Source: Tubulanus polymorphus (lineage: Eukaryota > Nemertea > Palaeonemertea > Tubulaniformes > Tubulanidae). From it: DNA of 64,000 bases. Shown here piece after piece: positions 1 to 64,000 of the stretch. The stretch spans positions 17,667,307 to 17,731,306 of the forward strand of contig NC_134031.1 of assembly GCF_964204645.1 (NCBI RefSeq). Direction: 5' to 3'. The position numbers and the translations under genes are program-made. The notes beneath the pieces are model-generated. The model did not search any database. It saw only the letters and a list, made by a program, of their open reading frames with translations, and had not been told where the DNA came from. Every line of letters begins with the position of its first letter. The first letter of the stretch is position 1.

Positions 1-3000
1 AATCATAGCCAATAATTCACAAATCCTTGGTGACTATTAAACCAGGTCAATGAAATATATATTTAGTGATTGGAGAAACGCCATTAAACAACCAAATCTA
101 TAAATGTCTCGAAATTCTATGCTATTTAGAAATATCTTTATTATCCTATTCCAATTGAGATGTGTATACATTAGTCAACTGTTTCAATGAAATTCGGGCA
201 ACCTGTCGTGCCGCCGATTTAGACAAAAAAAACAAAACCAGGTTTTACATAATCAGCGCCAATAGCTTCACTATGTCAAATGAATGACTTATTTTGAAAG
301 GTTTTGTATTGGAAGAACCGAAGCATAATGAAGCCATTTTTTACTGGCTTAGATATCGATAGATTTGCTTTGTTGCTAACCTGGTGACAGTTATATCGGA
401 TGTGTTGACGGGAGTAACTGGTAAAATTGTGCAGAGGATATCCGGTGTTACATTATATTACGATTCGCGTCTATGGGAAAATATTATTCGGTATTTCTGG
501 AAGAGGGATATTTGAGGTTTTCTATTATTCAATTTCTATTATGAGGTTTTCAATTATTCAACGCTCGTGCATCGGATTCCTGTGATTTTCGGAATGTTGT
601 AATGTTTGTTGTAAATCGTATAACATCTATCACCGGATCTTAACCGGATTAATGTTGAAAACGATATGTTTAATTCTGGGAAAACGTGTTCTGAAAAAGA
701 ACGCTTGAAATTTTTACTTTGAAATTTTCACTTTATGTCTATGGAAACTAGTTTGGATTTTCTAGCCAGTTCAACAACTTGCAATTTTAAATGAACTTGG
801 TTCCATATCAAAATGTATCTAGAACCATCGGCCTGATTCGCGCAGTGTTGTACTTTCCAGAAGAGTCATATATTATCTCGAGGTCATGACATCACGTTCT
901 CAAGCTGTTATCGATTCATTATCTTTATTGCGAGATAAAACATGTCCGAAATTTACATTTGACAAATTTGAACGTATAATACACGTATCTCCTCAGTTTT
1001 GTTGACTAGTTTAACAAGATCTAATTACGATTACATGTTCTAAATTTCACGCTGAATTCCTGGGTTCGAAGTCATATATGTACTGATGCACGAGCGGTGA
1101 TATTAGCAATAGTTTTGTTATAATAATAGTTAGTCGCGAATACGCATAGATCGGATATCAACACAGATTTACTGAGGAGTATTGAAAATGTCAGAGTACT
1201 GCAGTGCTTGTCCATCGCGGGGTGACCTTGAAGAAGGGTAAGCACTTTTTAGGTTTTGATGAGCAATCACTATCTTAGTTTTCTAGTTTGATCCTGCGGC
1301 AATGCACTCGAAATTGACAGAATAATATCAGGCTTCGCGCCGAAGGATCAAAGAAGAAAAAGCCTTTCATCCGAGTAATATTTTAAAAAAAGATATCGGA
1401 ACCTCAAAGACCCATTGAAAAATTCATGAACACAGTCTTTTCAAATGCTTCCAATAGACATACGTCGGATATTATACTAAGTTAACTTAGTGTAATATCT
1501 ATATTAATTAACAGATATAGTAAGTTTGCTTTCGGCGGTAAATCATCCATTGACGAATATTAGGCATCGCAATGCGTTATTCAGTTCTCGTCGCAAATGT
1601 GCAAGATGGCGCAGTCGCGATTCGTTCATACCTCGCAGCCCCAGGGAGGTGCTGGTGCCTAGCTTGCGCACACGCACACGAAAGGAAACACACACGATAA
1701 TGCGATTATTACTAATCTATGAAAATGTTGCGGCACAGCGAAATCTTCAACGCTAATTCATCCCCGAGTTAAGGGCGATATTTTTTAAGGGGAGTCATAA
1801 TGATTTCATAGGGCCTACGTAGAAAACTGGTTCTGCTTGGCCTCTCGCTTTCTTAGACGACTGATCGACAAAGAGTCACACTTTTGAATGTCACTAAAAT
1901 GTTCTATAAAAACCTGTCTCATACGAAAATACATTAACATGCATTTTTTAATGTGTTTACTATAATATAAGGCATGCGCACAGCGACCAACCGTGCCTGT
2001 ATAAAGTTCAGGCCGGATTCAGACGGAGTCACGCGCTACCGTCGCGAAAATCTCGTTTTTTTTCCATTTTTTTCCCAAAAGTAAAAAGGGTTGTCCCTAT
2101 CAATTCCAAAAGTAGAAAAGTGCTCAATTTTACAAGATAATTTTCAACAAAAAGGCATCACCATTCTTCTTTCATCTTTATTGCCTGGAAACTACGTCTC
2201 AAAGCAGTAAACTTTCTAGAAAGCACTGATAAGCATCACGACTCCATTCACGTCTTGGAAATTGTACCAAAAAGCAGAAAACATTCAAATATTTTTCGGG
2301 GAGGACCCCAGACCCCCTAGTTTATCGTGGATTATGCCATTTTCTATAAGTTGCGTTACCCTCAACAGTGGGCCTGCTATTAAAATGTCGGTCTCTCACT
2401 TGACACCTCGTAATTTGAACATTATATAAGCACTATTTCTGTAACATATTCCATTTCACCAGCTTGTTCTATTGCAACATCCTTTCCGTATTGATTATCC
2501 TCTTAAAAGCGCCGTCACACGACACCCCGGCTTATACACTATACACCCTGATACTCAGTCCGAGAGTAACTCATGGTGTCACTCGTTTGAAAAATGTATT
2601 CGCCACCAGCTTGCTTTGAAGAATATCGGGATTCGGCAGGCGTTTCTGTGAAGGAATCGATACGATTTGTCCAATAATCGTATAATTACGTTTTACGGGT
2701 AAACGCCAATCAAAAAGGGTTATTAAATATCTTGAAAGAAACAATAAACATACAGTCACCTGACACCGGCCTTTAGAAAGAATTTGAATATATACACTTT
2801 CGATTTTTCTATGGCCTTGTTTATATGATATATACATGTTAGGTATGTGTGTAAATGTAAACCCAAATTTGGTTGTAACTCAACCGAGGCACTGCTAAGA
2901 TTGAGAGCTGTTCCGCTCTACGTTTTCCCCTATTTGCGTCGGTTATTTATAAATAAGCGACAGCTTTTTAGCACAAATGTGAAGAAAAAAAAAACGTAGA

Positions 3001-3438
3001 CGAAATCTGCATCGATCTGTCATGACGCGAATTCTTGTCGGTTGGAATTGAACGGAAATGGACGTCTATCGCGCTGCAGCGATATTTCTCGATAATTACA
3101 CAAAAACTAAGTTCCTGTCTGCGCATATAAACCAGCCACCGCCGTCACCACCGCCCCGCCGCCATTCTATTCATTACCAACAAATACATACGTACTACGG
3201 TTACCCCTGATTTTTTCCCTGAAGCGACCAGAAAAACAAATTAGGTTTACACGCAGAATCTCTTTACGTATAATATTTGTTGATTTCGGCTCGCGCGTGG
3301 GGTGTAACGAACCATTTAGATATGGTCGATTAAAAAAATGTCTGCTTTTATCGGATAAATTTGCCTAGTTATAATAAATCACCGGGATAAGTACCACGGA
3401 TGCCTCGAAAATTATACAGCGATCGTAATAATCCCCTA
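1..3438. other. non-coding, AT-rich flank
   Basis: No convincing gene is visible on either strand. Short open frames here have no family resemblance. The only coding hint is a possible small first exon at 1188-1237, listed separately. A near-perfect short palindrome lies around 1470-1500 (ACTAAGTTAACTTAGT core). The stretch could be intergenic or a long intron of a gene starting outside the window. Confidence 0.5.
1188..1237 (+). CDS. possible first coding exon (very tentative)
   Basis: An ATG opens a 16-codon frame (MSEYCSACPSRGDLEE) that runs into a good splice donor, GG|GTAAGC, in phase 2. I could not find a matching downstream exon, and the gene at 4998 has its own well-placed ATG, so this may be chance. 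It is recorded because it is the only coding-like signal in the first 4 kb. Confidence 0.15.
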
Positions 3439-3896
<458 letters not shown>

Positions 3897-4997
3897 ACAA
3901 AACCCAGTAATCGTTGGATTTATTGATACTGAAAAACGTACTAAGCACACGCGATGGAATGATCGAATGTTCCTAAGACATGGGGTAAGCTTGCGGAGGT
4001 TGCATGTTGACAGTCGTAAAAACTACACCGATGGGACTCGTCAACGTCTATGCACTAGTACTCATGGCTTATGGATGACTTCGAATTTCATTATCTACAC
4101 GTTGCACTGCACGATTAATTAATTATTTAATCGTCACGTCGATAGTTTTAGCGCAGACGCCGCAAATAAGCAGCCTTTCTACAAGTAAAACCACAGTGAC
4201 CAACGACAACGCGCGTCAAAACGTCGTAACTAATTCATCAGACGCATATTATTCTCCGCGCGATTTACACCGACGGCAATTTTGACCATCGAAGTCACCA
4301 GATTAGAAAACATAGTCGATGAATTAGATTGACGGAATCGGGTCAATTAATTATGCATTGATACCGTTCTCCGGGTATTCGATACATATGTATGTATTGA
4401 CTTAGTAAATTGGTTCTCGGGCGTCGTGTAAAGTGTTTCTTTGTCGCATCAGGCGAGACACACGCAATGTGAAACTAGCATTAGTATTGTTTGCGATTGT
4501 TTCATTGATTATTGTCTAAGGAGGCGGTTGCCATCCGTGGGATTCGGATATAATTAGATAACCGGGCATAGAAGATATTGTGAAAATCATTGACTGGACT
4601 GTGCGACGAAAAAAAGTTTGGAGGAAAGGCGATTCTTTAAACCAAACATCTTAATCGGTTCACGACGCACGCGTGTCGAAACCACGTCGAAACTACGGAT
4701 AACACACGAATCAACGGATTGAACGAATGAATTTCATGAAATCAAAAATAATTTCGTAATAGCCCGCGGTAGTTTTTCTTTCTACAAGAATTTTATCTCG
4801 CGTGATAAACTTGACGAAATGTGTCATATGTAATCGATCATTTTTCTGTTGACTCGGGAGGTTTATATATGCTGATATTTGTATTATTTCCACACGTCGA
4901 AAAACTGAGTTGGTAACAATAATCGATATAAGGTGATTCGACGAGGAGGGGATTAGTTGGAATACGAATCCGTTTGTTTCTGTTAAAACTTTTCACA
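3897..4997. other. intergenic / upstream region
   Basis: I see no gene or RNA in this stretch. It precedes the start codon at 4998 and presumably holds that gene's promoter and 5' UTR, but no clear TATA box or initiator stands out. Confidence 0.4.
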
Positions 4998-7900
4998 ATG
5001 GCTGATATTAACGAAGAAAGTGCAGTGATCGATGGTGATGGCGAACTCGGACAACAGAAAAAGATCGAAATCATCAGGAAATTGTTAAAGAACTTTGACC
5101 TCGAAAAAACCAAACATAAATACTCGAATCTGGAACCGATTGATATGAAAATTGACCCGTCTTCGTACAGTGTCGATTGGTAAGGAATCAATCAGCAGAG
5201 TGGCGCAGTGGAAGCGTGCTGGGCCCATAACCCAGAGGTCCGTAGATCGAAACTACGCTCTGCTATGTTTTATTGCTGTGATTTGTTTTGCGCTTCTTTT
5301 TTTGCTCTTTATTTGGAACGAGTCGTTAGAAGTCAGACTTCTAAAGGAAAGTGACGTATGCTTATGCGCGGTGTTAGTGTCAAGGTGACAACGCCATAAA
5401 ACCTTCAGAGGAGTAACTAAGATTTCCGATACCAAATTTATCCATAAGGTATTCGGGTTAAAACGAAACCCTGTTTTAGAATGTATTTTGTATTTTATGT
5501 GCCCGCCTATACGTCATTAATTTTTGTTACCCGCAGGCCCCACGAGCAGAATAGCGTAGAGAAAAGGCTGGGCCCATACCCCAGAGGTCCCCGTTGATCG
5601 TTAAAACGCTCCGTCAGTTGAATTACCCGGTAGTTTTTTTTTTAATTTCTTTTATCTACAGTTCATTCGAAGCGACGGCTATACGAGAACGGCTTATTCA
5701 TTTGATGGGCTCAGATATTGTCAGAATGAACGACCAAAAATATATGGAACAATTGCAAGAGAGGGTCAGGGATGAATATTATGTGAGTATTGTTTATATG
5801 TTTATTCAATCGAAAAAGTAAGAAATCACCAAATAGTACATAATAATAACAATAAACATAATAATCATTTGAGTATTTTCCACATAACTTTGGAAGGACT
5901 GCAGAAAAAAATGAAAAATGAGTGCCAGGGCCATGTTCTTTGGTTACACGTTTTTAACTTCTCCTATCGACTAATACATTACCATATTATCATCTGTAAT
6001 TTTCTAATGTAATTTAAATCGTAAATAAAGAATAATAGAATTGTGCTGAATTTTTTTCTGATGTGGGAGAAATGAAAAAAAAAACTAACTTCTTTGCAAA
6101 TCACGAGATTGAAATTTAAGACGAACAGAACTTAAACAATTAGTTACTAGATTGAAAATCAAGACGGATATTTAAACAAAACAAAAAGCTTTTTTTCAAT
6201 TTGATGATTTTTGCAGAATTCTCGGATCCGTACTCCAAGTAATAGAAAATAGACCTGATGACGGTATTATTATCATTATCATTATTACGTCACAAATATT
6301 TCCATACAGGAAATGGAGGAAAAGAAGGAGAAACAACTAATGGAAGATGAAAGGCGAAGAATTCGCAGGTTGATAAACGAAGGAGTTATACAGTCGTCTG
6401 ACTCAGAAGAGGCTCAAAGATTGGGCTATGGACACGAAACGAAAGTTGTGGAAAGGAGGAATAAAAAGGACTCGCAACAGCCTCAGCATCACTGTCACCA
6501 CGATAGCATCATGGTAAGTACATGACGTGTGCCCAATTTTCACAAGTATATAGGAAAGTACGATTATGTTTTTTTTTTTGTGAAAATGTCATATTTGTGT
6601 ACGTCATGTTTGCCCGACAATCATCCATCAAAAAAGGACAATGGGTTCGAATCTTGGTGGCGACAGAGTTTCTTGGTCGAAGGGTCGTCTCTGGTATCTC
6701 TCCAATTGGGAAAAATAAACATCGAACCCGCTAATAATGCCCTGTGTGGCGTTCAGTGGGTTGTGGGTCAAATAAGCCGTTATAGAATATAAGATGGCCA
6801 CAAATATAGGCCCGAATCATGATATTGAGTAAGAGACTGTAAACTCTAATGTTGAGCATAGATTTCCAGTAATATTAACTCGCATGAATATAAGGCTATT
6901 GCCAAATTGCAATTGACCTAATTTTCTCAAAATTAAACATAAATTGATCGCAGACTTGAGCAAACTTTTTTTTTCAAAGGAATGCAATCACCTTTGTAAC
7001 TGCGATAACAAAAATGGCCACAGACGATTGGTTGATGAGAAACCAAAACCGAAAGAAGTAACAGTAAGTTTGTAGACATAGATATACCTGTAACGCGAGG
7101 AATTTTACTGATCAATTTGCGCGAGTACGAACGGTTGAGGCAACGGAGGAGTTAAATTATTTGATTTGATTTGAACACTTTATTTTTCAAATATAATTTA
7201 CAGCATAGTGTACAAAGCATAATACAAAATACAGTAAATTAGACCTGGAGGGGCCTGTAGAAACTAAGGAATAGTTTGTATAAAACAGGTCCCTCAGAGG
7301 AGAAAAGAAAAAAGAGAGAAATGCAATAAAGAAAATAATATGCTCACAGTCAACCCTTAACACACAAAATGCAATCAAAGTAAACTATGATAACAGCTTG
7401 ATTAAGATATAATCATTTAATAAGCCAGTTATTTTCTGTATTATGAGATTTCATTCACTCTATCATTCTAGCATCGCGGAGATCAACAGGAAGATGATGA
7501 GGACAGCGATAAAGAGAAAGCAGGAGATGAGGAGAGTGGCGAAAAAGAAGATGAGGTAAGGTCGGGCGGCATCCGCAGGCACAGCAGGGCAATGACCCGC
7601 AAGCCATTTAAAGTCATTTTGAAATGAAAAAGGAAATATCAACTAAATGTTTATCTTACAGACGAACGGGGATGGCAAACAACACCCCGATCCACTGATC
7701 AACAAGTTCAGACACGAATCGGTAAGTTGTCAAGGCAGTGAATTAGAAAAAGAAAATCAACTTAAAGTTTATTGACGCCTTGAAAAAATAACGTATTTAT
7801 TGCTTAATATTGTCGACAACAGATAATGGTATAAGTTATCAAGGATCAAAATTTATTAGTTAGAACACATCTTCTAAAAATGACTACAAAATTTATCAAA

Positions 7901-8313
7901 AATAAAACTGATGTTATGAATATTTAATTACAAAATAAACAGTTCAAAATTGTTATCGTTATTTGGATGATGTACTGCACATCGACGCACACAGAACCCT
8001 TTAAACAACGCGAACATTATCATAACGCTTTTTCGGCGTCAAAGAGATTAATCAAGATTTCGTGAAGCCACTCTGTAGGAGCACACTTACATGGAAGTCA
8101 CAGATATCTTTCAGATATACTTAATTATATATTCAATATATACAGACGATTCCGGCGCTATATCAAACCGGCCACGATGTCGTGATGAGTACATTAGAAA
8201 AAGATGAAAACAGCCATGGCCCCGCGCAAACGACAGCCGATCAAACGCAAACGCAAGCGGAAGAACAACAACAACAGACAGTTGAAGAGGAGCCACCCGA
8301 AAGCGCAACATAA
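4998..8313 (+). CDS. uncharacterised acidic coiled-coil protein, 7 coding exons
   Basis: Proposed exons are 4998-5179, 5662-5782, 6310-6513, 6980-7063, 7472-7555, 7662-7721 and 8146-8313, about 300 residues. Every junction has GT-AG ends and the phases agree throughout. The start is the ATG in CACAATGG, opening MADINEESAVIDGDG. Residues about 60-140 are charged and helical (IRERLIHLMG, YMEQLQERVRDEYYEMEEKKE, EDERRRIRRLI), as in a coiled coil. A short Cys/His cluster follows (HHCHHDSIM joined to ECNHLCNCDNKNGH). Then come an acidic Glu/Asp stretch and a Gln/Thr-rich tail. I do not recognise the family and see no catalytic motif. The Cys/His cluster spans the join of exons 3 and 4 and could bind metal, which is inference only. 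Confidence 0.75.
5194..5265 (+). tRNA. initiator tRNA-Met (CAT)
   Basis: The 72-nt sequence has the hallmarks of eukaryotic initiator tRNA-Met: a 7-bp acceptor stem AGCAGAG/CTCTGCT, anticodon loop CCCATAACC with CAT, and the GATCGAAAC T-loop in place of TTC. It lies in the same orientation inside the first intron of the coiled-coil gene, only 14 bp after that gene's splice donor. No CCA is encoded, as expected for a nuclear tRNA gene. Confidence 0.95.
5545..5616 (+). pseudogene. decayed copy of the initiator tRNA-Met gene
   Basis: Some 350 bp downstream of the intact tRNA, the segment AGCAGA..GGCTGGGCCCATACCCCAGAGG keeps the anticodon arm. The acceptor stem no longer pairs, the D-arm is altered and the T-loop has an insertion. 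It looks like a local duplicate that has lost function, still in the same intron. Confidence 0.75.
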
Positions 8314-8788
8314 TTTCGCTGATTCGTTGTTTTTGAAAGATATAATTTAGATGCATGTAGTTAGGCTAAAGCATGATACCTCGTTTCTCCTAATCGGCCA
8401 TTTTGTAAACCGCAATAGAAATTTGATCAGTTCATTTCTATAACTGGGTCTGTAATTGTAAGCATGGTTATGATTTTATTAAAAAGTAATTTACAGGGTA
8501 GATTGGCGGCCGGCCGGAACAACTGCTAAGCTCAGCAGAAAGGAGAAACAAGGGAGCATTTCTTTAGCCTTATAGGGTATATGATGTGTATGAATATACG
8601 TAGAACTTCATTACCGACGCGTATAAGACTGATGGCTATTAAACAATCATTTCATACTGTTCTTATCACTATATATATTATATATTCACGTTGTAATTGA
8701 ATTTTATAAATTGAGCATTTTATTCGTCGAAAAAATAAGATACTTCATGCTAAGTAGAAAATAATACTTTATTAAGAAAAAATATCCG
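8314..8788. other. 3' UTR and intergenic spacer
   Basis: Follows the TAA of the coiled-coil gene. AT-rich, with no gene visible up to the tRNA-Gly on the opposite strand. Confidence 0.4.
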
Positions 8789-8860
8789 TGCGTTCGCCGG
8801 GAATCGAACCCGGATCCACTGCTTGGAAGGCAACGATGCTAACCTTTACACCACGAACGC
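8789..8860 (-). tRNA. tRNA-Gly (TCC)
   Basis: Read on the minus strand, the 72 nt form a full cloverleaf: acceptor GCGTTCG/CGAACGC, anticodon loop CTTCCAA (TCC), and T-arm CCGGG-TTCGATT-CCCGG. Box A and box B promoter sequences are intact. No CCA is encoded. Confidence 0.95.
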
Positions 8861-9532
8861 ATATGATGTCCCATCGTGTGTAAAGTACAAACATTTGGTA
8901 ATGCACATGCGTTTTCCACTGGGTAGTGAGAGCGCTCTTTTGTCCTAAGTGTGATCGAAATTCCTTCAGGCTCCAGGTCTATCTAAATGTCCATTCGAAA
9001 AGCTGACATTCCTGACGTTTCTTAATATAAACGTTGTGAAAAATGCGCACCCTGCATTCAAAGAAATCACCCAACATCGAGGAAAAGTATATTATTCTGT
9101 ATCGTTTATTTTTATAAGTTAATTTAATATAATATATTCATAAATGACAAAATTGATTTTTAGCCTTCTCAATAATCTGGATATTGGTGCTTTTACCCCC
9201 AGACCGATTGACCTTTAATGTTTGATATCGATAGTCGGTACCTATATAAAGAAAGCAATGAACCTTTGGCGTCATACGATTAGAACGGGACGGGCCTAAA
9301 TATGATACTGGACGATGATTTATGCTCGCAAGCCCTGGTATTTTGACAGAGATAAAGCCGTAGTATCGTGTTTAGGTCGTGCACTCATTATCAGTTTCTG
9401 GAAAACCCGGTGAAAATAACTAGATCAAATACTCGTTCATACTGATGTTACTGTATACTATAGTTACGTAAATGAAAAGTGAGCGTATTCATAAAGTTAT
9501 TTCGTGTCTAATCGGAGTCATAAATTCGCGCG
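8861..9532. other. intergenic spacer
   Basis: No gene visible. Contains the presumed promoter and 5' UTR of the Rab-like gene that starts at 9533. Confidence 0.4.
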
Positions 9533-11266
9533 ATGTCGTATGCTCAAGACAGAAGGTCGGCGGAACGGATAAGATGGAAAAGTCGACCGCTTCACAGGAA
9601 GCTTATCCTCGTCGGCGACCGAGGCGTCGGTAAAACACAAATATTTCGTAATTTCGTCGTCGACGCGCCGTCGAAGAACCGCAGCCAACCGTCGCCGAAA
9701 ACCGAATCACACGTTAGATCGTTCAGGACTGTTTTGGGGGAACAAGACAAACTAGTAGAGGTATGATATACATGTTATAACGCTGAAATACAAACGAAAT
9801 ACAAACGAATACTCAGATAACTTTGCAGAAATACATTATCCAATTGATTTATTATTGCAATCGCAAACATGCTGTTGACGAGGGGCCGTCCATAAAAAAT
9901 ATCCACGCTGTAGGGGAGGGGGTTTAGATTTTTTTGACTTTTGTGGGCAAGGGGGAGGGGTTCCTCTGATTGGGTGTCCATCTTGAAAGGGACATCGTTC
10001 ACTAGTTAGGGACATCTTTTGTGGTTAAAAGTATAGGTAAAATCACCTATGACTAGTTACCAGAACTTTACAAGTTATAATTATAATACCGGGTTAATAA
10101 GGGAATAAATGTAAATAAGTTAATAAAAGTTAAAATTTTTCATGTTGCATCAAATCTTGTGTGAAACTTAAGACCCACTGTCCGTCGGACAACAGGGGAG
10201 GGGTTCAAGATGATATATATTTTATGAGGGGGTCAGATTTTCCATACTTTTGTGTGGACACGTCTTTCATGGACAGCCCCTTAACTATTTCGATCTTATT
10301 TAAAAGGTTCGTTTATTTGACATGCTGAACAGTGAACCGCATTCGACTGGTAACCAGTATTACCGAGGGGCCGACGGTGTGTTGTTGGTATTCAGCGAAA
10401 ACTGCGTCAACAGCATGAACAATCTACTGAACGTCTGGATTCGTCTTGTAAAAGCCAGATCGGATGAACCTTACCCGGCTATGTTTCTTGTGAAAGTTTC
10501 AAAAGAATTGAACGAAGATCCAAAGATTTGGGCATTGTAATATTTTCTCTTTCCTTCAATACCCAAAATTTTAAATGCGAACTTTTCATTTCGAAAATCA
10601 TCCGTCTTTAAATGAAAATTTAACTGACTTAAGAATATATATTGGATCATGTAATTAAATGAACAGTATATATACAGTCGTATAGAATTTCCACAAGCGC
10701 GCAGCCACCAAGCGGAATAAAATAAAGTTACATCTTATCTTTAAATGCAAAGTGGGATTCGATAAAATGATGTACAATTTTAGCTAAAACGACAAAACCC
10801 GCTTAATTCGGATCGGCTTAATTCGAATCGATTTTGGTCTAATCCGGATATTAATCTATTAAACAAGAAAATGAATTTTAATCCAGATTAATATCCTGTA
10901 AATCGGGTGAATTTTGTTGGTCCCCAATGATACGAATTAAGCGGATTATACTATAGCGTATTTCATGCTCGCGTTTTCTATATGTTTTTCAGAGCTCAGC
11001 GCAGACGGGCGCCGGAATGCGTCACTCGGTCTCAATTCGACTCATTCGCCAGAGGTCTACGCGAACACGTCAGACTCGAAGGCCAATTTGAAATAGCCCC
11101 GGGAGTATTCGCCCGATCGAGCGTCGACGAAATGTTTCAAAAGATCGTTCCCGTTCTGATCGCCAGCAATCACGCGGATTCCTCCTTATCGATGTCGCAA
11201 TCAATAAGGAACAGCCAAGAAGAAAGACAATATTTGCGCGGGTGCGGTCACTGTTTCGGTGCTTGA
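9533..11266 (+). CDS. divergent Rab/Ras-like GTPase-fold protein, 3 exons
   Basis: Exons 9533-9760, 10307-10536 and 10993-11266 join in phases 0 and 2 to give about 243 residues. A basic leader of about 23 residues precedes an intact P-loop (LVGDRGVGKT). After the first junction, VRLFDMLN...YYRGADGVLLVF aligns with the Rab segment KLQIWDTAGQE...YYRGADGVLLVY, but the DTAG switch II motif reads DMLN. The NKxD base-recognition motif is replaced by LVKVSKEL, and no SAK motif is evident near FARSSVDEMF. The protein ends CGHCFGA, whose last four residues loosely fit a CaaX prenylation box. It probably keeps the G-domain fold with altered or absent GTP hydrolysis; that is inference from missing motifs. 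The specific Rab subfamily is not identifiable. Confidence 0.7.
9881..10282. mobile_element. MITE with GGGGCCGTCCAT-type ends, in intron 1 of the Rab-like gene
   Basis: The element opens AGGGGCCGTCCATAAA and closes TTTCATGGACAGCCCCTT, an inverted pair. The interior is G-runs and AT-rich sequence with no coding capacity. It accounts for most of the intron. Confidence 0.6.
10797..10955. mobile_element. pogo/Tigger-like MITE
   Basis: Inverted ends CCCGCTTAATTCGGAT and ATACGAATTAAGCGGATTATA flank a short non-coding core. The same family recurs at 54072-54228. It sits in intron 2 of the Rab-like gene. Confidence 0.55.
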
Positions 11267-11450
11267 AGTGCACTTTTTAAAACGGATATAAAAGTGAAAT
11301 GATTCATATGTATTCACTTTATCTGAATGTTTCCCGCTTTTCCCTTTTAAGATAAAGACAACTTTTTTGTAACACGAAGGTCCTTGTAATTCTATTAGTT
11401 GACAATGATCGTGTGGAACTCGGATAAAACGATTCATCCGTAATGAAAAA

Positions 11451-11637
11451 TACAGTGCAACCTCTTTAATACGAATCGTGTGGGCAAAAGTGAAATTGTC
11501 GCATTTAACTGGTGTCATTAAACTTGTATTATCCTAAGCATTATTGATATGAATATATTGTCTGGGACATGTTGGAAATCATCGTAACAAACGGAGGTTC
11601 GTCATAAACCGAATCGTATTGACGAGGTTCAATTGTA
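11451..11637. mobile_element. pogo-like MITE, TACAGTGCAACCTC ends
   Basis: Starts TACAGTGCAACCTCTTTAA and ends GACGAGGTTCAATTGTA, an imperfect terminal inverted repeat bounded by TA. No coding capacity. It lies just 3' of the Rab-like gene. Confidence 0.55.
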
Positions 11638-11650
11638 CATAGAATTTCCT

Positions 11651-11995
11651 TCCTCCCTCTGCAGGGACTCGAACCTGATGGCATCGCTACACTCAGCCAC
11701 GGCACGAACCCCTGCATCAGTAGACCGGGTGCGCAGGTACATGCGCAGCTTTCCGAACGAAAACTGGCGGCACCAATCAGATTGCTCGTTGTATAATCGT
11801 TGAGGCAAATTTCAAGGATGAACTATAAATGGGAAAACCCGGGCTAAAATAAAACGGGATTTCTGATTGGCTAAAAATCACATCATCTGAACTGCGCATG
11901 TATCTGCGCACACGGTCGATTATGGCAGGGTTTCGTGCCGTGGCAATCTCGATGCCATCAGGTTCGAATCCCTGCCGGGGGAGGATGAGAATTTC
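11651..11995. mobile_element. fold-back element with tRNA-like arms
   Basis: Two inverted arms of about 100 bp (roughly 11651-11750 and 11880-11995) share CGAACCTGATGGCATCG, CCACGGCACGAA and a CATGCGCAG block. The right arm carries GGTTCGAATCCCTGCC, a perfect box-B-like (T-loop) sequence, so each arm could derive from a tRNA-related SINE. It may be a pair of inverted SINEs or a MITE that captured one. Confidence 0.65.
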
Positions 11996-12009
11996 GTACC
12001 AAGTACAAG

Positions 12010-12191
12010 TACAGTCAACCCCCGATATACCGTCCTCCAATATACCACCACCCCCGCCTACTGCCAGGCTTCCTCAATGTACATCTCTATACAAATATAT
12101 AGTAAAACACCCCCGATAAACCGCCATACTATCTATACCGCCAAAATTGCTCTACACCGATATGGGCGGTATATCGGGGTTTAACTCTGTA
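12010..12191. mobile_element. pogo-like MITE, TACAGTCAACCCCCGATATACCG ends
   Basis: The left end TACAGTCAACCCCCGATATA mirrors the right end TATCGGGGTTTAACTCTGTA. TA borders on both sides fit a TA target duplication, as in Tc1/mariner/pogo elements. Non-coding core. Confidence 0.65.
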
Positions 12192-12345
12192 AGATAATCA
12201 AATTGTTTTTACACTGCCATCAATTACATCTATGACGAAAAGATTTTCTTGTCCGTGAAGTTCTATCTAACAATGTTCCACTGTAATTTTCACTAACTAG
12301 AAAGGTTGGTTTAAGCCCTGTTCAAAATGTTGGTTCAAAGATGAC

Positions 12346-12650
12346 TTATATACACAATTCACGTCCGGAGAGGACTGGTTGTGATGGATGTATGCTTCGG
12401 ATGTGGCGCTGACAATTTTCGCTTTGCGAGAAACGCTTGTTACAATACGGACAACCGTACGGCTTGACCCCGGTGTGCGTCCGAATGTGTTTTATCATAT
12501 TCATCCGCGGGGCGTGACGCGGGCAATACGGGCACTTGATCACCAACACCGGATCGCCGAGTGATAAATCATCCGCCATACGACCTACAGGTGGCGCCAT
12601 AGTTGAATTTGCCAACGGCGGAGGCTTCTTTACTTTCGGCGGTTTCGTAA
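12346..12650 (-). CDS. gene A finger exon 32 (most distal)
   Basis: Acceptor TTTTGCAG at 12651. The leader is Pro/Lys-rich ([15 protein letters not shown]). Finger 1 is [20 protein letters not shown]; finger 2 has helix QSENCQR. Tail [12 protein letters not shown] then stop. It lies 27.3 kb from the constant donor. Finger 2 groups it with the next three exons upstream (CPYC/CPHC knuckle, ENCQRHIR helix). Confidence 0.85.
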
Positions 12651-15600
12651 CTGCAAAAGAATAACGTTGGGAAAAGATTTTAGAAGTTTTGAAAAAACTA
12701 CGTATTCAACAGGAGAAATCATAGCATAATTCTTTGGATTACATGATTCAAATATGACAAAACGGGGGCGGATCCAAGGGGAGGGTGCAGGGGTGCCTGC
12801 CCCCGCCTAAAAATGTCAAGTTGACCAGAAACTTTTACAGCAAAACGAAATAAAATACATCAAACTGATACCTAAACAAATTTGAATTAATAAGATTTTA
12901 ATTTTCTCTATATTTCCAAAAATGAGTTTATTTGTGCCCTTTTTCAATTATATGATATGTCCTATTTGCGTGTGCAAACCTTCCTGAATTAGACCCTAGA
13001 TCCGCGCCAGAAACTTAAGGAGGTAGGCTATAGTGTGTGCACAGTCACCAGACGGGCGAAGAACGAACTAGATTATTCCCAAAAAGAATAACATACGAAA
13101 CAAAGTTATTTCATTTTATAGGTAAAGGGATGAAGATTTATTTTTCATTATAAGATAACAGTAAAATACAAAGGCCGCATAAAGGAATTCTATCTTACAA
13201 CGATCGATAACGACAGTTCTTTTAGAAACGCATTTCAAGATTTACGTAAAGCGGATATAGAAGGTGGATATTGTTTGTTCATTTAACCCCTGTTGTCGGT
13301 GCACGTTGTCGTTCGGTCGATGATATCCTGTTGATCATCTCTACAATTTCTGGATCGACGACCAGCTCGCTGGCGGGTGGGATCATTTGGCGGGGGTGAT
13401 GGGAACGAATGTGACGTTGACAATTTTCGCTTCGAGAAAACTGCGTAAAACAGTGCGGGCATCCGTACGGTTTGAAGCCCGTGTGCGTCAATATATGCTT
13501 CTTGAAATTATACCCGGACAATACGATGTTTCTACGACAGAAAGGGCACACGCGAACTTTGGTCCTGTTGTCTTCAACGCCTAAAAATATCAAAATACAC
13601 AAATGAGTACAACTATATTGATCGCCCGCCGAAACCACGTGACAATGCATGACACGGAAAACAGGGGAATCTCGTCACAGACCGGAAGTTTAATCCGTGG
13701 AAGTAGAAGATTTGACCATGAACTCCATTTTTTAGAGTCCGTGATTTGACTAATTTCATAGCAGATGTTATGACCAGATTATTTGTTCCCCTGAATTTGC
13801 TGTTATTAAACGAGATTCCACTGTTCCGTATATAGGGCACGAATAACTTGAACCATACCGGGGACTACATGCAGGTCTGCAGTAGAACTGTCACGTCAGC
13901 TATGCTGAGCTCTCCTGACGGGGGCACACGGTGTCCTACGTGCACGGCCCGAATGTGACGTTGACAACTTTCAGGCCGCGAGAAAAATGTCTGGCAGTAC
14001 GGACACTTGTACGGTTTTGATCCGGTGTGGGTCAGTACATGACGTTTGAAGTTTGAAGCAGACGAACTGACGACTTTATGACAAAACGGACACGATTTTC
14101 TATAGGGATTTTCGCCGCCTGCAAAACCTACAAAACACGAAGTGAAAAACGATAACTCATGTATATACGGATAATATCTTCATCTTTATTCGATTATGAT
14201 TTGTCTAGAACGAAAGCATATATTTACACGTGAATTACGTATGTTTACAACGGTAAATGCAATACTTCAGATGATAAAGCCAACAGTTAAACAGATGCAG
14301 TTGACTCTAGTTTATAATTATGTTATCTGTAATAAAATTGATATCGAAAGTATGAAAGGATACATGATCTAAAAAAACAATTCATCTGCTATCATTAGAT
14401 AACGCTGAAACAACTTCAACAATATATGTATGCGTAAACTATTCTTTAAAAAAAAATTTTATTTCACTTTTTACACGAAATGATCAATAAGTATTTTTCG
14501 GTAGTGAAGTCCTAATCGTTTCTAAGTCGCTAAGTAAGTATCCATTCCGCACGAGGTCGTGATTAGAGATCGGAGGATGACAACTATTTCGGAGAGAACG
14601 ACATTATATTCATTCGGTTTGAAGACGGCACTGGTTGACCGGGGTGTATAGCGAGGATATGGCGTCGACAGTGTTCACCGCGCGAAAACAGCAATTGACA
14701 GTACGGACAACTGAACGGACGCGCCCCCGTGTGTGTTAACATGTGTCGCCGGAAATTCGAGGCGTACTTCGATATTTCTTTCGCGCAGTAAGGACATCGG
14801 TAGGTTGCCTTATCTGCAAAACACGAGAGAAATTTTAAAGAGATATAGTTTCGCATATTCCAGTTATTACAATCCTGTATTACGGGTAGACAAACGAAGC
14901 GGTTTCGAATGATTGTGCATTTACTGCCGGGTGCGGTTTGTGCCTGTGAAAGTGGTTCGGTCTTCAAATCAATGAAAGTGGTTCGGTCTTCAAATCAAAG
15001 CTTTACAATCGTCGAGTAAGCAGGGGAGCTATATCTCGTACATAGTATTGTATAATTATATTGTTGTAGCCTACAACCGTCATTTGAGTCGATGAAATCA
15101 TTAACATACAGAAATGTCGTGGATGTATATAGCACTGTTAAAAACTACATGTATCTTTTCCGTCGCATCTTTCTACATGTTTCTTCATGTTGCTATGGTC
15201 AGAGTACGTTTTATTACATTTCGGGCATTGGTACGGTTTAATTCCTAAATGCACCCGCAGATGGCGCCGATAATTGCCGACATAATTAGGCTGGAAAGTC
15301 TTCCCGCAGAAGTGACACGAGTAGACTTCCGTCGTTTTTGCCGACAACAGCCGGATCACTTCTGAAACGACAACAAACGGAAAGCGATTTAACAAATTTG
15401 CTAAGGAATTCACAAAACGAAAAACAAATATCTCCTTCATTTCGCTGCTGGGGAAATAGCGGTAACGCCGAATTCGATGAACTGCACTGAACGAGCTTCT
15501 TCAGATTTCAAACGAAAGATCAAAATAAAAGCGGAAACTCAAAAAGATAAGCTAAAAACTATGATTTATTTGTGACCATTGAATAAATACATACATACAT

Positions 15601-18600
15601 ACATACAAACATACATACAAACAACATTTGAAATAATCTCTTCGCAAAATCCGAGATCTGTTCAAAAAGAACCGAAATGCATCGTGCGCATATGTCGTCG
15701 CAAATTGCTTTTGTCAGAAAAACACTTCTGACAAACCGGGCACTGGAAGGGTCGTTCACCGCTATGAGAACGAATGTGAATAGTAAGAGAGTGCGTGGAT
15801 GGAAGATACCGGCCGCATTGGTGGCATTGATGGCGAAGTTCAGCGCTGCTGATTTCTGCAGATCTAGCCGATGTATCTCTGATACGGCGCTCTAGATAAG
15901 TACCAACTTGGCCTGAAAGGACACAAGCGCATAAGAAAACCTATATTAATGATGGTTAACTTATTGAAATAGGGTCGCTAATTCTTTAGTTAAAAGGGTT
16001 AATGGAGTGAAATAATGTCTAGATGGAGGAGGTAAGAATAAGCAGATGTCACAGACATCGACGGGTTCCCACAAACACACAGCCATCTTGTCAAATAAGT
16101 TCTTAACACGACACAATACATGAAGGGTCTACAATGAAATGTCTTAATTCACGAAATGTCACAGACATCGATGGGTTCCCACAAACGCACAGCCATCTTG
16201 TCAAATAAGTTCTTAACACGACACAATACATGAAGGGTCTACAATGAAATGTTTTAATTCACGAAATGTCACAGACATCGATGGGTTCCCACAAACGCAC
16301 AGCTATCTTGTCAAATAAGTTCTTAACACGACACAATACATGAAGGGTCTACAATGAAATGTCTTAATTCACGAATCGAGGCGCGAGTATTAAAATTTCA
16401 CGTGAAGTATAACGTGTCCTTGCAGATGGTGTTTACGAGAGAACGCTTTTCCGCAAATCGGGCAGACGAACGGTTTGATGCCGGTATGCAATTTCTCGTG
16501 CGTGCGAAGGTTTCCGGAACACGAGAAATGTTTATGGCAAATTTCGCAAACGTGAGCTTGACGAGCAGACGGCGACGAACCGCGAGGTCGTAACGGATTT
16601 TGCTCTACACGCCTGGTTAAATTCCACGCTAGCGAACTAATTGGGTACACGCCACCAATGTCTGAAAAATATCAACAGGAATGTCCTTTTAGTTTCATGG
16701 ATGGAAAAATTTTCGTTTTTTTGTTCAATTGCAAAACGTCGATATCGTAATCTTCTTCTATTTTGATCATGGTGCCATCACAAAAAAAACTTTCCTCCGT
16801 TTTTAAGTAAAAAATAAACTGAAACTGAAAGACTTAATTCTATATGATAACTCGACCATTTATTGAAAATATCTTCTTTTTACATAATATTTGCAGATAC
16901 ATTATTTCACAGATACCGGTACTCCATTTACAAACGATTAACAGTTCAAATCGATTAACATGAGTTTACAATAAGACTTTTTCTGGTCTCCTGAAGTTCG
17001 TAGCAAAGATGATCCACATTAGAATACTAATTTCTTTACTATCTATAGCCTTCTCTATACCTAAAACATTTTCTTTTGCTAAGAAATTCAAGTAAAAGTT
17101 AACATAGCATAAAAACTAACCTAAATAAAAAAAAAATAGAATAACACGCTGGTTACCACCAGTCGTGGCAGTGGCGGGCGTCAAACAGCCTTTTTCAAAT
17201 AAAATACGATCAGTAACAGTTTTCAGGAGATTTCACCCTTTACCTTTCAAATAAAGCAAAAATCACGGTTAAGTCCTCAAGTTAAAAAATTCTTATTTCA
17301 ATAGTAATCAGTTTTTCTCAGAATAAAACTGCAGCCTAACAAATATTTGTATATATACATTTCAAGAGAACAGTTGAGAGGCAACTCATGTTTTTTTGTA
17401 GAGGGGGGGGGGGAGTGAGGGGAGGGAGTCTTGAAAAAAGTTCAAGCTACAAAAAAGAAATGCGTATATTTTTTTCTCGTTACCCGTGTAATTTCTAGAA
17501 GCGTTGTATTTGTTTGTGTATATTGTGGAACGAGTTCATATGATTCTCCAAGTGGTGTTTACGCGAAAACGAACGGCCGCATTCGCCGCAGCCGAACGGT
17601 TTGATGCCGGCGTGCAGGTTCTCGTGCGCTTTCCGATTGAACAACGTCGAAAACGTTTTATCGCACATGCTGCACGCGTAACGCGGCTTTACGCCGGCCA
17701 CTCGCGTCGTCGATGGATTTGTACGGTCGGTCGGTCGCGGGTATTCAGAAAGTTGCCATTCGAGCCGGTATTCTGAAAGTACAAACGATGAAAGTGCCAT
17801 CACAACATCACTCACTCAAACACATATAATAACATATCGCGTGTATCTCTAGCGAGGATTTAAATCTTTTTCTCTGTTTTAAAAGAAAGAAAAAACAACA
17901 TCAGCCAAATGCGAACAACGCTAGCGGCGCCGCCTACTAACAAAAATTGGCTATGTCAATATGTACAAGAATAGAATGGTCGACCGATCTACGCGCTTTC
18001 CGTTCCCGGCATTACGTGAATAGTTGTTAGACTTCGTCACAGGAGATCAGTCCGAAAAATTGCTCGTGAAAGAAGCTGTCACGCGTAAAAGCAATAATCA
18101 GGTCGCGCTAAGATCCAATCCGATTGTCTGCGATTCAGACTTAAGAACGCTGATGTCACGTCGCGAGGTTGTTGTTGGATCTTTGCTGCACTCACGACGC
18201 TTAAAGTCATGTGATGCATACATCGCTGTTCATCGGCGGTTGTAAGTACACTCACGTCACGTAAGATCTGATCGTCTTAAGATATAGAACATGTCCAAAC
18301 AGCTTAAGTCTGGTTAAGTAAGATCTTATGCGTGCCGTGTTAGGCATGTAAACGTTCGGAATCTAGGAAAAAACCATAGAAAATCTTTCTCAAGGTCGAC
18401 TGACGGACAATTTATGCACGAGTCTTTGGTGACGATACAAACTACTGGACTGAACGAAGAACCTTGAACAGAGGGCGCAGTAATACGGTTTAACACCGGT
18501 ATGGGTGTTCTCATGTTTACGACAGTCAGCAGCCGAGCCGGACAATTTCCCGCATACGTAACAACGATGCCCCGTTTCATCGTTGCTGTTCCAAAGGGAC

Positions 18601-21600
18601 CTCAACTCGGCGCCGCCTGAAAAAAGCCGGAAAAAATTTCATCAGTTTTTCAATCGGTGGCAAGACAAATAACGCTAACAGGGATTCGGGGTTTTTTCAT
18701 GCGGGGCAAGACGGGGTCAGTTTCAAGGTCGGTCGGTCGGACGCGAGTCTGGTCAGCTAGTTCAGTCCTATTGTTTAGTAGTCGTCAGGGCGTGAACATC
18801 GACGTCAGGATGTTTGTTACGGACGTGACGATACAAGTTACTGCTCTGCGAGAATCTCATCAGGCAGAAATCGCAACTGAACGGCCGCGCGCCTAGATGA
18901 GTGAGTTCGTGTTTGAGACAGTGATCCTTGCGTCGCGACGGTCGATCGCAAAACCGACAGTGAAATGTGTTATCTGGCTGTCGAAACAGAGTTTTGCCAT
19001 TCAGAATTGTTCGAAGCGCGACCCCTGAAAATAGGCAAAAACAAACTTCGATCAATTCACTGAAAAGCTTAGTCATTGTTCGTACAATCAATTAATGTAA
19101 ATTTTTTCCCCCTAATTTTTGGTGGGAAGGAGAGGGGGCAACCGCTGTAAAGTTCTTAAAGTAACAATTGAAGTATTATCATTAATATCACGCAACACAT
19201 TCAACCGAACAATCGGGAATTCGATGGCAGGATTTTCGCCCCAAAGATGACGTTACAATAACACGCATACGAGTACAACAATGAGATTAATCGGACCACG
19301 CGACAAAACGCGCGATAATCCGGCGAACGAATAAATCCGATTAACGCCGATAAACGTCGCTCATTTCCAGTCGAGACGATAAACCGAACGATCGGTTAAT
19401 TTCAACGATTATGCGATAGGCGCATGTGTCTCTTTAAACTGCTGTATCTGATATACCATCGTTTGCACAATACGCAGGTATACGTGTGAGTCGGAGCCGT
19501 GTGCACTTGCTCGTGTTGAAGACAGTTCGTTCGGCGTGTAGACGTCGCGCCGCAGTTGTAACGACAGTGATACAGGCCGTCCGCGCCGATTACCAACGGG
19601 AATCGCGGCCCTTCTGAAAATAACCATTAGAAAATTGATCAGTCCGAGCGAATCCATATATATATTTATATACATATTTAGATGCTATATATTCATATTC
19701 AGATCAAGTGATGAAAATTTTCGCACTCGAAAATGATTATTCATCCAGTCCATAACAAATAACATTCAGTCTTCAAACCATCGAACCATATTTACAGCAT
19801 ATACGAACGACTCGTATAGATCATTCTCGAAGTTGAAAATTAGACAATGAGGAGGTTCCGTCGCCTGGTAGGAACCACTCCAGTACATATAACCCATACC
19901 TTTGGCTCTATATCGGTAGAAACCCTTTTCCTCGCGGGCATCGTTTCAGTTTATGAATAAGTTTCATGTGGCGGTAAAAATTTCCCGAATGGTTGAACGA
20001 TCGGTCGCACATTTTACAAGTGAATGGTTTGAATCCGGAATTTATATACATATTTAGGGGGTACAACTGAGACTATGTTCGCGGTCCGATGAAATAGCGC
20101 CGTCAATAGCCGTATTTCGTGTTCATAATCGTATGAAGCTTGAACACCTGGCCGTTCGTGTCCCACTGTTTATTATACCCGCGTAGACACAACCGGCAAA
20201 CATACGGCACGACCTTCCTACTGACGATTCGACGAGACTTGCAGTAGTTCGGTTTACCGCAAGAACTGCACGTTTCCTCCGTGTGCGGCGTCTTATCATC
20301 CGACCGAGCGACGACCGATCTGCCTGAAAAACGTGAAAACACCGAGAATGAGATGAAGCGATAAGAGATATACGGATGAATGTTGCGACACCACCACCGC
20401 GTATCGAACATCATCGCGCTACTGAAAACATTTCGGTAAGTTTCCTCGAGAGTCTTTTAAAGAGTCCTCCGGAAAGTCATCCGATAAAAACAACTATGGT
20501 TATACGTGTTACCGGATGAACTTGAAGAATAGTTCCGTCATCGAGTAGGTGGCGTTCTGGTTTTCGCGGAAACAGCGCATTGTTTCGGACAACACCTGAG
20601 TAGTGTCATAATTAAACCGATTTATTCCCGTCGCTGCACGTTTGTAGATGCTGTGTCAGACCGATCTATTGCCAATTGGATGGTGAGAAATCAACAAAGT
20701 ACAACCGTGGATCCGATATTCGATCGGTTACTCGAGGAAATACAGCCGGTCGCTGATATCGAGAGCTATATAAGGACTATGTTTAGTTGCGGGTGACGAT
20801 TTGTGACGGTTTTATCGAAAACCTCAAACGAAAATCATACGATAAACCTCCTCTGAATCGACATTATCAATGGCGACCGAATGTACAGAACGTAGGTGGC
20901 GCCGGTAACTGGAGCTTTGCGTGAAAGTGTTGCCGCAGATTTTGCACTTGTACGGACGATCTCCGACGTGTATGCGTTCGTGGATTTTACGATACGAATT
21001 GCTTTGACACAGTTGACCGCAGAACCGACACTGTTTCGTCCGGGGTTCGCTACCTGAAAAATACGTGAGCAAATCAAAGATATATCATCATCCCACTATC
21101 TTAAGAGAATATTTAAATCTGATTGATCGAATTGATTGATCACCGGTTCTCCAGCAGTAACAGTCACGAAAAAATCCTCAGCAGTCTCGAGTGTTCTCCT
21201 GAAAGCATCCGATTAATGAGGATTATGATTATGATTTGTTCCGCGACATAATTCTTCCTCAGGTCCTCGGCCGGCCACCGATCTGATTTAACTCCTTCGA
21301 ATTGACAATCAACGATGACCGAATGTACGGAACATAGGTGGCGCCTGTAACTATAACTTCGAGTGAACGTGTTTCCGCGGGTTTTACACGTGAACTATTC
21401 AACTAGGGGTTCACAACTGGAAGAGGCGAAAAACGAGTCAGTTCTCATCTTACTTTTCCTGCTAGAAAGTATCAGTGGAAAATATCAGTCAGGCATTCGA
21501 AAGCACATCTTTAAAAAGCAACCCATTCACTTTATAGCAATCAAAATGGTAAAACCAAATATCATCTGAACTAAGATTCTGTCATAAGCAACGGCGTATC

Positions 21601-24600
21601 TGTTTAAAAAAAAATAGATTTCATTCGTAATCATCCCCTATTCGGACAAAATTTGATGAAATCTTCAGAAAAATTCATACCTAGAAAAACATCGCACCAG
21701 CATCGCTTAGAAAAATAGAAAATTGAACAAAATATTAAAATAAATGCCTGTTGATAACAGCACAACTTCCCAATCAAAAAATATTGCTTCTTTCCTACAA
21801 TACGCACATTTTTATTTACAAGAATAAATCCATCAACATTTACACGGATCACTTTCTGGAGTTCAACTATTTTTCCGATCATGACCTTGGCCCTTGTTTC
21901 GTCTGATCTTTGCCGCACGATTTATTTTGAAGGAACACGTAAACTTCTTCGCCGTCGATCGTCTTCGCCGCCATCGAGTGCAACACGCGTAGATGGCGCC
22001 GGTAGTTACCGCACTGGTTGAACGTTTGACCGCAGACATGGCAGCCGTACGGTTTAATACCGAGGTGTATGCGTTCGTGTACGATGCGATTGTATCGGTT
22101 TCCGTGCGGTTTTCCGCAGTACGCGCATCGATGCATCGGATTCGCGTCCGCGACGCTTGCCTGGCCGTCGTCTTCGCTCGCCGGGTTTCTCGTCGGTTTA
22201 TACGCGGCGCTATTCGGGCGGCTCCAATCTGTTGACGTCGCTGAAAATATTCAGACGAAAAACACATCACCGGAATATCTAATAGATGAGTTAGATCCAA
22301 GGGTGCATTGGGGCTATTTTTGTGGGACATATTGCAAAGTCTCAGAAAGCGCCTAAAACGATGTAAGTTAAGCCTAACAGGTCGCGCTATGACGCGCTAA
22401 GATCCGATCCTATAGTCTGCTATTTGGTTCTTAAGAACACTACTGAGGTCGATTCGGCCAAGACTCATTTATTGGATCTTAGCTACACTTAACAATTGAC
22501 CACGATCATTGAACCGAGTGTTTAAATCATGTGATGCATACATCGCCGTTCATTGGCTACGAACTTACGATCGGTCGTAAGTGCACTCAGGTCACATAAA
22601 ATCCATTTCGATCCGAAAGAAATGATAGAATCCGATAGAATATGTCCGATCGGCTTACGACTGGTCTACGATCAAGTACACCGCAAAAATCGGAGACTGG
22701 TCGCTGATTTCCTACGTTGACCGACCAGAGTTTGGGCTTTTCTCGATGTTTTCGGTAAAAAAAGCGATCACTTAAACTGCTTCATCATATACATAGACCC
22801 GGTCGCAGCTGCACTCATATACATAGACCCAGTCGCAGCTGCACTCATATACATAGACCCGGTCGCAGCTGCACTCATATACATAGACCCGGTCGCAGCT
22901 GCACTCATATACATAGACCCAGTCGCAGCTGCACTCATATACATAGACCCGGTCGCAGCTGCACTCATATACGTAGACCCAGTCGCAGCTGCACTCATAT
23001 ACGTAGGCCCAGTCGCAGCTGCACTCATATACATAGACCCAGTCGCAGCTGCACTCATATACTACGAGAATTTATCAAATGTTTCACTCGATGAAGCAAT
23101 AAACCTCTACGGAGTCGACTGTTTTCGGTTCCGCCGCGTGAACGTTGCGTAAATGACGTCTATAGTTTCCCGATTGATTGAACGTTTTTTGACAAAGCCG
23201 ACAACGAAACGGTTTATCTCCCGAGTGGACTCGTTCGTGGATTATACGATGCGCGTTACTGACGTTCCGTTTACCGCAAAAACGACACGGGAACTGAGCA
23301 GCAGCGGCGTCGGCGGCGGCGTCGCCTTCTGACGCGATCCACGCGTCCGCCAACCGGTCGACTAACGAGCGTCCTGAAAATATGCCAAAAATACCGGTAT
23401 GAGAGAGAAGAACATTCGAATGATCTGCAATCCCTGTAACGTACTTTCCTGCTGGCATCGTTTGATCATAAATTGTTAAGTCATAAATCATCCTTTTGAG
23501 TCGAATCGTAAAGAAGGGCTATATATATAGAACAAATCGATCTCCTAATTCAACGACTCAATCGGTAGAAACCCGTCGCTTCCCTGGCATCGCTTCAGTT
23601 TATGAACGAGTCTCATGTGTCGGTAAAAATTTCCCGATTTGTTGAACGACCGTGCGCACATTTGACACTTATACGGTTTATATCCGGAGTGTATGCGCTC
23701 GTGTATGATACGATGCGACTTGCTCGGGTTCGATTTGCCGCAAAATCGGCAACTATGCGCGCCGCCGGCGCCCTCTTCGGTCGACGTGTTGACTACCAGC
23801 GCGCGATAATAATCGGACAGTTGGCAGTCTGAAAAAAACAGCAAAAAGAGAAACGCATGAAGTCGCGATTTCGAAGGGCATAAAAAACATCGGTAATTCA
23901 AGTGTTTCAAGAGCTGTTTTTTCATGACTACAAACTACGTCGTTTATCGATCAAAATAGACTAAATTAACGCAGAAATTTAGAAACAACAATTACATTTT
24001 TTTTATTCATAATGAATCAATAAATAACATTTTTTTTATTCATAATGAATCAATAAATAAAACACATACTCTATAACTGGAAAAATTATTTTCGTAAATT
24101 GTTATCTTATGACCCTCACGTTGTATTCGAACACATTTCAAAAATCAAAAATAATCAACGATCATGAGTCTCAAGAAAATTAATACCTTGTTTCTCATTT
24201 CTACTGAGCTTTAAAAAGTTGACACGGTCGACTGCATTTCTACCCTGTACATTACCGTTTCGAAATCATGATCAAGGTAACCGTATCAGACCCAGCAGTT
24301 ATAGAAATGAACCGATTACAAATTTTCATTGCAGTTTACGAAATGACCCGACCCATAATGAGAAACAAGGTATCATTTTTTGAAGCCTGAATTACAATAT
24401 TTATAATTCATAATCATAGCACTGGCTGATAGAATAGACAACTTCGTCTAAAAAATTGTATCAACATTGAATGAACTAAACAGCGTTTTTAACGATCCAG
24501 ATATAACAATCTATACATTGGATATAAAACCAGTAAGCCCATTTTATTGATTACACATTGAATACAAAGAAATATCGATATGAAGAACAGCTATTCTCCT

Positions 24601-27600
24601 GGAGGTTCTGTCGACTCACTGGTCAAATTGATTGAGAAAACATTCCTACGACGAAATATTCATCGAGTCAAGATCTACATTGGTAGAAACCCGTCGCTTC
24701 CCGGGCATCGTTTCAGTTTATGAACTTGCTCCATGTGACGATTGAAATTTCCCGATCTGTTGAACGATCTGCCGCATATTTGACACCGAAACGGTTTATA
24801 CCCGGAGTGAATTCGCTCGTGGACCTCTCGATTCCAGTTGCTCGTGCTCGATTTGCCGCAAAACCGACACGGGAAATGTTTGAATCGTCGCTTAACGAAC
24901 GCTCGTCCTGAAAATATGCGAAAAATATCGAAATGAGAGAATTATCAAAAGCCTCCTAACGATTCGCATATATATATACAGAGGATTCCACAGTCTATTA
25001 GGAAGCCCGTTGAGGACTCCACGGTCTATCCAGTAGTCCATTTAGGACTCCGCAGTCTATCCAGTAGTCCATTTAGGACTCGATCTGGTAGCCCGTTCAG
25101 TTTCGGCAAAATAATAAAATTTCCGTTTGCTCCTATTTTACAATAGATAAATATCGCCTAGTCAGGTATCGCATCTTTTTCGTTTTCCGCCTTATCTGGT
25201 AAAATTTTGACTTCATTTTCACCGATTCAGCGCCTAACCCTGTAAACCATAACAGCTCTTCACCTACAATACTGTAATATACTATACTGTCGATATTCTA
25301 TCTTCCTTGGTGATTCATATTAGGCCCTATGCCCGCTGCTACTGCACGCTCATGACCTTAATTGGCCATAGTTTTTAACGCAAGAGCATCGTGAATGAGT
25401 GAACCCGAAACGGAGGAAAATGCTGTGGAATTAAGAGAAGTCTATTGAAGAACTGGTTGCGGTATTTCAAACTGGTCGCGGCTGTAAGTAAACTCATATC
25501 GAAAAGGTTCCAGATAGCAAAATTGCAGACTTGACTGCTTATGATCAGATCAAGGTCGTTGCTTTATTTCGAGGTCTATATTGGTAGAAATCCCTCGACG
25601 CCGCGGCACCGTTTCAGTTTATGAATCAGTTTCATGTGACGATGAAAGTTTTCCGATCTGTTGAACGATTTTCCGCAAATTTGACATCGAAATGGTTTGA
25701 TTCCGGTGTGGATTCGCTCGTGGACCGTTCGATGCCAGTTACTGGCTTTCAACACGCCGCAGTACCGACACGGGTAACGACGTCGTTCAGTGGCGACGGC
25801 GGCGACCGCTTGGAACGGCTCCGCGAAAAACAATTGTCCTGAAAATATGCGAAAAATATCTGCATGAGTCGAAAAATCATAAGAGCCTAAATACGATCCA
25901 CATACACGTGGTCGATAATTCGAGGTAGTTCATGAATTTGTTCCCTTATTTGAGGCTTATTTATGAGAAACCTATTTAGAAAACTTTTTTTTCCATTTTT
26001 TCCATGAAGTTACGGTAAGTAAAAACTTTGAAACTTGGGTCAGTATAAACTGTTAATCGTCCACTGTGGGTTAACTCGGTAGAAACCCCTTTAGGTCGAC
26101 AGCCGCACTCCAATTTGTTTCACGAGGCAGTTTAAATTTCCAAATCGCTAGAATGATCGTTGCATATTTTACATCTGTATGGTTGATTTTGGGGACATGT
26201 ACGGTGTGACTGGCTTTCATTACGTTAATCGAACTATCGGTCGACTGCGTGAAGGTTACTGCTGCCCGGGCAGTGAACGGGACCGAAAACCTGGTAGTCT
26301 AGAAAAACCCAGCAAAATGACACACGTGTTGTCCGAATTCAAGGGTATAATTCCTGTCAGAGACGTGGTTAGTTTTTCCTCATGATAATAACCAAAATAA
26401 CTAACAAAACTTGTTCGATTTAAGAAAAAGAAATTTTTTATTTTGAATATAGTATATTCTTATAAGTACATACAAGCATCAGACATTGGTTAATGGGGCA
26501 CTGGCACACGAGCTATCCCAAAAATTAGGCAAATAACAAATCTAGAGAAACTCTAAACTTGAAAGTTTTATGTGGCAGTTTTCGTACACCATGTATAGAA
26601 TTTGAGAAATTATTGTGACATTTTAATTAAGTTTGAGAAGAAAGACAGCTTTGACATCATACCGTATACTGACACCTGGTGGATTATTGTGGAATTCCCT
26701 TGCCGCACTGCCAGTACCCCAGTGTAGGCTTAGTCTGTTCCGACTATGATAACATAACAGTAAACATATATCATATGTGTTTAATGGAAATAAATATCTA
26801 TTGCTCGCCGCAACTAACTAAACTGTCCAACAGATTATTAGGACATTTATAACTGAATAAAGCGTTACATATTTCCATAAGGAAAAGAATACAGTTGAAC
26901 TTTAAAAGCCTCTTAACTTCAACTAGTCAAGGACACGAAAACCTAATTAACCCAGATCAAGTGATGAAAATCTTCGCACTCGAAAATGATTATTCATCCA
27001 GTCCATAACGAATAACATTCCAGCTTCAAACCATCGAACCATATTTACAGCATATACGACTCTTATAGATCATTCTCGAAGTTGAAAATTAGACAATGAG
27101 GAGGTTCCGTCGCCTGGTAGGAACCACTCCAGTACATATAACCCATACCTTTGGCTCTATATCGGTAGAAACCCTTTTCCTCCCGGGCATCGTTTCAGTT
27201 TATGAATCAGTTTCATGTGGCGGTAAAAATTTCCCGAATGGTTGAACGATCGGTCGCACATTTTACAAGTGAACGGTTTGAATCCGGAATGCACGCGCTC
27301 GTGTATGATGCGTTTCGAATGACTACCGTTCCATTTACCGCAGTATCGACAATTGTGAGAGTTATCGCCGTGCGGCGGGACAGACGACGACGACGACGAC
27401 GGAGGGTAGTCTGAAAAAACAGCAAGAAAACGCATGTAGTCGTGTGATTCAAGACGGATTTCTATTCAGAGCGTGTTCGATCGCCGGTTGTTTCACATCG
27501 ATAAACACCACTAAAAGTCAATTAACATAACTCATTTATTAAATTAATTCAGAAACCGTTAACTTTCAGTTTTCCTTAAAAGATCGCTTTGCGTATAAGG

Positions 27601-30600
27601 TAAAAGCGTCTAACTTCTCGTTAGGGATAAATGAACTAATTTACATATACCGAGCGATGAAACTCAGTGCTTAAAATAATCACTTCTGATGATCGATGAT
27701 AATACACTCGTCCTCGATGTCAATAGAGAATTTTCGGCATAAAATTGATGAAACAAGATGATCGTAGCAAGGGATTCTAATGACTTTCAGTTTGTTTGGC
27801 ATTTGGAAACGATATTTCTGCAGCAATTCAACAAGCCTGAATTACACGCGGTCCATAAAACTGTTCGTAAAAATCGAGAACAATATCGCGAGGTTCTCAT
27901 TCGTCGTACGGGCGACCCGGTTTATATCGGTAGAAACCCTTCGCTGCCCGGGCATCGCTTCAGTTTATGAATCAGTTTCATGTGGCGATAATAATTGTCG
28001 GATCTGTTGAACGATTTATTACACATATTACACTGAAACGGTTTGTATCCGGAATGTATTCGCTCGTGTACGATACGCCGCGACTTGTTCTTGATCCATT
28101 TGCCGCAGTATCGACAATTGTGAGGGTTACCACTACTAGCCGGCCACTGATAATCAGACAGATGGTAGTCTAAAAAACAGCAAAAAAAACACATGTACTC
28201 GCGATTCAAGAAACAGATCGGTCTAAACCGCAGTTTAGGTCATCTCCACTAGTGTGGCGCTAGTGTTAAATACATTACTATTAGGGACGCCTGAACTGCG
28301 GTTGCTGCTATTTTTTTTCGAAAGGTTTAATTGGCTGTTTTTTCATATTGGACACCATTTTATCATAAAATCGGGGAAAAAAAATTAATTAAGAAAACTC
28401 ATCAATTAGGAAAAAGATACTTTCTTTTAATATTCAATAATGTTCACCTTGAATTAAATTACACAATGCACAATAATGAGTCAATATAAACAACACTTTA
28501 TATAATATATATATTTTCTTTCAGTTCCAAACCGGATTTTCAAATGCGATCAACCAGTGATTAAAACCCAAATCAAAATTGCGCGTGACTAAATTACGTG
28601 ACTAATAATCACTTGTCGCGATAATTACGATATTTACAATCATTTTATCTTTTCGCTCAAACGGAGAAAACGCTGTGAAATCATCGTTCAAATAATCAAT
28701 TACAATAGACTAAGCCTTATAAGGTACCAGTCAAAACACTCAAAACGATGATTTCAACTAAAATCTATTATCAACTCGTAAATGCTCGAATATTAAAACT
28801 CTTGATTAGATCGAATATGTACTCAGTTTACCCCACCTATACCACCGGTCAATGATTAAACACGAATTCTATTCTGAGTAAACAACTCATCTACTCGTCT
28901 ATCGATTTCCAGAATAACTGTTTGCTAAACGGCAGCTGAACCGAGCAAAGGCATAATGCTATATAATTCATTCTGTTCAGTCTGATCAGTCATTGTCGAG
29001 GCAATTTGTCACTTCTGATCTAAATCGTACGGTATATAATTCCAATATAGGATCGTCGGAAAATTCTTCGCCCAGCTGCTTGAAAAATTGTTGTTGAAGT
29101 TAACCATCAGAGGCTGCAGTTGCTAAAAATTTGGTTAGAGTTAACCAGTGGATAGTTGACTTGACATAATAACGATGAACCTTTAATTGTTACTATGGTA
29201 TTAATCCGCTGGTTATCTTTGACCAACTTTTAAGCAATTGCCGCCCCTGATCAATTCGATTGCAACCACACAATTCTATTTGTAGATAACTGGCTGACAA
29301 ATACCATAGTAACAACTGGCCCCTGCTGACATGCTCATCCAACTCTAGGAGTTTACTACTATTCCATATGAAAAACTGAACAGCAGGAATTCTGCGCGAT
29401 CATTTGAAAATAAAAACTTTCAGCATGATTGTGGCTTCAATAATGATCCGTCGATTGATAATGATCGGCCGATTGATCCATGTGAACGTTACGTTTATGA
29501 CGATACAGATTGTTCGATTGACTGAACTGTCGATGGCAGACGTCGCATTCGTACGGACGGAGACCGAGGTGAACGCGTTCGTGTTTCAGACGATCGGCGT
29601 CCGACCGACTGACTTTGCCGCAATATTGACACACGTACTCTTTCGATATGCGAAAAGTCGGGAACCGCGCCACGAGGGGAACATCCGCCGCGCCGACCGA
29701 CGAGCCTGAAAAAATCAATGTACGTACGATGAGCAAAATACTTTAAAATCGGTCGGCAATATTTCATTTTTTATCAGTTTTCAGGCTCCAGTTCGACGCA
29801 TGCATAATTCGTATCGAGAATATATTATCAATTTAGTTGTTCATCGTCGTAGTTCATTTTTCGATGTCCAACTGTTTTGATTATTGGTCCCTCGAGGCGT
29901 TTAGAGCACCGCTACGTTACATAATAAGTGGTCATTGAGCTGTGCTTACGAACGAACGAAGGAGAAAATCTTAATTTGCGCACGTTCTCGAGAACTCCAC
30001 AATAAAATTGTGTAAAGTATTCTAAAGAATTAAACGATGAAATCAATCGAAAACGTTCGTTTCTGACGAGGATTCAGTCGAATGCGAGTTGTTGGGTTTT
30101 ATTACGAAAGGGAAAATAAAATCGAAAATCTGCGTTGTTACTGGTTTATTTCATCGAATTGATTAAACCGACCGCGCGTTTTTCTCTAATTCACGTTATT
30201 TCGACATGTTCGCTCGTGTCGCGACAAATTGCTTTTGACGTTGAACGTTTTTCGACAGAATCGACACGCGTACGGCCGTACGCCCAAGTGGATATTCATA
30301 TGATTGTTTAGACCATTCGAATGTCGGAATCGTCGGCCGCAAACCTCACAACCAAACTTGCGTTCCATCGAATAAATCGGATTCGGACCGACAAAGTCAC
30401 CTCGCACCGTCAGATCACCCGACGTACCGATCATCAAACTGTGTCCTACAACAAACAAGGGGTAAACGATGAATGAATATCTGAATCATTAATCGTCAAG
30501 TTTCGCACGAGCATTCTGATTCATTCAGGGGATCTAAGCCGCTTTCAGTATTGAATGAGATGTCTTCCGAGATGTGAACGCGCGCTTCGATTTTTTCTAA

Positions 30601-33600
30601 TATCTTATTTCTCCTTCGATTCCATGCAATACGAACATGAACCATAACATTATTCCCAGCCTTTAAAAGATCAACTATTTAATGATCAACTACCGAACTA
30701 AAGTAGCAATCTGTTTAAGTACATCAAAAAATTGATGTACAGCCACAGTAATAGATACAAATAAACTAAGGTTTTTTTTAGGTGTCACTGGTCCGACTGA
30801 TTTCTAAAATGTCCTTTGCGGTGACGTTGCATTGCACTGGATTGATTGAACGATTTCTCGCAGATATCGCATCGATGCGGACGAACGCCGAGGTGTATAT
30901 TCACGTGATTGCGCAATCCGGACGACGTCTGAAATCGTTTGCCGCACATTTCGCAGCCGAACTTCCGCGCCATCGAATACATCGGATTCGGAATCATGCC
31001 GTACGACGTCGAGTCTCCCGCGCTGCTTGGCGACCATCTCGTTCCTGCAACAAGCCAAAGTGAACAACCTATTAGACGTTAAATCAAAACTGCGAAGGAC
31101 ATCACATCTTTTTCCTGCTGAACACGCTGTTAAAACCAAAAGTATTTCAACATCAAAGTTTAAGAATTTTGCACCAGGTTTTATCGTCCACTATCAATGC
31201 TGAGTGAAAAGTGGGTTCAAGCCCAACTGGCTGCTTACAGTGTGCGGGCAACACTTCAAAGGCCCTGGTCCCGTGCGAGGTTAAATGAATGATCCAATTG
31301 GGTTAGGGTTAGTCTTGGGAAACCAAGATCCAAGCGACGTAAAGCCAAAAACAAACAAATTAGAGTCCGCAGATGAACTAGTTTTTTCATCATATCAAAA
31401 GCAATCACGATCGCGAAGAATTAATTGTACTCGACTGAATGCCGCCGTCGATTTTATTTGTCCTTAAAATGCCGCCTACGATGACATCGCATGTTGCTGG
31501 CCTGCGCAAACGCCATCCCACAAACATCGCACTTATACGGACGCAATCCGAGATGTATATTCATGTGATTGCGCAATCCCGATTTGTCGCGAAATCGTTT
31601 GCCGCAAATTTCGCAGCCAGCCTTCCGTTCCATCGAATACAGCGGATTAGGACAGATAGCGTACGTCGAGTCTCCATCTCCGCTCGCCGTAAATCCAATT
31701 TCTGTAACGAGCCAAAGTGAACAACCAATTAGATGAAACATCAAAACTGAAAAGGCCATCACATCTTTTCTCCATCGCGTATTGTGCAAGTTTTTTTTCA
31801 TGTCATAGTTTAAGAAAGAAAAACCCGCAGTTGCAAAAACTATCGTAATCGCGATCGCTTAATTACCAGTCGTATAATTAAGTTCGATGTTGTTATTGAT
31901 TAGATTTATCCTTAAAATGTCGTCGCCGATGACAACGCATGTTGCCCGATTCTGTAAACGTCATCTGACAAATATCGCACTGATACGGCCGTAAGCCGAG
32001 GTGTATGTTCATGTGATTGCGCAATTTTGTTCGGTCGGGAAATCGCTTGCCGCACATTTCGCAGCCGAACTTGCGTTCCATAGAATATATCGGATTAGGA
32101 CTCGTGTCATACGGCGAATCCCCGGCCCTCCCTGACGGTCCTCCAATTCCTGTAACAAGTCAAAGTGAAAGATGTCAAATCTAGTGCACACGATAGTAAC
32201 AAGAAAAACATCGAAACAAGAATTAGATCTTGCCCACGCACGCATATGTTTCTTTAGTTACCATGACATCGCGCACAGCAATTCATGTTTCACAACACCA
32301 GGCAGTTACAAGGCCGGCGAGAAGTTTCTGTTTCATATTTATACCATGCAGTATGCAATAGGCATCAGATCACAGTTAAAATGACTCCCGACATTTCCCC
32401 TTGAAGAAAGAGCTATTCGCGACAATAGGCTTCGGTCTCCGATGATTTCATGTATACTCAATACGCAACAAGACTGCCATAAATTACGAAGTCAAAATTT
32501 TTTTTGTGAACTCATAAACGTGTTATTTTATGTTGAACTCACCAGCAGAACTAGGAGTTTTATACAATACCGGTATATATGTTTTTTTAAAATGTATCTA
32601 TATTGTAATATTTACAAAAGGACAAATGAAATTTCTCACGGAGATTGAAACGGCACCGATTTAAAATGTCCTTTACGATGACGTTTCATCGCGCTCGATT
32701 GACTGAACGTTTTTTGGCAAATGTCACATATATAAGGACGCAATCCGAGATGTATATTCATGTGGTTGTTTAACCCATTCGAATGGCGGAATCGTCGGCC
32801 GCAAACCTCACAACCAAACTTGCGTTCCATCGAATAAATCGGATTAGGACCGACAAGGCCCTCTTGCGCGGTCGAATCGCCCAACGTACCGATCATCAAA
32901 CCGTATCCTACAACAACAAGGGGTAAACGATGAATATCTGAATTAATAATCGTCAAGTTTCGCACGAGCATTCCGATTCATTCAGGGGGATCTAAGCTGC
33001 TTTCAGTATTGAACGATATTCCGGAGATATGAGTGCGCACTTCATTTTTTTCATGCAGCTCATTTCACAAACTTCCTTTCCGTAGAAAAAAAATACGAAC
33101 AATCTATCTATCTCACGGAGGTTCTCACTGGACTAACGCGAACTTAAAATGTCCTTTGCGGTGGCGCAACATCGCGCTCGATTGACTGAACGACTTTTTA
33201 CAAATGTCGCATACATGCGGCCGCAATCCGAGGTGTATATTCATGTGATTGCGCAATCCACATTTGTCGCGGAACCGCTTGCCGCACATTTCGCAGCCAA
33301 ACTTGCGTTCCATCGAATATATCGGATTCGGATTGGGAATTATTCCGTACTGCGAGTCTCCCTCACTGCTCGCCGATCCTCCATTTCCTGTAACAAGCCA
33401 AAGTGAACAACCTGTTAGATCATCAACGTTGAACAAAAGGCAATTAGAAAGATATCTCGTCCCCGTGTTCTCTCCATACTTAAGCTTTGCTAACTCCATA
33501 ATGACAAAAGACTAAGACATAATTAACCGAGATTGATTATTAATATTAAACGCAAACTTGGTACATTTAATTTACACAGATGTATATTTAAAGCAGAACG

Positions 33601-36600
33601 AATGAAGTGTCTCGTATAGATCGTCAACTGGTTCGACGAACAGACATAAATGTTCCACGCGGCTAGTTGATGAGCCCCGCAAAAATGTACCATATGTCAT
33701 AAACATGGGCAACAAACTGATCCGCATGTAGTGTAAAATTGAGAATAACAAATTCTGCCACCATATATCTGCGCCTAAGAATAGATCTGGTTCGGTCAGA
33801 TACGATTATGCGAATCTCAGTTCGTAAGCCAGCAGAATAAACAACTATCCAAGCCAGGCAGGCATCTTTAAGCCTAGCGCACATCGACACTGCGATTGGA
33901 GACAACTAGTTGCAAGGCAGTTTTCGGCGCATGAGAGGAACTGGCTGGATACGATCAGTTCCTTGGATGTGTCGATGTGAGCGAGCTTACGATTGGTAAG
34001 CGTCGATCTATCTCCAGTTCCAGCCAGTTGCCCATGTTCTACTTTTGAGCAACTGGTTGTACTCAATCGCAGTCATATCCGTCGATGTGCGCGCTCTGGA
34101 TCTCGACGATCGACACGCGCCATGCAGTTGCTGCAACTGACCGGTTGTAACTAGATTTCGACGTGCGCGGGGTAATCGTTCGGTAGCAACTAGTTGTCTC
34201 CAATCGCAGTGTCGATGTGCGCTAGGCTTTAGTTCCTTCGTTGTACTATGTTTGTCTAAAACAACCCGAGCAAAAATTTTAGTTTTATCGTTCGAAACGT
34301 TATTAAGCACCGCTTTCTTCTTAAAGTGTCGCTAGCTGGTTCCGACGCGCAAATCCGCTACATCGTCATTATTTACGCGAAGTTCGCCTCTTCGCCGGTT
34401 TATCGTCGAAATGAAGCTTACGATGCCGCGACATCGTACCCGACTGTCCGAAAGACATTTGACAAATGTCGCACCGATACGGCCGCACGCCGAGATGCGA
34501 GTTCATGTGATCGTGCAAATGCGAACTGTAAAGAAACCGACGGCCGCAAATTTCGCAGCCGAATTTCCGTTGCATCGAGTATATCGGATTTGGACCGATA
34601 ATACGCCGCGAATCCTCCGCACTGGTCACCGAACGTCCATTTCCTGTAACAAGTCAAACAACCTTATTATACGTGATACCACAAAGACGTTTTCAGTTCA
34701 TCTCACTTATTGAAAACAGATCTCGGTTTAAGTTTTGGCGTCGATGTATTGAGCATGCTACACTTATTAATAGACCGAAAAAAAAAATCAAAATTTCCAC
34801 CAATCGCAAGAAGTTCATTTTCAAATCATGATCGGTCTTTAAAATGTCTCCTACGATGACGCGACATCGTACCGGACTGTCCGAACCACATTTCGCAGAT
34901 ATCGCATTGATACGGCCGCACGCCCAAATGCGAATTCATGTGATCGCGCAAATTCGAACTGTAACGAAATCGGTGGCCGCAAATTTCGCAGCCGAATTTA
35001 CGTTCCATCGAATATATCGGATTAGGAGCGATATCGCGACGTGAATCTTCAGCGGCGCTGCTCGACGGTCGTCCAATTCCTGTAACAAGCCAAAGTGAAC
35101 AACCTTATTATATTCGAAAGACGAAATTCGAAAAATGTCACACCTTTCAAGCTCCCTGCACTAGTTTTATTAGAGTTTTAAGGTTGTTTTTTTTAAATCA
35201 ATTATATCTCATGTTTGAAACAGTATATTTTTGTATAGAGTTCAATGTCGTCGCGATGTGTGTCAAAATGTCTCCTCTTAAATATTGCACTTATACACCT
35301 AGATACAAAACCAAATAATTACCGTATCTAGTTTTGTCACGAAATTGGCAGCCGCAAATTTCACAGCCAGCCTTCTGTTTGCAATGAATAAATGGGATTA
35401 AGGCGGATGTCTTATCATCCAATCACTGCAATAAGGCTAAGGATACAACTTCCCCTAGTTTATGGTATATTCATGGGGCAGATGGTAAAAATGTGTAATC
35501 GTGTCACGGACAAGACCTCCTTATAGCGAACGATATACATAAATTGATCGTAATCGATTAAATCAACAAAGATCAGTTAAAAAACGCTAACATTTTATTG
35601 AATTTTATAGAAAAGATCGTTATTCCTCGACGCATTCTTCCAAGTCGGATTTTGCCTCCAGTTTGTAAATTGTTTGAAATTTCATCCACGATATCTTTTT
35701 ACTGAAAATTACATCGCAACGTCGACATCAATTAAATTCAAACTATTCAATCAAAGTAGCACCTAGAAGGCACCGTTCAAATAAACTAGATGCGTCCTTT
35801 ATATCCGTGTTGGTATAAATGACAGGTTCAACTGTTATTTCTTTCTCACATTCTCCCAAAATGTAATCGCCTTAAGAGTTTGCGAAATGTTTGAACCGGT
35901 ATCCTCGATATTTCTTTTTTGTTTAAAGTAACACCGCGACATCGATAATAACTATACAATCAGCGCAGCACGCAGAGCGTTTAATAAAACTATACAATCA
36001 GCGCAGCACGCAGAGCGTTTAAAAAACTAGGCCGTGTTCCTTGCGTCGGTGCTGGTATAAATGACTGGTTTGACTAAACGTTCGACTGCACACCGTACAC
36101 GCGTACGGCCGCAAGCCGAGATGCATCGATAGATGATTACGCAATCCCGTACGACGATGAAAGTGCTTGCCGCAGATCTGACAGCCGTGCGGTCTCTTCT
36201 TAGCCAAAACAGCAGCAGCAGCAGCCGTAGCAGGGTTCACGAATATGTACCCTGCAAGGAAACGAGACTCTTGATGAGTACATTACAGTTGATTGCCGTT
36301 TGTACCGGTTGTTGGGATTTTATTTTCAGGAAGAGGGACATTGACGAATGTGGCGCCATCTATATGCTCAAGTGTTCGATCAAGTTACATCCGAAAGAGA
36401 ACGAACTAAAACTGATAGGAATGTTTTTTTCTTTCGGTTTCTCCGCAGCCAAACGAGTTACTTTAGGAAATGCAATTCCAGTCGATGGTCCTTCCGTTTG
36501 TGCCGATAAAGCGTGCTCGTTTGCGAATACGATTTGCCGCACAATTCGCAACGATGCAAACGCAAGCCTAAATGCATCGACAGGTGATTCTGCAAACCGG

Positions 36601-39600
36601 CGCGACGATGAAACCTCTGGCCGCAGATCGTGCACGCGTGTCGACGCCGCGGGTCTTCGTGCTCGGCGAGCAGCGCCGGCCGGCCGCGCTTTTTACCGAA
36701 CGGCTGGAAATTGTCGAACACGTCGAGAATATCTTGACCTAGAAATAGTCAAAGTTGAATACATCTTATCCACCGATAACTCGAAATACAATATTCTTAA
36801 TTAGAAAACATTCCTCAAGTGGATAGTTTAGTGTCTTACTATGACTCGGCACTTAAAACATTCGCTACACGTATATATCTATTCCGTCAACAAAATTAAC
36901 TCCGCGTCATTTGTCAAATTAGTTAAATCGTGAATTTTCGGAGTCGTATGTTATAAAAGTAACGTTTAGAAAATCAGTTTCACCTTCTGGTAAAACGGAT
37001 AAAATCTTTATAACTATTAACTCAAAATACGGGCTTTCAGGTCGACATTCTCTAGACTCCATAAATTATGCAGATGCCATTTCCTAAAGTTTACCTAAAC
37101 GCGTAAATTACAGCAACGACCAGAATATGAGAGACATTTTCTAATCTTTTTATTTATAGAATCTCAGATGACAAAAAATGAAACAAAATACAACGAAACG
37201 ACCGACACCTAAAAAACCAACGGACGCCGCGATCTTCACGAGTTACGCCGATGGGCAGCGGCGCGGACGCTTCATCCGTCGAAAAACTCTCCGCATACAA
37301 AATAAAACCAAAGACGAAAAATCTGCCAAACGGTCCCTCAATGTTTATCGATGAACGGTGCGCCGATGTCGATAAAGCGTGCCCGGCTGACTGAACCGTT
37401 TCGCGCATATATCGCACTGGTAGTTCTTCAAGCCGATGTGGATCAACAGGTGGCGCTTCAGGTCGCTGCTCTGGCGGAATTTCTTACAGCAAATGCTGCA
37501 CTGGTGTTGCTTCGAGTCGAAGTGCGTCGCCATGTGCCGCGTCGCGTTCGTTTTCCGTACCGTCTTGTGGCAAATCGAGCAGACGATGTACGTCACCTGC
37601 GTGTAGAATCGCAGCAGTTTGCCTCCTGCAACGATCAGAAGAAAAATTTCGATGATTACAAGATACATCCGATCATCCGATTCTCTTGACCACCGAAAAA
37701 AATCATCATCATCATCGTCATCATCATCATCATTCTTATCACCATCACACACGGCAAACACCAACACCAACTCCTCGGATACAAAAATCAACCCTAGATA
37801 CGTAAAACAACCACAACCGGGAGGGATCGAGGGAAAGTAGAAAATCCCGAAGAAAGTCGTTTACTAAAACCGTGACCCGATCCGTACGTGCAGGTTGAAA
37901 CCCTAGTTATACGCGAAAACGCGACTGACTTCTTATCACCCGAGAATGACGTTCTTACGGATACTTAACGATCGCCATGGCAACAACAACTAAGTCGAAG
38001 CTAGTGTATAATACGCCGCGAGTTTTTTCCGTTCGTTAATCCTTTCGCCGCTCTAATAATAATCTGATGCTGTATTCCAGATTCTCACGCGGCTTTCACT
38101 AATATCCGTACGGTATCGCGAACTGTCACCGCTAAAAATTCACTTATTCGGTTTGTTTTTTTTTTTTTAATCTACGAATGAGACGCGCGTGGGATACGAT
38201 TGTTTACTATTCGACGCACGCACTGAAAATTCAAATTCATTTCCAGCAGGAACAAAAACAAGAAAATCAAAACTACTGCATAATAATAAATATGTGTTCC
38301 TCGTATCGGGGATAAAAATTGTACGAGGCGCGATTCTATAAACGATGTTGAGAATCGAACCAGGGAATTCAAATCCATAATTCGACCCACAGGCTCAAGA
38401 CGTTTTCTCCTCCAAATCGATGGTCGATTTCTAATGTAATATTCCAAATTTTTTCAACGGCGTTTCATCGAACCCGATAACACTAAAACGACCCGCGTCC
38501 GCGGCCTGCGTCCGGTTTGTTGCAATTTTTATCCGCCGATACGATCGAGGTTCAGATGATAATGACGAAAACGCATGATTTTTCACCATGACAAATCATC
38601 ACTATTAAATCAGCAGAGAACGATATATAACGATTTGTCGATCGAACGATCAGCTATCAAATACTCACCTTCCCGCGCGCACACGTAAAACAGAGAGATC
38701 GAAACATTTCCCATTAAACTGAGATTAAGACTTCCGAGATAGGATAGTGTGAGCGCCATCAAACATACAGCGTTCTTACTCGCGATAACTAATTGTAAAC
38801 TGGTGATTATTATAAAAATATTTGTCTAATGCTTAAGTTTTTCCTCCAGTTTATTCATCACACAGTAGGAGTAATCACGTATGTAAGTTAATATCTTGAT
38901 AGCTGATGGTTCGCTTAAAAAAGGGTCTACGACAGCAATATTTGCGCTTTATCGAAAATACCAGCTCGGTGAAATCGCATTAATGAAAATACCACGTCAA
39001 TTAAGTCTTAGTTCCCGAGATGCGAATCAATTTTGGATTTCGATTTTCTTTTAGATACCGAACAGATATTGCTTTCTGATAGACCGCTATACGGCTCTTG
39101 TACGCTTATCCAGAATCAGACAAAATGATATTTAATAGAATTACTTTCTTTCGATCATTCGAGCAAAATATGCAATATCAGAAGATTCGCGCTTGTTCCG
39201 ACCATAAGATTGATTCTCATGGAATGGATGCATTTTCAATTATCTGATAGGCGTACACCAGACCATATCGTACAGATTCCAGAACAACCTTAAGATCAGA
39301 TTTCAATCCCACTGAGTGTCATGTCATTTACAATTTCAGCTCCATGGAATTCCATCAATGGTCTCAGCTGTGTGAAACATTCTTACGGTAACAAACTTCT
39401 GCGCAATGTTTAAAGATTAGACTTTCCACTGCACTCATCGAACAAACTCATTTTAAGTGGATATGGCCCTAGTATTTTGAAACTCCAAACATGGTTCCCA
39501 CAGTAGTATGAATTCAAAATTCCCAAGTTTTTCCCAAGTATTTCATGGGTGATTTTTCAATTTTCCCAAATGGAAATGAACACATCGTCATTCAACAGTC

Positions 39601-42209
39601 TATATTTTACTGGTGACTGGTTGATAAAGGTGATTTTGAAGTGAAACTGCTGAAGAAAGTTGCCCTTGGCAAATGCAATGTATGAAATGTAATGAATTTC
39701 CCAAATATTTCCCTGATTTGAGGAAAATTTTTCAAATTCCCAATTATTTCCAAACCGGGAATTATTATTTCAAAATTCCCAAATTTTTCCCAATTTCCCT
39801 GTTCTGTGGGGACCATGTCCAAATCCAATGGATACGCATTTTAAAGACCCCCTCATAGATTCCATTGCGTAAAACTGTCACTATTTCATACTGGACAAAA
39901 ATAAGAAAATCTGCTTGTTCTGAAATCTGTATTTAATAATGAAAGTAAAGGATGAAAATTCGAAACCTACCGGCTTGATTAGGTGGTGGTTGAATACCGG
40001 ACGACGTGGAAGGCATAGGATTATTGGCGTGAGGTTGTCTCGGACGTCTGGCGCTGGTTTGTTTCGGTCGTTTCGGTGCGGTGTATTGTCTCGGCGTACG
40101 CTGCGTCATCGCTGGATTATACAGAGCGGCATTCTGCATCATCTGCTCCGAATATTGCTGCTGCTGTTGCTGCATCTGATGTTGTTGCTGCTGTTGCAGC
40201 AGCTGCCCCGTTTCGTCGTACATGTAATTGTTGTAATCGGCGCCCTCGTCTTCCTCGTCGTCGTCGCTGAGACTGATCACCTCCGGTTTCACGTGAACGC
40301 TGCCGACCGACGCCGCTAGCATCTGTTGATTATCGTACTGCGACAGGTAAAGTCCGGAATTCGGGTCGACGTCCGACATCGCGTAGCCGCCGCTGCTGTG
40401 ACTACCCGAATTCGACGGCACGCGACCCTGGAAGCTCAGCGATGACACGACGTTCTCCGCGTCAATGAGATTTTGATTTTGTTGAGACGTAATCGTTGCC
40501 GACGCTCGTCGACGTTTACGCTTCGAATGCAATTGTTGGTGAGGGAATGACTGACGAGGTGTTTTCGGCACCGCAGACGTTAATTGTTCGTCGTACGCGT
40601 TTGATAAATCACCACCAGGTGGCGCCTGGTTGTCGTGTTCGCCATCGCCGTGTTCGGCCACGGGCATTGTCAGATCGTTTTCATTATTTTCGCCGACGTT
40701 CGGTTCGTCCTGTTCGAACGCGTTATCGTCGTGTTCGGATAAATCGGCACCGGCAGCGAACTCCGACTCCTGCAGAGCTTTAGTATCGCTGTCGCTGAAC
40801 GCGGAGACGCTCGTCTCCATTTCCTGGTGGTAGAGTTCGTGTGTCGGGTCGCTGAGACGACGTTTTAACAGCGCCCGTTCGTGATTATTAATCTCCGGTT
40901 CGGATTTCACATTCCGTCGTAACGAACGCCCTGAATCAGAATGAAACATGAGTTAACACTTTCAAGAATATTTCTGGGATTAAAATATAAAAACCTATTA
41001 ATTAATACATTTCTATGAATCACACATTGATGATGAAATGGCAATGGCATTTCCAAATTTTCTGAGTTTTGGCAAAAATTTGTCATATTCCCTGAATTTT
41101 CCCCCACTTTTTATGTTGGGGCACAAAATTTGAAAAATGTCTCTCTTTACGAACGCACAAACTACAACTGATTCGTATCTCATGAAACACATATTGATAA
41201 AGCCTGGCCAATAGCATCATATGAATCCTCCAAGTTTGTCGATACTTTTTTTTGGACAAAATATGTCAAAGTATTCATTTTTCGACCTTTCCCCAATATA
41301 TTCTAGATTTGTCTGATCTGCGTTGTTTCCCTAATTTTGTTCATGCTTTACCACACAAAATTCCCTGAGGTTTTAATCTCGCAAATCCCCAAATATTTTT
41401 TTGACATTTTATTTTCTATTTCTATATAAGCAGGTTATACATTCAGAGTGAAGCGTCAAATTCATCGGCTCTTTTACTTTTTCAACATTAATGTTTTTCT
41501 ATCCATGACCTGTTTCAATAAAAAACTTTACGTGAAATGAAACGTTCTTACCGGGTGAATGTCTGGCACGTCGATCCTGCCATTCTAACCACGTCGGTTC
41601 ATCTACCTCGACGACTATATCGGCTATCACATCCAGGCGACTTTTCAAACATTCTTTCAAGTCAGCCTCATTCACTTGGAATGGTATGTCTGTAAGAAAT
41701 TAAATTTTAGAGATGCAAAAAATCTAAATCGTAGATTAAAACTAATCATCAGGGCCCGGTTTCACAAAAAAGTTTAAGCTTAAATCGGTTAAGTTTGAAT
41801 TGTTGTCCTCATTGAAAACATGAAGTAACCAATGGCAATTACACCAAATATTTGAGTTTAACTTTTTTTGTGAAACTGGGCCCATGTCTATTTGCAACAA
41901 AAACGAGCATTCATTGTTTTTTCATTATCAGGTAGATTTAATTTTAGTATTTTCACAAGTTGATTAAAATGATAGTGAAACTGAAGCGGAATACTCTGCT
42001 TCATAAAGAATAGAATTCGTAAACTGGCTTGTATTCTAGGGAGATCATCAACAACCAGGAAGTAAAATGTAACGAGCCAGTTTACAAGCCTCTGTTTGTG
42101 ATCTTTCACTTTAAAATCCAAAAAATGATGCTCGTTTTAAAACATTTTTTGACTAATAAAAGACAATTAACGAGTCAAATGGTTAAGAAAACTTACCAAG
42201 AAGCATCAT
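12346..42209 (-). CDS. gene A: transcription-factor locus with 32 alternative 3' zinc-finger exons
   Basis: A constant 5' part (exons 42209-42197, 41689-41552, 40930-39971; 370 codons plus one base) ends with donor G|GTAGGT in phase 1. Downstream lie 32 exons, each with a YAG acceptor, two bases completing the split codon, a pair of C2H2 fingers (three in the first) and a stop codon. Each can be joined to the constant part but not read through to another, so the fingers are mutually exclusive 3' ends. Expected products are nuclear DNA-binding proteins of about 440-490 residues with one shared regulatory half and a variable DNA-recognition half. In architecture this matches the Drosophila lola and mod(mdg4) loci, but no BTB domain is seen in the shared part. 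Splicing is inferred from sequence only. Confidence 0.85.
12764..13008. mobile_element. short transposon with GGGGCGGATCCAAGG / CCCTAGATCCGCGCC ends
   Basis: Inverted termini GGGGGCGGATCCAAGG and CCCTAGATCCGCGCC bracket a non-coding core that starts with the G/C-rich GTGCAGGGGTGCCTGCCCCC. A related end appears near 59668-59695. It lies between two finger exons. Confidence 0.5.
13279..13580 (-). CDS. gene A finger exon 31
   Basis: Acceptor TATTTTTAG; the split codon gives Gly, then [10 protein letters not shown] and finger 1 ([14 protein letters not shown]). Finger 2 helix is RSENCQR. The tail after the fingers is unusually long, about 35 residues ([19 protein letters not shown]...), and may echo the VDSxEVY tail of other exons. 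Confidence 0.85.
13865..14118 (-). CDS. gene A finger exon 30
   Basis: The exon contains no ATG before its fingers, so start-based ORF searches miss it. Acceptor TTTTGCAG, then G-GENPYRKS and finger 1 ([19 protein letters not shown]). Finger 2 is [22 protein letters not shown], helix RPESCQR. Tail [15 protein letters not shown] and TAG at 13867-13865. Phase 1 entry matches the constant donor. Confidence 0.85.
14584..14813 (-). CDS. gene A finger exon 29
   Basis: Acceptor GTTTTGCAG; split codon GAT, then KATYR and finger 1 ([22 protein letters not shown]). Finger 2 is [22 protein letters not shown]. The leader before the first Cys is only seven residues. It belongs to the same family as exons 30-32. 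Confidence 0.85.
15138..15361 (-). CDS. gene A finger exon 28 (C2H2 plus C2HC)
   Basis: Acceptor TCGTTTCAG, leader [15 protein letters not shown]. Finger 1 [19 protein letters not shown] is two residues longer than standard between Cys and His. Finger 2 [21 protein letters not shown] ends in Cys, a C2HC zinc ligand set. It shows no close match to its neighbours. Confidence 0.85.
15662..15912 (-). CDS. gene A finger exon 27
   Basis: No ATG precedes the fingers. Acceptor TCCTTTCAG at 15913, then [20 protein letters not shown] and finger 1 ([18 protein letters not shown]). A canonical SGERPF linker leads to finger 2 ([22 protein letters not shown]), helix DKSNLRR. Tail FGSF, stop at 15664-15662. 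Confidence 0.85.
16046..16375. repeat. 110-bp tandem repeat, three copies
   Basis: Three almost identical direct copies begin at 16046, 16156 and 16266 (ATGTCACAGACATCGA/TGGGT...). The few differences are single bases. The array ends about 15 bp before the stop codon of finger exon 26, so it occupies that exon's likely 3' UTR and the next intron. Confidence 0.95.
16390..16661 (-). CDS. gene A finger exon 26
   Basis: Acceptor ATTTTTCAG; split codon GAC, leader [17 protein letters not shown]. Finger 1 [21 protein letters not shown]; linker TGIKPF; finger 2 [21 protein letters not shown], helix RKHHLQG. Very short tail VKF. Sister of exon 25, sharing the FSRKHHL helix. Confidence 0.88.
16662..17494. 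other. intron, no gene seen
   Basis: AT-rich spacer between finger exons 26 and 25, with a short G-run near 17402-17430. No finger remnant was noticed. Confidence 0.4.
17495..17771 (-). CDS. gene A finger exon 25
   Basis: Acceptor TACTTTCAG; leader [19 protein letters not shown]. Finger 1 [21 protein letters not shown]; linker AGIKPF; finger 2 [22 protein letters not shown]. Tail NIHKQIQRF. It is the nearest relative of exon 26, consistent with tandem duplication. Confidence 0.88.
18020..18345. repeat. dispersed repeat, copy 1
   Basis: Shares GTCGCGCTAAGATCC, CTTAAGAAC, ATGTGATGCATACATCGC and TAAGTGCACTCA-like blocks, in the same order, with 22358-22690. Non-coding; copies sit in two different introns of the exon array. 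Confidence 0.6.
18390..18616 (-). CDS. gene A finger exon 24
   Basis: Acceptor CTTTTTTCAG; leader [18 protein letters not shown]. Finger 1 [21 protein letters not shown]; finger 2 [22 protein letters not shown], helix QSSSLYR. Tail KLSVSRP. It groups with exons 23 and 22 by the SSLYRH/SNLYRH helix. Confidence 0.85.
18768..19024 (-). CDS. gene A finger exon 23
   Basis: Acceptor CTATTTTCAG; leader [21 protein letters not shown]. Finger 1 [21 protein letters not shown]; linker LGARPF; finger 2 [22 protein letters not shown]. Tail [13 protein letters not shown]. Confidence 0.88.
19402..19613 (-). CDS. gene A finger exon 22
   Basis: Acceptor GGTTATTTTCAG; leader [16 protein letters not shown]. 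Finger 1 has an unusual C-x3-C knuckle ([22 protein letters not shown]) and an atypical linker TAPTHTYT. Finger 2 [22 protein letters not shown] ends two residues before the stop. Confidence 0.82.
19700..20040 (-). pseudogene. truncated duplicate of finger exon 14 and its 3' flank
   Basis: Nearly identical to 26953-27290 over about 340 bp, including the GFLPI tail and the second finger (helix HSGNFYR, all four zinc ligands). It breaks off just before finger 1, so finger 1, the leader and the splice acceptor are missing. The right edge runs into unrelated sequence at about 20041. It is a recent partial exon copy landed 7 kb away, in the same orientation. Confidence 0.85.
20103..20323 (-). CDS. 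gene A finger exon 21, fingers degenerate but frame and splice site intact
   Basis: Acceptor GTTTTTCAG and phase 1 entry are normal ([18 protein letters not shown]). The Cys pairs remain (CSSC and CRLC), but the His ligands of finger 1 are gone: where relatives read RIVHERIH, this exon reads RIVSRKVV. Finger 2 ([21 protein letters not shown]) also lacks a normal His pair. The frame stays open to a stop at 20105-20103. It could be an early pseudo-exon, or an isoform that no longer binds DNA. Confidence 0.6.
20824..21053 (-). CDS. gene A finger exon 20
   Basis: Acceptor TATTTTTCAG; leader GSEPRTKQ. Finger 1 [21 protein letters not shown]; linker VGDRPY; finger 2 [22 protein letters not shown], helix QSSSYRR. 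Tail [18 protein letters not shown] carries the VDSxEVY signature shared with exons 19 and 18 and with genes B and C. Confidence 0.9.
21290..21395 (-). pseudogene. decayed finger exon fragment
   Basis: On the minus strand the segment reads [24 protein letters not shown], clearly related to exon 20 ([24 protein letters not shown]). The second Cys ligand is lost, and neither finger 1 nor an acceptor is recognisable. The VDSEEVY tail has become VDCQFEGV. Confidence 0.75.
21879..22240 (-). CDS. gene A finger exon 19
   Basis: Acceptor AATATTTTCAG; a long leader ([20 protein letters not shown]...). Finger 1 [21 protein letters not shown]; linker LGIKPY; finger 2 [22 protein letters not shown]. Tail [19 protein letters not shown] followed by a further basic extension to the stop. 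Confidence 0.9.
22358..22690. repeat. dispersed repeat, copy 2
   Basis: Same ordered blocks as 18020-18345 (for example CATGTGATGCATACATCGC). No coding potential. It lies between finger exons 19 and 18. Confidence 0.6.
22785..23062. repeat. 30-bp minisatellite, about nine copies
   Basis: Unit CATATACATAGACCC(G/A)GTCGCAGCTGCACT repeats about 9.3 times with few changes. Being a multiple of three and lacking stops, it reads on the minus strand as a ten-residue repeat ([10 protein letters not shown]), but it has no finger or acceptor of its own. It lies just 3' of the stop codon of exon 18, in that exon's probable 3' UTR. Confidence 0.95.
23084..23373 (-). CDS. gene A finger exon 18
   Basis: Acceptor CATATTTTCAG; leader [18 protein letters not shown] then an Ala-rich run. 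Finger 1 [21 protein letters not shown]; linker SGDKPF; finger 2 [22 protein letters not shown]. Tail [17 protein letters not shown] is the clearest minus-strand copy of the tail found in genes B and C. Confidence 0.92.
23545..23828 (-). CDS. gene A finger exon 17
   Basis: Acceptor TTTTTTTCAG; leader [19 protein letters not shown]. Finger 1 [21 protein letters not shown]; linker SGYKPY; finger 2 [22 protein letters not shown]. Tail [18 protein letters not shown]. First of the GFLPI-tail family (exons 13-17). Confidence 0.92.
23829..24674. other. intron with a MITE and a 33-bp direct duplication
   Basis: No finger exon seen. A direct duplication of a TTTTTTTTATTCATAATGAA-type unit lies at about 23997-24060. 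A MITE follows at 24183-24373. Confidence 0.5.
24183..24373. mobile_element. MITE with ATACCTTGTTTCTCATT ends
   Basis: Terminal inverted repeats ATACCTTGTTTCTCATT and AATGAGAAACAAGGTAT are exact. Part of the interior (ATAGAAATGAACCGATT) recurs inverted near 45540-45570, together with ATACCTTGTTTCT at about 45500, showing a second copy beside gene B. Confidence 0.75.
24675..24907 (-). CDS. gene A finger exon 16
   Basis: No upstream ATG, so it is easily missed. Acceptor CATATTTTCAG; leader [13 protein letters not shown]. Finger 1 [21 protein letters not shown]; linker SGYKPF; finger 2 [22 protein letters not shown], helix RSGNFNR. Tail [14 protein letters not shown], stop at 24677-24675. Confidence 0.9.
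24908..25575. other. intron, short local repeats
   Basis: Between exons 16 and 15. GAGGACTCCACGGTCTATCC-like units repeat near 25005-25085. No finger remnant was noticed. Confidence 0.4.
25576..25838 (-). CDS. gene A finger exon 15
   Basis: Acceptor CATATTTTCAG; leader [21 protein letters not shown]. Finger 1 [21 protein letters not shown]; linker TGIKPF; finger 2 [22 protein letters not shown]. Tail [14 protein letters not shown]. Close to exon 16, with which it shares the acceptor region and the SNW motif. Confidence 0.92.
26067..26298 (-). pseudogene. decayed finger exon of the GFLPI family
   Basis: The acceptor-like CTAG and leader [15 protein letters not shown] resemble exons 13 and 14 ([16 protein letters not shown]). 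An in-frame stop follows within about 21 codons. Finger 2 remnants [15 protein letters not shown] and the region of the GFLPI tail are recognisable downstream in a broken frame. Confidence 0.75.
26299..26952. other. intron, nothing recognised
   Basis: AT-rich spacer. I see no finger remnant or terminal inverted repeats. Confidence 0.35.
27157..27410 (-). CDS. gene A finger exon 14
   Basis: Acceptor GTTTTTTCAG; leader [20 protein letters not shown]. Finger 1 [21 protein letters not shown]; linker SGFKPF; finger 2 [22 protein letters not shown]. Tail [14 protein letters not shown]. This exon and its 3' flank were the source (or sister) of the truncated copy at 19700-20040. Confidence 0.92.
27922..28169 (-). 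CDS. gene A finger exon 13
   Basis: Acceptor TGTTTTTTAG; leader [18 protein letters not shown]. Finger 1 [21 protein letters not shown]; linker SGYKPF; finger 2 [22 protein letters not shown]. Tail [14 protein letters not shown]. The leader matches the exon 17 leader (LSDYYR). Confidence 0.92.
28170..29436. other. long intron, no gene seen
   Basis: The largest gap inside the finger array (1.27 kb). AT-rich. No finger remnant or clear transposon ends were recognised. Confidence 0.4.
29437..29705 (-). CDS. gene A finger exon 12
   Basis: Acceptor GATTTTTTCAG; leader [21 protein letters not shown]. Finger 1 [21 protein letters not shown]; linker LGLRPY; finger 2 [22 protein letters not shown]. 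Tail [14 protein letters not shown] holds a short repeat ([12 protein letters not shown]). Confidence 0.9.
30186..30445 (-). CDS. gene A finger exon 11
   Basis: Acceptor TTTGTTGTAG; leader [18 protein letters not shown] then the [13 protein letters not shown] signature. Finger 1 [21 protein letters not shown]; linker LGVRPY; finger 2 [21 protein letters not shown] is C2HC. First of the [10 protein letters not shown] family (exons 4-11); its leader and finger 1 nearly equal those of exon 7. Confidence 0.92.
30785..31044 (-). CDS. gene A finger exon 10
   Basis: Acceptor CTTGTTGCAG; leader [20 protein letters not shown]. Finger 1 [21 protein letters not shown]; linker LGVRPH; finger 2 [21 protein letters not shown]. 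Tail FRNQSDQ. Helix QSSAMxR is shared with exons 7 and 6. Confidence 0.92.
31454..31701 (-). CDS. gene A finger exon 9
   Basis: Acceptor CTCGTTACAG; leader [19 protein letters not shown]. Finger 1 [21 protein letters not shown]; linker LGLRPY; finger 2 [21 protein letters not shown]. Tail FKDK. Paired with exon 8 by the [13 protein letters not shown] end. Confidence 0.92.
31893..32149 (-). CDS. gene A finger exon 8
   Basis: Acceptor ACTTGTTACAG; leader [19 protein letters not shown]. Finger 1 [21 protein letters not shown]; linker LGLRPY; finger 2 [21 protein letters not shown]. Tail FKDKSNQ. Only about 190 bp separate its acceptor from... the next upstream material; it sits immediately 5' of exon 9's acceptor-side spacer on the genomic map and is that exon's closest paralogue. 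Confidence 0.9.
32636..32907 (-). CDS. gene A finger exon 7
   Basis: Acceptor GTTGTTGTAG; leader [20 protein letters not shown]. Finger 1 [21 protein letters not shown] is identical to that of exon 11. Finger 2 [21 protein letters not shown] instead resembles exons 6 and 10. The mixture suggests exchange between exons. Tail FKSVPFQSP. Confidence 0.92.
33125..33387 (-). CDS. gene A finger exon 6
   Basis: Acceptor GCTTGTTACAG; leader [19 protein letters not shown]. Finger 1 [21 protein letters not shown]; linker LGLRPH; finger 2 [21 protein letters not shown]. Tail FKFALVQ. Confidence 0.92.
33871..34228. mobile_element. MITE with perfect 43-bp inverted ends and TTA target duplication
   Basis: Left arm 33871-33913 and right arm 34186-34228 are exact inverses (left begins AGCCTAGCGCACATCGACAC). 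The direct TTA on each side (33868-33870, 34229-34231) fits a 3-bp TWA duplication, typical of PIF/Harbinger elements. The interior carries further CAACTGGTTG-like palindromic pieces and no coding frame. The perfect arms suggest recent activity. Confidence 0.9.
34369..34643 (-). CDS. gene A finger exon 5
   Basis: Acceptor CTTGTTACAG; leader [19 protein letters not shown]. Finger 1 [21 protein letters not shown]; linker LGVRPY; finger 2 [21 protein letters not shown]. Basic tail [13 protein letters not shown]. Recognition helix QSGTMSR is identical to exon 4. Confidence 0.92.
34826..35079 (-). CDS. gene A finger exon 4
   Basis: Acceptor GCTTGTTACAG; leader [20 protein letters not shown]. Finger 1 [21 protein letters not shown]; linker LGVRPY; finger 2 [21 protein letters not shown]. 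Tail FKDRS. Nearest paralogue of exon 5. Confidence 0.92.
35260..35420 (-). pseudogene. decayed finger exon of the [10 protein letters not shown] family
   Basis: Minus strand reads NPIYSLQ and then, after a frameshift, [18 protein letters not shown], clearly related to exons 4-9 ([18 protein letters not shown]). Finger 1 lacks its His pair and finger 2 is unrecognisable. Confidence 0.75.
35785..35850 (-). pseudogene. possible remnant of an exon 3-like finger exon
   Basis: TCCTTTATATCCGTGTTGGTATAAATGACAGGTT matches, with changes, the 3' end of exon 3's second finger and stop region. No longer an open frame. Weak similarity only. Confidence 0.4.
35949..36021. repeat. 36-bp direct duplication at the 3' end of finger exon 3
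   Basis: ACTATACAATCAGCGCAGCA..CGCAGAGCGTTTAA occurs twice head to tail. The second copy touches the stop codon of exon 3. Confidence 0.9.
36019..36251 (-). CDS. gene A finger exon 3
   Basis: Acceptor TTTCCTTGCAG; leader [20 protein letters not shown] with an Ala run. Finger 1 [21 protein letters not shown]; linker LGLRPY; finger 2 [22 protein letters not shown]. Tail GLVF. Sister of exon 2 by the HRRxGLxNHLSMH finger. Confidence 0.92.
36458..36738 (-). CDS. gene A finger exon 2 (with AT-hook-like leader)
   Basis: Acceptor TATTTCTAG; leader [26 protein letters not shown]-type sequence holds KKRGRPA, the core of an AT-hook, just before the fingers. Finger 1 [21 protein letters not shown]; finger 2 [22 protein letters not shown]. 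An AT-hook next to fingers could add minor-groove contacts (inference). Confidence 0.92.
37345..37625 (-). CDS. gene A finger exon 1 (three fingers, closest to the constant part)
   Basis: Acceptor GATCGTTGCAG; leader [15 protein letters not shown]. Three fingers follow: [41 protein letters not shown] and [22 protein letters not shown]. It is the only exon with three, and ends one residue after the last His. The donor of exon 3 of the constant part is 2.3 kb upstream. Confidence 0.92.
37626..39970. other. intron between constant exon 3 and the first finger exon
   Basis: No gene seen. Starts with a CAT/TCA-rich tract (about 37700-37740). Between about 39520 and 39800 are repeated TTCCCAAATTTTTCCC-type phrases, a dispersed low-complexity family also found at about 41040-41400 and 50130-50340. 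Confidence 0.5.
39971..40930 (-). CDS. gene A constant exon 3: disordered regulatory region
   Basis: 960 nt, phase 1 at both ends; residues about 51-370 of the predicted protein. In order: VKSE at 58-61 (psi-K-x-E), an acidic Glu/Asp-rich region to about 165, a basic cluster SKRKRRRAS near 186-194 (likely nuclear localisation signal), VKPE at 264-267 immediately followed by [12 protein letters not shown] (268-279), a textbook SUMO-interacting motif, a Gln-rich tract at about 293-309, and a Pro/Arg/Lys-rich end ([15 protein letters not shown]). Acceptor TCTGATTCAG; donor G|GTAGGT. The whole exon looks intrinsically disordered. The SUMO reading is inference from motif form, strengthened by conservation in gene B. 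Confidence 0.9.
41552..41689 (-). CDS. gene A constant exon 2: conserved N-terminal domain
   Basis: 138 nt, phase 1 to phase 1. Encodes the segment beginning [20 protein letters not shown] and ending [18 protein letters not shown] do not recognise a named domain and it is not a BTB fold signature. Its conservation in genes B and C (IPFQV..DL.ECL..RLDVI.DIV..VDEP.WLEWQ.RR) shows it is under constraint, probably for protein contacts. It differs from gene B's copy at only two synonymous bases. Confidence 0.92.
41752..41883. mobile_element. MITE with GGGCCCGGTTTCACAAAAA ends, in intron 1 of gene A
   Basis: Ends GGGCCCGGTTTCACAAAAAA and TTTTTTTGTGAAACTGGGCCC are inverted. Intron 1 is 507 bp here but only 108 bp in gene B. 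The two introns are otherwise similar next to exon 2, so this insertion explains part of the difference. Confidence 0.8.
42197..42209 (-). CDS. gene A coding exon 1 (Met-Met-Leu-Leu)
   Basis: ATGATGCTTCTTG followed by donor GTAAGT; the last G joins AC of exon 2 to give Asp, so the protein begins MMLLDIPFQV. Genes B (ATGCTTTTAG) and C (ATGTTACTCA) have the same tiny first coding exon in the same phase, which is strong support for this start. Confidence 0.85.
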
Positions 42210-43631
42210 GGTAGTGTTTAATACTCATTTAATCAATCTACAACGAAAAACAATTTACATAAATTCGTGAGAAATAAATGACGCCACCTCTCTCTCTACT
42301 ACGAGATGCGTGTAACAAAATGGCGTCGATGATGGCGGTGGGTACGCGGAGGGACGCCAGGATTTTTCGCTCGGATCAACATCAAATTACAGCCACGTTT
42401 AGCGATCAATTTAGAGAATTCGTCGTCCGTCGAACTCTGTACACATTTTTCTAGTTCACGGTGATATTATTTTCGAATAAAGTAAATTTTAAAAGACATT
42501 ACCAGCAGTTTTAATTATGTTAGAGGACGTCACCGCGCCGCGTCAGATTCTTTGTCCTAATCAATTAGTTCGCTCGATTCCCGATGGGGGCAGCACCACT
42601 TTTTCGGGTTCATTCACGATTTCCGCGATTACGAGTGATAACTAAGGGTTTTCGGAGTTCTATCCGTTAGAACTAATGATGATACCGATGATGATGACTT
42701 GTATTGCGATGACGAGTCGAGGGTCCAAGTCTAAAGGGGTTGGAACCCAGAAAGTAATAAATCTTAATTGAATTGCTGGACAAGTTCGGCAATTTCCGTA
42801 TTATATACGGAAATAACCGAATAAAATAAAAGCAAAACAAGCGATAAATCCACAAGAACGATGATAATTTACATGTTTTCTGGAGTGTTTAATTGATTGT
42901 AACCTGGTGGGATCCTTTTCAAGGTTCTGTTTAACCGGTACGATCTCGCATTTGCCATGTTTGCCCTCAAAAAGCATAATTTTCTGTCGAAAATGACATC
43001 ATTAGGCCCTAATTTTCTATCAATTCAACCAAATTTAAATCAATCAAGACTCAAGTATTATTCGTTTGTCATTATATTTATATTTATTGAGTGTTGGCAA
43101 TGTAAATCATAATTGCAATATGGGCATGGAACTGTGGCTAATTTGTCATGGTCGAGTTCATTTTAACTCCTCTCTGACTCTAGAGCCCTATCCTCTTTCT
43201 GAATATTAATTCTTTTCTTCAGCCCGTCGTGTCAGAGAGAGAGAATTGAATATATTTATCAATGTTTTGTTTTGTTAAAATATTGCATATTTAATCCTAT
43301 AATGTATAAATGATGTTATGGTGGGTAAAATTGCAGATCCGCACCTCTCCGCGTAAACGGTTCAATCAATTACATTAAATATCAATGTTTCAGATTCAAA
43401 ATTCAGTACATTGCCATTAGTTAATTTTAGATATCTTCACTAGAAAGATTTTAGCCTGGATTCTATCATTCAGCAGATTGCGTCAATCACGAGAGGTGCG
43501 GATCTGCACTTTTACCCCTATGGTGCAATTTGAGTTATCCACAATGTCGTAAAATAAATAACGAAATCAAACTGACGCACTTTTCTCTTTTTTCAGATTT
43601 TAGATGATTGATAATCTCACTATAGCTTACG
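42210..43631. promoter_or_regulatory. head-to-head intergenic region of genes A and B
   Basis: 1.4 kb separates the two start codons, so promoters for both directions should lie here. At 42317-42341 AAAATGGCG and ATGATGGCGG resemble YY1 sites, about 110 bp upstream of gene A's ATG, and the surrounding 42290-42380 is comparatively GC-rich. No TATA box is obvious. The region also holds a MITE (43323-43517). Confidence 0.5.
43323..43517. mobile_element. MITE with GGGTAAAATTGCAGATCCGCACCTCTC ends
   Basis: The left end GGGTAAAATTGCAGATCCGC is mirrored by GCGGATCTGCACTTTTACCC on the right. Non-coding core. It lies about 115 bp upstream of gene B's start codon, so it could influence that promoter. 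Confidence 0.8.
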
Positions 43632-46024
43632 ATGCTTTTAGGTAAAAAGACTATTTGTACAATTGAATAAGAGAATATACCTGGGCCTTACGATTAGTTT
43701 TAACGTACAATTAAGATTTTTTACATCTCTAAAATTTAATTCCTTACAGACATACCATTCCAAGTGAATGAGGCTGACTTGAAAGAATGTTTGAAAAGTC
43801 GTCTGGATGTGATAGCCGATATAGTCGTCGAGGTAGATGAACCGACGTGGTTAGAATGGCAGGATCGACGCGCCAGACATTCACCAGGTAAGAATATTGG
43901 GCAATTAGTGATGCTCTGTCAGAGATTGAGTATTTTATCTGAAGCCAGTTCCTGAGTTCTCAGAAAGAAAATGTTAACGATTTATTTTCAATGTTTTGAA
44001 TATATCCAACTGCCTCCGCTAGGTACGGCCCTCAATCTTGATTTGGTTATGGCTACTATTTTTTAGAGTAGCTATTTTCTACTCTTTTTAGAATTAAGAC
44101 CTCAATTACTCCCAAAAATATCGAAATACTCATAAAATTAGAAATAGGCCCTATGTCTAGTTCATTTCCAATTAAAAGTACTAGGCTATTTCTTGTGTGA
44201 AATAACTCCTTTAGAAGCTACTACAATTAAAGATATCTGTAGGTAGGACTATTTTGTACCTGAAAAAGATGACCGATTAGTCAAGTCTAAACTGTGGAAC
44301 TGAGTCTTGCGTCCTTTACTGATATGAGTATAACTGCAAAGAATGGGCCGATGAAGTCGATAGTTAAAATTGCGATGTTTACTTTGAAAGCGTATTTAAT
44401 TCCAGGTTTCATGACTGGAATTGTAAAATCTGAAGAGGGATTAGATTTCAACACGTGCAAAGTATTAGAGCAACACCAGCAGCAGCAGCAGCAGCAATCG
44501 CAAACTGATGAGTTGTGTATCAACACATTTAATGAATCAACAGTTGAATCAGGGATTCTCATTACTGGACAAACATCGGAATCGAATATCTCTAATCAGG
44601 CGCTCGGTCATCAATCTGTTTTAGTTTCCGATTTACAAAACGATCCCGCCACCGATACTGTCAAATCGACAACAACACCGACCCCACCTAGTGACAAATC
44701 TATCAAACATCCGCAGTTGTTTACGAGTCGTCGACTTCGTACGAAACGAAAACGTCGACGCGCGACGACGTCTGCTTCGGTTACTGGCGACAATAACCGT
44801 AATGTTCCTCATTGTAGCGAAAACAATTATCATTTGATGTCGACCGACGGCGCGCATTCTTCTACTCAGATAATCGATCAAAACTATCCACTCTATCATC
44901 AGACAGTGGCGCCACCATCGCGAACTGTGTTCGATCAGCAGCAGGCGTTTCTCATCGGCGGTGGCGTTCAGATCGGTTCCGATTCCGCATTCCCGACCGC
45001 TCAAATGATCGACATGAAACACGAAGTAATCGATCTCAGCGGCGACGATGATGACGACGACGATGATAAAAGTGGAGCTGCTGCCGCTGATGAAGACGAC
45101 GCGAATAAGACGTTCGGTAGTTTCGTTTACGGCGATACCGGCGAACGACAAATGATTCATTTCACCGAACAGCAGCCAGTGTTCAATAACGTCGCGGCGT
45201 TTAACTACGAATGTCGACAACCGATCAAACCACCGAAACCGAAACAGCGTAGATCGATGCCCGCGTTGAAAGCAATGCCATCTTATTCAAATCATCAACA
45301 ACATCAACAACCACAACCTACTCATCAATCAGGTATTTGAATTTTCATTGGGTTTTTAGAAATCTGTGTTACGAAGTTTCAGTAGATCAGAAATCATTCG
45401 ATACAGCGACCAGCCATTCCATCCCAGAGGCATCCCGCGTGTTAATTAATTCATGGATGGTTCGGATGATTGAAGCTGGGCCTGAAGTTTTAAAAAAATC
45501 ATACCTTGTTTCTTTTTAAATTGGCCCAACTGCATTTACATTTATAATCGGTTCATTTCTATGACTATTGGGTTTGTTTGAAATTTTCTTTCAATCGATC
45601 AAACTTCTTTTGATTGAGAAATATGTCTTACATGTGAAAAGTGCAGATATTTTCTGGACTTTAGGGGATTCTGCCCAGGATTAATCTTCTGTTCAGTGAG
45701 AAATCCTTTTTCTTACAACGACGGATGTGTCTTATATTTTCAGCTTCAAATTCAACGACGACGCCGCGGCAGACGCTCACGCTGAAAGTCGGTAAAAAAG
45801 CCGCGCGAAAGTACGAGTGTCGGTTCTGTTCGAAGATGCACACGAGCAATCAGAATCGTATCGTACACGAGCGAATTCACCTCGGCGTTAAACCGTTTCA
45901 GTGTAAGATCTGTTTCCGTCGTTTCAACCAATCGAGCAGCTACAGGCGCCACCTACGTCTCAAACACGGCGTCGAACCGAAAACGGTGAACTCGAAAGAG
46001 ATTTATCAACTCATCATGGCTTAG
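43632..46024 (+). CDS. gene B: paralogue with one zinc-finger exon
   Basis: Exons 43632-43641, 43750-43887, 44406-45332 and 45744-46024 give about 451 residues; all internal junctions are phase 1. Exon 1 encodes MLL; exon 2 equals gene A exon 2 in protein. Exon 3 has IVKSEE near its start, a Gln run, TKRKRRRATTS (nuclear signal), [18 protein letters not shown] (psi-K-x-E plus SUMO-interacting motif) and a basic Pro-rich end. The last exon carries fingers [21 protein letters not shown] and [22 protein letters not shown] and tail VEPKTVNSKEIYQLIMA. Likely a nuclear DNA-binding regulator. No second finger exon was found before gene C. Confidence 0.9.
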
Positions 46025-48156
46025 CATTGATGTAAATTGACATTTTAAGCAGCTCCATCGACTCAGAAGTCAATCTCTCGTGCGTGGCATCTCATTGTTT
46101 TAATTTACAGGGTCCCTATAACTACTTGATCCCTTAGAAACTTCTAATAAATGGAAAATGCTTTTAAAGACGCTTGAAACTGCATTGATTTGAACAAATT
46201 GGTTAAAACTCCTTCAATTTTGAGAAACGGGTAATTAGAAATTTTTGTCTGGTTTGTAAATCGTTACACTCTTAGGACCAGGATTTTTTTTACCCAATTA
46301 GGCGGTTACTGAATTAGAAGCTGAGTTTGGTTAGTGTAACAAGATCCTGTAGTGATAGTGTAAATGTAACAAATTTGCTTACTGAACCACTGAATTTTAC
46401 TATCAACAGTACAGTTGTCTCACAGTGTAAGAATTGAATTATGTGAATAGAAATCTGGCAAATAAAATTGTGTTTAAACAATAGTTCATGTGTCAATGAA
46501 AAGTCATTGAGTAGCTGGTCTTCATGTTTCAAATTCATTATTGTACCTTCGTTTATTTTCTGCGAGATGAAACTTTTGTCATAAAACGTAAAATGGATAC
46601 GTGTTAAGTAGTGTTTGGTGCTAGTCCGTGCATCTATGTGTGACTGTTATATTTATGATTAAGAAATATTCTATCCAGCTGGTGTCTTAGCAGTTTACTC
46701 GAAACTTTTGTAAAAATTGTGTTCTACAATGTTGTGAATCTTTTTTGGTTTATTTCCTTTATTTTGTACATAGAAGATATGTTTTCTATTTTTGTATATG
46801 CAATATGTACATGTTCACGAAAAAAGCCGTAATTTGTATCAAGCCAAACACTCGGAAGTTAAAACACCTTGGATGATAGATTCGTCTGTGTTGGCCTGAT
46901 TTACCTGAGAATTTGTAGGTCTAAATTTCAAAAACTAAATGTGTTTATGTCAAAGCCAGCATATTATATAAGTGTATATTTTCGTTTAGACATACTCTTA
47001 TTTTTATGTTTTCTGACAACAGTAATGCATGTTAATGAAATTTGAAATAAATTTTTTTTTTAAACTTATAATTAACTAACCTTTATTGTTTTGGTTTTTC
47101 CTGGAAATCGTTTGAAATGTTCATGACTTCAATTTGATCAGACTGATTTCTCCACCACTGAGGGCTGAAAGGTATTGATATTTGATATTCTTTGAAGGGA
47201 TGAGTACTTATGATTATTGCTGTAACCAAACATTATAGGAGTTATTTCCTTAGTTTAAGAAAATTTGCGATTTATTTCTAGATAATGTTATTACTCTCCT
47301 ATCATTACCATAGTTGCGGAGGGTAAAGGTTAGAGTATAGGAAAAGATGAGATATTACTTTATTCTGACAAAAAAATGAGAGAACAATTGGGTATAAAAA
47401 GGTCATACATCATAATGCAGAAAAGATGCCAAATGTACAGGCTTTAAAAATTTCTCCAACCGTATGGTGCTGCCACCGTTGTTAAATCGGTGAACTACCG
47501 TGGACAATGGCGAAATTCAAGGAATTTTTTGCGGGTAAGAAATTCTCAGAAAAAGTATTATTTCTCGACTGAAATCATTTTTCTCTTTTTCGCATGTGTA
47601 TGTGATATTTTGCTCGAGTAACTGGTATGGCTTATTTTGTCTGAAAGTTACCTGTCGCTGCTGTTACCGCTGATATATACGAAAACTTAAGTAAAATGTT
47701 TGACAGTTAGTCTGGCTGCACTACGCTTACCTACGCTTTAGCATTAGGGACTATTCAAACTTAGTAAAACCTAGTCCGTGTTAAGTTTTTGATATCTGCT
47801 AGAGGTAATTAGAACTTAGAATTGCGAATCCCGTTAGGATTAATTGTATTTTTCATATAAAGATAGGTGGCCCTTAGTGCGGCTGTAGGAAGTAGAAAAG
47901 GACCCATTGCAGCAGGCCTGTGATTAATCAAGTGTCATAAATTGTATCAGCCTACTTATTTAACAACAAGTTTTTTTAGCAATTCTAAAAATGTATTGAA
48001 ATTTTTGATTGATTCAGACAAATTCCTGTCTTTATTTATGTTGGGATCACAAGAAATTGGAAGTTTGAAAACCTGTTGGGACCAAATTTCAGATTTTAGT
48101 AAAATTCTTTTAATAGGTTTTCATTGAACGCAGTGGCTCTCATACTGTTGAGGAAA
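46025..48156. other. 3' UTR and spacer between genes B and C
   Basis: AATAAA-type signals at about 46144, 46457 and 47044 could end gene B. The segment around 46100-46310 (CTCCTT, AAATGCTTTTAA, GACCAGGATT blocks) recurs in gene C intron 2 at 48425-48660, a dispersed repeat family. A candidate alternative first exon of gene C (47507-47534) is described in the findings. Confidence 0.5.
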
Positions 48157-51100
48157 ATGTTACTCAGTAAGTATAACGCTCAATGGGAATAGTGCTGCAC
48201 ACATTAGTCCTGTATAATTAAGTGTCGATGAGTCATGTAATTCTAATTCTTTCTAATTGATCAGCCATTCCTTTCCAAGTCGACGACGAAGATTTGAGGG
48301 AATGTTTGAAAAAGCGTCTTGATGTTATTTCCGACATTGTGATCAGTGTTGACGAGCCGATCTGGTTGGAATGGCAGGCCAGACGAAATCAAACCAGTAA
48401 GTATCGGAAGTTATTTCCAATTTTCTTTGGATAAGGGTCTCTATGACTCCTTGATTATTTAAAACTCCTTCTAAACATAAAATGCTTTTAAGGTGCTTGA
48501 AACTCTTTTAATTGGAGCAAAATGCACGAAACTCCTTTAAGACTTCAATTTTGATAGGCCATTAGAAATTTTAGTCTAGTTTGTAGTTGTATAGTAAGCA
48601 ACCCCTAAATCGCTAAATTTCAGACCAGGATTGTTTTTACCAAATTAAAAACGGAGTTTTGTAGTGTTAAGGAAAAAAAAATTGCTTACAAAACCACCAA
48701 ATCAACAGTTAACTGAGATAAACAGTGGCGATTTAGGAGGAGTCTACAGTAATTGGGATATGAAAGTGATGCAGACACTTCCTCATAAATTTTCTCCTTT
48801 AAAACTCCTTGAAAACTTCTCATATCCAGGAATAACCGATCAGCAGGGACCCTGTCTATCAAAAATGATGATAATTGATTTCTTAAATTAAAATTTTCTT
48901 TCTAGGGAACGATGATTTCACGGGCGAGGAAAACGGACTCGTTATAGACGAGAAAAATAGCAACGGCGAATGTCGAAAACGACGAAAATACGCGAAAAAG
49001 AAAAAATCGCGAAAAACGTTAAACGATTCGGCTGTAACGACGGCTGAACCTCGCGACGCCGATACCGATTTACCGAACGTTTATTCCGAATCGAACTTAA
49101 AAACCGACTCGAACGCCAGCGGAGAATCGTCATTCCCGAGCCACCATTCGCAAAATAAACGCCGCCGACGTCCGTCTGCCACGGTAACCTCGCCGGCGGC
49201 GACGACGACGGACGAACCGAGTTTATCGGTCGATCGTCCGCTTCTCCGCGACGATTTCACCATGTCGGAAACGCGTTTGAAATCGTACGCGAATTTTTGC
49301 GCTGACGACGACGATGAGGACGACGACGATGACAATTCGGCGTTGATCGCGGCGAACGTTCCCGAGTTAAACGTCGGAGATACGATCGTTGACGTTAAAC
49401 AGGAACCGTCGGTCGCCGCGAGTCTCAGCGACGACGAAAATAGCGATTTTTTATACGAGAATATCGGACAAGAACAGTACATCGGTCAGGAGATCATCGA
49501 AGGTGCTTTACAGCAGTCGCCTATGCCACAGTTATCACCGACCAGCAACAGTATGCATTGGACACAAGCAGGTAGGTTGAGTCTCTGTAGGTTGAATATC
49601 TGTTTGTAGGGTAAATCTCTGTAGGTTGAATCAGTAGGTTGAATATCTGTTTGTAGGTTGAATCCCTGTAGGTTGAATCATTGTTTGTAGGTTGAATCAT
49701 GTTAAGGTTGAATCTCTGTAGGTTGAATATCTGTTTGTAGGGTAAATCTCTGTAGGTTGAATCAGTAGGTTGAATATCTGTAGGTTGAATCTCTGTAGGT
49801 TGAATCATTGTTTGTAGGTTGAATCATTGTAGGTTAAATATCTGTTTGTAGGTTGAATATCTGTAGGTTGAATCAGTAGGTTGAATATCTGTTAGTAGGT
49901 TGAGTCTCTGTTTGTAGGTTGAGTCTCTATAGGTTGAATCACTGTTTGTAAGTTGAATCACTGTAGGTTGAATCACTGTTTGTAGGTTGAATATCTGTTT
50001 GTAGGGTAAATCTCTGTAGGTTGAATCTCTGTAGGTTGAATCATTGTTTGTAGGTTGAGTCTGCGTGTGTAGGTTGAATCTCTGTTTGTAGGTTGAATCT
50101 AAAAATTTATATATGCAGGCTACAGGTTGGCCACTGACCTGGAAAACTATTAAAAAATCAAGGAAAACTTGAGGAATTTACAAATTTTACAAAAACCTGG
50201 AGAACTCAGGGAATATGATTATTGTTATTGACCACATGTTTCTTTATCAATGTAACAATTTAGACATAGAAATTTCGCTGATTTCTCAGATAATTTGTGT
50301 TTAATCGTGTGGAAAAATCAGGGGATTTGAAAATAGGCGGAAAGTGGCCGCACTGATGAAGTATGCACCGTCCAACTTCGATGTGGCTTAAAAGTCAGAT
50401 GCATCTTCACTGCAGAAATATCTGAATTGAACGGCGAATTTGTCGTCTTGTATGCACCAATAGAGTAGACAGTGGGGAGTGTTGACAGCGGAGAATACCT
50501 GTTCACTCTCTCAACCGGCGTTACCGCGAGAGAGCCGCAGTGAAACTCGATCACGCGTGGTGTCAGCTGATAACGTGATCACTAAAGCGCTATTATTCCA
50601 TCTCGTAATCAAATTGTCGCCGATTACGGCGGCTAATTTGCGTGTATGAAAATTAGTTAATTACGTTCACAAATGACTGGTCTCTAGTGTATGTATGTAT
50701 GAATGCTGTATTATCGCGTCGGACTTTGTTTCGCCTGAGAATTCATTACGATCGTTTACGACCCTATTTATCGAGTATTGTTTTCATCATTAGCTCGTAT
50801 CGGCGTTCATAAATCAGTGAGAGGTTTTCAGGGGCGGTCTCGGGCCCGTTTCGTCATGCAGAAATTGTTGAAAAATTCGATGCTCGTCCTATTCTCGGAA
50901 TCTGCATCTCTTAGGATTAATTGTTCGAAAATATATTTACGACGCGGGTGGGACCCCGCTAGTGGTTGCTTTAGCCTTTAATTCCGTCTGGGCCTGGCTT
51001 TCCGATTTTCCTAGATCCGTTCCTGGCTTTGAATTGAGATCGGTCGAAGTCTTCGGGAGTTCGCCTGAAACTTCTGAACTGGTTTTCTGAGGTTTATTCA

Positions 51101-53780
51101 TTTTTCCATCTTCATATCGTTATTTCTTTCTTCCTTGTAGATCTATTCCGTCGTTATCCATCATCCAGATTACGTACATCAAGTATGAAACCTTGATACG
51201 GGATCTGCTATGATAAGACTCCGATGCTAACAGTTCCTATAATTCGTAGTTATTCTGGATGTTTAGAAGAGAAATGATGAGTGGGCTGTTTTACCAGACT
51301 AAGTGCAACATATTGCATCCTTTTTCCCCCCCAGCCGGCATATTTTTGCCGGGGGAAAAGTTTACATGCCTAGCTAATTGACTGCCAGTATACGGACCAA
51401 CTGTTTGCTGTATGTAATGGACGGGTGGAATTCGTTAATTGTCTGTTTACTGATTATGTCGTAAGCTGAAATAATGGCAGCGCTTTGCAGGCTTTTTACG
51501 TCTTTTTTTCCCGGGCATATTTGTTGATAACGATAAAAAGCCCATTTAGGTCTTAATCCTGCCGGGACAAGTAAAGCAGACTTCAATTAGGCTATTTCAA
51601 TTCATATAAGATTAGTGCTTTGGAGGGTTTCTTCAATGGATGAAGTAGCGCACATCCTCTCAAAAATAACTATGAAATGAAATGAGAGTTATGATATATA
51701 TCCAATTACAAAATAAACGCCAAAATTTACAATTGTAATTATTATTTCTAAATGCTAATATGGATGACATAAGTGCACATTGACTCACACAGAATCCCTT
51801 AAATAATGCAAACTAGGTATCAATGTATATAAGCATTATTGTAATGGTTTTAATGGAGTCAAATTACAAATTCTTCGCACTGTTTTGTGCCTTTATACAT
51901 ATTGTACACTGGCATCACGCTGGAAAAGATTTTTTATGTCCGTTATTAGCGTAATTGGGGAAAATCGATGCTTACAACATCATAACAAATAGAAATAATT
52001 TCTTTAAACAGTTCATTGGGAATTTTTTTGTCAAATTGGGAAAAATTAATTAGCTTTGGATTGGGAATATGTCCGGGTTACCGGACATAAGTACGGCCCA
52101 GCGTGATGCCGCCTGCTGTGTACCAGTACAGCTCGGATCTCTTAGTTGATCAAAAGTCAAGCGGCTTCGACGCAGTTTTCTCCACGTCACACGACGCGCA
52201 TATACATCCTCTCTTCGGTGTCATTGATTAGTGATTTGTTCCGATGGCTGCTCCTCTAATGTTTCACTCAATACGCTTCGTCTCACACTTGAATCTGTAA
52301 TGAATGATGATAAAGGGTTTACTTGTGAAACGACGTGGCATTAGATGCAGCGAACGCAGTCAGTCAGCAGACGTGTGTCTGTCGTATAGTAGAGTCAGTA
52401 CACAGTCCACAGCATGATTCATACGACATTTTACTATCAAATTCAGTACGAATCTGACAGGCTATGTAATGGTTTCGATGAATATTTCAATATTCTTTCC
52501 ATCCATAAGTAAGCATTGCTACTCAATTTTATTGACTTCTCCGATTATTTTATTCCGAGCCAGTGATGTATTATGGATCGGTTTGATGCTAAAGATGTAT
52601 ATCACGCTATGAAATGTTTATTTCTTAGGGCTATACGTTTTCATTTTCTCGCATCAAAAATTCGATGAATATCTTTACCTTTGAGGAGAAAAACCGAATG
52701 ATGTGATTTCTATTAAACAAGTTAAAAGAGACTCCATTTCTTTGATGCATACACACCAAGAATTTGAAAATTAGGGTTTTCTGACCATTTTGGCGGAAAA
52801 CCTCTTTTTTTATTCACCTGTTTGTTAAAGAACGTCTCTTTTCTGGAACTTTTTACTCATAGTGTAGTAATTGAAATTGAAATTTATTTTCATTTACGAT
52901 GTTACATTATTGAACGATATAATAAGTATGATTAGACGAAGAAAAATGTAACAGGATAATGGGGCTACACGGAGAGACTGAAACAGTCTATCTAAGCCGT
53001 ATCACCCAGAAGCATCCACACCACATTCATCACACATGCAGTAGTACATCACACATCAGGCATAGTATACCTAGTACTAACTGTTTGTTAAATTTGGTGA
53101 GAAAGCTAGATCATGAGTAAATTCAAACAGTTTCTGTTCATGTCTTACGTATTTGACTGTCTTAATTGATTGGATTCTTTACTGATCAAGTCAGGGAAAA
53201 CAACGTAGATGTCAGGGAATAAATAGTCAGCTAAAAAGCGGGTCCAATATAACCCCGTTAAACGAGCAAGGCAGAAAACCCGTTATCGCTGCTTCGCAGC
53301 TATATTATATTTTCATCATTGATTTTTTCAGAGGATGAAGATCTGCCGACCTCTACGCGACCGCGACGTTGTCGAACATTGTCGTCATCGATGGCGAAAC
53401 TGCGGCCGGCGCGGCGGAGGGTGAACGCCAAACGGTCGCCGCCGCCGCTCCCACCACCACTTCCGTCGAAAGACAAAAACGGTTTCAAACTGGTCTCCGA
53501 GTTCATTTTAGAAAACTCGCACAATAAAATGGAAAAGACGACGCCGCTGTTGTGCGGCGCGAAAATCGTCAAATGCGCGTACTGCGACAAACCGTTCTCG
53601 ACCAATCAGAACAAAGTGATCCACGAACGCATTCACCTCGGCATCAAACCGTACGAGTGTCAAATATGCCATCGATTCTTCACTCACGCCAGTAACTATA
53701 AGCGCCACCTACGAACGATGCACGCCGTCGAAAATAAAATCATCGATTCTACGGAGCATTATCGGTTCATCAAAGATTGA
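48157..53780 (+). CDS. gene C: third paralogue with one zinc-finger exon
   Basis: Exons 48157-48166, 48265-48396, 48906-49571 and 53332-53780 give about 418 residues, phase 1 throughout. It begins MLLTIPFQVDDEDLRECLKK. Exon 3 contains NKRRRRPSATVTSP (same basic site as A and B), an Asp/Glu run, and DVKQEP then SLSDDEN, a weaker version of the psi-K-x-E plus acidic SUMO-interacting module. The last exon has a long basic, Pro-rich leader and fingers CAYCDKPFSTNQNKVIHERIH and CQICHRFFTHASNYKRHLRTMH, tail VENKIIDSTEHYRFIKD. It has no Gln run. The most diverged of the three. Intron 3 is 3.8 kb and starts with a minisatellite. Confidence 0.88.
49572..50098. repeat. minisatellite of splice-donor-like units, gene C intron 3
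   Basis: About 29 copies of GTAGGTTGA with short spacers (consensus GTAGGTTGAATCTCTGTTT, 15-19 bp) start exactly at the exon 3 donor G|GTAGGTTGA. The real donor is thus the first repeat unit. Some units read GTAGGGTAAAT. Confidence 0.95.
50099..53331. other. remainder of gene C intron 3
   Basis: No finger exon was recognised here on either strand. Holds a MITE at 51911-52110 and a segment near 51700-51860 similar to 7925-8060 (ACAAAATAAAC, TGGATGA, CACACAGAA.CCCTTAAA blocks). Confidence 0.45.
51911..52110. mobile_element. MITE with GGCATCACGCTGG ends
   Basis: Ends GGCATCACGCTGG and CCAGCGTGATGCC are exact inverses. A smaller GTCCG/CGGAC inverted pair lies inside. Non-coding. Confidence 0.7.
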
Positions 53781-54071
53781 TACGGAGCGCGCGTGTGAGT
53801 TTCGAAGAAATGTGTCTGTTGGGGGTTGTAATGAAATTCATTTGTCGGTTTCGTAAATGAATAATGAATCTCAGTGAATATTATAGCCGCGATCCCGCGC
53901 TAGACTAAGCATCGAATGGGCGCGCGTCCGTTTGACTCGGGGTCCAATTAGGACCGTCCAAAAACGTCAGACCAGGCCTGAGCCAAATTTTAGCATGGGT
54001 CAAATAACTGCACGTGCGCGCTTGCTGCGGTTCCAGAAGTGACGCACCTCGCTTTGTCACACAATTATCTA

Positions 54072-54228
54072 TTCAGTTAATCCCGCTTAATTCGGATTTC
54101 GTTCTAATCGGGACATTATTTGCAGTCTAATTGTTCATTACCATACAAGAAGATTACTATTAATCGAGATTAAAATTGGTGAATTTTTTTGGTCCCAAAT
54201 GATCCGAATTAAGCGGGTTCTATTGTAT
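54072..54228. mobile_element. pogo-like MITE, CCCGCTTAATTCGGAT ends
   Basis: Left CAGTTAATCCCGCTTAATTC and right GATCCGAATTAAGCGGGTTC are inverted. Same family as 10797-10955. Confidence 0.7.
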
Positions 54229-54479
54229 CGAGTGAGTAGTTTATGCCCAGTGTGATCGCAGCTTTCAAATGGAGCCAGTTGCATAGTCCAGGTTAACATT
54301 TACGAATGGTCTAAAAACCATCTTAGTTCAATAGCCAATCGAACAATTAGAGACTAAGTCTCAAGACTTAAGACTAGTAGCAAATACCGGTGTGCAACTA
54401 GGCCCAGTTCTACAGCTTAATGGGAATTTATTTGATAATGCCAAACCCATAAATAATTTAGATCTGAAATTAATCAAAA

Positions 54480-54870
54480 TACAGTAGAAGTCACTTAATT
54501 CGGATTACTGCCCAGATTTCTCAGAATCTGAATTATTTAACGATAGTTGGTTACAGGTTAACCATTTCAGTGCTGACTTATCAACACCCTATAGTGCTGG
54601 AGATAATTTGAAAATTTAAAAAAATTCTACCCTAGTGTGTTGAATAACAGGAATAGCACTATAGTGCGTCTACACCGCGGCGCGGTGTATCGTTAGTTAC
54701 TAGTATTTCACTATGTTTGACAGGTGCTGCCATTTTTCAAGAGAGATAATTACTAATTACATCAATACACCGCAGTGCGGTGTACTAGCAAAATCTATCA
54801 CTGCTTTATACACCGCACTGCGTTGTAGACGCACTGAAAGGGTTAACCGGATTAAGCGAGTTCTACTGTA
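54480..54870. mobile_element. pogo-like MITE, TACAGTAGAAGTCACTTAATT ends, interrupted
   Basis: TACAGTAGAA at the left and TTCTACTGTA at the right are exact, with TA borders. Its middle is split by a second element at 54663-54835. Confidence 0.75.
54663..54835. mobile_element. nested MITE with AGTGCGTCTACACCGC ends
   Basis: AGTGCGTCTACACCGCGGCG on the left mirrors the right end CGCACTGCGTTGTAGACGCACT with a few changes. A third CACCGCAGTGCGGTG palindrome sits inside. Inserted within the element at 54480-54870. Confidence 0.65.
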
Positions 54871-56105
54871 TCTATTATTGAACTTATGATTAGGAATCTA
54901 TGGGTGTTGATCAAAAGTAACAGTCATGCAATATCTGACGTAGAAGTGATATGTTTTTATAGTTGCGTAGCTGTAGATATTGATCAATGCCTTCTACTTA
55001 AAATCTACTTAAAAGGTTATAAAAATATCAATCAATGAAGTAATCGTATATACCTTCTATATTTAGTAGCAGACAGTCTACCTCAAGGTATTCAATTAAT
55101 TTCCGTAGTTCGTCAAAAAATTTCTTCCATACGGAAAGTTCTGTACGATCGATGACTATCAATTCAAGTTTTTTCTGATCGACTAATTAATGGTGCTTAT
55201 CAATGTCTACTAGATACTTAGTTTTCATCGACAAATTGAAGATTTTTCTAACGAAGCTAGCGAGAAATGCTCCTTCTTTCCCTACGATGATAATGATGAT
55301 ATCTATACTTCATCGGAAGAAAGCTGGAATATATATGGTCTCTTGAAGCGGACTGGATGCATTTTAGATCTTCATTATTGATTTTAAACTCGCTCTGAAA
55401 TTTTTCATAATTTTGTATGCGTTTTTTTTTTAATGAATATGTTTCTTCGTTGTTTATGTCGTTAAATCTAGTTGTAATATTATCGAATATTGTGATAACG
55501 TCGTATTATATTCCTATATTATATAACACTTATCTCCAGTCTCTTGGTTCTATCACGTTTGCAATAATTGTAACTCGATGATAAACCTACGCAAGACATT
55601 TTAAAGACTCAAACGTCTTGAAAACTCTAGTGCCCGACTAATGCGTACGTATTCTGCTATTTACCTTAAAATCTTTAACAGGACTGACTCTAAATTACCT
55701 CGTTGAACTTCTGGATGTATACAAACCTGCTCGAAATCTTTGTTCAGCTCATCAACGCAAAAATTGTGTACCCCTGTTCAAACCTTTGGCATTAGAGCGT
55801 TATCCCGTTATGCTAATTGAACTCCTAATAGTTTCACTGATATTAATTCATTTTCTCAAAAGCAGTTCAACACTCATCTAAAGACACTTCTATTCAGACA
55901 TCACTATCTGGTGAGGCAAATCTGAACTGTTTTGTTAGGATACCTGAGCTATATGAAACTTATTATTTATTATCATAGAACAAAATTCTTCATAATTTGT
56001 AGAATGATTCATGAAAACTCACTGTGTACTACATCAGATATTATCTCTCTATTTAACCCAGTAATATACGCGCACAAAACAAGTCAATGAGTTAAATCCT
56101 ACGAA

Positions 56106-56492
56106 ATGAATTCTGATTCAGACGTTAAGAAGATGGTTCTCACGAAATTATCAGATTTGATTATCTCAGAAATGATCGGATTTCTAAAAAGAATTCGACT
56201 ATATCCGACGAAAACGATTTCCAATCACGGAAGAACCGCATTTTCCAAAGCAACATGTATTTTCACAATTTTGATTATTTGTGGATGGTCCCTAATCGCG
56301 AATGGCCTTGCAATGTCATCAACCTACAGTTCAGATCAATCGGAACAAAACCCTCTTGATCTACATCAAGTGTTATTGACGTATATTTGTTCAATTGATT
56401 GCTGCGTGTTTCTACTGAATGCAATGTTTAACAGCCCGCTCAAGTCAACGCAGTACGAGAATGTGAGAAAAAAATATCGTAAAACTCGGTGA
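56106..56492 (+). CDS. small two-helix membrane protein ORF, GPCR-like fragment
   Basis: 128 codons, ATG to TGA. Two hydrophobic segments, TCIFTILIICGWSLIANGLA and a stretch from HQVLLTYICSIDCCVFLLNA, are followed by FNSPLKSTQYENVRKKYRKTR. The order Lys/Arg-rich loop, helix with Trp, short loop, helix ending N-x-x-x-N-S-P, then a basic tail is like helices 6 and 7 plus the C-terminus of a rhodopsin-family receptor. No upstream receptor exons were found, and in-frame stops precede the ATG. It could be a truncated receptor, a last exon with a mis-assigned start, or an unrelated small membrane protein. Confidence 0.35.
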   Translation: MNSDSDVKKMVLTKLSDLIISEMIGFLKRIRLYPTKTISNHGRTAFSKATCIFTILIICGWSLIANGLAMSSTYSSDQSEQNPLDLHQVLLTYICSIDCCVFLLNAMFNSPLKSTQYENVRKKYRKTR

Positions 56493-57347
56493 TCTCAATA
56501 AAAGGCCATTGTAATTATTCATTACTCTACTATACGAGTCAGGCAAGGATGTGACGTTACGTAATTTCAAAGCGATGCTTTATATCTTGAACAAAATTGT
56601 ACCAATTCCATAGATTCATCATTTGAAATTTGCTTCTGACTATGACATGACTTAACGTGGTGAAGTCTGTAAAACGTGAACGTTTTTATTTCGTCATGAT
56701 TGATGTAAGGTGAGATAACATTCACTCACGGCTGAAGCCTGTCGTCCTCTGTAGTTATAGGTTTTATCAGGTTACAGTACAGTGTGAATGATCGAGCAGT
56801 CACCTTTAAAAAAAACGTGCGTCTTTTTATCTGATCCACGAGTTGAGCGCAAAAGCCCAATTTTACAACAATTTCTATTAGTTCGATTAACTTCGCGATG
56901 TAAGACTAGTCTGAAGATTTAAGCCAAATTAGTTCGAGGCCAGTCTATGCTCTTCAGTGTTGAGAATTCTTTCAGATTTGGAACTGGATTAGGCAGGAAC
57001 TAATGTAAAGCTTGCGTTCTGTATTGATAAAGGTCTATAGCACTAGAAGATATTACGACTCTTTCCATCCGTTTTCGAGATGATGATAATATATTTTTCT
57101 GCATTGTATCATTGATATGAAAGCATAAACTGTTTGGTTTGTGTATACAAACAGCCAGTCGGTTGTGGTGAATATTTTTTTTTTGAATATTTGATCTGTC
57201 TGACACTTGTGCCGGAAAGAGAGTGGAGAGAGAGTGTGTATGTGAGTATATCTTTTTCAAGTATAGAGCAGTGCGTATCTCGCTCCTCTATTCCAGTCAT
57301 AATCGCTATAAATCGGGATCAGATTTGAGCTTGAGAAGAATGAAATG

Positions 57348-57527
57348 CAGCGGAACCTTGTTACAACGAACTTCACCGGACCAAAAAAAAACCAAAAAAT
57401 ATGTTCGTTCTAACCGATTGAACGTTGTATCCAGTATGAAATTAATGAAATTTTCCTTACTCGGGACACAATTCTATATTTGTCATATCCGATGAATCCG
57501 AGTTCGTTTTAACGAGGTTCCACTGTA
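57348..57527. mobile_element. pogo-like MITE, GGAACCTTGTTACAACGAAC ends
   Basis: Left CGGAACCTTGTTACAACGAAC is mirrored by GTTCGTTTTAACGAGGTTCC and CACTGTA. Related at the ends to the element at 58936. Confidence 0.65.
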
Positions 57528-57690
57528 TAATTGAATCACAGTTGATTATCGCAGTATTTTGTTTTTGAGACTATAAAACCGTTGTTAAAACATTTGAATT
57601 TAGTAGAAATAATTAAGATCCTAGTTTTATCTGGATCATTAACAAATGATTTGCCGAAAGAACTGCTGTTAAACCGCATTAAATAGCCAA

Positions 57691-57963
57691 CATTTACAGA
57701 AGCATCACAACAACAATTGTTTTTTTTTTTGTAGCTACAAAAACGTAATCATTTTAAAAGAAATTAATTTTCTGTGTGAAAAAAAATCGCACAGAAAAAA
57801 ATGGCCGGCATCCAGAAAAATGATAAAGATGAATATTGATTATTTTTCTGTGTGATTTTCTTTCATACGGAAAATTAATTTCTTGTAAAATATTTATGTT
57901 TTTGGGAGCTACAAAAAAAAAGAAAATAAATATAATTGTTGTCGGGATGCTTCAGTAAACATG
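57691..57963. mobile_element. long fold-back element
   Basis: Arms of about 100 bp pair over most of their length: outer GAAGCATCACAACAACAATT against AATTGTTGTCGGGATGCTTC, then GTAGCTACAAAAA, then AGAAATTAATTTTCTGTGTG. The unpaired loop is only about 60 bp. No coding capacity. Confidence 0.75.
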
Positions 57964-58745
57964 AGGTGATATGTAAAATTGACTTTCTCCTTTTCACTAG
58001 ATAGAGTGTTTACTGTGTTATAATATTCTGTTGGCAATACGCCCTGACCGATCCTGGTTTATGTGATAATAAGTGCTGTAAAAATTCTGCCTCGATTATT
58101 ATACGTTATTATACGTGTTGTATTTAATGTCGTTTCTTCACAAATCATCATTTCGAGAAATTCTGAAAAATATCGAGCAATAATATCTCGACTAATTCTA
58201 ACTATGTAACACTTAGTTCTAATATTAGTTGTAATTATTGCGTCAATTGAAGGCAGGTATTATGTGTATTTATCAAAATTATGTTCGACCTCCCTGAGGA
58301 TTTGTCTGGGACAGGCTTCGGATATAGGGTAAGGGCACGGAGGGAGTATTTCAATGGCAGACGTGTATTTTTAAGCTGTCCTGATTGATGAATCATTTTC
58401 GGTTGTGCATCCTCTGCAGTTTGGCGGAGTTTGGGTCCTGTTCGGTTGTGTAAATACAGTATTCATATAGCAATAAAACAGTTTTGATTGGTGGATGAAA
58501 TGTTCTATCGTCCGGGTATCGAGACAATGTGCTTCGGTAAAAATGATTTCAACTTTTCTCGTGTGAACATGAGGGCATTGCACTGATTAAAAAAAAGCCG
58601 CAGAGCGCTGATGAACATGTGAGACTTTTTGATAACGTATTCACTGACGCAGTTCATTAAACCTTGGGACCGAGTTCATAGAATTTGATTCGAGTAGATT
58701 TGTAAATAGTTGAGTCTATTTCCAGTCTTGATGAATATCGTTTAG

Positions 58746-58890
58746 AGAAACCCACAATATCAATTAAAACGACTGTTATTGATTTTTTCGTTGAAAATTT
58801 CAAATAAACTCTGATGATGGGTGGAAGGATTTCATCCGAAACGTAAGAAAAAATCAATAGCAGTTGTTTAAATTGATATCGTGGGTTTCT
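58746..58890. mobile_element. short fold-back element
   Basis: AGAAACCCACAATATCAATT on the left mirrors AATTGATATCGTGGGTTTCT on the right, continuing through CTGTTATTGATTTTTTC with few mismatches. Confidence 0.7.
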
Positions 58891-58935
58891 GTTGACTAAC
58901 TAAGTCGGATACACAGTGGATTACTAAGTCGGATA

Positions 58936-59070
58936 TACAGTGGAACCTTGGATATAACGATTATTAGAAGTTAGAATCTCGTCCCAAATATGACAATATT
59001 CTAATAATTTCAAACTTACGAACATATATTCTGGTTCGCCGAAATTCGTTTATAACGAGATTCCACTGTA
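58936..59070. mobile_element. pogo-like MITE, TACAGTGGAACCTTGGATATAACG ends
   Basis: TACAGTGGAACCTTGGATA and TATAACGAGATTCCACTGTA are inverted, with TA at both borders. Confidence 0.75.
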
Positions 59071-60310
59071 ATTGAAAATAGCGAAGAAAGAGTTCCCCTC
59101 GATTAATACGCCCATTAATACGAATATTCTTGTAACGTCTTGTTACCGATGATAGAACTGTGCGGATGTCGGTAGCCTGCCAGCGATGTCAATTCGTGCA
59201 GATCTACTTTCTTTTTTCTCGTAGTTTCAGAATATTGTGCAACTGCTCTTGTTTGGTTTCCGATGTTGATTTATGTATCATCTTGAGAAATACACGGAAT
59301 ACATTACCAAATGTAGCACCTTAAGAAATACACGGAATACATTACCCATTGTGAACTATTTATTTCATCGGATGCCATGATAAAGTTTTTGTTACTAATG
59401 TATATGAAATATACCGTGTGTTAAGTATTTAGGGCTGATGAAAGGGATACGGAGGGTCGGGGGTCAGGGGATGTATACATACATTTTGTGTGCAGTTGTT
59501 TTCTTTTTGATACATTGATACTTATACATTTCCAAGCTTTAGTCGTTTATTAAATAAAGTATATATACAAATACAAATCAGAACTTCACGAATTCTCTTG
59601 AATTTGATTCGAGTGGCGTGCGTGTGTATGAGGACCTCACGAGGCTGGTATTGTACCAGTATCCTCGGATCCCCCCCTTGTATCCGCCCCTGGTAATATA
59701 TGGGGCGAAGGTCCATGGATCCTGAGCATACTGAAAACAATGAACTTAAATCCGTAGGTTGTTACTGCTTTATTGATACACCGTACATATAACAGGTTTA
59801 TCACTGGTTTATTGCGCGTTCGAATATGCTCTAGTATATTTCATTCTTCATTACCTGCGGGGATAAAAAGAGAACAGGGCAAATTAGATGATAGAAAAAA
59901 CCTGCTAATGAGGATTAAGTCGTTTCTATAAATTATGAGATAAGCTTCATTCTATCTAGTCACGTATTTTGCATATATATGTATCTATCCCATGGGGAAC
60001 CTCTCGTGTGTTTTTCAAAACGGTGTCAATTATCATTTTCGCTCGATATATCAGACACGTTATTTTCAAGGAGCCGCAGGTACAACAATGCCGTGATCAA
60101 TATCTCGAGTACGTACGGAGTCTCTATACGCTTTGAGGGTGTGGGTATTTTCGGGTCGACAAACCAAACGGCGGCAAATGAATGTCAAGTATCATTGACA
60201 TACATAACGACTAGAGGAATACAATGCATTCTAAATAGAGAGGTAAATTTATACCTCACTTTAATTCCTATATGAATATAATTACCTCTCGGTATTTCTG
60301 CCTCGCCATT

Positions 60311-62224
60311 TCAATTTCTGATTTTGCCGTTGGGACCGGGTGTCGTTCCGAGGACGATTGGTCCCCCAGTTGGTCGTGGTGTGGTTGTTGCCGCATTCTG
60401 TGGACACGGTGTTCCCAGAATAGGCTGGCAAGGTTCTGCTGTGGTAAATGGTTCAACTGTTGACGTGCCAGGTTTGATTCCTGGCTTGATTGCGTTCGTT
60501 GCTGGTAAGATTCCTGGTTTAGTTGCTGGTACAACCGGTTCAACTGCTGGTTTAGTTGCTGGTACAACCGGTACAACTACTGGTTTAGTTGCTGGTACAA
60601 CTGGTACAACTGCTGGTTTAGTTGCTGGTACAACCAGTACCACTGCTGGTTTGGTTGCTGGTACAACCGGTACAACTGCTGGTTTAGTTGCTGGTACAAC
60701 CGGTACAACTGCTGGTTTGGTTGCTGATACAACCGGTACGACTGCTGGTTTGGTTGCTGGTACAACCGGTACAACTGCTGGTTTAGTTGCTGGTACAAAC
60801 GGTACAACTGCTGGTTTAGTTGCTGGTACAACCGGTACAACTGCTGGTTTTGTTGCTGGTACAACCGGTACAACTGCTGGTTTAGTCGCTGGTACAACCG
60901 GTACAACTACTGGTTTAGTTGCTGGTACAACTGGTAGAACCGCTGGTTTGGTTGCTGGTACACCTTCTGGTTTAGTTGCTAGTTCACCTGCTGGTGTAGT
61001 TGCTGGTTTAATTCCTGGTTTAGTTTCTGGTGCAAGTGCTTGTTCTGTTGCTGATGCAACTGCTGGTTTAGAAACTGATACATTTACTGGTTTAGTCGCT
61101 GGTACAACCGGTAGAACTGCTGGTTTAGTTGCTGGTACAACCGGTAGAACTGCTGGTTTAGTTGCTGGTACAGTTACTGGTTTAGTTGCTGGTACAACTG
61201 GTAGAACTGCTGGTTTAGTTGCTGGTACAACTGGTAGAACTGCTGGTTTAGTTGCTGGTACAACCGGTAGAACTGCTGGTTTAGTTGCTGGTACAGTTCC
61301 TGGTTTAGTTGCTGGTACAACTGGTAGAACTGCTGGTTTAGTCGTCGGTACAACCGGGACAACTGCTGGTTTAGTTGCTGGTACAGTTCCTGGTTTAGTT
61401 GCTGGTACAAATGGTACAACTGCTGGTTTAGTTGCTGATACTGGTTTAGTTCCTGTTACGATTTCTGCTCCAGTTGCTGGTACAACTGGTACAACCGCTG
61501 GTTTAGTTGCCGGTATAACTACTGGTTTAGTTGCTAGTACGTCTGCTGGTGTAGTTGCTGGTTTAATTCCTGGTTTAGTTTCAGGCGCAAGTGCTGGTTC
61601 TGTTGCTGGTACAACTGCTGGTTTAGTCGCTGATACATTTGCTGGTTTTGCTTCTGGTTTAGTTGCTGGTACGATTCCTGGTGCGATTCCTGGTTTTGTC
61701 ACAGGGACAACCTCTGGTTTAACGATTGGTAGAATTGATGGACATGGCTTCCCCGGTTTACATGGTTTTATTACAGCAATGGCCGGACATGGTTTTCCGG
61801 GTTTGCACTGCGTCTTGACACCGGGTTTCAATATTCGGTGAACTTTGATTTTTTTCGCTTTCTTGCAAGCGATCGCGAAAGTCCCCACGACTGATATATC
61901 TTTGCCTTTCTTCGTTTTACCTTTAACGTGGAATTTGCGCAACGAACGCTCTCCTACGAACAACACATCATCATCGACATCATCTTCATCGAAATCATCA
62001 TCATCATCATCGTCGTCGTCATCATCATCATCGTCGAAGGCTTTTTTTATGATACCACAATCGATCGTTAATCTACCAACAACTATAACTTCCTTGTCGT
62101 CTGCCGATTGTGATTTTGCTAAGGCGGTGTCGCCGATTGTATCTATTTCATCGTCCAACTTATCGGCGCTGGACGATACGATAAACAATGTGAGTATACA
62201 AACAATCCAACCGGTATTAGACAT
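60311..62224 (-). CDS. secreted low-complexity protein: poly-Asp plus VPATKPA repeats
   Basis: 637 residues in one open frame. Residues 1-20 (MSNTGWIVCILTLFIVSSSA) form a clear signal peptide. An acidic region at about 64-87 contains an unbroken run of at least 13 Asp. A folded-looking stretch follows (about 90-125) with basic KKAKK clusters, and then two CKPGKPCP units. From about residue 165 to 590 the protein is a tandem array of Val-Val-Pro-Ala-Thr-Lys-Pro-Ala type units. The C-terminus has a few Cys (AEPCQPILGTPCPQ) and ends GPNGKIRN. Likely extracellular and structural; an acidic run together with Pro/Lys repeats is seen in invertebrate shell-matrix or adhesive proteins, but that role is a guess. 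The long open frames on the opposite strand and other phases come from the repeat and are not genes. Confidence 0.75.
   Translation of the reverse strand: MSNTGWIVCILTLFIVSSSADKLDDEIDTIGDTALAKSQSADDKEVIVVGRLTIDCGIIKKAFDDDDDDDDDDDDDDFDEDDVDDDVLFVGERSLRKFHVKGKTKKGKDISVVGTFAIACKKAKKIKVHRILKPGVKTQCKPGKPCPAIAVIKPCKPGKPCPSILPIVKPEVVPVTKPGIAPGIVPATKPEAKPANVSATKPAVVPATEPALAPETKPGIKPATTPADVLATKPVVIPATKPAVVPVVPATGAEIVTGTKPVSATKPAVVPFVPATKPGTVPATKPAVVPVVPTTKPAVLPVVPATKPGTVPATKPAVLPVVPATKPAVLPVVPATKPAVLPVVPATKPVTVPATKPAVLPVVPATKPAVLPVVPATKPVNVSVSKPAVASATEQALAPETKPGIKPATTPAGELATKPEGVPATKPAVLPVVPATKPVVVPVVPATKPAVVPVVPATKPAVVPVVPATKPAVVPFVPATKPAVVPVVPATKPAVVPVVSATKPAVVPVVPATKPAVVPVVPATKPAVVLVVPATKPAVVPVVPATKPVVVPVVPATKPAVEPVVPATKPGILPATNAIKPGIKPGTSTVEPFTTAEPCQPILGTPCPQNAATTTPRPTGGPIVLGTTPGPNGKIRN
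60530..61690. repeat. degenerate 15/30-bp tandem repeat within the secreted protein gene
   Basis: Units such as GCTGGTTTAGTTGCTGGTAC AACCGGTACA recur dozens of times on the plus strand, in 15-nt half-units joined to 30-nt units. Divergent spacer units interrupt it near 60960-61100 and 61440-61640; these two spacers resemble each other, indicating a higher-order duplication of about 500-600 bp. Confidence 0.85.
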
Positions 62225-63201
62225 GATTGTGTCTTAAGTTCGCTGTTCACAATCCCAAATGATATTTGAATCATTATCGCAATTAGTTTTGTGACACTTT
62301 AAAAGATCGATTGGTTTTATATTCATAAACCTGGTACCGACGAACTCCTGACGAAGATAGTGCATCAGCAAACAACTCCCACCAGCCCGATGTTCGTCAA
62401 GACAAATATGCATGACTTGAAAATATATGATTGAAAAGATTTTAATTCAGATTGCGTTATGAATTTCTAATGTGAATGTATATAACTCATTACGTATGCA
62501 GTTCAATCATTGAACTGCATATGTCTGGTCTGAAGTGTCACAAATAAACAAATAGATTTGATTGAATAGTTGATTTCAGGCTAGGGATAGAGGTCCGCCA
62601 ATTTTGAGTAGCTTTAGCTGTAACTAATGACTATACTTAAGATCGTGTGAACTTGGTTCCATCATAGGTACAATGTCTAAAAAAATCCTGCTCTTTGGAC
62701 CTTACGGCTTTGTTAAAATCGTACTGATCCTCATCTAGTTTGGTCAGCTCGCTTTGTCACAGCGTTGTATCAAGCGAGTGGTTTACGTATGAAGGCGGAC
62801 TCAGGTGTGATCCGGACTAACTGGTTGCTTTCACCTAACACCTGGCGCATTCCCAGCTCTAACATGACAATTGCACATTCCTAAAGAACCAATATCGGTT
62901 GGCTTGAAGGTGTAACTAATTGACCACCAGGTTCTAAAGAATTATCGTCTTATCTCAAATATTCTTCATATAATCAACTAGTGAAACGACCTTGCTCCTG
63001 CACTTACAGAATATTCAGCTTTTATCTGTCGTACATTCGAATCTTTCAAATCACACCTGAAAGCTTATCTTCACAGTTCACGGAAAAAAACCTGTTAATT
63101 CGAAGTAAAATGATTTATTAATTTCTGCTTCATCCGATAATTACATCTTATTTCGGACAGAAACTCGACAATTTGTTTACACCTTGATCTTTTCAGAAAA
63201 T
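62225..63201. other. upstream region of the secreted protein gene and 3' flank of the tetraspanin gene
   Basis: No gene or RNA recognised. A 30-bp inverted pair ATGCAGTTCAATCATTGAACTGCAT lies at about 62497-62522. Confidence 0.4.
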
Positions 63202-64000
63202 CTAATTCCAGCCACCGTTTGCGGCATTACTAGCTCGGCGTATGCTCGCTGCTGCTGGTGGTGGTGGTGGTGGAGGTGGTGTGGTTGGAATGCTACTCGA
63301 TCGTTTAGGGCTCAAACTCTTCGCTGATTCTCGGTTTAAATCGAACCCGACCGATATCGGTTTGTAACTGATGCGCCTACTGCTCGAAGCTGATTGCGAT
63401 GGCTTTTCGTACACTTCGAATGATGACTCGCTGTCTATCTCATCGATGTCGTCAAACAATCCCTTGCGTTGCTCGTCTAATTCTCTTTCTTCGGTTGACG
63501 GGGTACTTTTGGTCGGACACGCTCCGAAGAGCCAAGCTGTAGACGGACATTCTGGATCACCTTTTTCCAGCGCCGAGACGACGGCGGTTTGCAAGAATCT
63601 AGCCACAAATATTCCGATTACACGAATAACGAATATGCCGACGATTATTCCGCCGGCGGTCAGCAACATTTGCTCGAAATAAGTCATAATCGCATCGCGG
63701 CATCCCCTCATGTGTAACGTTGTCTGTTTTCGATAGTCGTAATTGTGGTGATACTTGTTCTCTTGTACTCGATGGTGAATGCACGGACGTCTAGATTTCA
63801 CGCTACAGCAACTGAAAGGCACGTCATCCGGCAAAAACTTTCCATCGGCCATCTTGCTCTTCGCATAAGTTGACAGCATGTCGACGTACACCTCGCTGAC
63901 CCACGGTACGTTGAACCAATCGGTATAGAACTCACCGCCACAGCATTCGTAATCCATCTGCGTCTGGTCAATTACGATTTTGATATGTTTCGTCGTCTTG
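63202..64000 (-). CDS. peripherin/ROM1-like tetraspanin, C-terminal part, 5' end outside window
   Basis: The frame stays open to the window edge, so the Met at 63957 is internal (upstream residues read KTTKHIKIVIDQTQ). The large extracellular loop shows CCGG..YTDWF, VPFSCC, RPCIHH and RGCRDA, the Cys pattern of tetraspanins and specifically the VPFSCC-x-RPCI-x-RGC layout of vertebrate peripherin-2 and ROM1. The fourth membrane helix follows (LLTAGGIIVGIFVIRVIGIF). A cytoplasmic tail of about 120 residues has DPECPSTAWLFGACPT, acidic and Ser-rich stretches and a poly-Pro run. In vertebrates such proteins shape photoreceptor disc rims; the role in this animal is not known from sequence. Stop is TAG. 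Confidence 0.88.
   Translation of the reverse strand, partial: KTTKHIKIVIDQTQMDYECCGGEFYTDWFNVPWVSEVYVDMLSTYAKSKMADGKFLPDDVPFSCCSVKSRRPCIHHRVQENKYHHNYDYRKQTTLHMRGCRDAIMTYFEQMLLTAGGIIVGIFVIRVIGIFVARFLQTAVVSALEKGDPECPSTAWLFGACPTKSTPSTEERELDEQRKGLFDDIDEIDSESSFEVYEKPSQSASSSRRISYKPISVGFDLNRESAKSLSPKRSSSIPTTPPPPPPPPAAASIRRASNAANGGWN

Follow-up and report, generated by a model that had tools for sequence, protein, structure and literature searches.

To our knowledge, the described genes that join one constant 5′ part (head) to any of many alternative 3′ ends (tails) are lola and mod(mdg4), both insect BTB genes. The lola gene gives rise to 20 isoforms, 17 of which have C2H2 fingers; as presented in the sources, an N-terminal common region is followed by many alternative 3′ exons, most with C2H2 or C2HC fingers of their own (PMC1947980, PMC11426971). 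For mod(mdg4), at least 31 isoforms are described, with a common 5′ exon and variable 3′ parts (PMC4667647). TTK-type BTB domains, such as that of lola, are described as not found outside arthropods (PMC11426971).

Here, we analyzed a window of 64,000 nucleotides from Tubulanus polymorphus (the whole stretch of DNA under study, C7:17667307–17731306) together with the genome it belongs to (267.8 Mb searched, in 77 contigs). The window very probably holds a single minus-strand gene, in which a constant head of three exons ending at the donor at 39971 would be joined to any of 31 alternative 3′ terminal exons. The lola-type trait, alternative C2H2 3′ exons behind a constant part, is found here both in anatomy and in splice phase, and the gene likewise resembles mod(mdg4) in having common 5′ sequence and variable 3′ parts. 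It differs from lola in that the lola head is a BTB domain, whereas here the head contains a 47-residue two-helix domain and no BTB; moreover, there are 31 tails, and several loci of the genome show the plan. In mod(mdg4), the head is a BTB domain and most tails are of the FLYWCH type, some of them being encoded on the opposite strand and trans-spliced, whereas here the tails scanned are of the zinc-finger type (9/9, no FLYWCH) and all tails found lie on the strand of the head. Clustered protocadherins carry variable exons with their own promoters on the 5′ side and constant exons on the 3′ side; they resemble the window gene in combining an array of variable exons with a constant part, but the order is reversed here.

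The zinc-finger tail array

A six-frame scan of the window for C2H2-type fingers detected two groups on the plus strand and, in the interval 12388–37581, 32 on the minus strand. The preliminary description had counted 32 zinc-finger exons in this region. The array itself stands, as do the separate acceptor, fingers and stop of each exon, but the count has to be corrected to 31 intact terminal exons and four decayed relics. One of the 32 groups is a truncated copy, which rules out 32 intact exons; the earlier figure presumably takes in a relic. Each of the 31 intact tails has two fingers (one has three), its own stop and its own polypyrimidine–AG acceptor.

Numbered from the head, and with boundaries assigned by acceptor scoring (supplemented by the finger scan for exons 1, 16, 26 and 29), the minus-strand array begins with exons 1 (37345–37625, the one with three fingers), 2 (36458–36738) and 3 (36019–36251), which are followed by a relic at 35294–35395. 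Next come exons 4 (34826–35079), 5 (34369–34643), 6 (33125–33387), 7 (32636–32907), 8 (31893–32149), 9 (31454–31701), 10 (30785–31044), 11 (30186–30445), 12 (29437–29705), 13 (27922–28169), 14 (27157–27410), 15 (25576–25838), 16 (24675–24907), 17 (23545–23828), 18 (23084–23373) and 19 (21879–22240). A finger relic at 21308–21394 separates these from exon 20 (20824–21053), beyond which lie the two remaining relics. The array then continues with exons 21 (19402–19613), 22 (18768–19024), 23 (18390–18616), 24 (17495–17772), 25 (16390–16661), 26 (15662–15912), 27 (15138–15361), 28 (14584–14813), 29 (13865–14127), 30 (13279–13580) and 31 (12346–12650). No finger pair was found to the left of 12346 in the window, nor in the 10 kb flanking the window on either side, and the array therefore appears complete.

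The relic at 35294–35395 derives from a zinc-finger exon and that at 21308–21394 from a finger. The one at 20103–20323 (minus strand) has kept an open frame and a phase-1 acceptor and has lost its zinc ligands. The fourth, at 19911–20045 on the same strand, is a truncated copy of exon 14, whose start is at 27410: it consists of the second finger only, 93% identical over 45 residues, and no acceptor was found for it. A Pfam scan of nine of the 31 tails and one relic returned zinc-finger models for all nine tails and no match for the relic (20103–20323); FLYWCH was not detected in any of these 10 sequences at E up to 0.01. Reading of the fingers bore out the earlier mention of C2HC fingers beside C2H2 ones, since the second finger is C2HC in exons 11 and 27 (starting at 30445 and 15361). 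Minisatellites occur between the tail exons, at 22785–23062 (30-base unit, 9.3 copies) and at 16046–16375 (110-base unit, 3 copies).

Splice phase was assessed with a generic acceptor matrix, by scoring for each minus-strand group every AG from the upstream in-frame stop to the first finger. The best in-frame acceptor was in phase 1 in 31 of the 32 groups, the sole miss being the truncated relic 19911–20045; when frame was disregarded, the best acceptor within 220 nt was in phase 1 in 29 of 32. Acceptor scores averaged 5.40 for the real groups versus 1.85 for random minus-strand points (highest mean of a random set, 3.14; points without any AG were redrawn), and the random points gave phase 1 in one third of cases, with a maximum of 17 out of 32 among 300 sets. 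A binomial probability of 2e-11 for the phase agreement overstates its significance, because the cassettes have been duplicated from one another; as the tails are tandem duplicates, the agreement is partly inherited and does not amount to 31 independent events. Read in this way, the earlier statement that all exons enter in phase 1, matching the donor at 39971, holds for 31 of 31 intact tails, and the donor is indeed in phase 1. An in-frame ATG before finger 1 is missing from 11 of the 32 groups, including, as had been proposed, the exons at 13865, 15662 and 24675 (exons 29, 26 and 16). Between acceptor and finger 1, 21 of the 31 tails have no in-frame ATG and 10 have one.

Between the stop and the next intact acceptor, 21 of the 31 tails carry a canonical poly(A) signal (AATAAA or ATTAAA). 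Shuffling leads one to expect 15.7, and 6 of 500 shuffles attained the real count; the segment behind the most distal tail was limited to 1,500 bases. Counts of upstream 7-mers revealed no clear intronic motif common to the 31 tails. The commonest, GAAAAAA, precedes eight of the 31 exons; the maximum was seven in 200 shuffles, but random segments of the window reached nine exons in 200 sets, and we therefore do not regard it as a clear element.

Substitution rates were compared within two families of duplicated tails. In family A, dN/dS ranges from 0.14 to 0.37 (8 tails, 19 of 28 pairs, with nine pairs saturated), and in family B from 0.17 to 0.42 (5 tails, 10 of 10 pairs). The 13 tails tested, out of 31, are thus under purifying selection. 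Helix positions −1, 2, 3 and 6 are the DNA-contact positions of zinc fingers. In the last two fingers of each tail, the residues predicted at these positions form 31 different eight-residue sets in 31 tails. In family A, the contact positions are more variable than the remaining finger (0.60 vs 0.40); in family B, widened to eight tails, they are barely more variable (0.54 vs 0.51).

The constant 5′ part and its two-helix domain

The head consists of three constant exons on the minus strand, 42209–39971, beyond which the tails spread over 25 kb. The coding part of exon 1 (42197–42209) reads ATG ATG CTT CTT G, followed by a phase-1 donor GTAAG, and so contributes MMLL plus one base. Exon 2 (41552–41689), delineated by genome protein search, alignment and the spliced frame, encodes the N-terminal two-helix domain (DIPFQV...RRARHSP) and is in phase 1 at both ends. 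Exon 3 (39971–40930), assigned by sequence reading and the spliced frame, encodes a linker, probably long and disordered, with a polyQ tract, a KRKRRR basic run and an acidic stretch; its last base is 39971, where the phase-1 donor GTAGGT follows. Exon lengths of 13, 138 and 960 bases add up to an unbroken frame that stops one base into a codon. Since exons 2 and 3 are each in phase 1 at both ends, the frame would survive skipping of exon 3. The predicted introns from the donor at 39971 to the tails measure 2.3–27.3 kb.

The absence of a recognizable BTB domain from the constant part, as reported earlier, was confirmed. BTB (PF00651) has at least 57 matches in the genome, none of those listed lying in the window, and the constant part matched no Pfam family, the best hit being an unrelated model at E 0.091. 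A BTB in the constant part is thereby ruled out. As BTB was searched for and not found, the gene is not a member of the BTB–zinc-finger family.

The basic KRKRRR-like run is common to the exon 3 copies of the window (39971–40930, 44406–45332 and 48906–49571). Motifs of the V-K-x-E and V-I-x-L-S types lie beside the acidic stretches of these copies, not each of them in all three; we take them to resemble SUMO attachment and SUMO-binding sites, respectively. Together with the basic run, such SUMO-like motifs would suit a chromatin regulator.

The head domain spans 47 residues with invariant Cys, Asp, Trp, Trp and Arg in an alignment of 17 rows, made from the 18 matches (two of them identical) that a genome protein search with exon 2 returned at E up to 0.001. 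With a composite query, 42 domain matches were obtained at E up to 0.1, of which 38 remained at a threshold of 0.001; another domain query gave 44 matches, mostly at the same places as the 42. The domain had no match in Pfam. A domain profile searched against PDB sequences gave nothing significant (only E 0.28 and 0.45), and Foldseek with the domain model found nothing in PDB at E up to 10. The AlphaFold2 model, built from three window sequences, has two helices, with pLDDT 81.8 and pTM 0.36, scores that are too low for a firm fold. Among the papers listed in our literature searches, no title or opening of an abstract gave an account of the two-helix domain or of a non-BTB case.

Domain copies and finger arrays across the genome

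According to the genome protein search, the window contains only three copies of the domain, and none lies between the tails. The other two belong to paralogues on the plus strand, each with a single tail. The first (43632–46024) stands head to head with the minus-strand gene. Its predicted exon 1 (43632–43641; ATG CTT TTA G with a phase-1 donor) is one of several ATG-plus-donor candidates; exon 2 (43750–43887), found by genome protein search, encodes a protein sequence identical to that of the minus-strand exon 2, and is followed by exon 3 (44406–45332, from sequence reading) and a lone zinc-finger terminal exon (45744–46024, phase 1 by acceptor scoring). The second (48265–53780) comprises a domain exon at 48265–48396, an exon 3 at 48906–49571 and a phase-1 zinc-finger terminal exon at 53332–53780, identified in the same ways. 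A degenerate GTAGGTTGAATCTC-type tandem array, at 49572–50100, begins at the exon 3 donor of this paralogue, and the donor-like GTAGGT consequently recurs after that donor.

In the divergent pair, exon 2 and adjoining intron form the arms of an inverted repeat (41545–41760 and 43679–43894; 216 bases, 94% identical by DNA alignment), and the two exon 2 copies differ by three synonymous changes in 138 bases. No DNA alignment of the exon 3 copies of this pair was obtained at E up to 0.001. Second exons that are so alike, beside third exons that have diverged, would fit gene conversion between genes that are otherwise old, or a recent copying of the head exon between them.

The association of the domain with downstream fingers extends beyond the window. 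Within 12 kb downstream of the domain, C2H2 fingers occur on the same strand for at least 30 of the 42 matches and on the opposite strand for none, among the matches listed; these finger lists are lower bounds, the best 150 candidates having been scored per query. Upstream, the corresponding figures among the matches listed are 10 (same strand) and 6 (opposite strand) of 42, mostly inside arrays or divergent pairs. A downstream finger is missing among the matches listed for 12 of the 42; two of the loci counted as fingerless, C2:0.85 Mb and C7:1.94 Mb, do carry fingers. The joint is also recurrent. Of the 18 domain copies read, 17 gave a donor, some of them weak, and all 17 donors are in phase 1; in the 18th, the motif applied recognized no donor.

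A related region lies at C8:11.40–11.65 Mb, where about 250 kb hold at least 67 groups of zinc-finger exons together with 15 domain exons. The genes diverge from a centre near 11.494 Mb, those on its left pointing leftward and those on its right rightward. The region is possibly a larger version of the arrangement in the window. Judged by position, three single domain exons are followed by 20, 13 and 11 finger groups and each of nine others by one to four; the remaining three domain exons have no finger group before the next domain. In 16 kb read at the end of this array, the best acceptor is in phase 1 in 11 of 12 finger exons. Outside this array, among the matches listed for the other 27 domain matches, fingers lie downstream on the same strand in 16, downstream on the opposite strand in none, upstream on the same strand in one and upstream on the opposite strand in four.

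At C7:16.17 Mb, two domain genes again stand head to head. The plus-strand gene has eight finger exons, all in phase 1 (8/8), and of the two finger groups on the minus strand, one is in phase 1 and the other is not. Phase-1 tails were also found at C8:15.97 Mb (1/2), C2:0.85 Mb (2/2) and C7:1.94 Mb (1/1, a weak site). In all, best acceptors in a phase other than 1 numbered four: the truncated relic of the window, one at C7:16.165 Mb, one at C8:15.975 Mb and one of the 12 in the C8 array. Five heads have arrays behind them by position, with 31 tails in the window and about 20, 13, 11 and 8 exon groups elsewhere.

A few features stand apart from these loci. Four C2H2 matches on four contigs (C2:16369173, C4:6647406, C6:11069193 and C8:2553817) have equal score, identity and open-frame length (365 aa), as if they were carried by a dispersed repeat. 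In the window, an open frame on the minus strand (60311–62233) begins much as a signal peptide would and contains a run of aspartates and long repeats of the KPAVVPVVPAT type, so that its product resembles a secreted repetitive protein. A nearly pure AT dinucleotide run (193 copies) occupies 3475–3860.

Alternative explanations and a proposed mechanism

The preliminary description had a constant 5′ part feeding alternative 3′ exons. Apart from the number of exons, that proposal is strongly favoured by our results, namely the shared phase 1, the 21 of 31 tails without an ATG, the absence of any other domain copy between the tails, selection in 13 tails and the repetition of the plan elsewhere. 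Our results add to that description the head-to-head paralogue on the plus strand and the large family defined by the N-terminal domain. Nevertheless, other explanations have to be weighed. In one of them, every tail or tail group is an independent small gene for a zinc-finger protein, equipped with a promoter and N-terminal exons that belong to it alone. In keeping with this, 10 of 31 tails have an in-frame ATG downstream of the acceptor. On the other hand, finger 1 is not preceded by any in-frame ATG in 11 of the 32 groups, the N-terminal domain copies in the window are confined to the three described above, and the best acceptor is in phase 1 in every intact tail. We consider this explanation highly improbable. 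Somewhat easier to entertain, though still unlikely, is the idea that few tails are used, the majority being decaying duplicates that descend from a single ancestral 3′ exon. The four relics inside the array show both birth and death, and 10 of 31 tails have no canonical poly(A) signal ahead of the next acceptor. However, the open frame, the acceptor and the zinc ligands are all preserved in 31 tails, and comparison of duplicates among the 13 tails tested shows more synonymous change than replacement.

A different question is whether the tails have promoters of their own and are trans-spliced to the constant part, as in mod(mdg4), which would yield the same proteins by another RNA mechanism. 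Tails lacking a start codon after the acceptor (21/31) fit trans acceptor transcripts as well as cis tails, and the head-to-head genes on opposite strands share an equal phase-1 joint and a protein-identical exon 2. Trans-splicing is, moreover, described for both lola and mod(mdg4) (PMC4667647, PMC1947980). Yet all 31 tails lie downstream of the donor, on its strand and 2.3–27.3 kb away, so that plain cis-splicing suffices, and each of the two plus-strand paralogues has a tail exon of its own. Overall, trans-splicing from separate tail promoters seems to us a minor possibility.

With a single cis-spliced gene as the preferred explanation, the following sequence of events can be proposed. Splicing would proceed mainly in cis, from a single promoter. 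The primary transcript would most likely run through the array, one tail acceptor would be used and cleavage would take place after that tail, the junctions from the donor at 39971 to the tail acceptors being presumed to be really made. Each tail would supply its own acceptor, two (once three) fingers, its own predicted contact residues and its own stop. The resulting proteins would have partner-binding and chromatin functions in common and recognize different DNA targets, with the N-terminal domain mediating protein contacts, perhaps dimerization; they would presumably regulate transcription.

The best reading of the whole system is that it is genome-wide and lola-like, with a different head. 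It is this head, and no other feature, that suggests an origin that may be independent. A bolder scheme can be drawn up, which we regard as quite doubtful: a BTB-free, independently evolved combinatorial transcription-factor system, in which the two-helix domain, in some 40 copies, and a hundred or so tails, if not more, at many loci and on both strands, would share one phase-1 joint. Besides being combined within a gene, heads and tails could then be swapped by trans-splicing across strands and from one gene to its neighbour, while gene conversion would keep the heads alike and the tails would diversify.

If the single-gene reading is true, one gene could yield dozens of distinct regulators of gene activity. 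An example without BTB that has 31 tails and recurs at several loci would suggest that the constant-head, alternative-tail design arose more than once and that it is able to expand into a whole gene family. The locus would also offer a natural test of how splicing picks one of dozens of terminal exons, and it bears on the role of the two-helix domain and on why heads stay alike while tails diversify.
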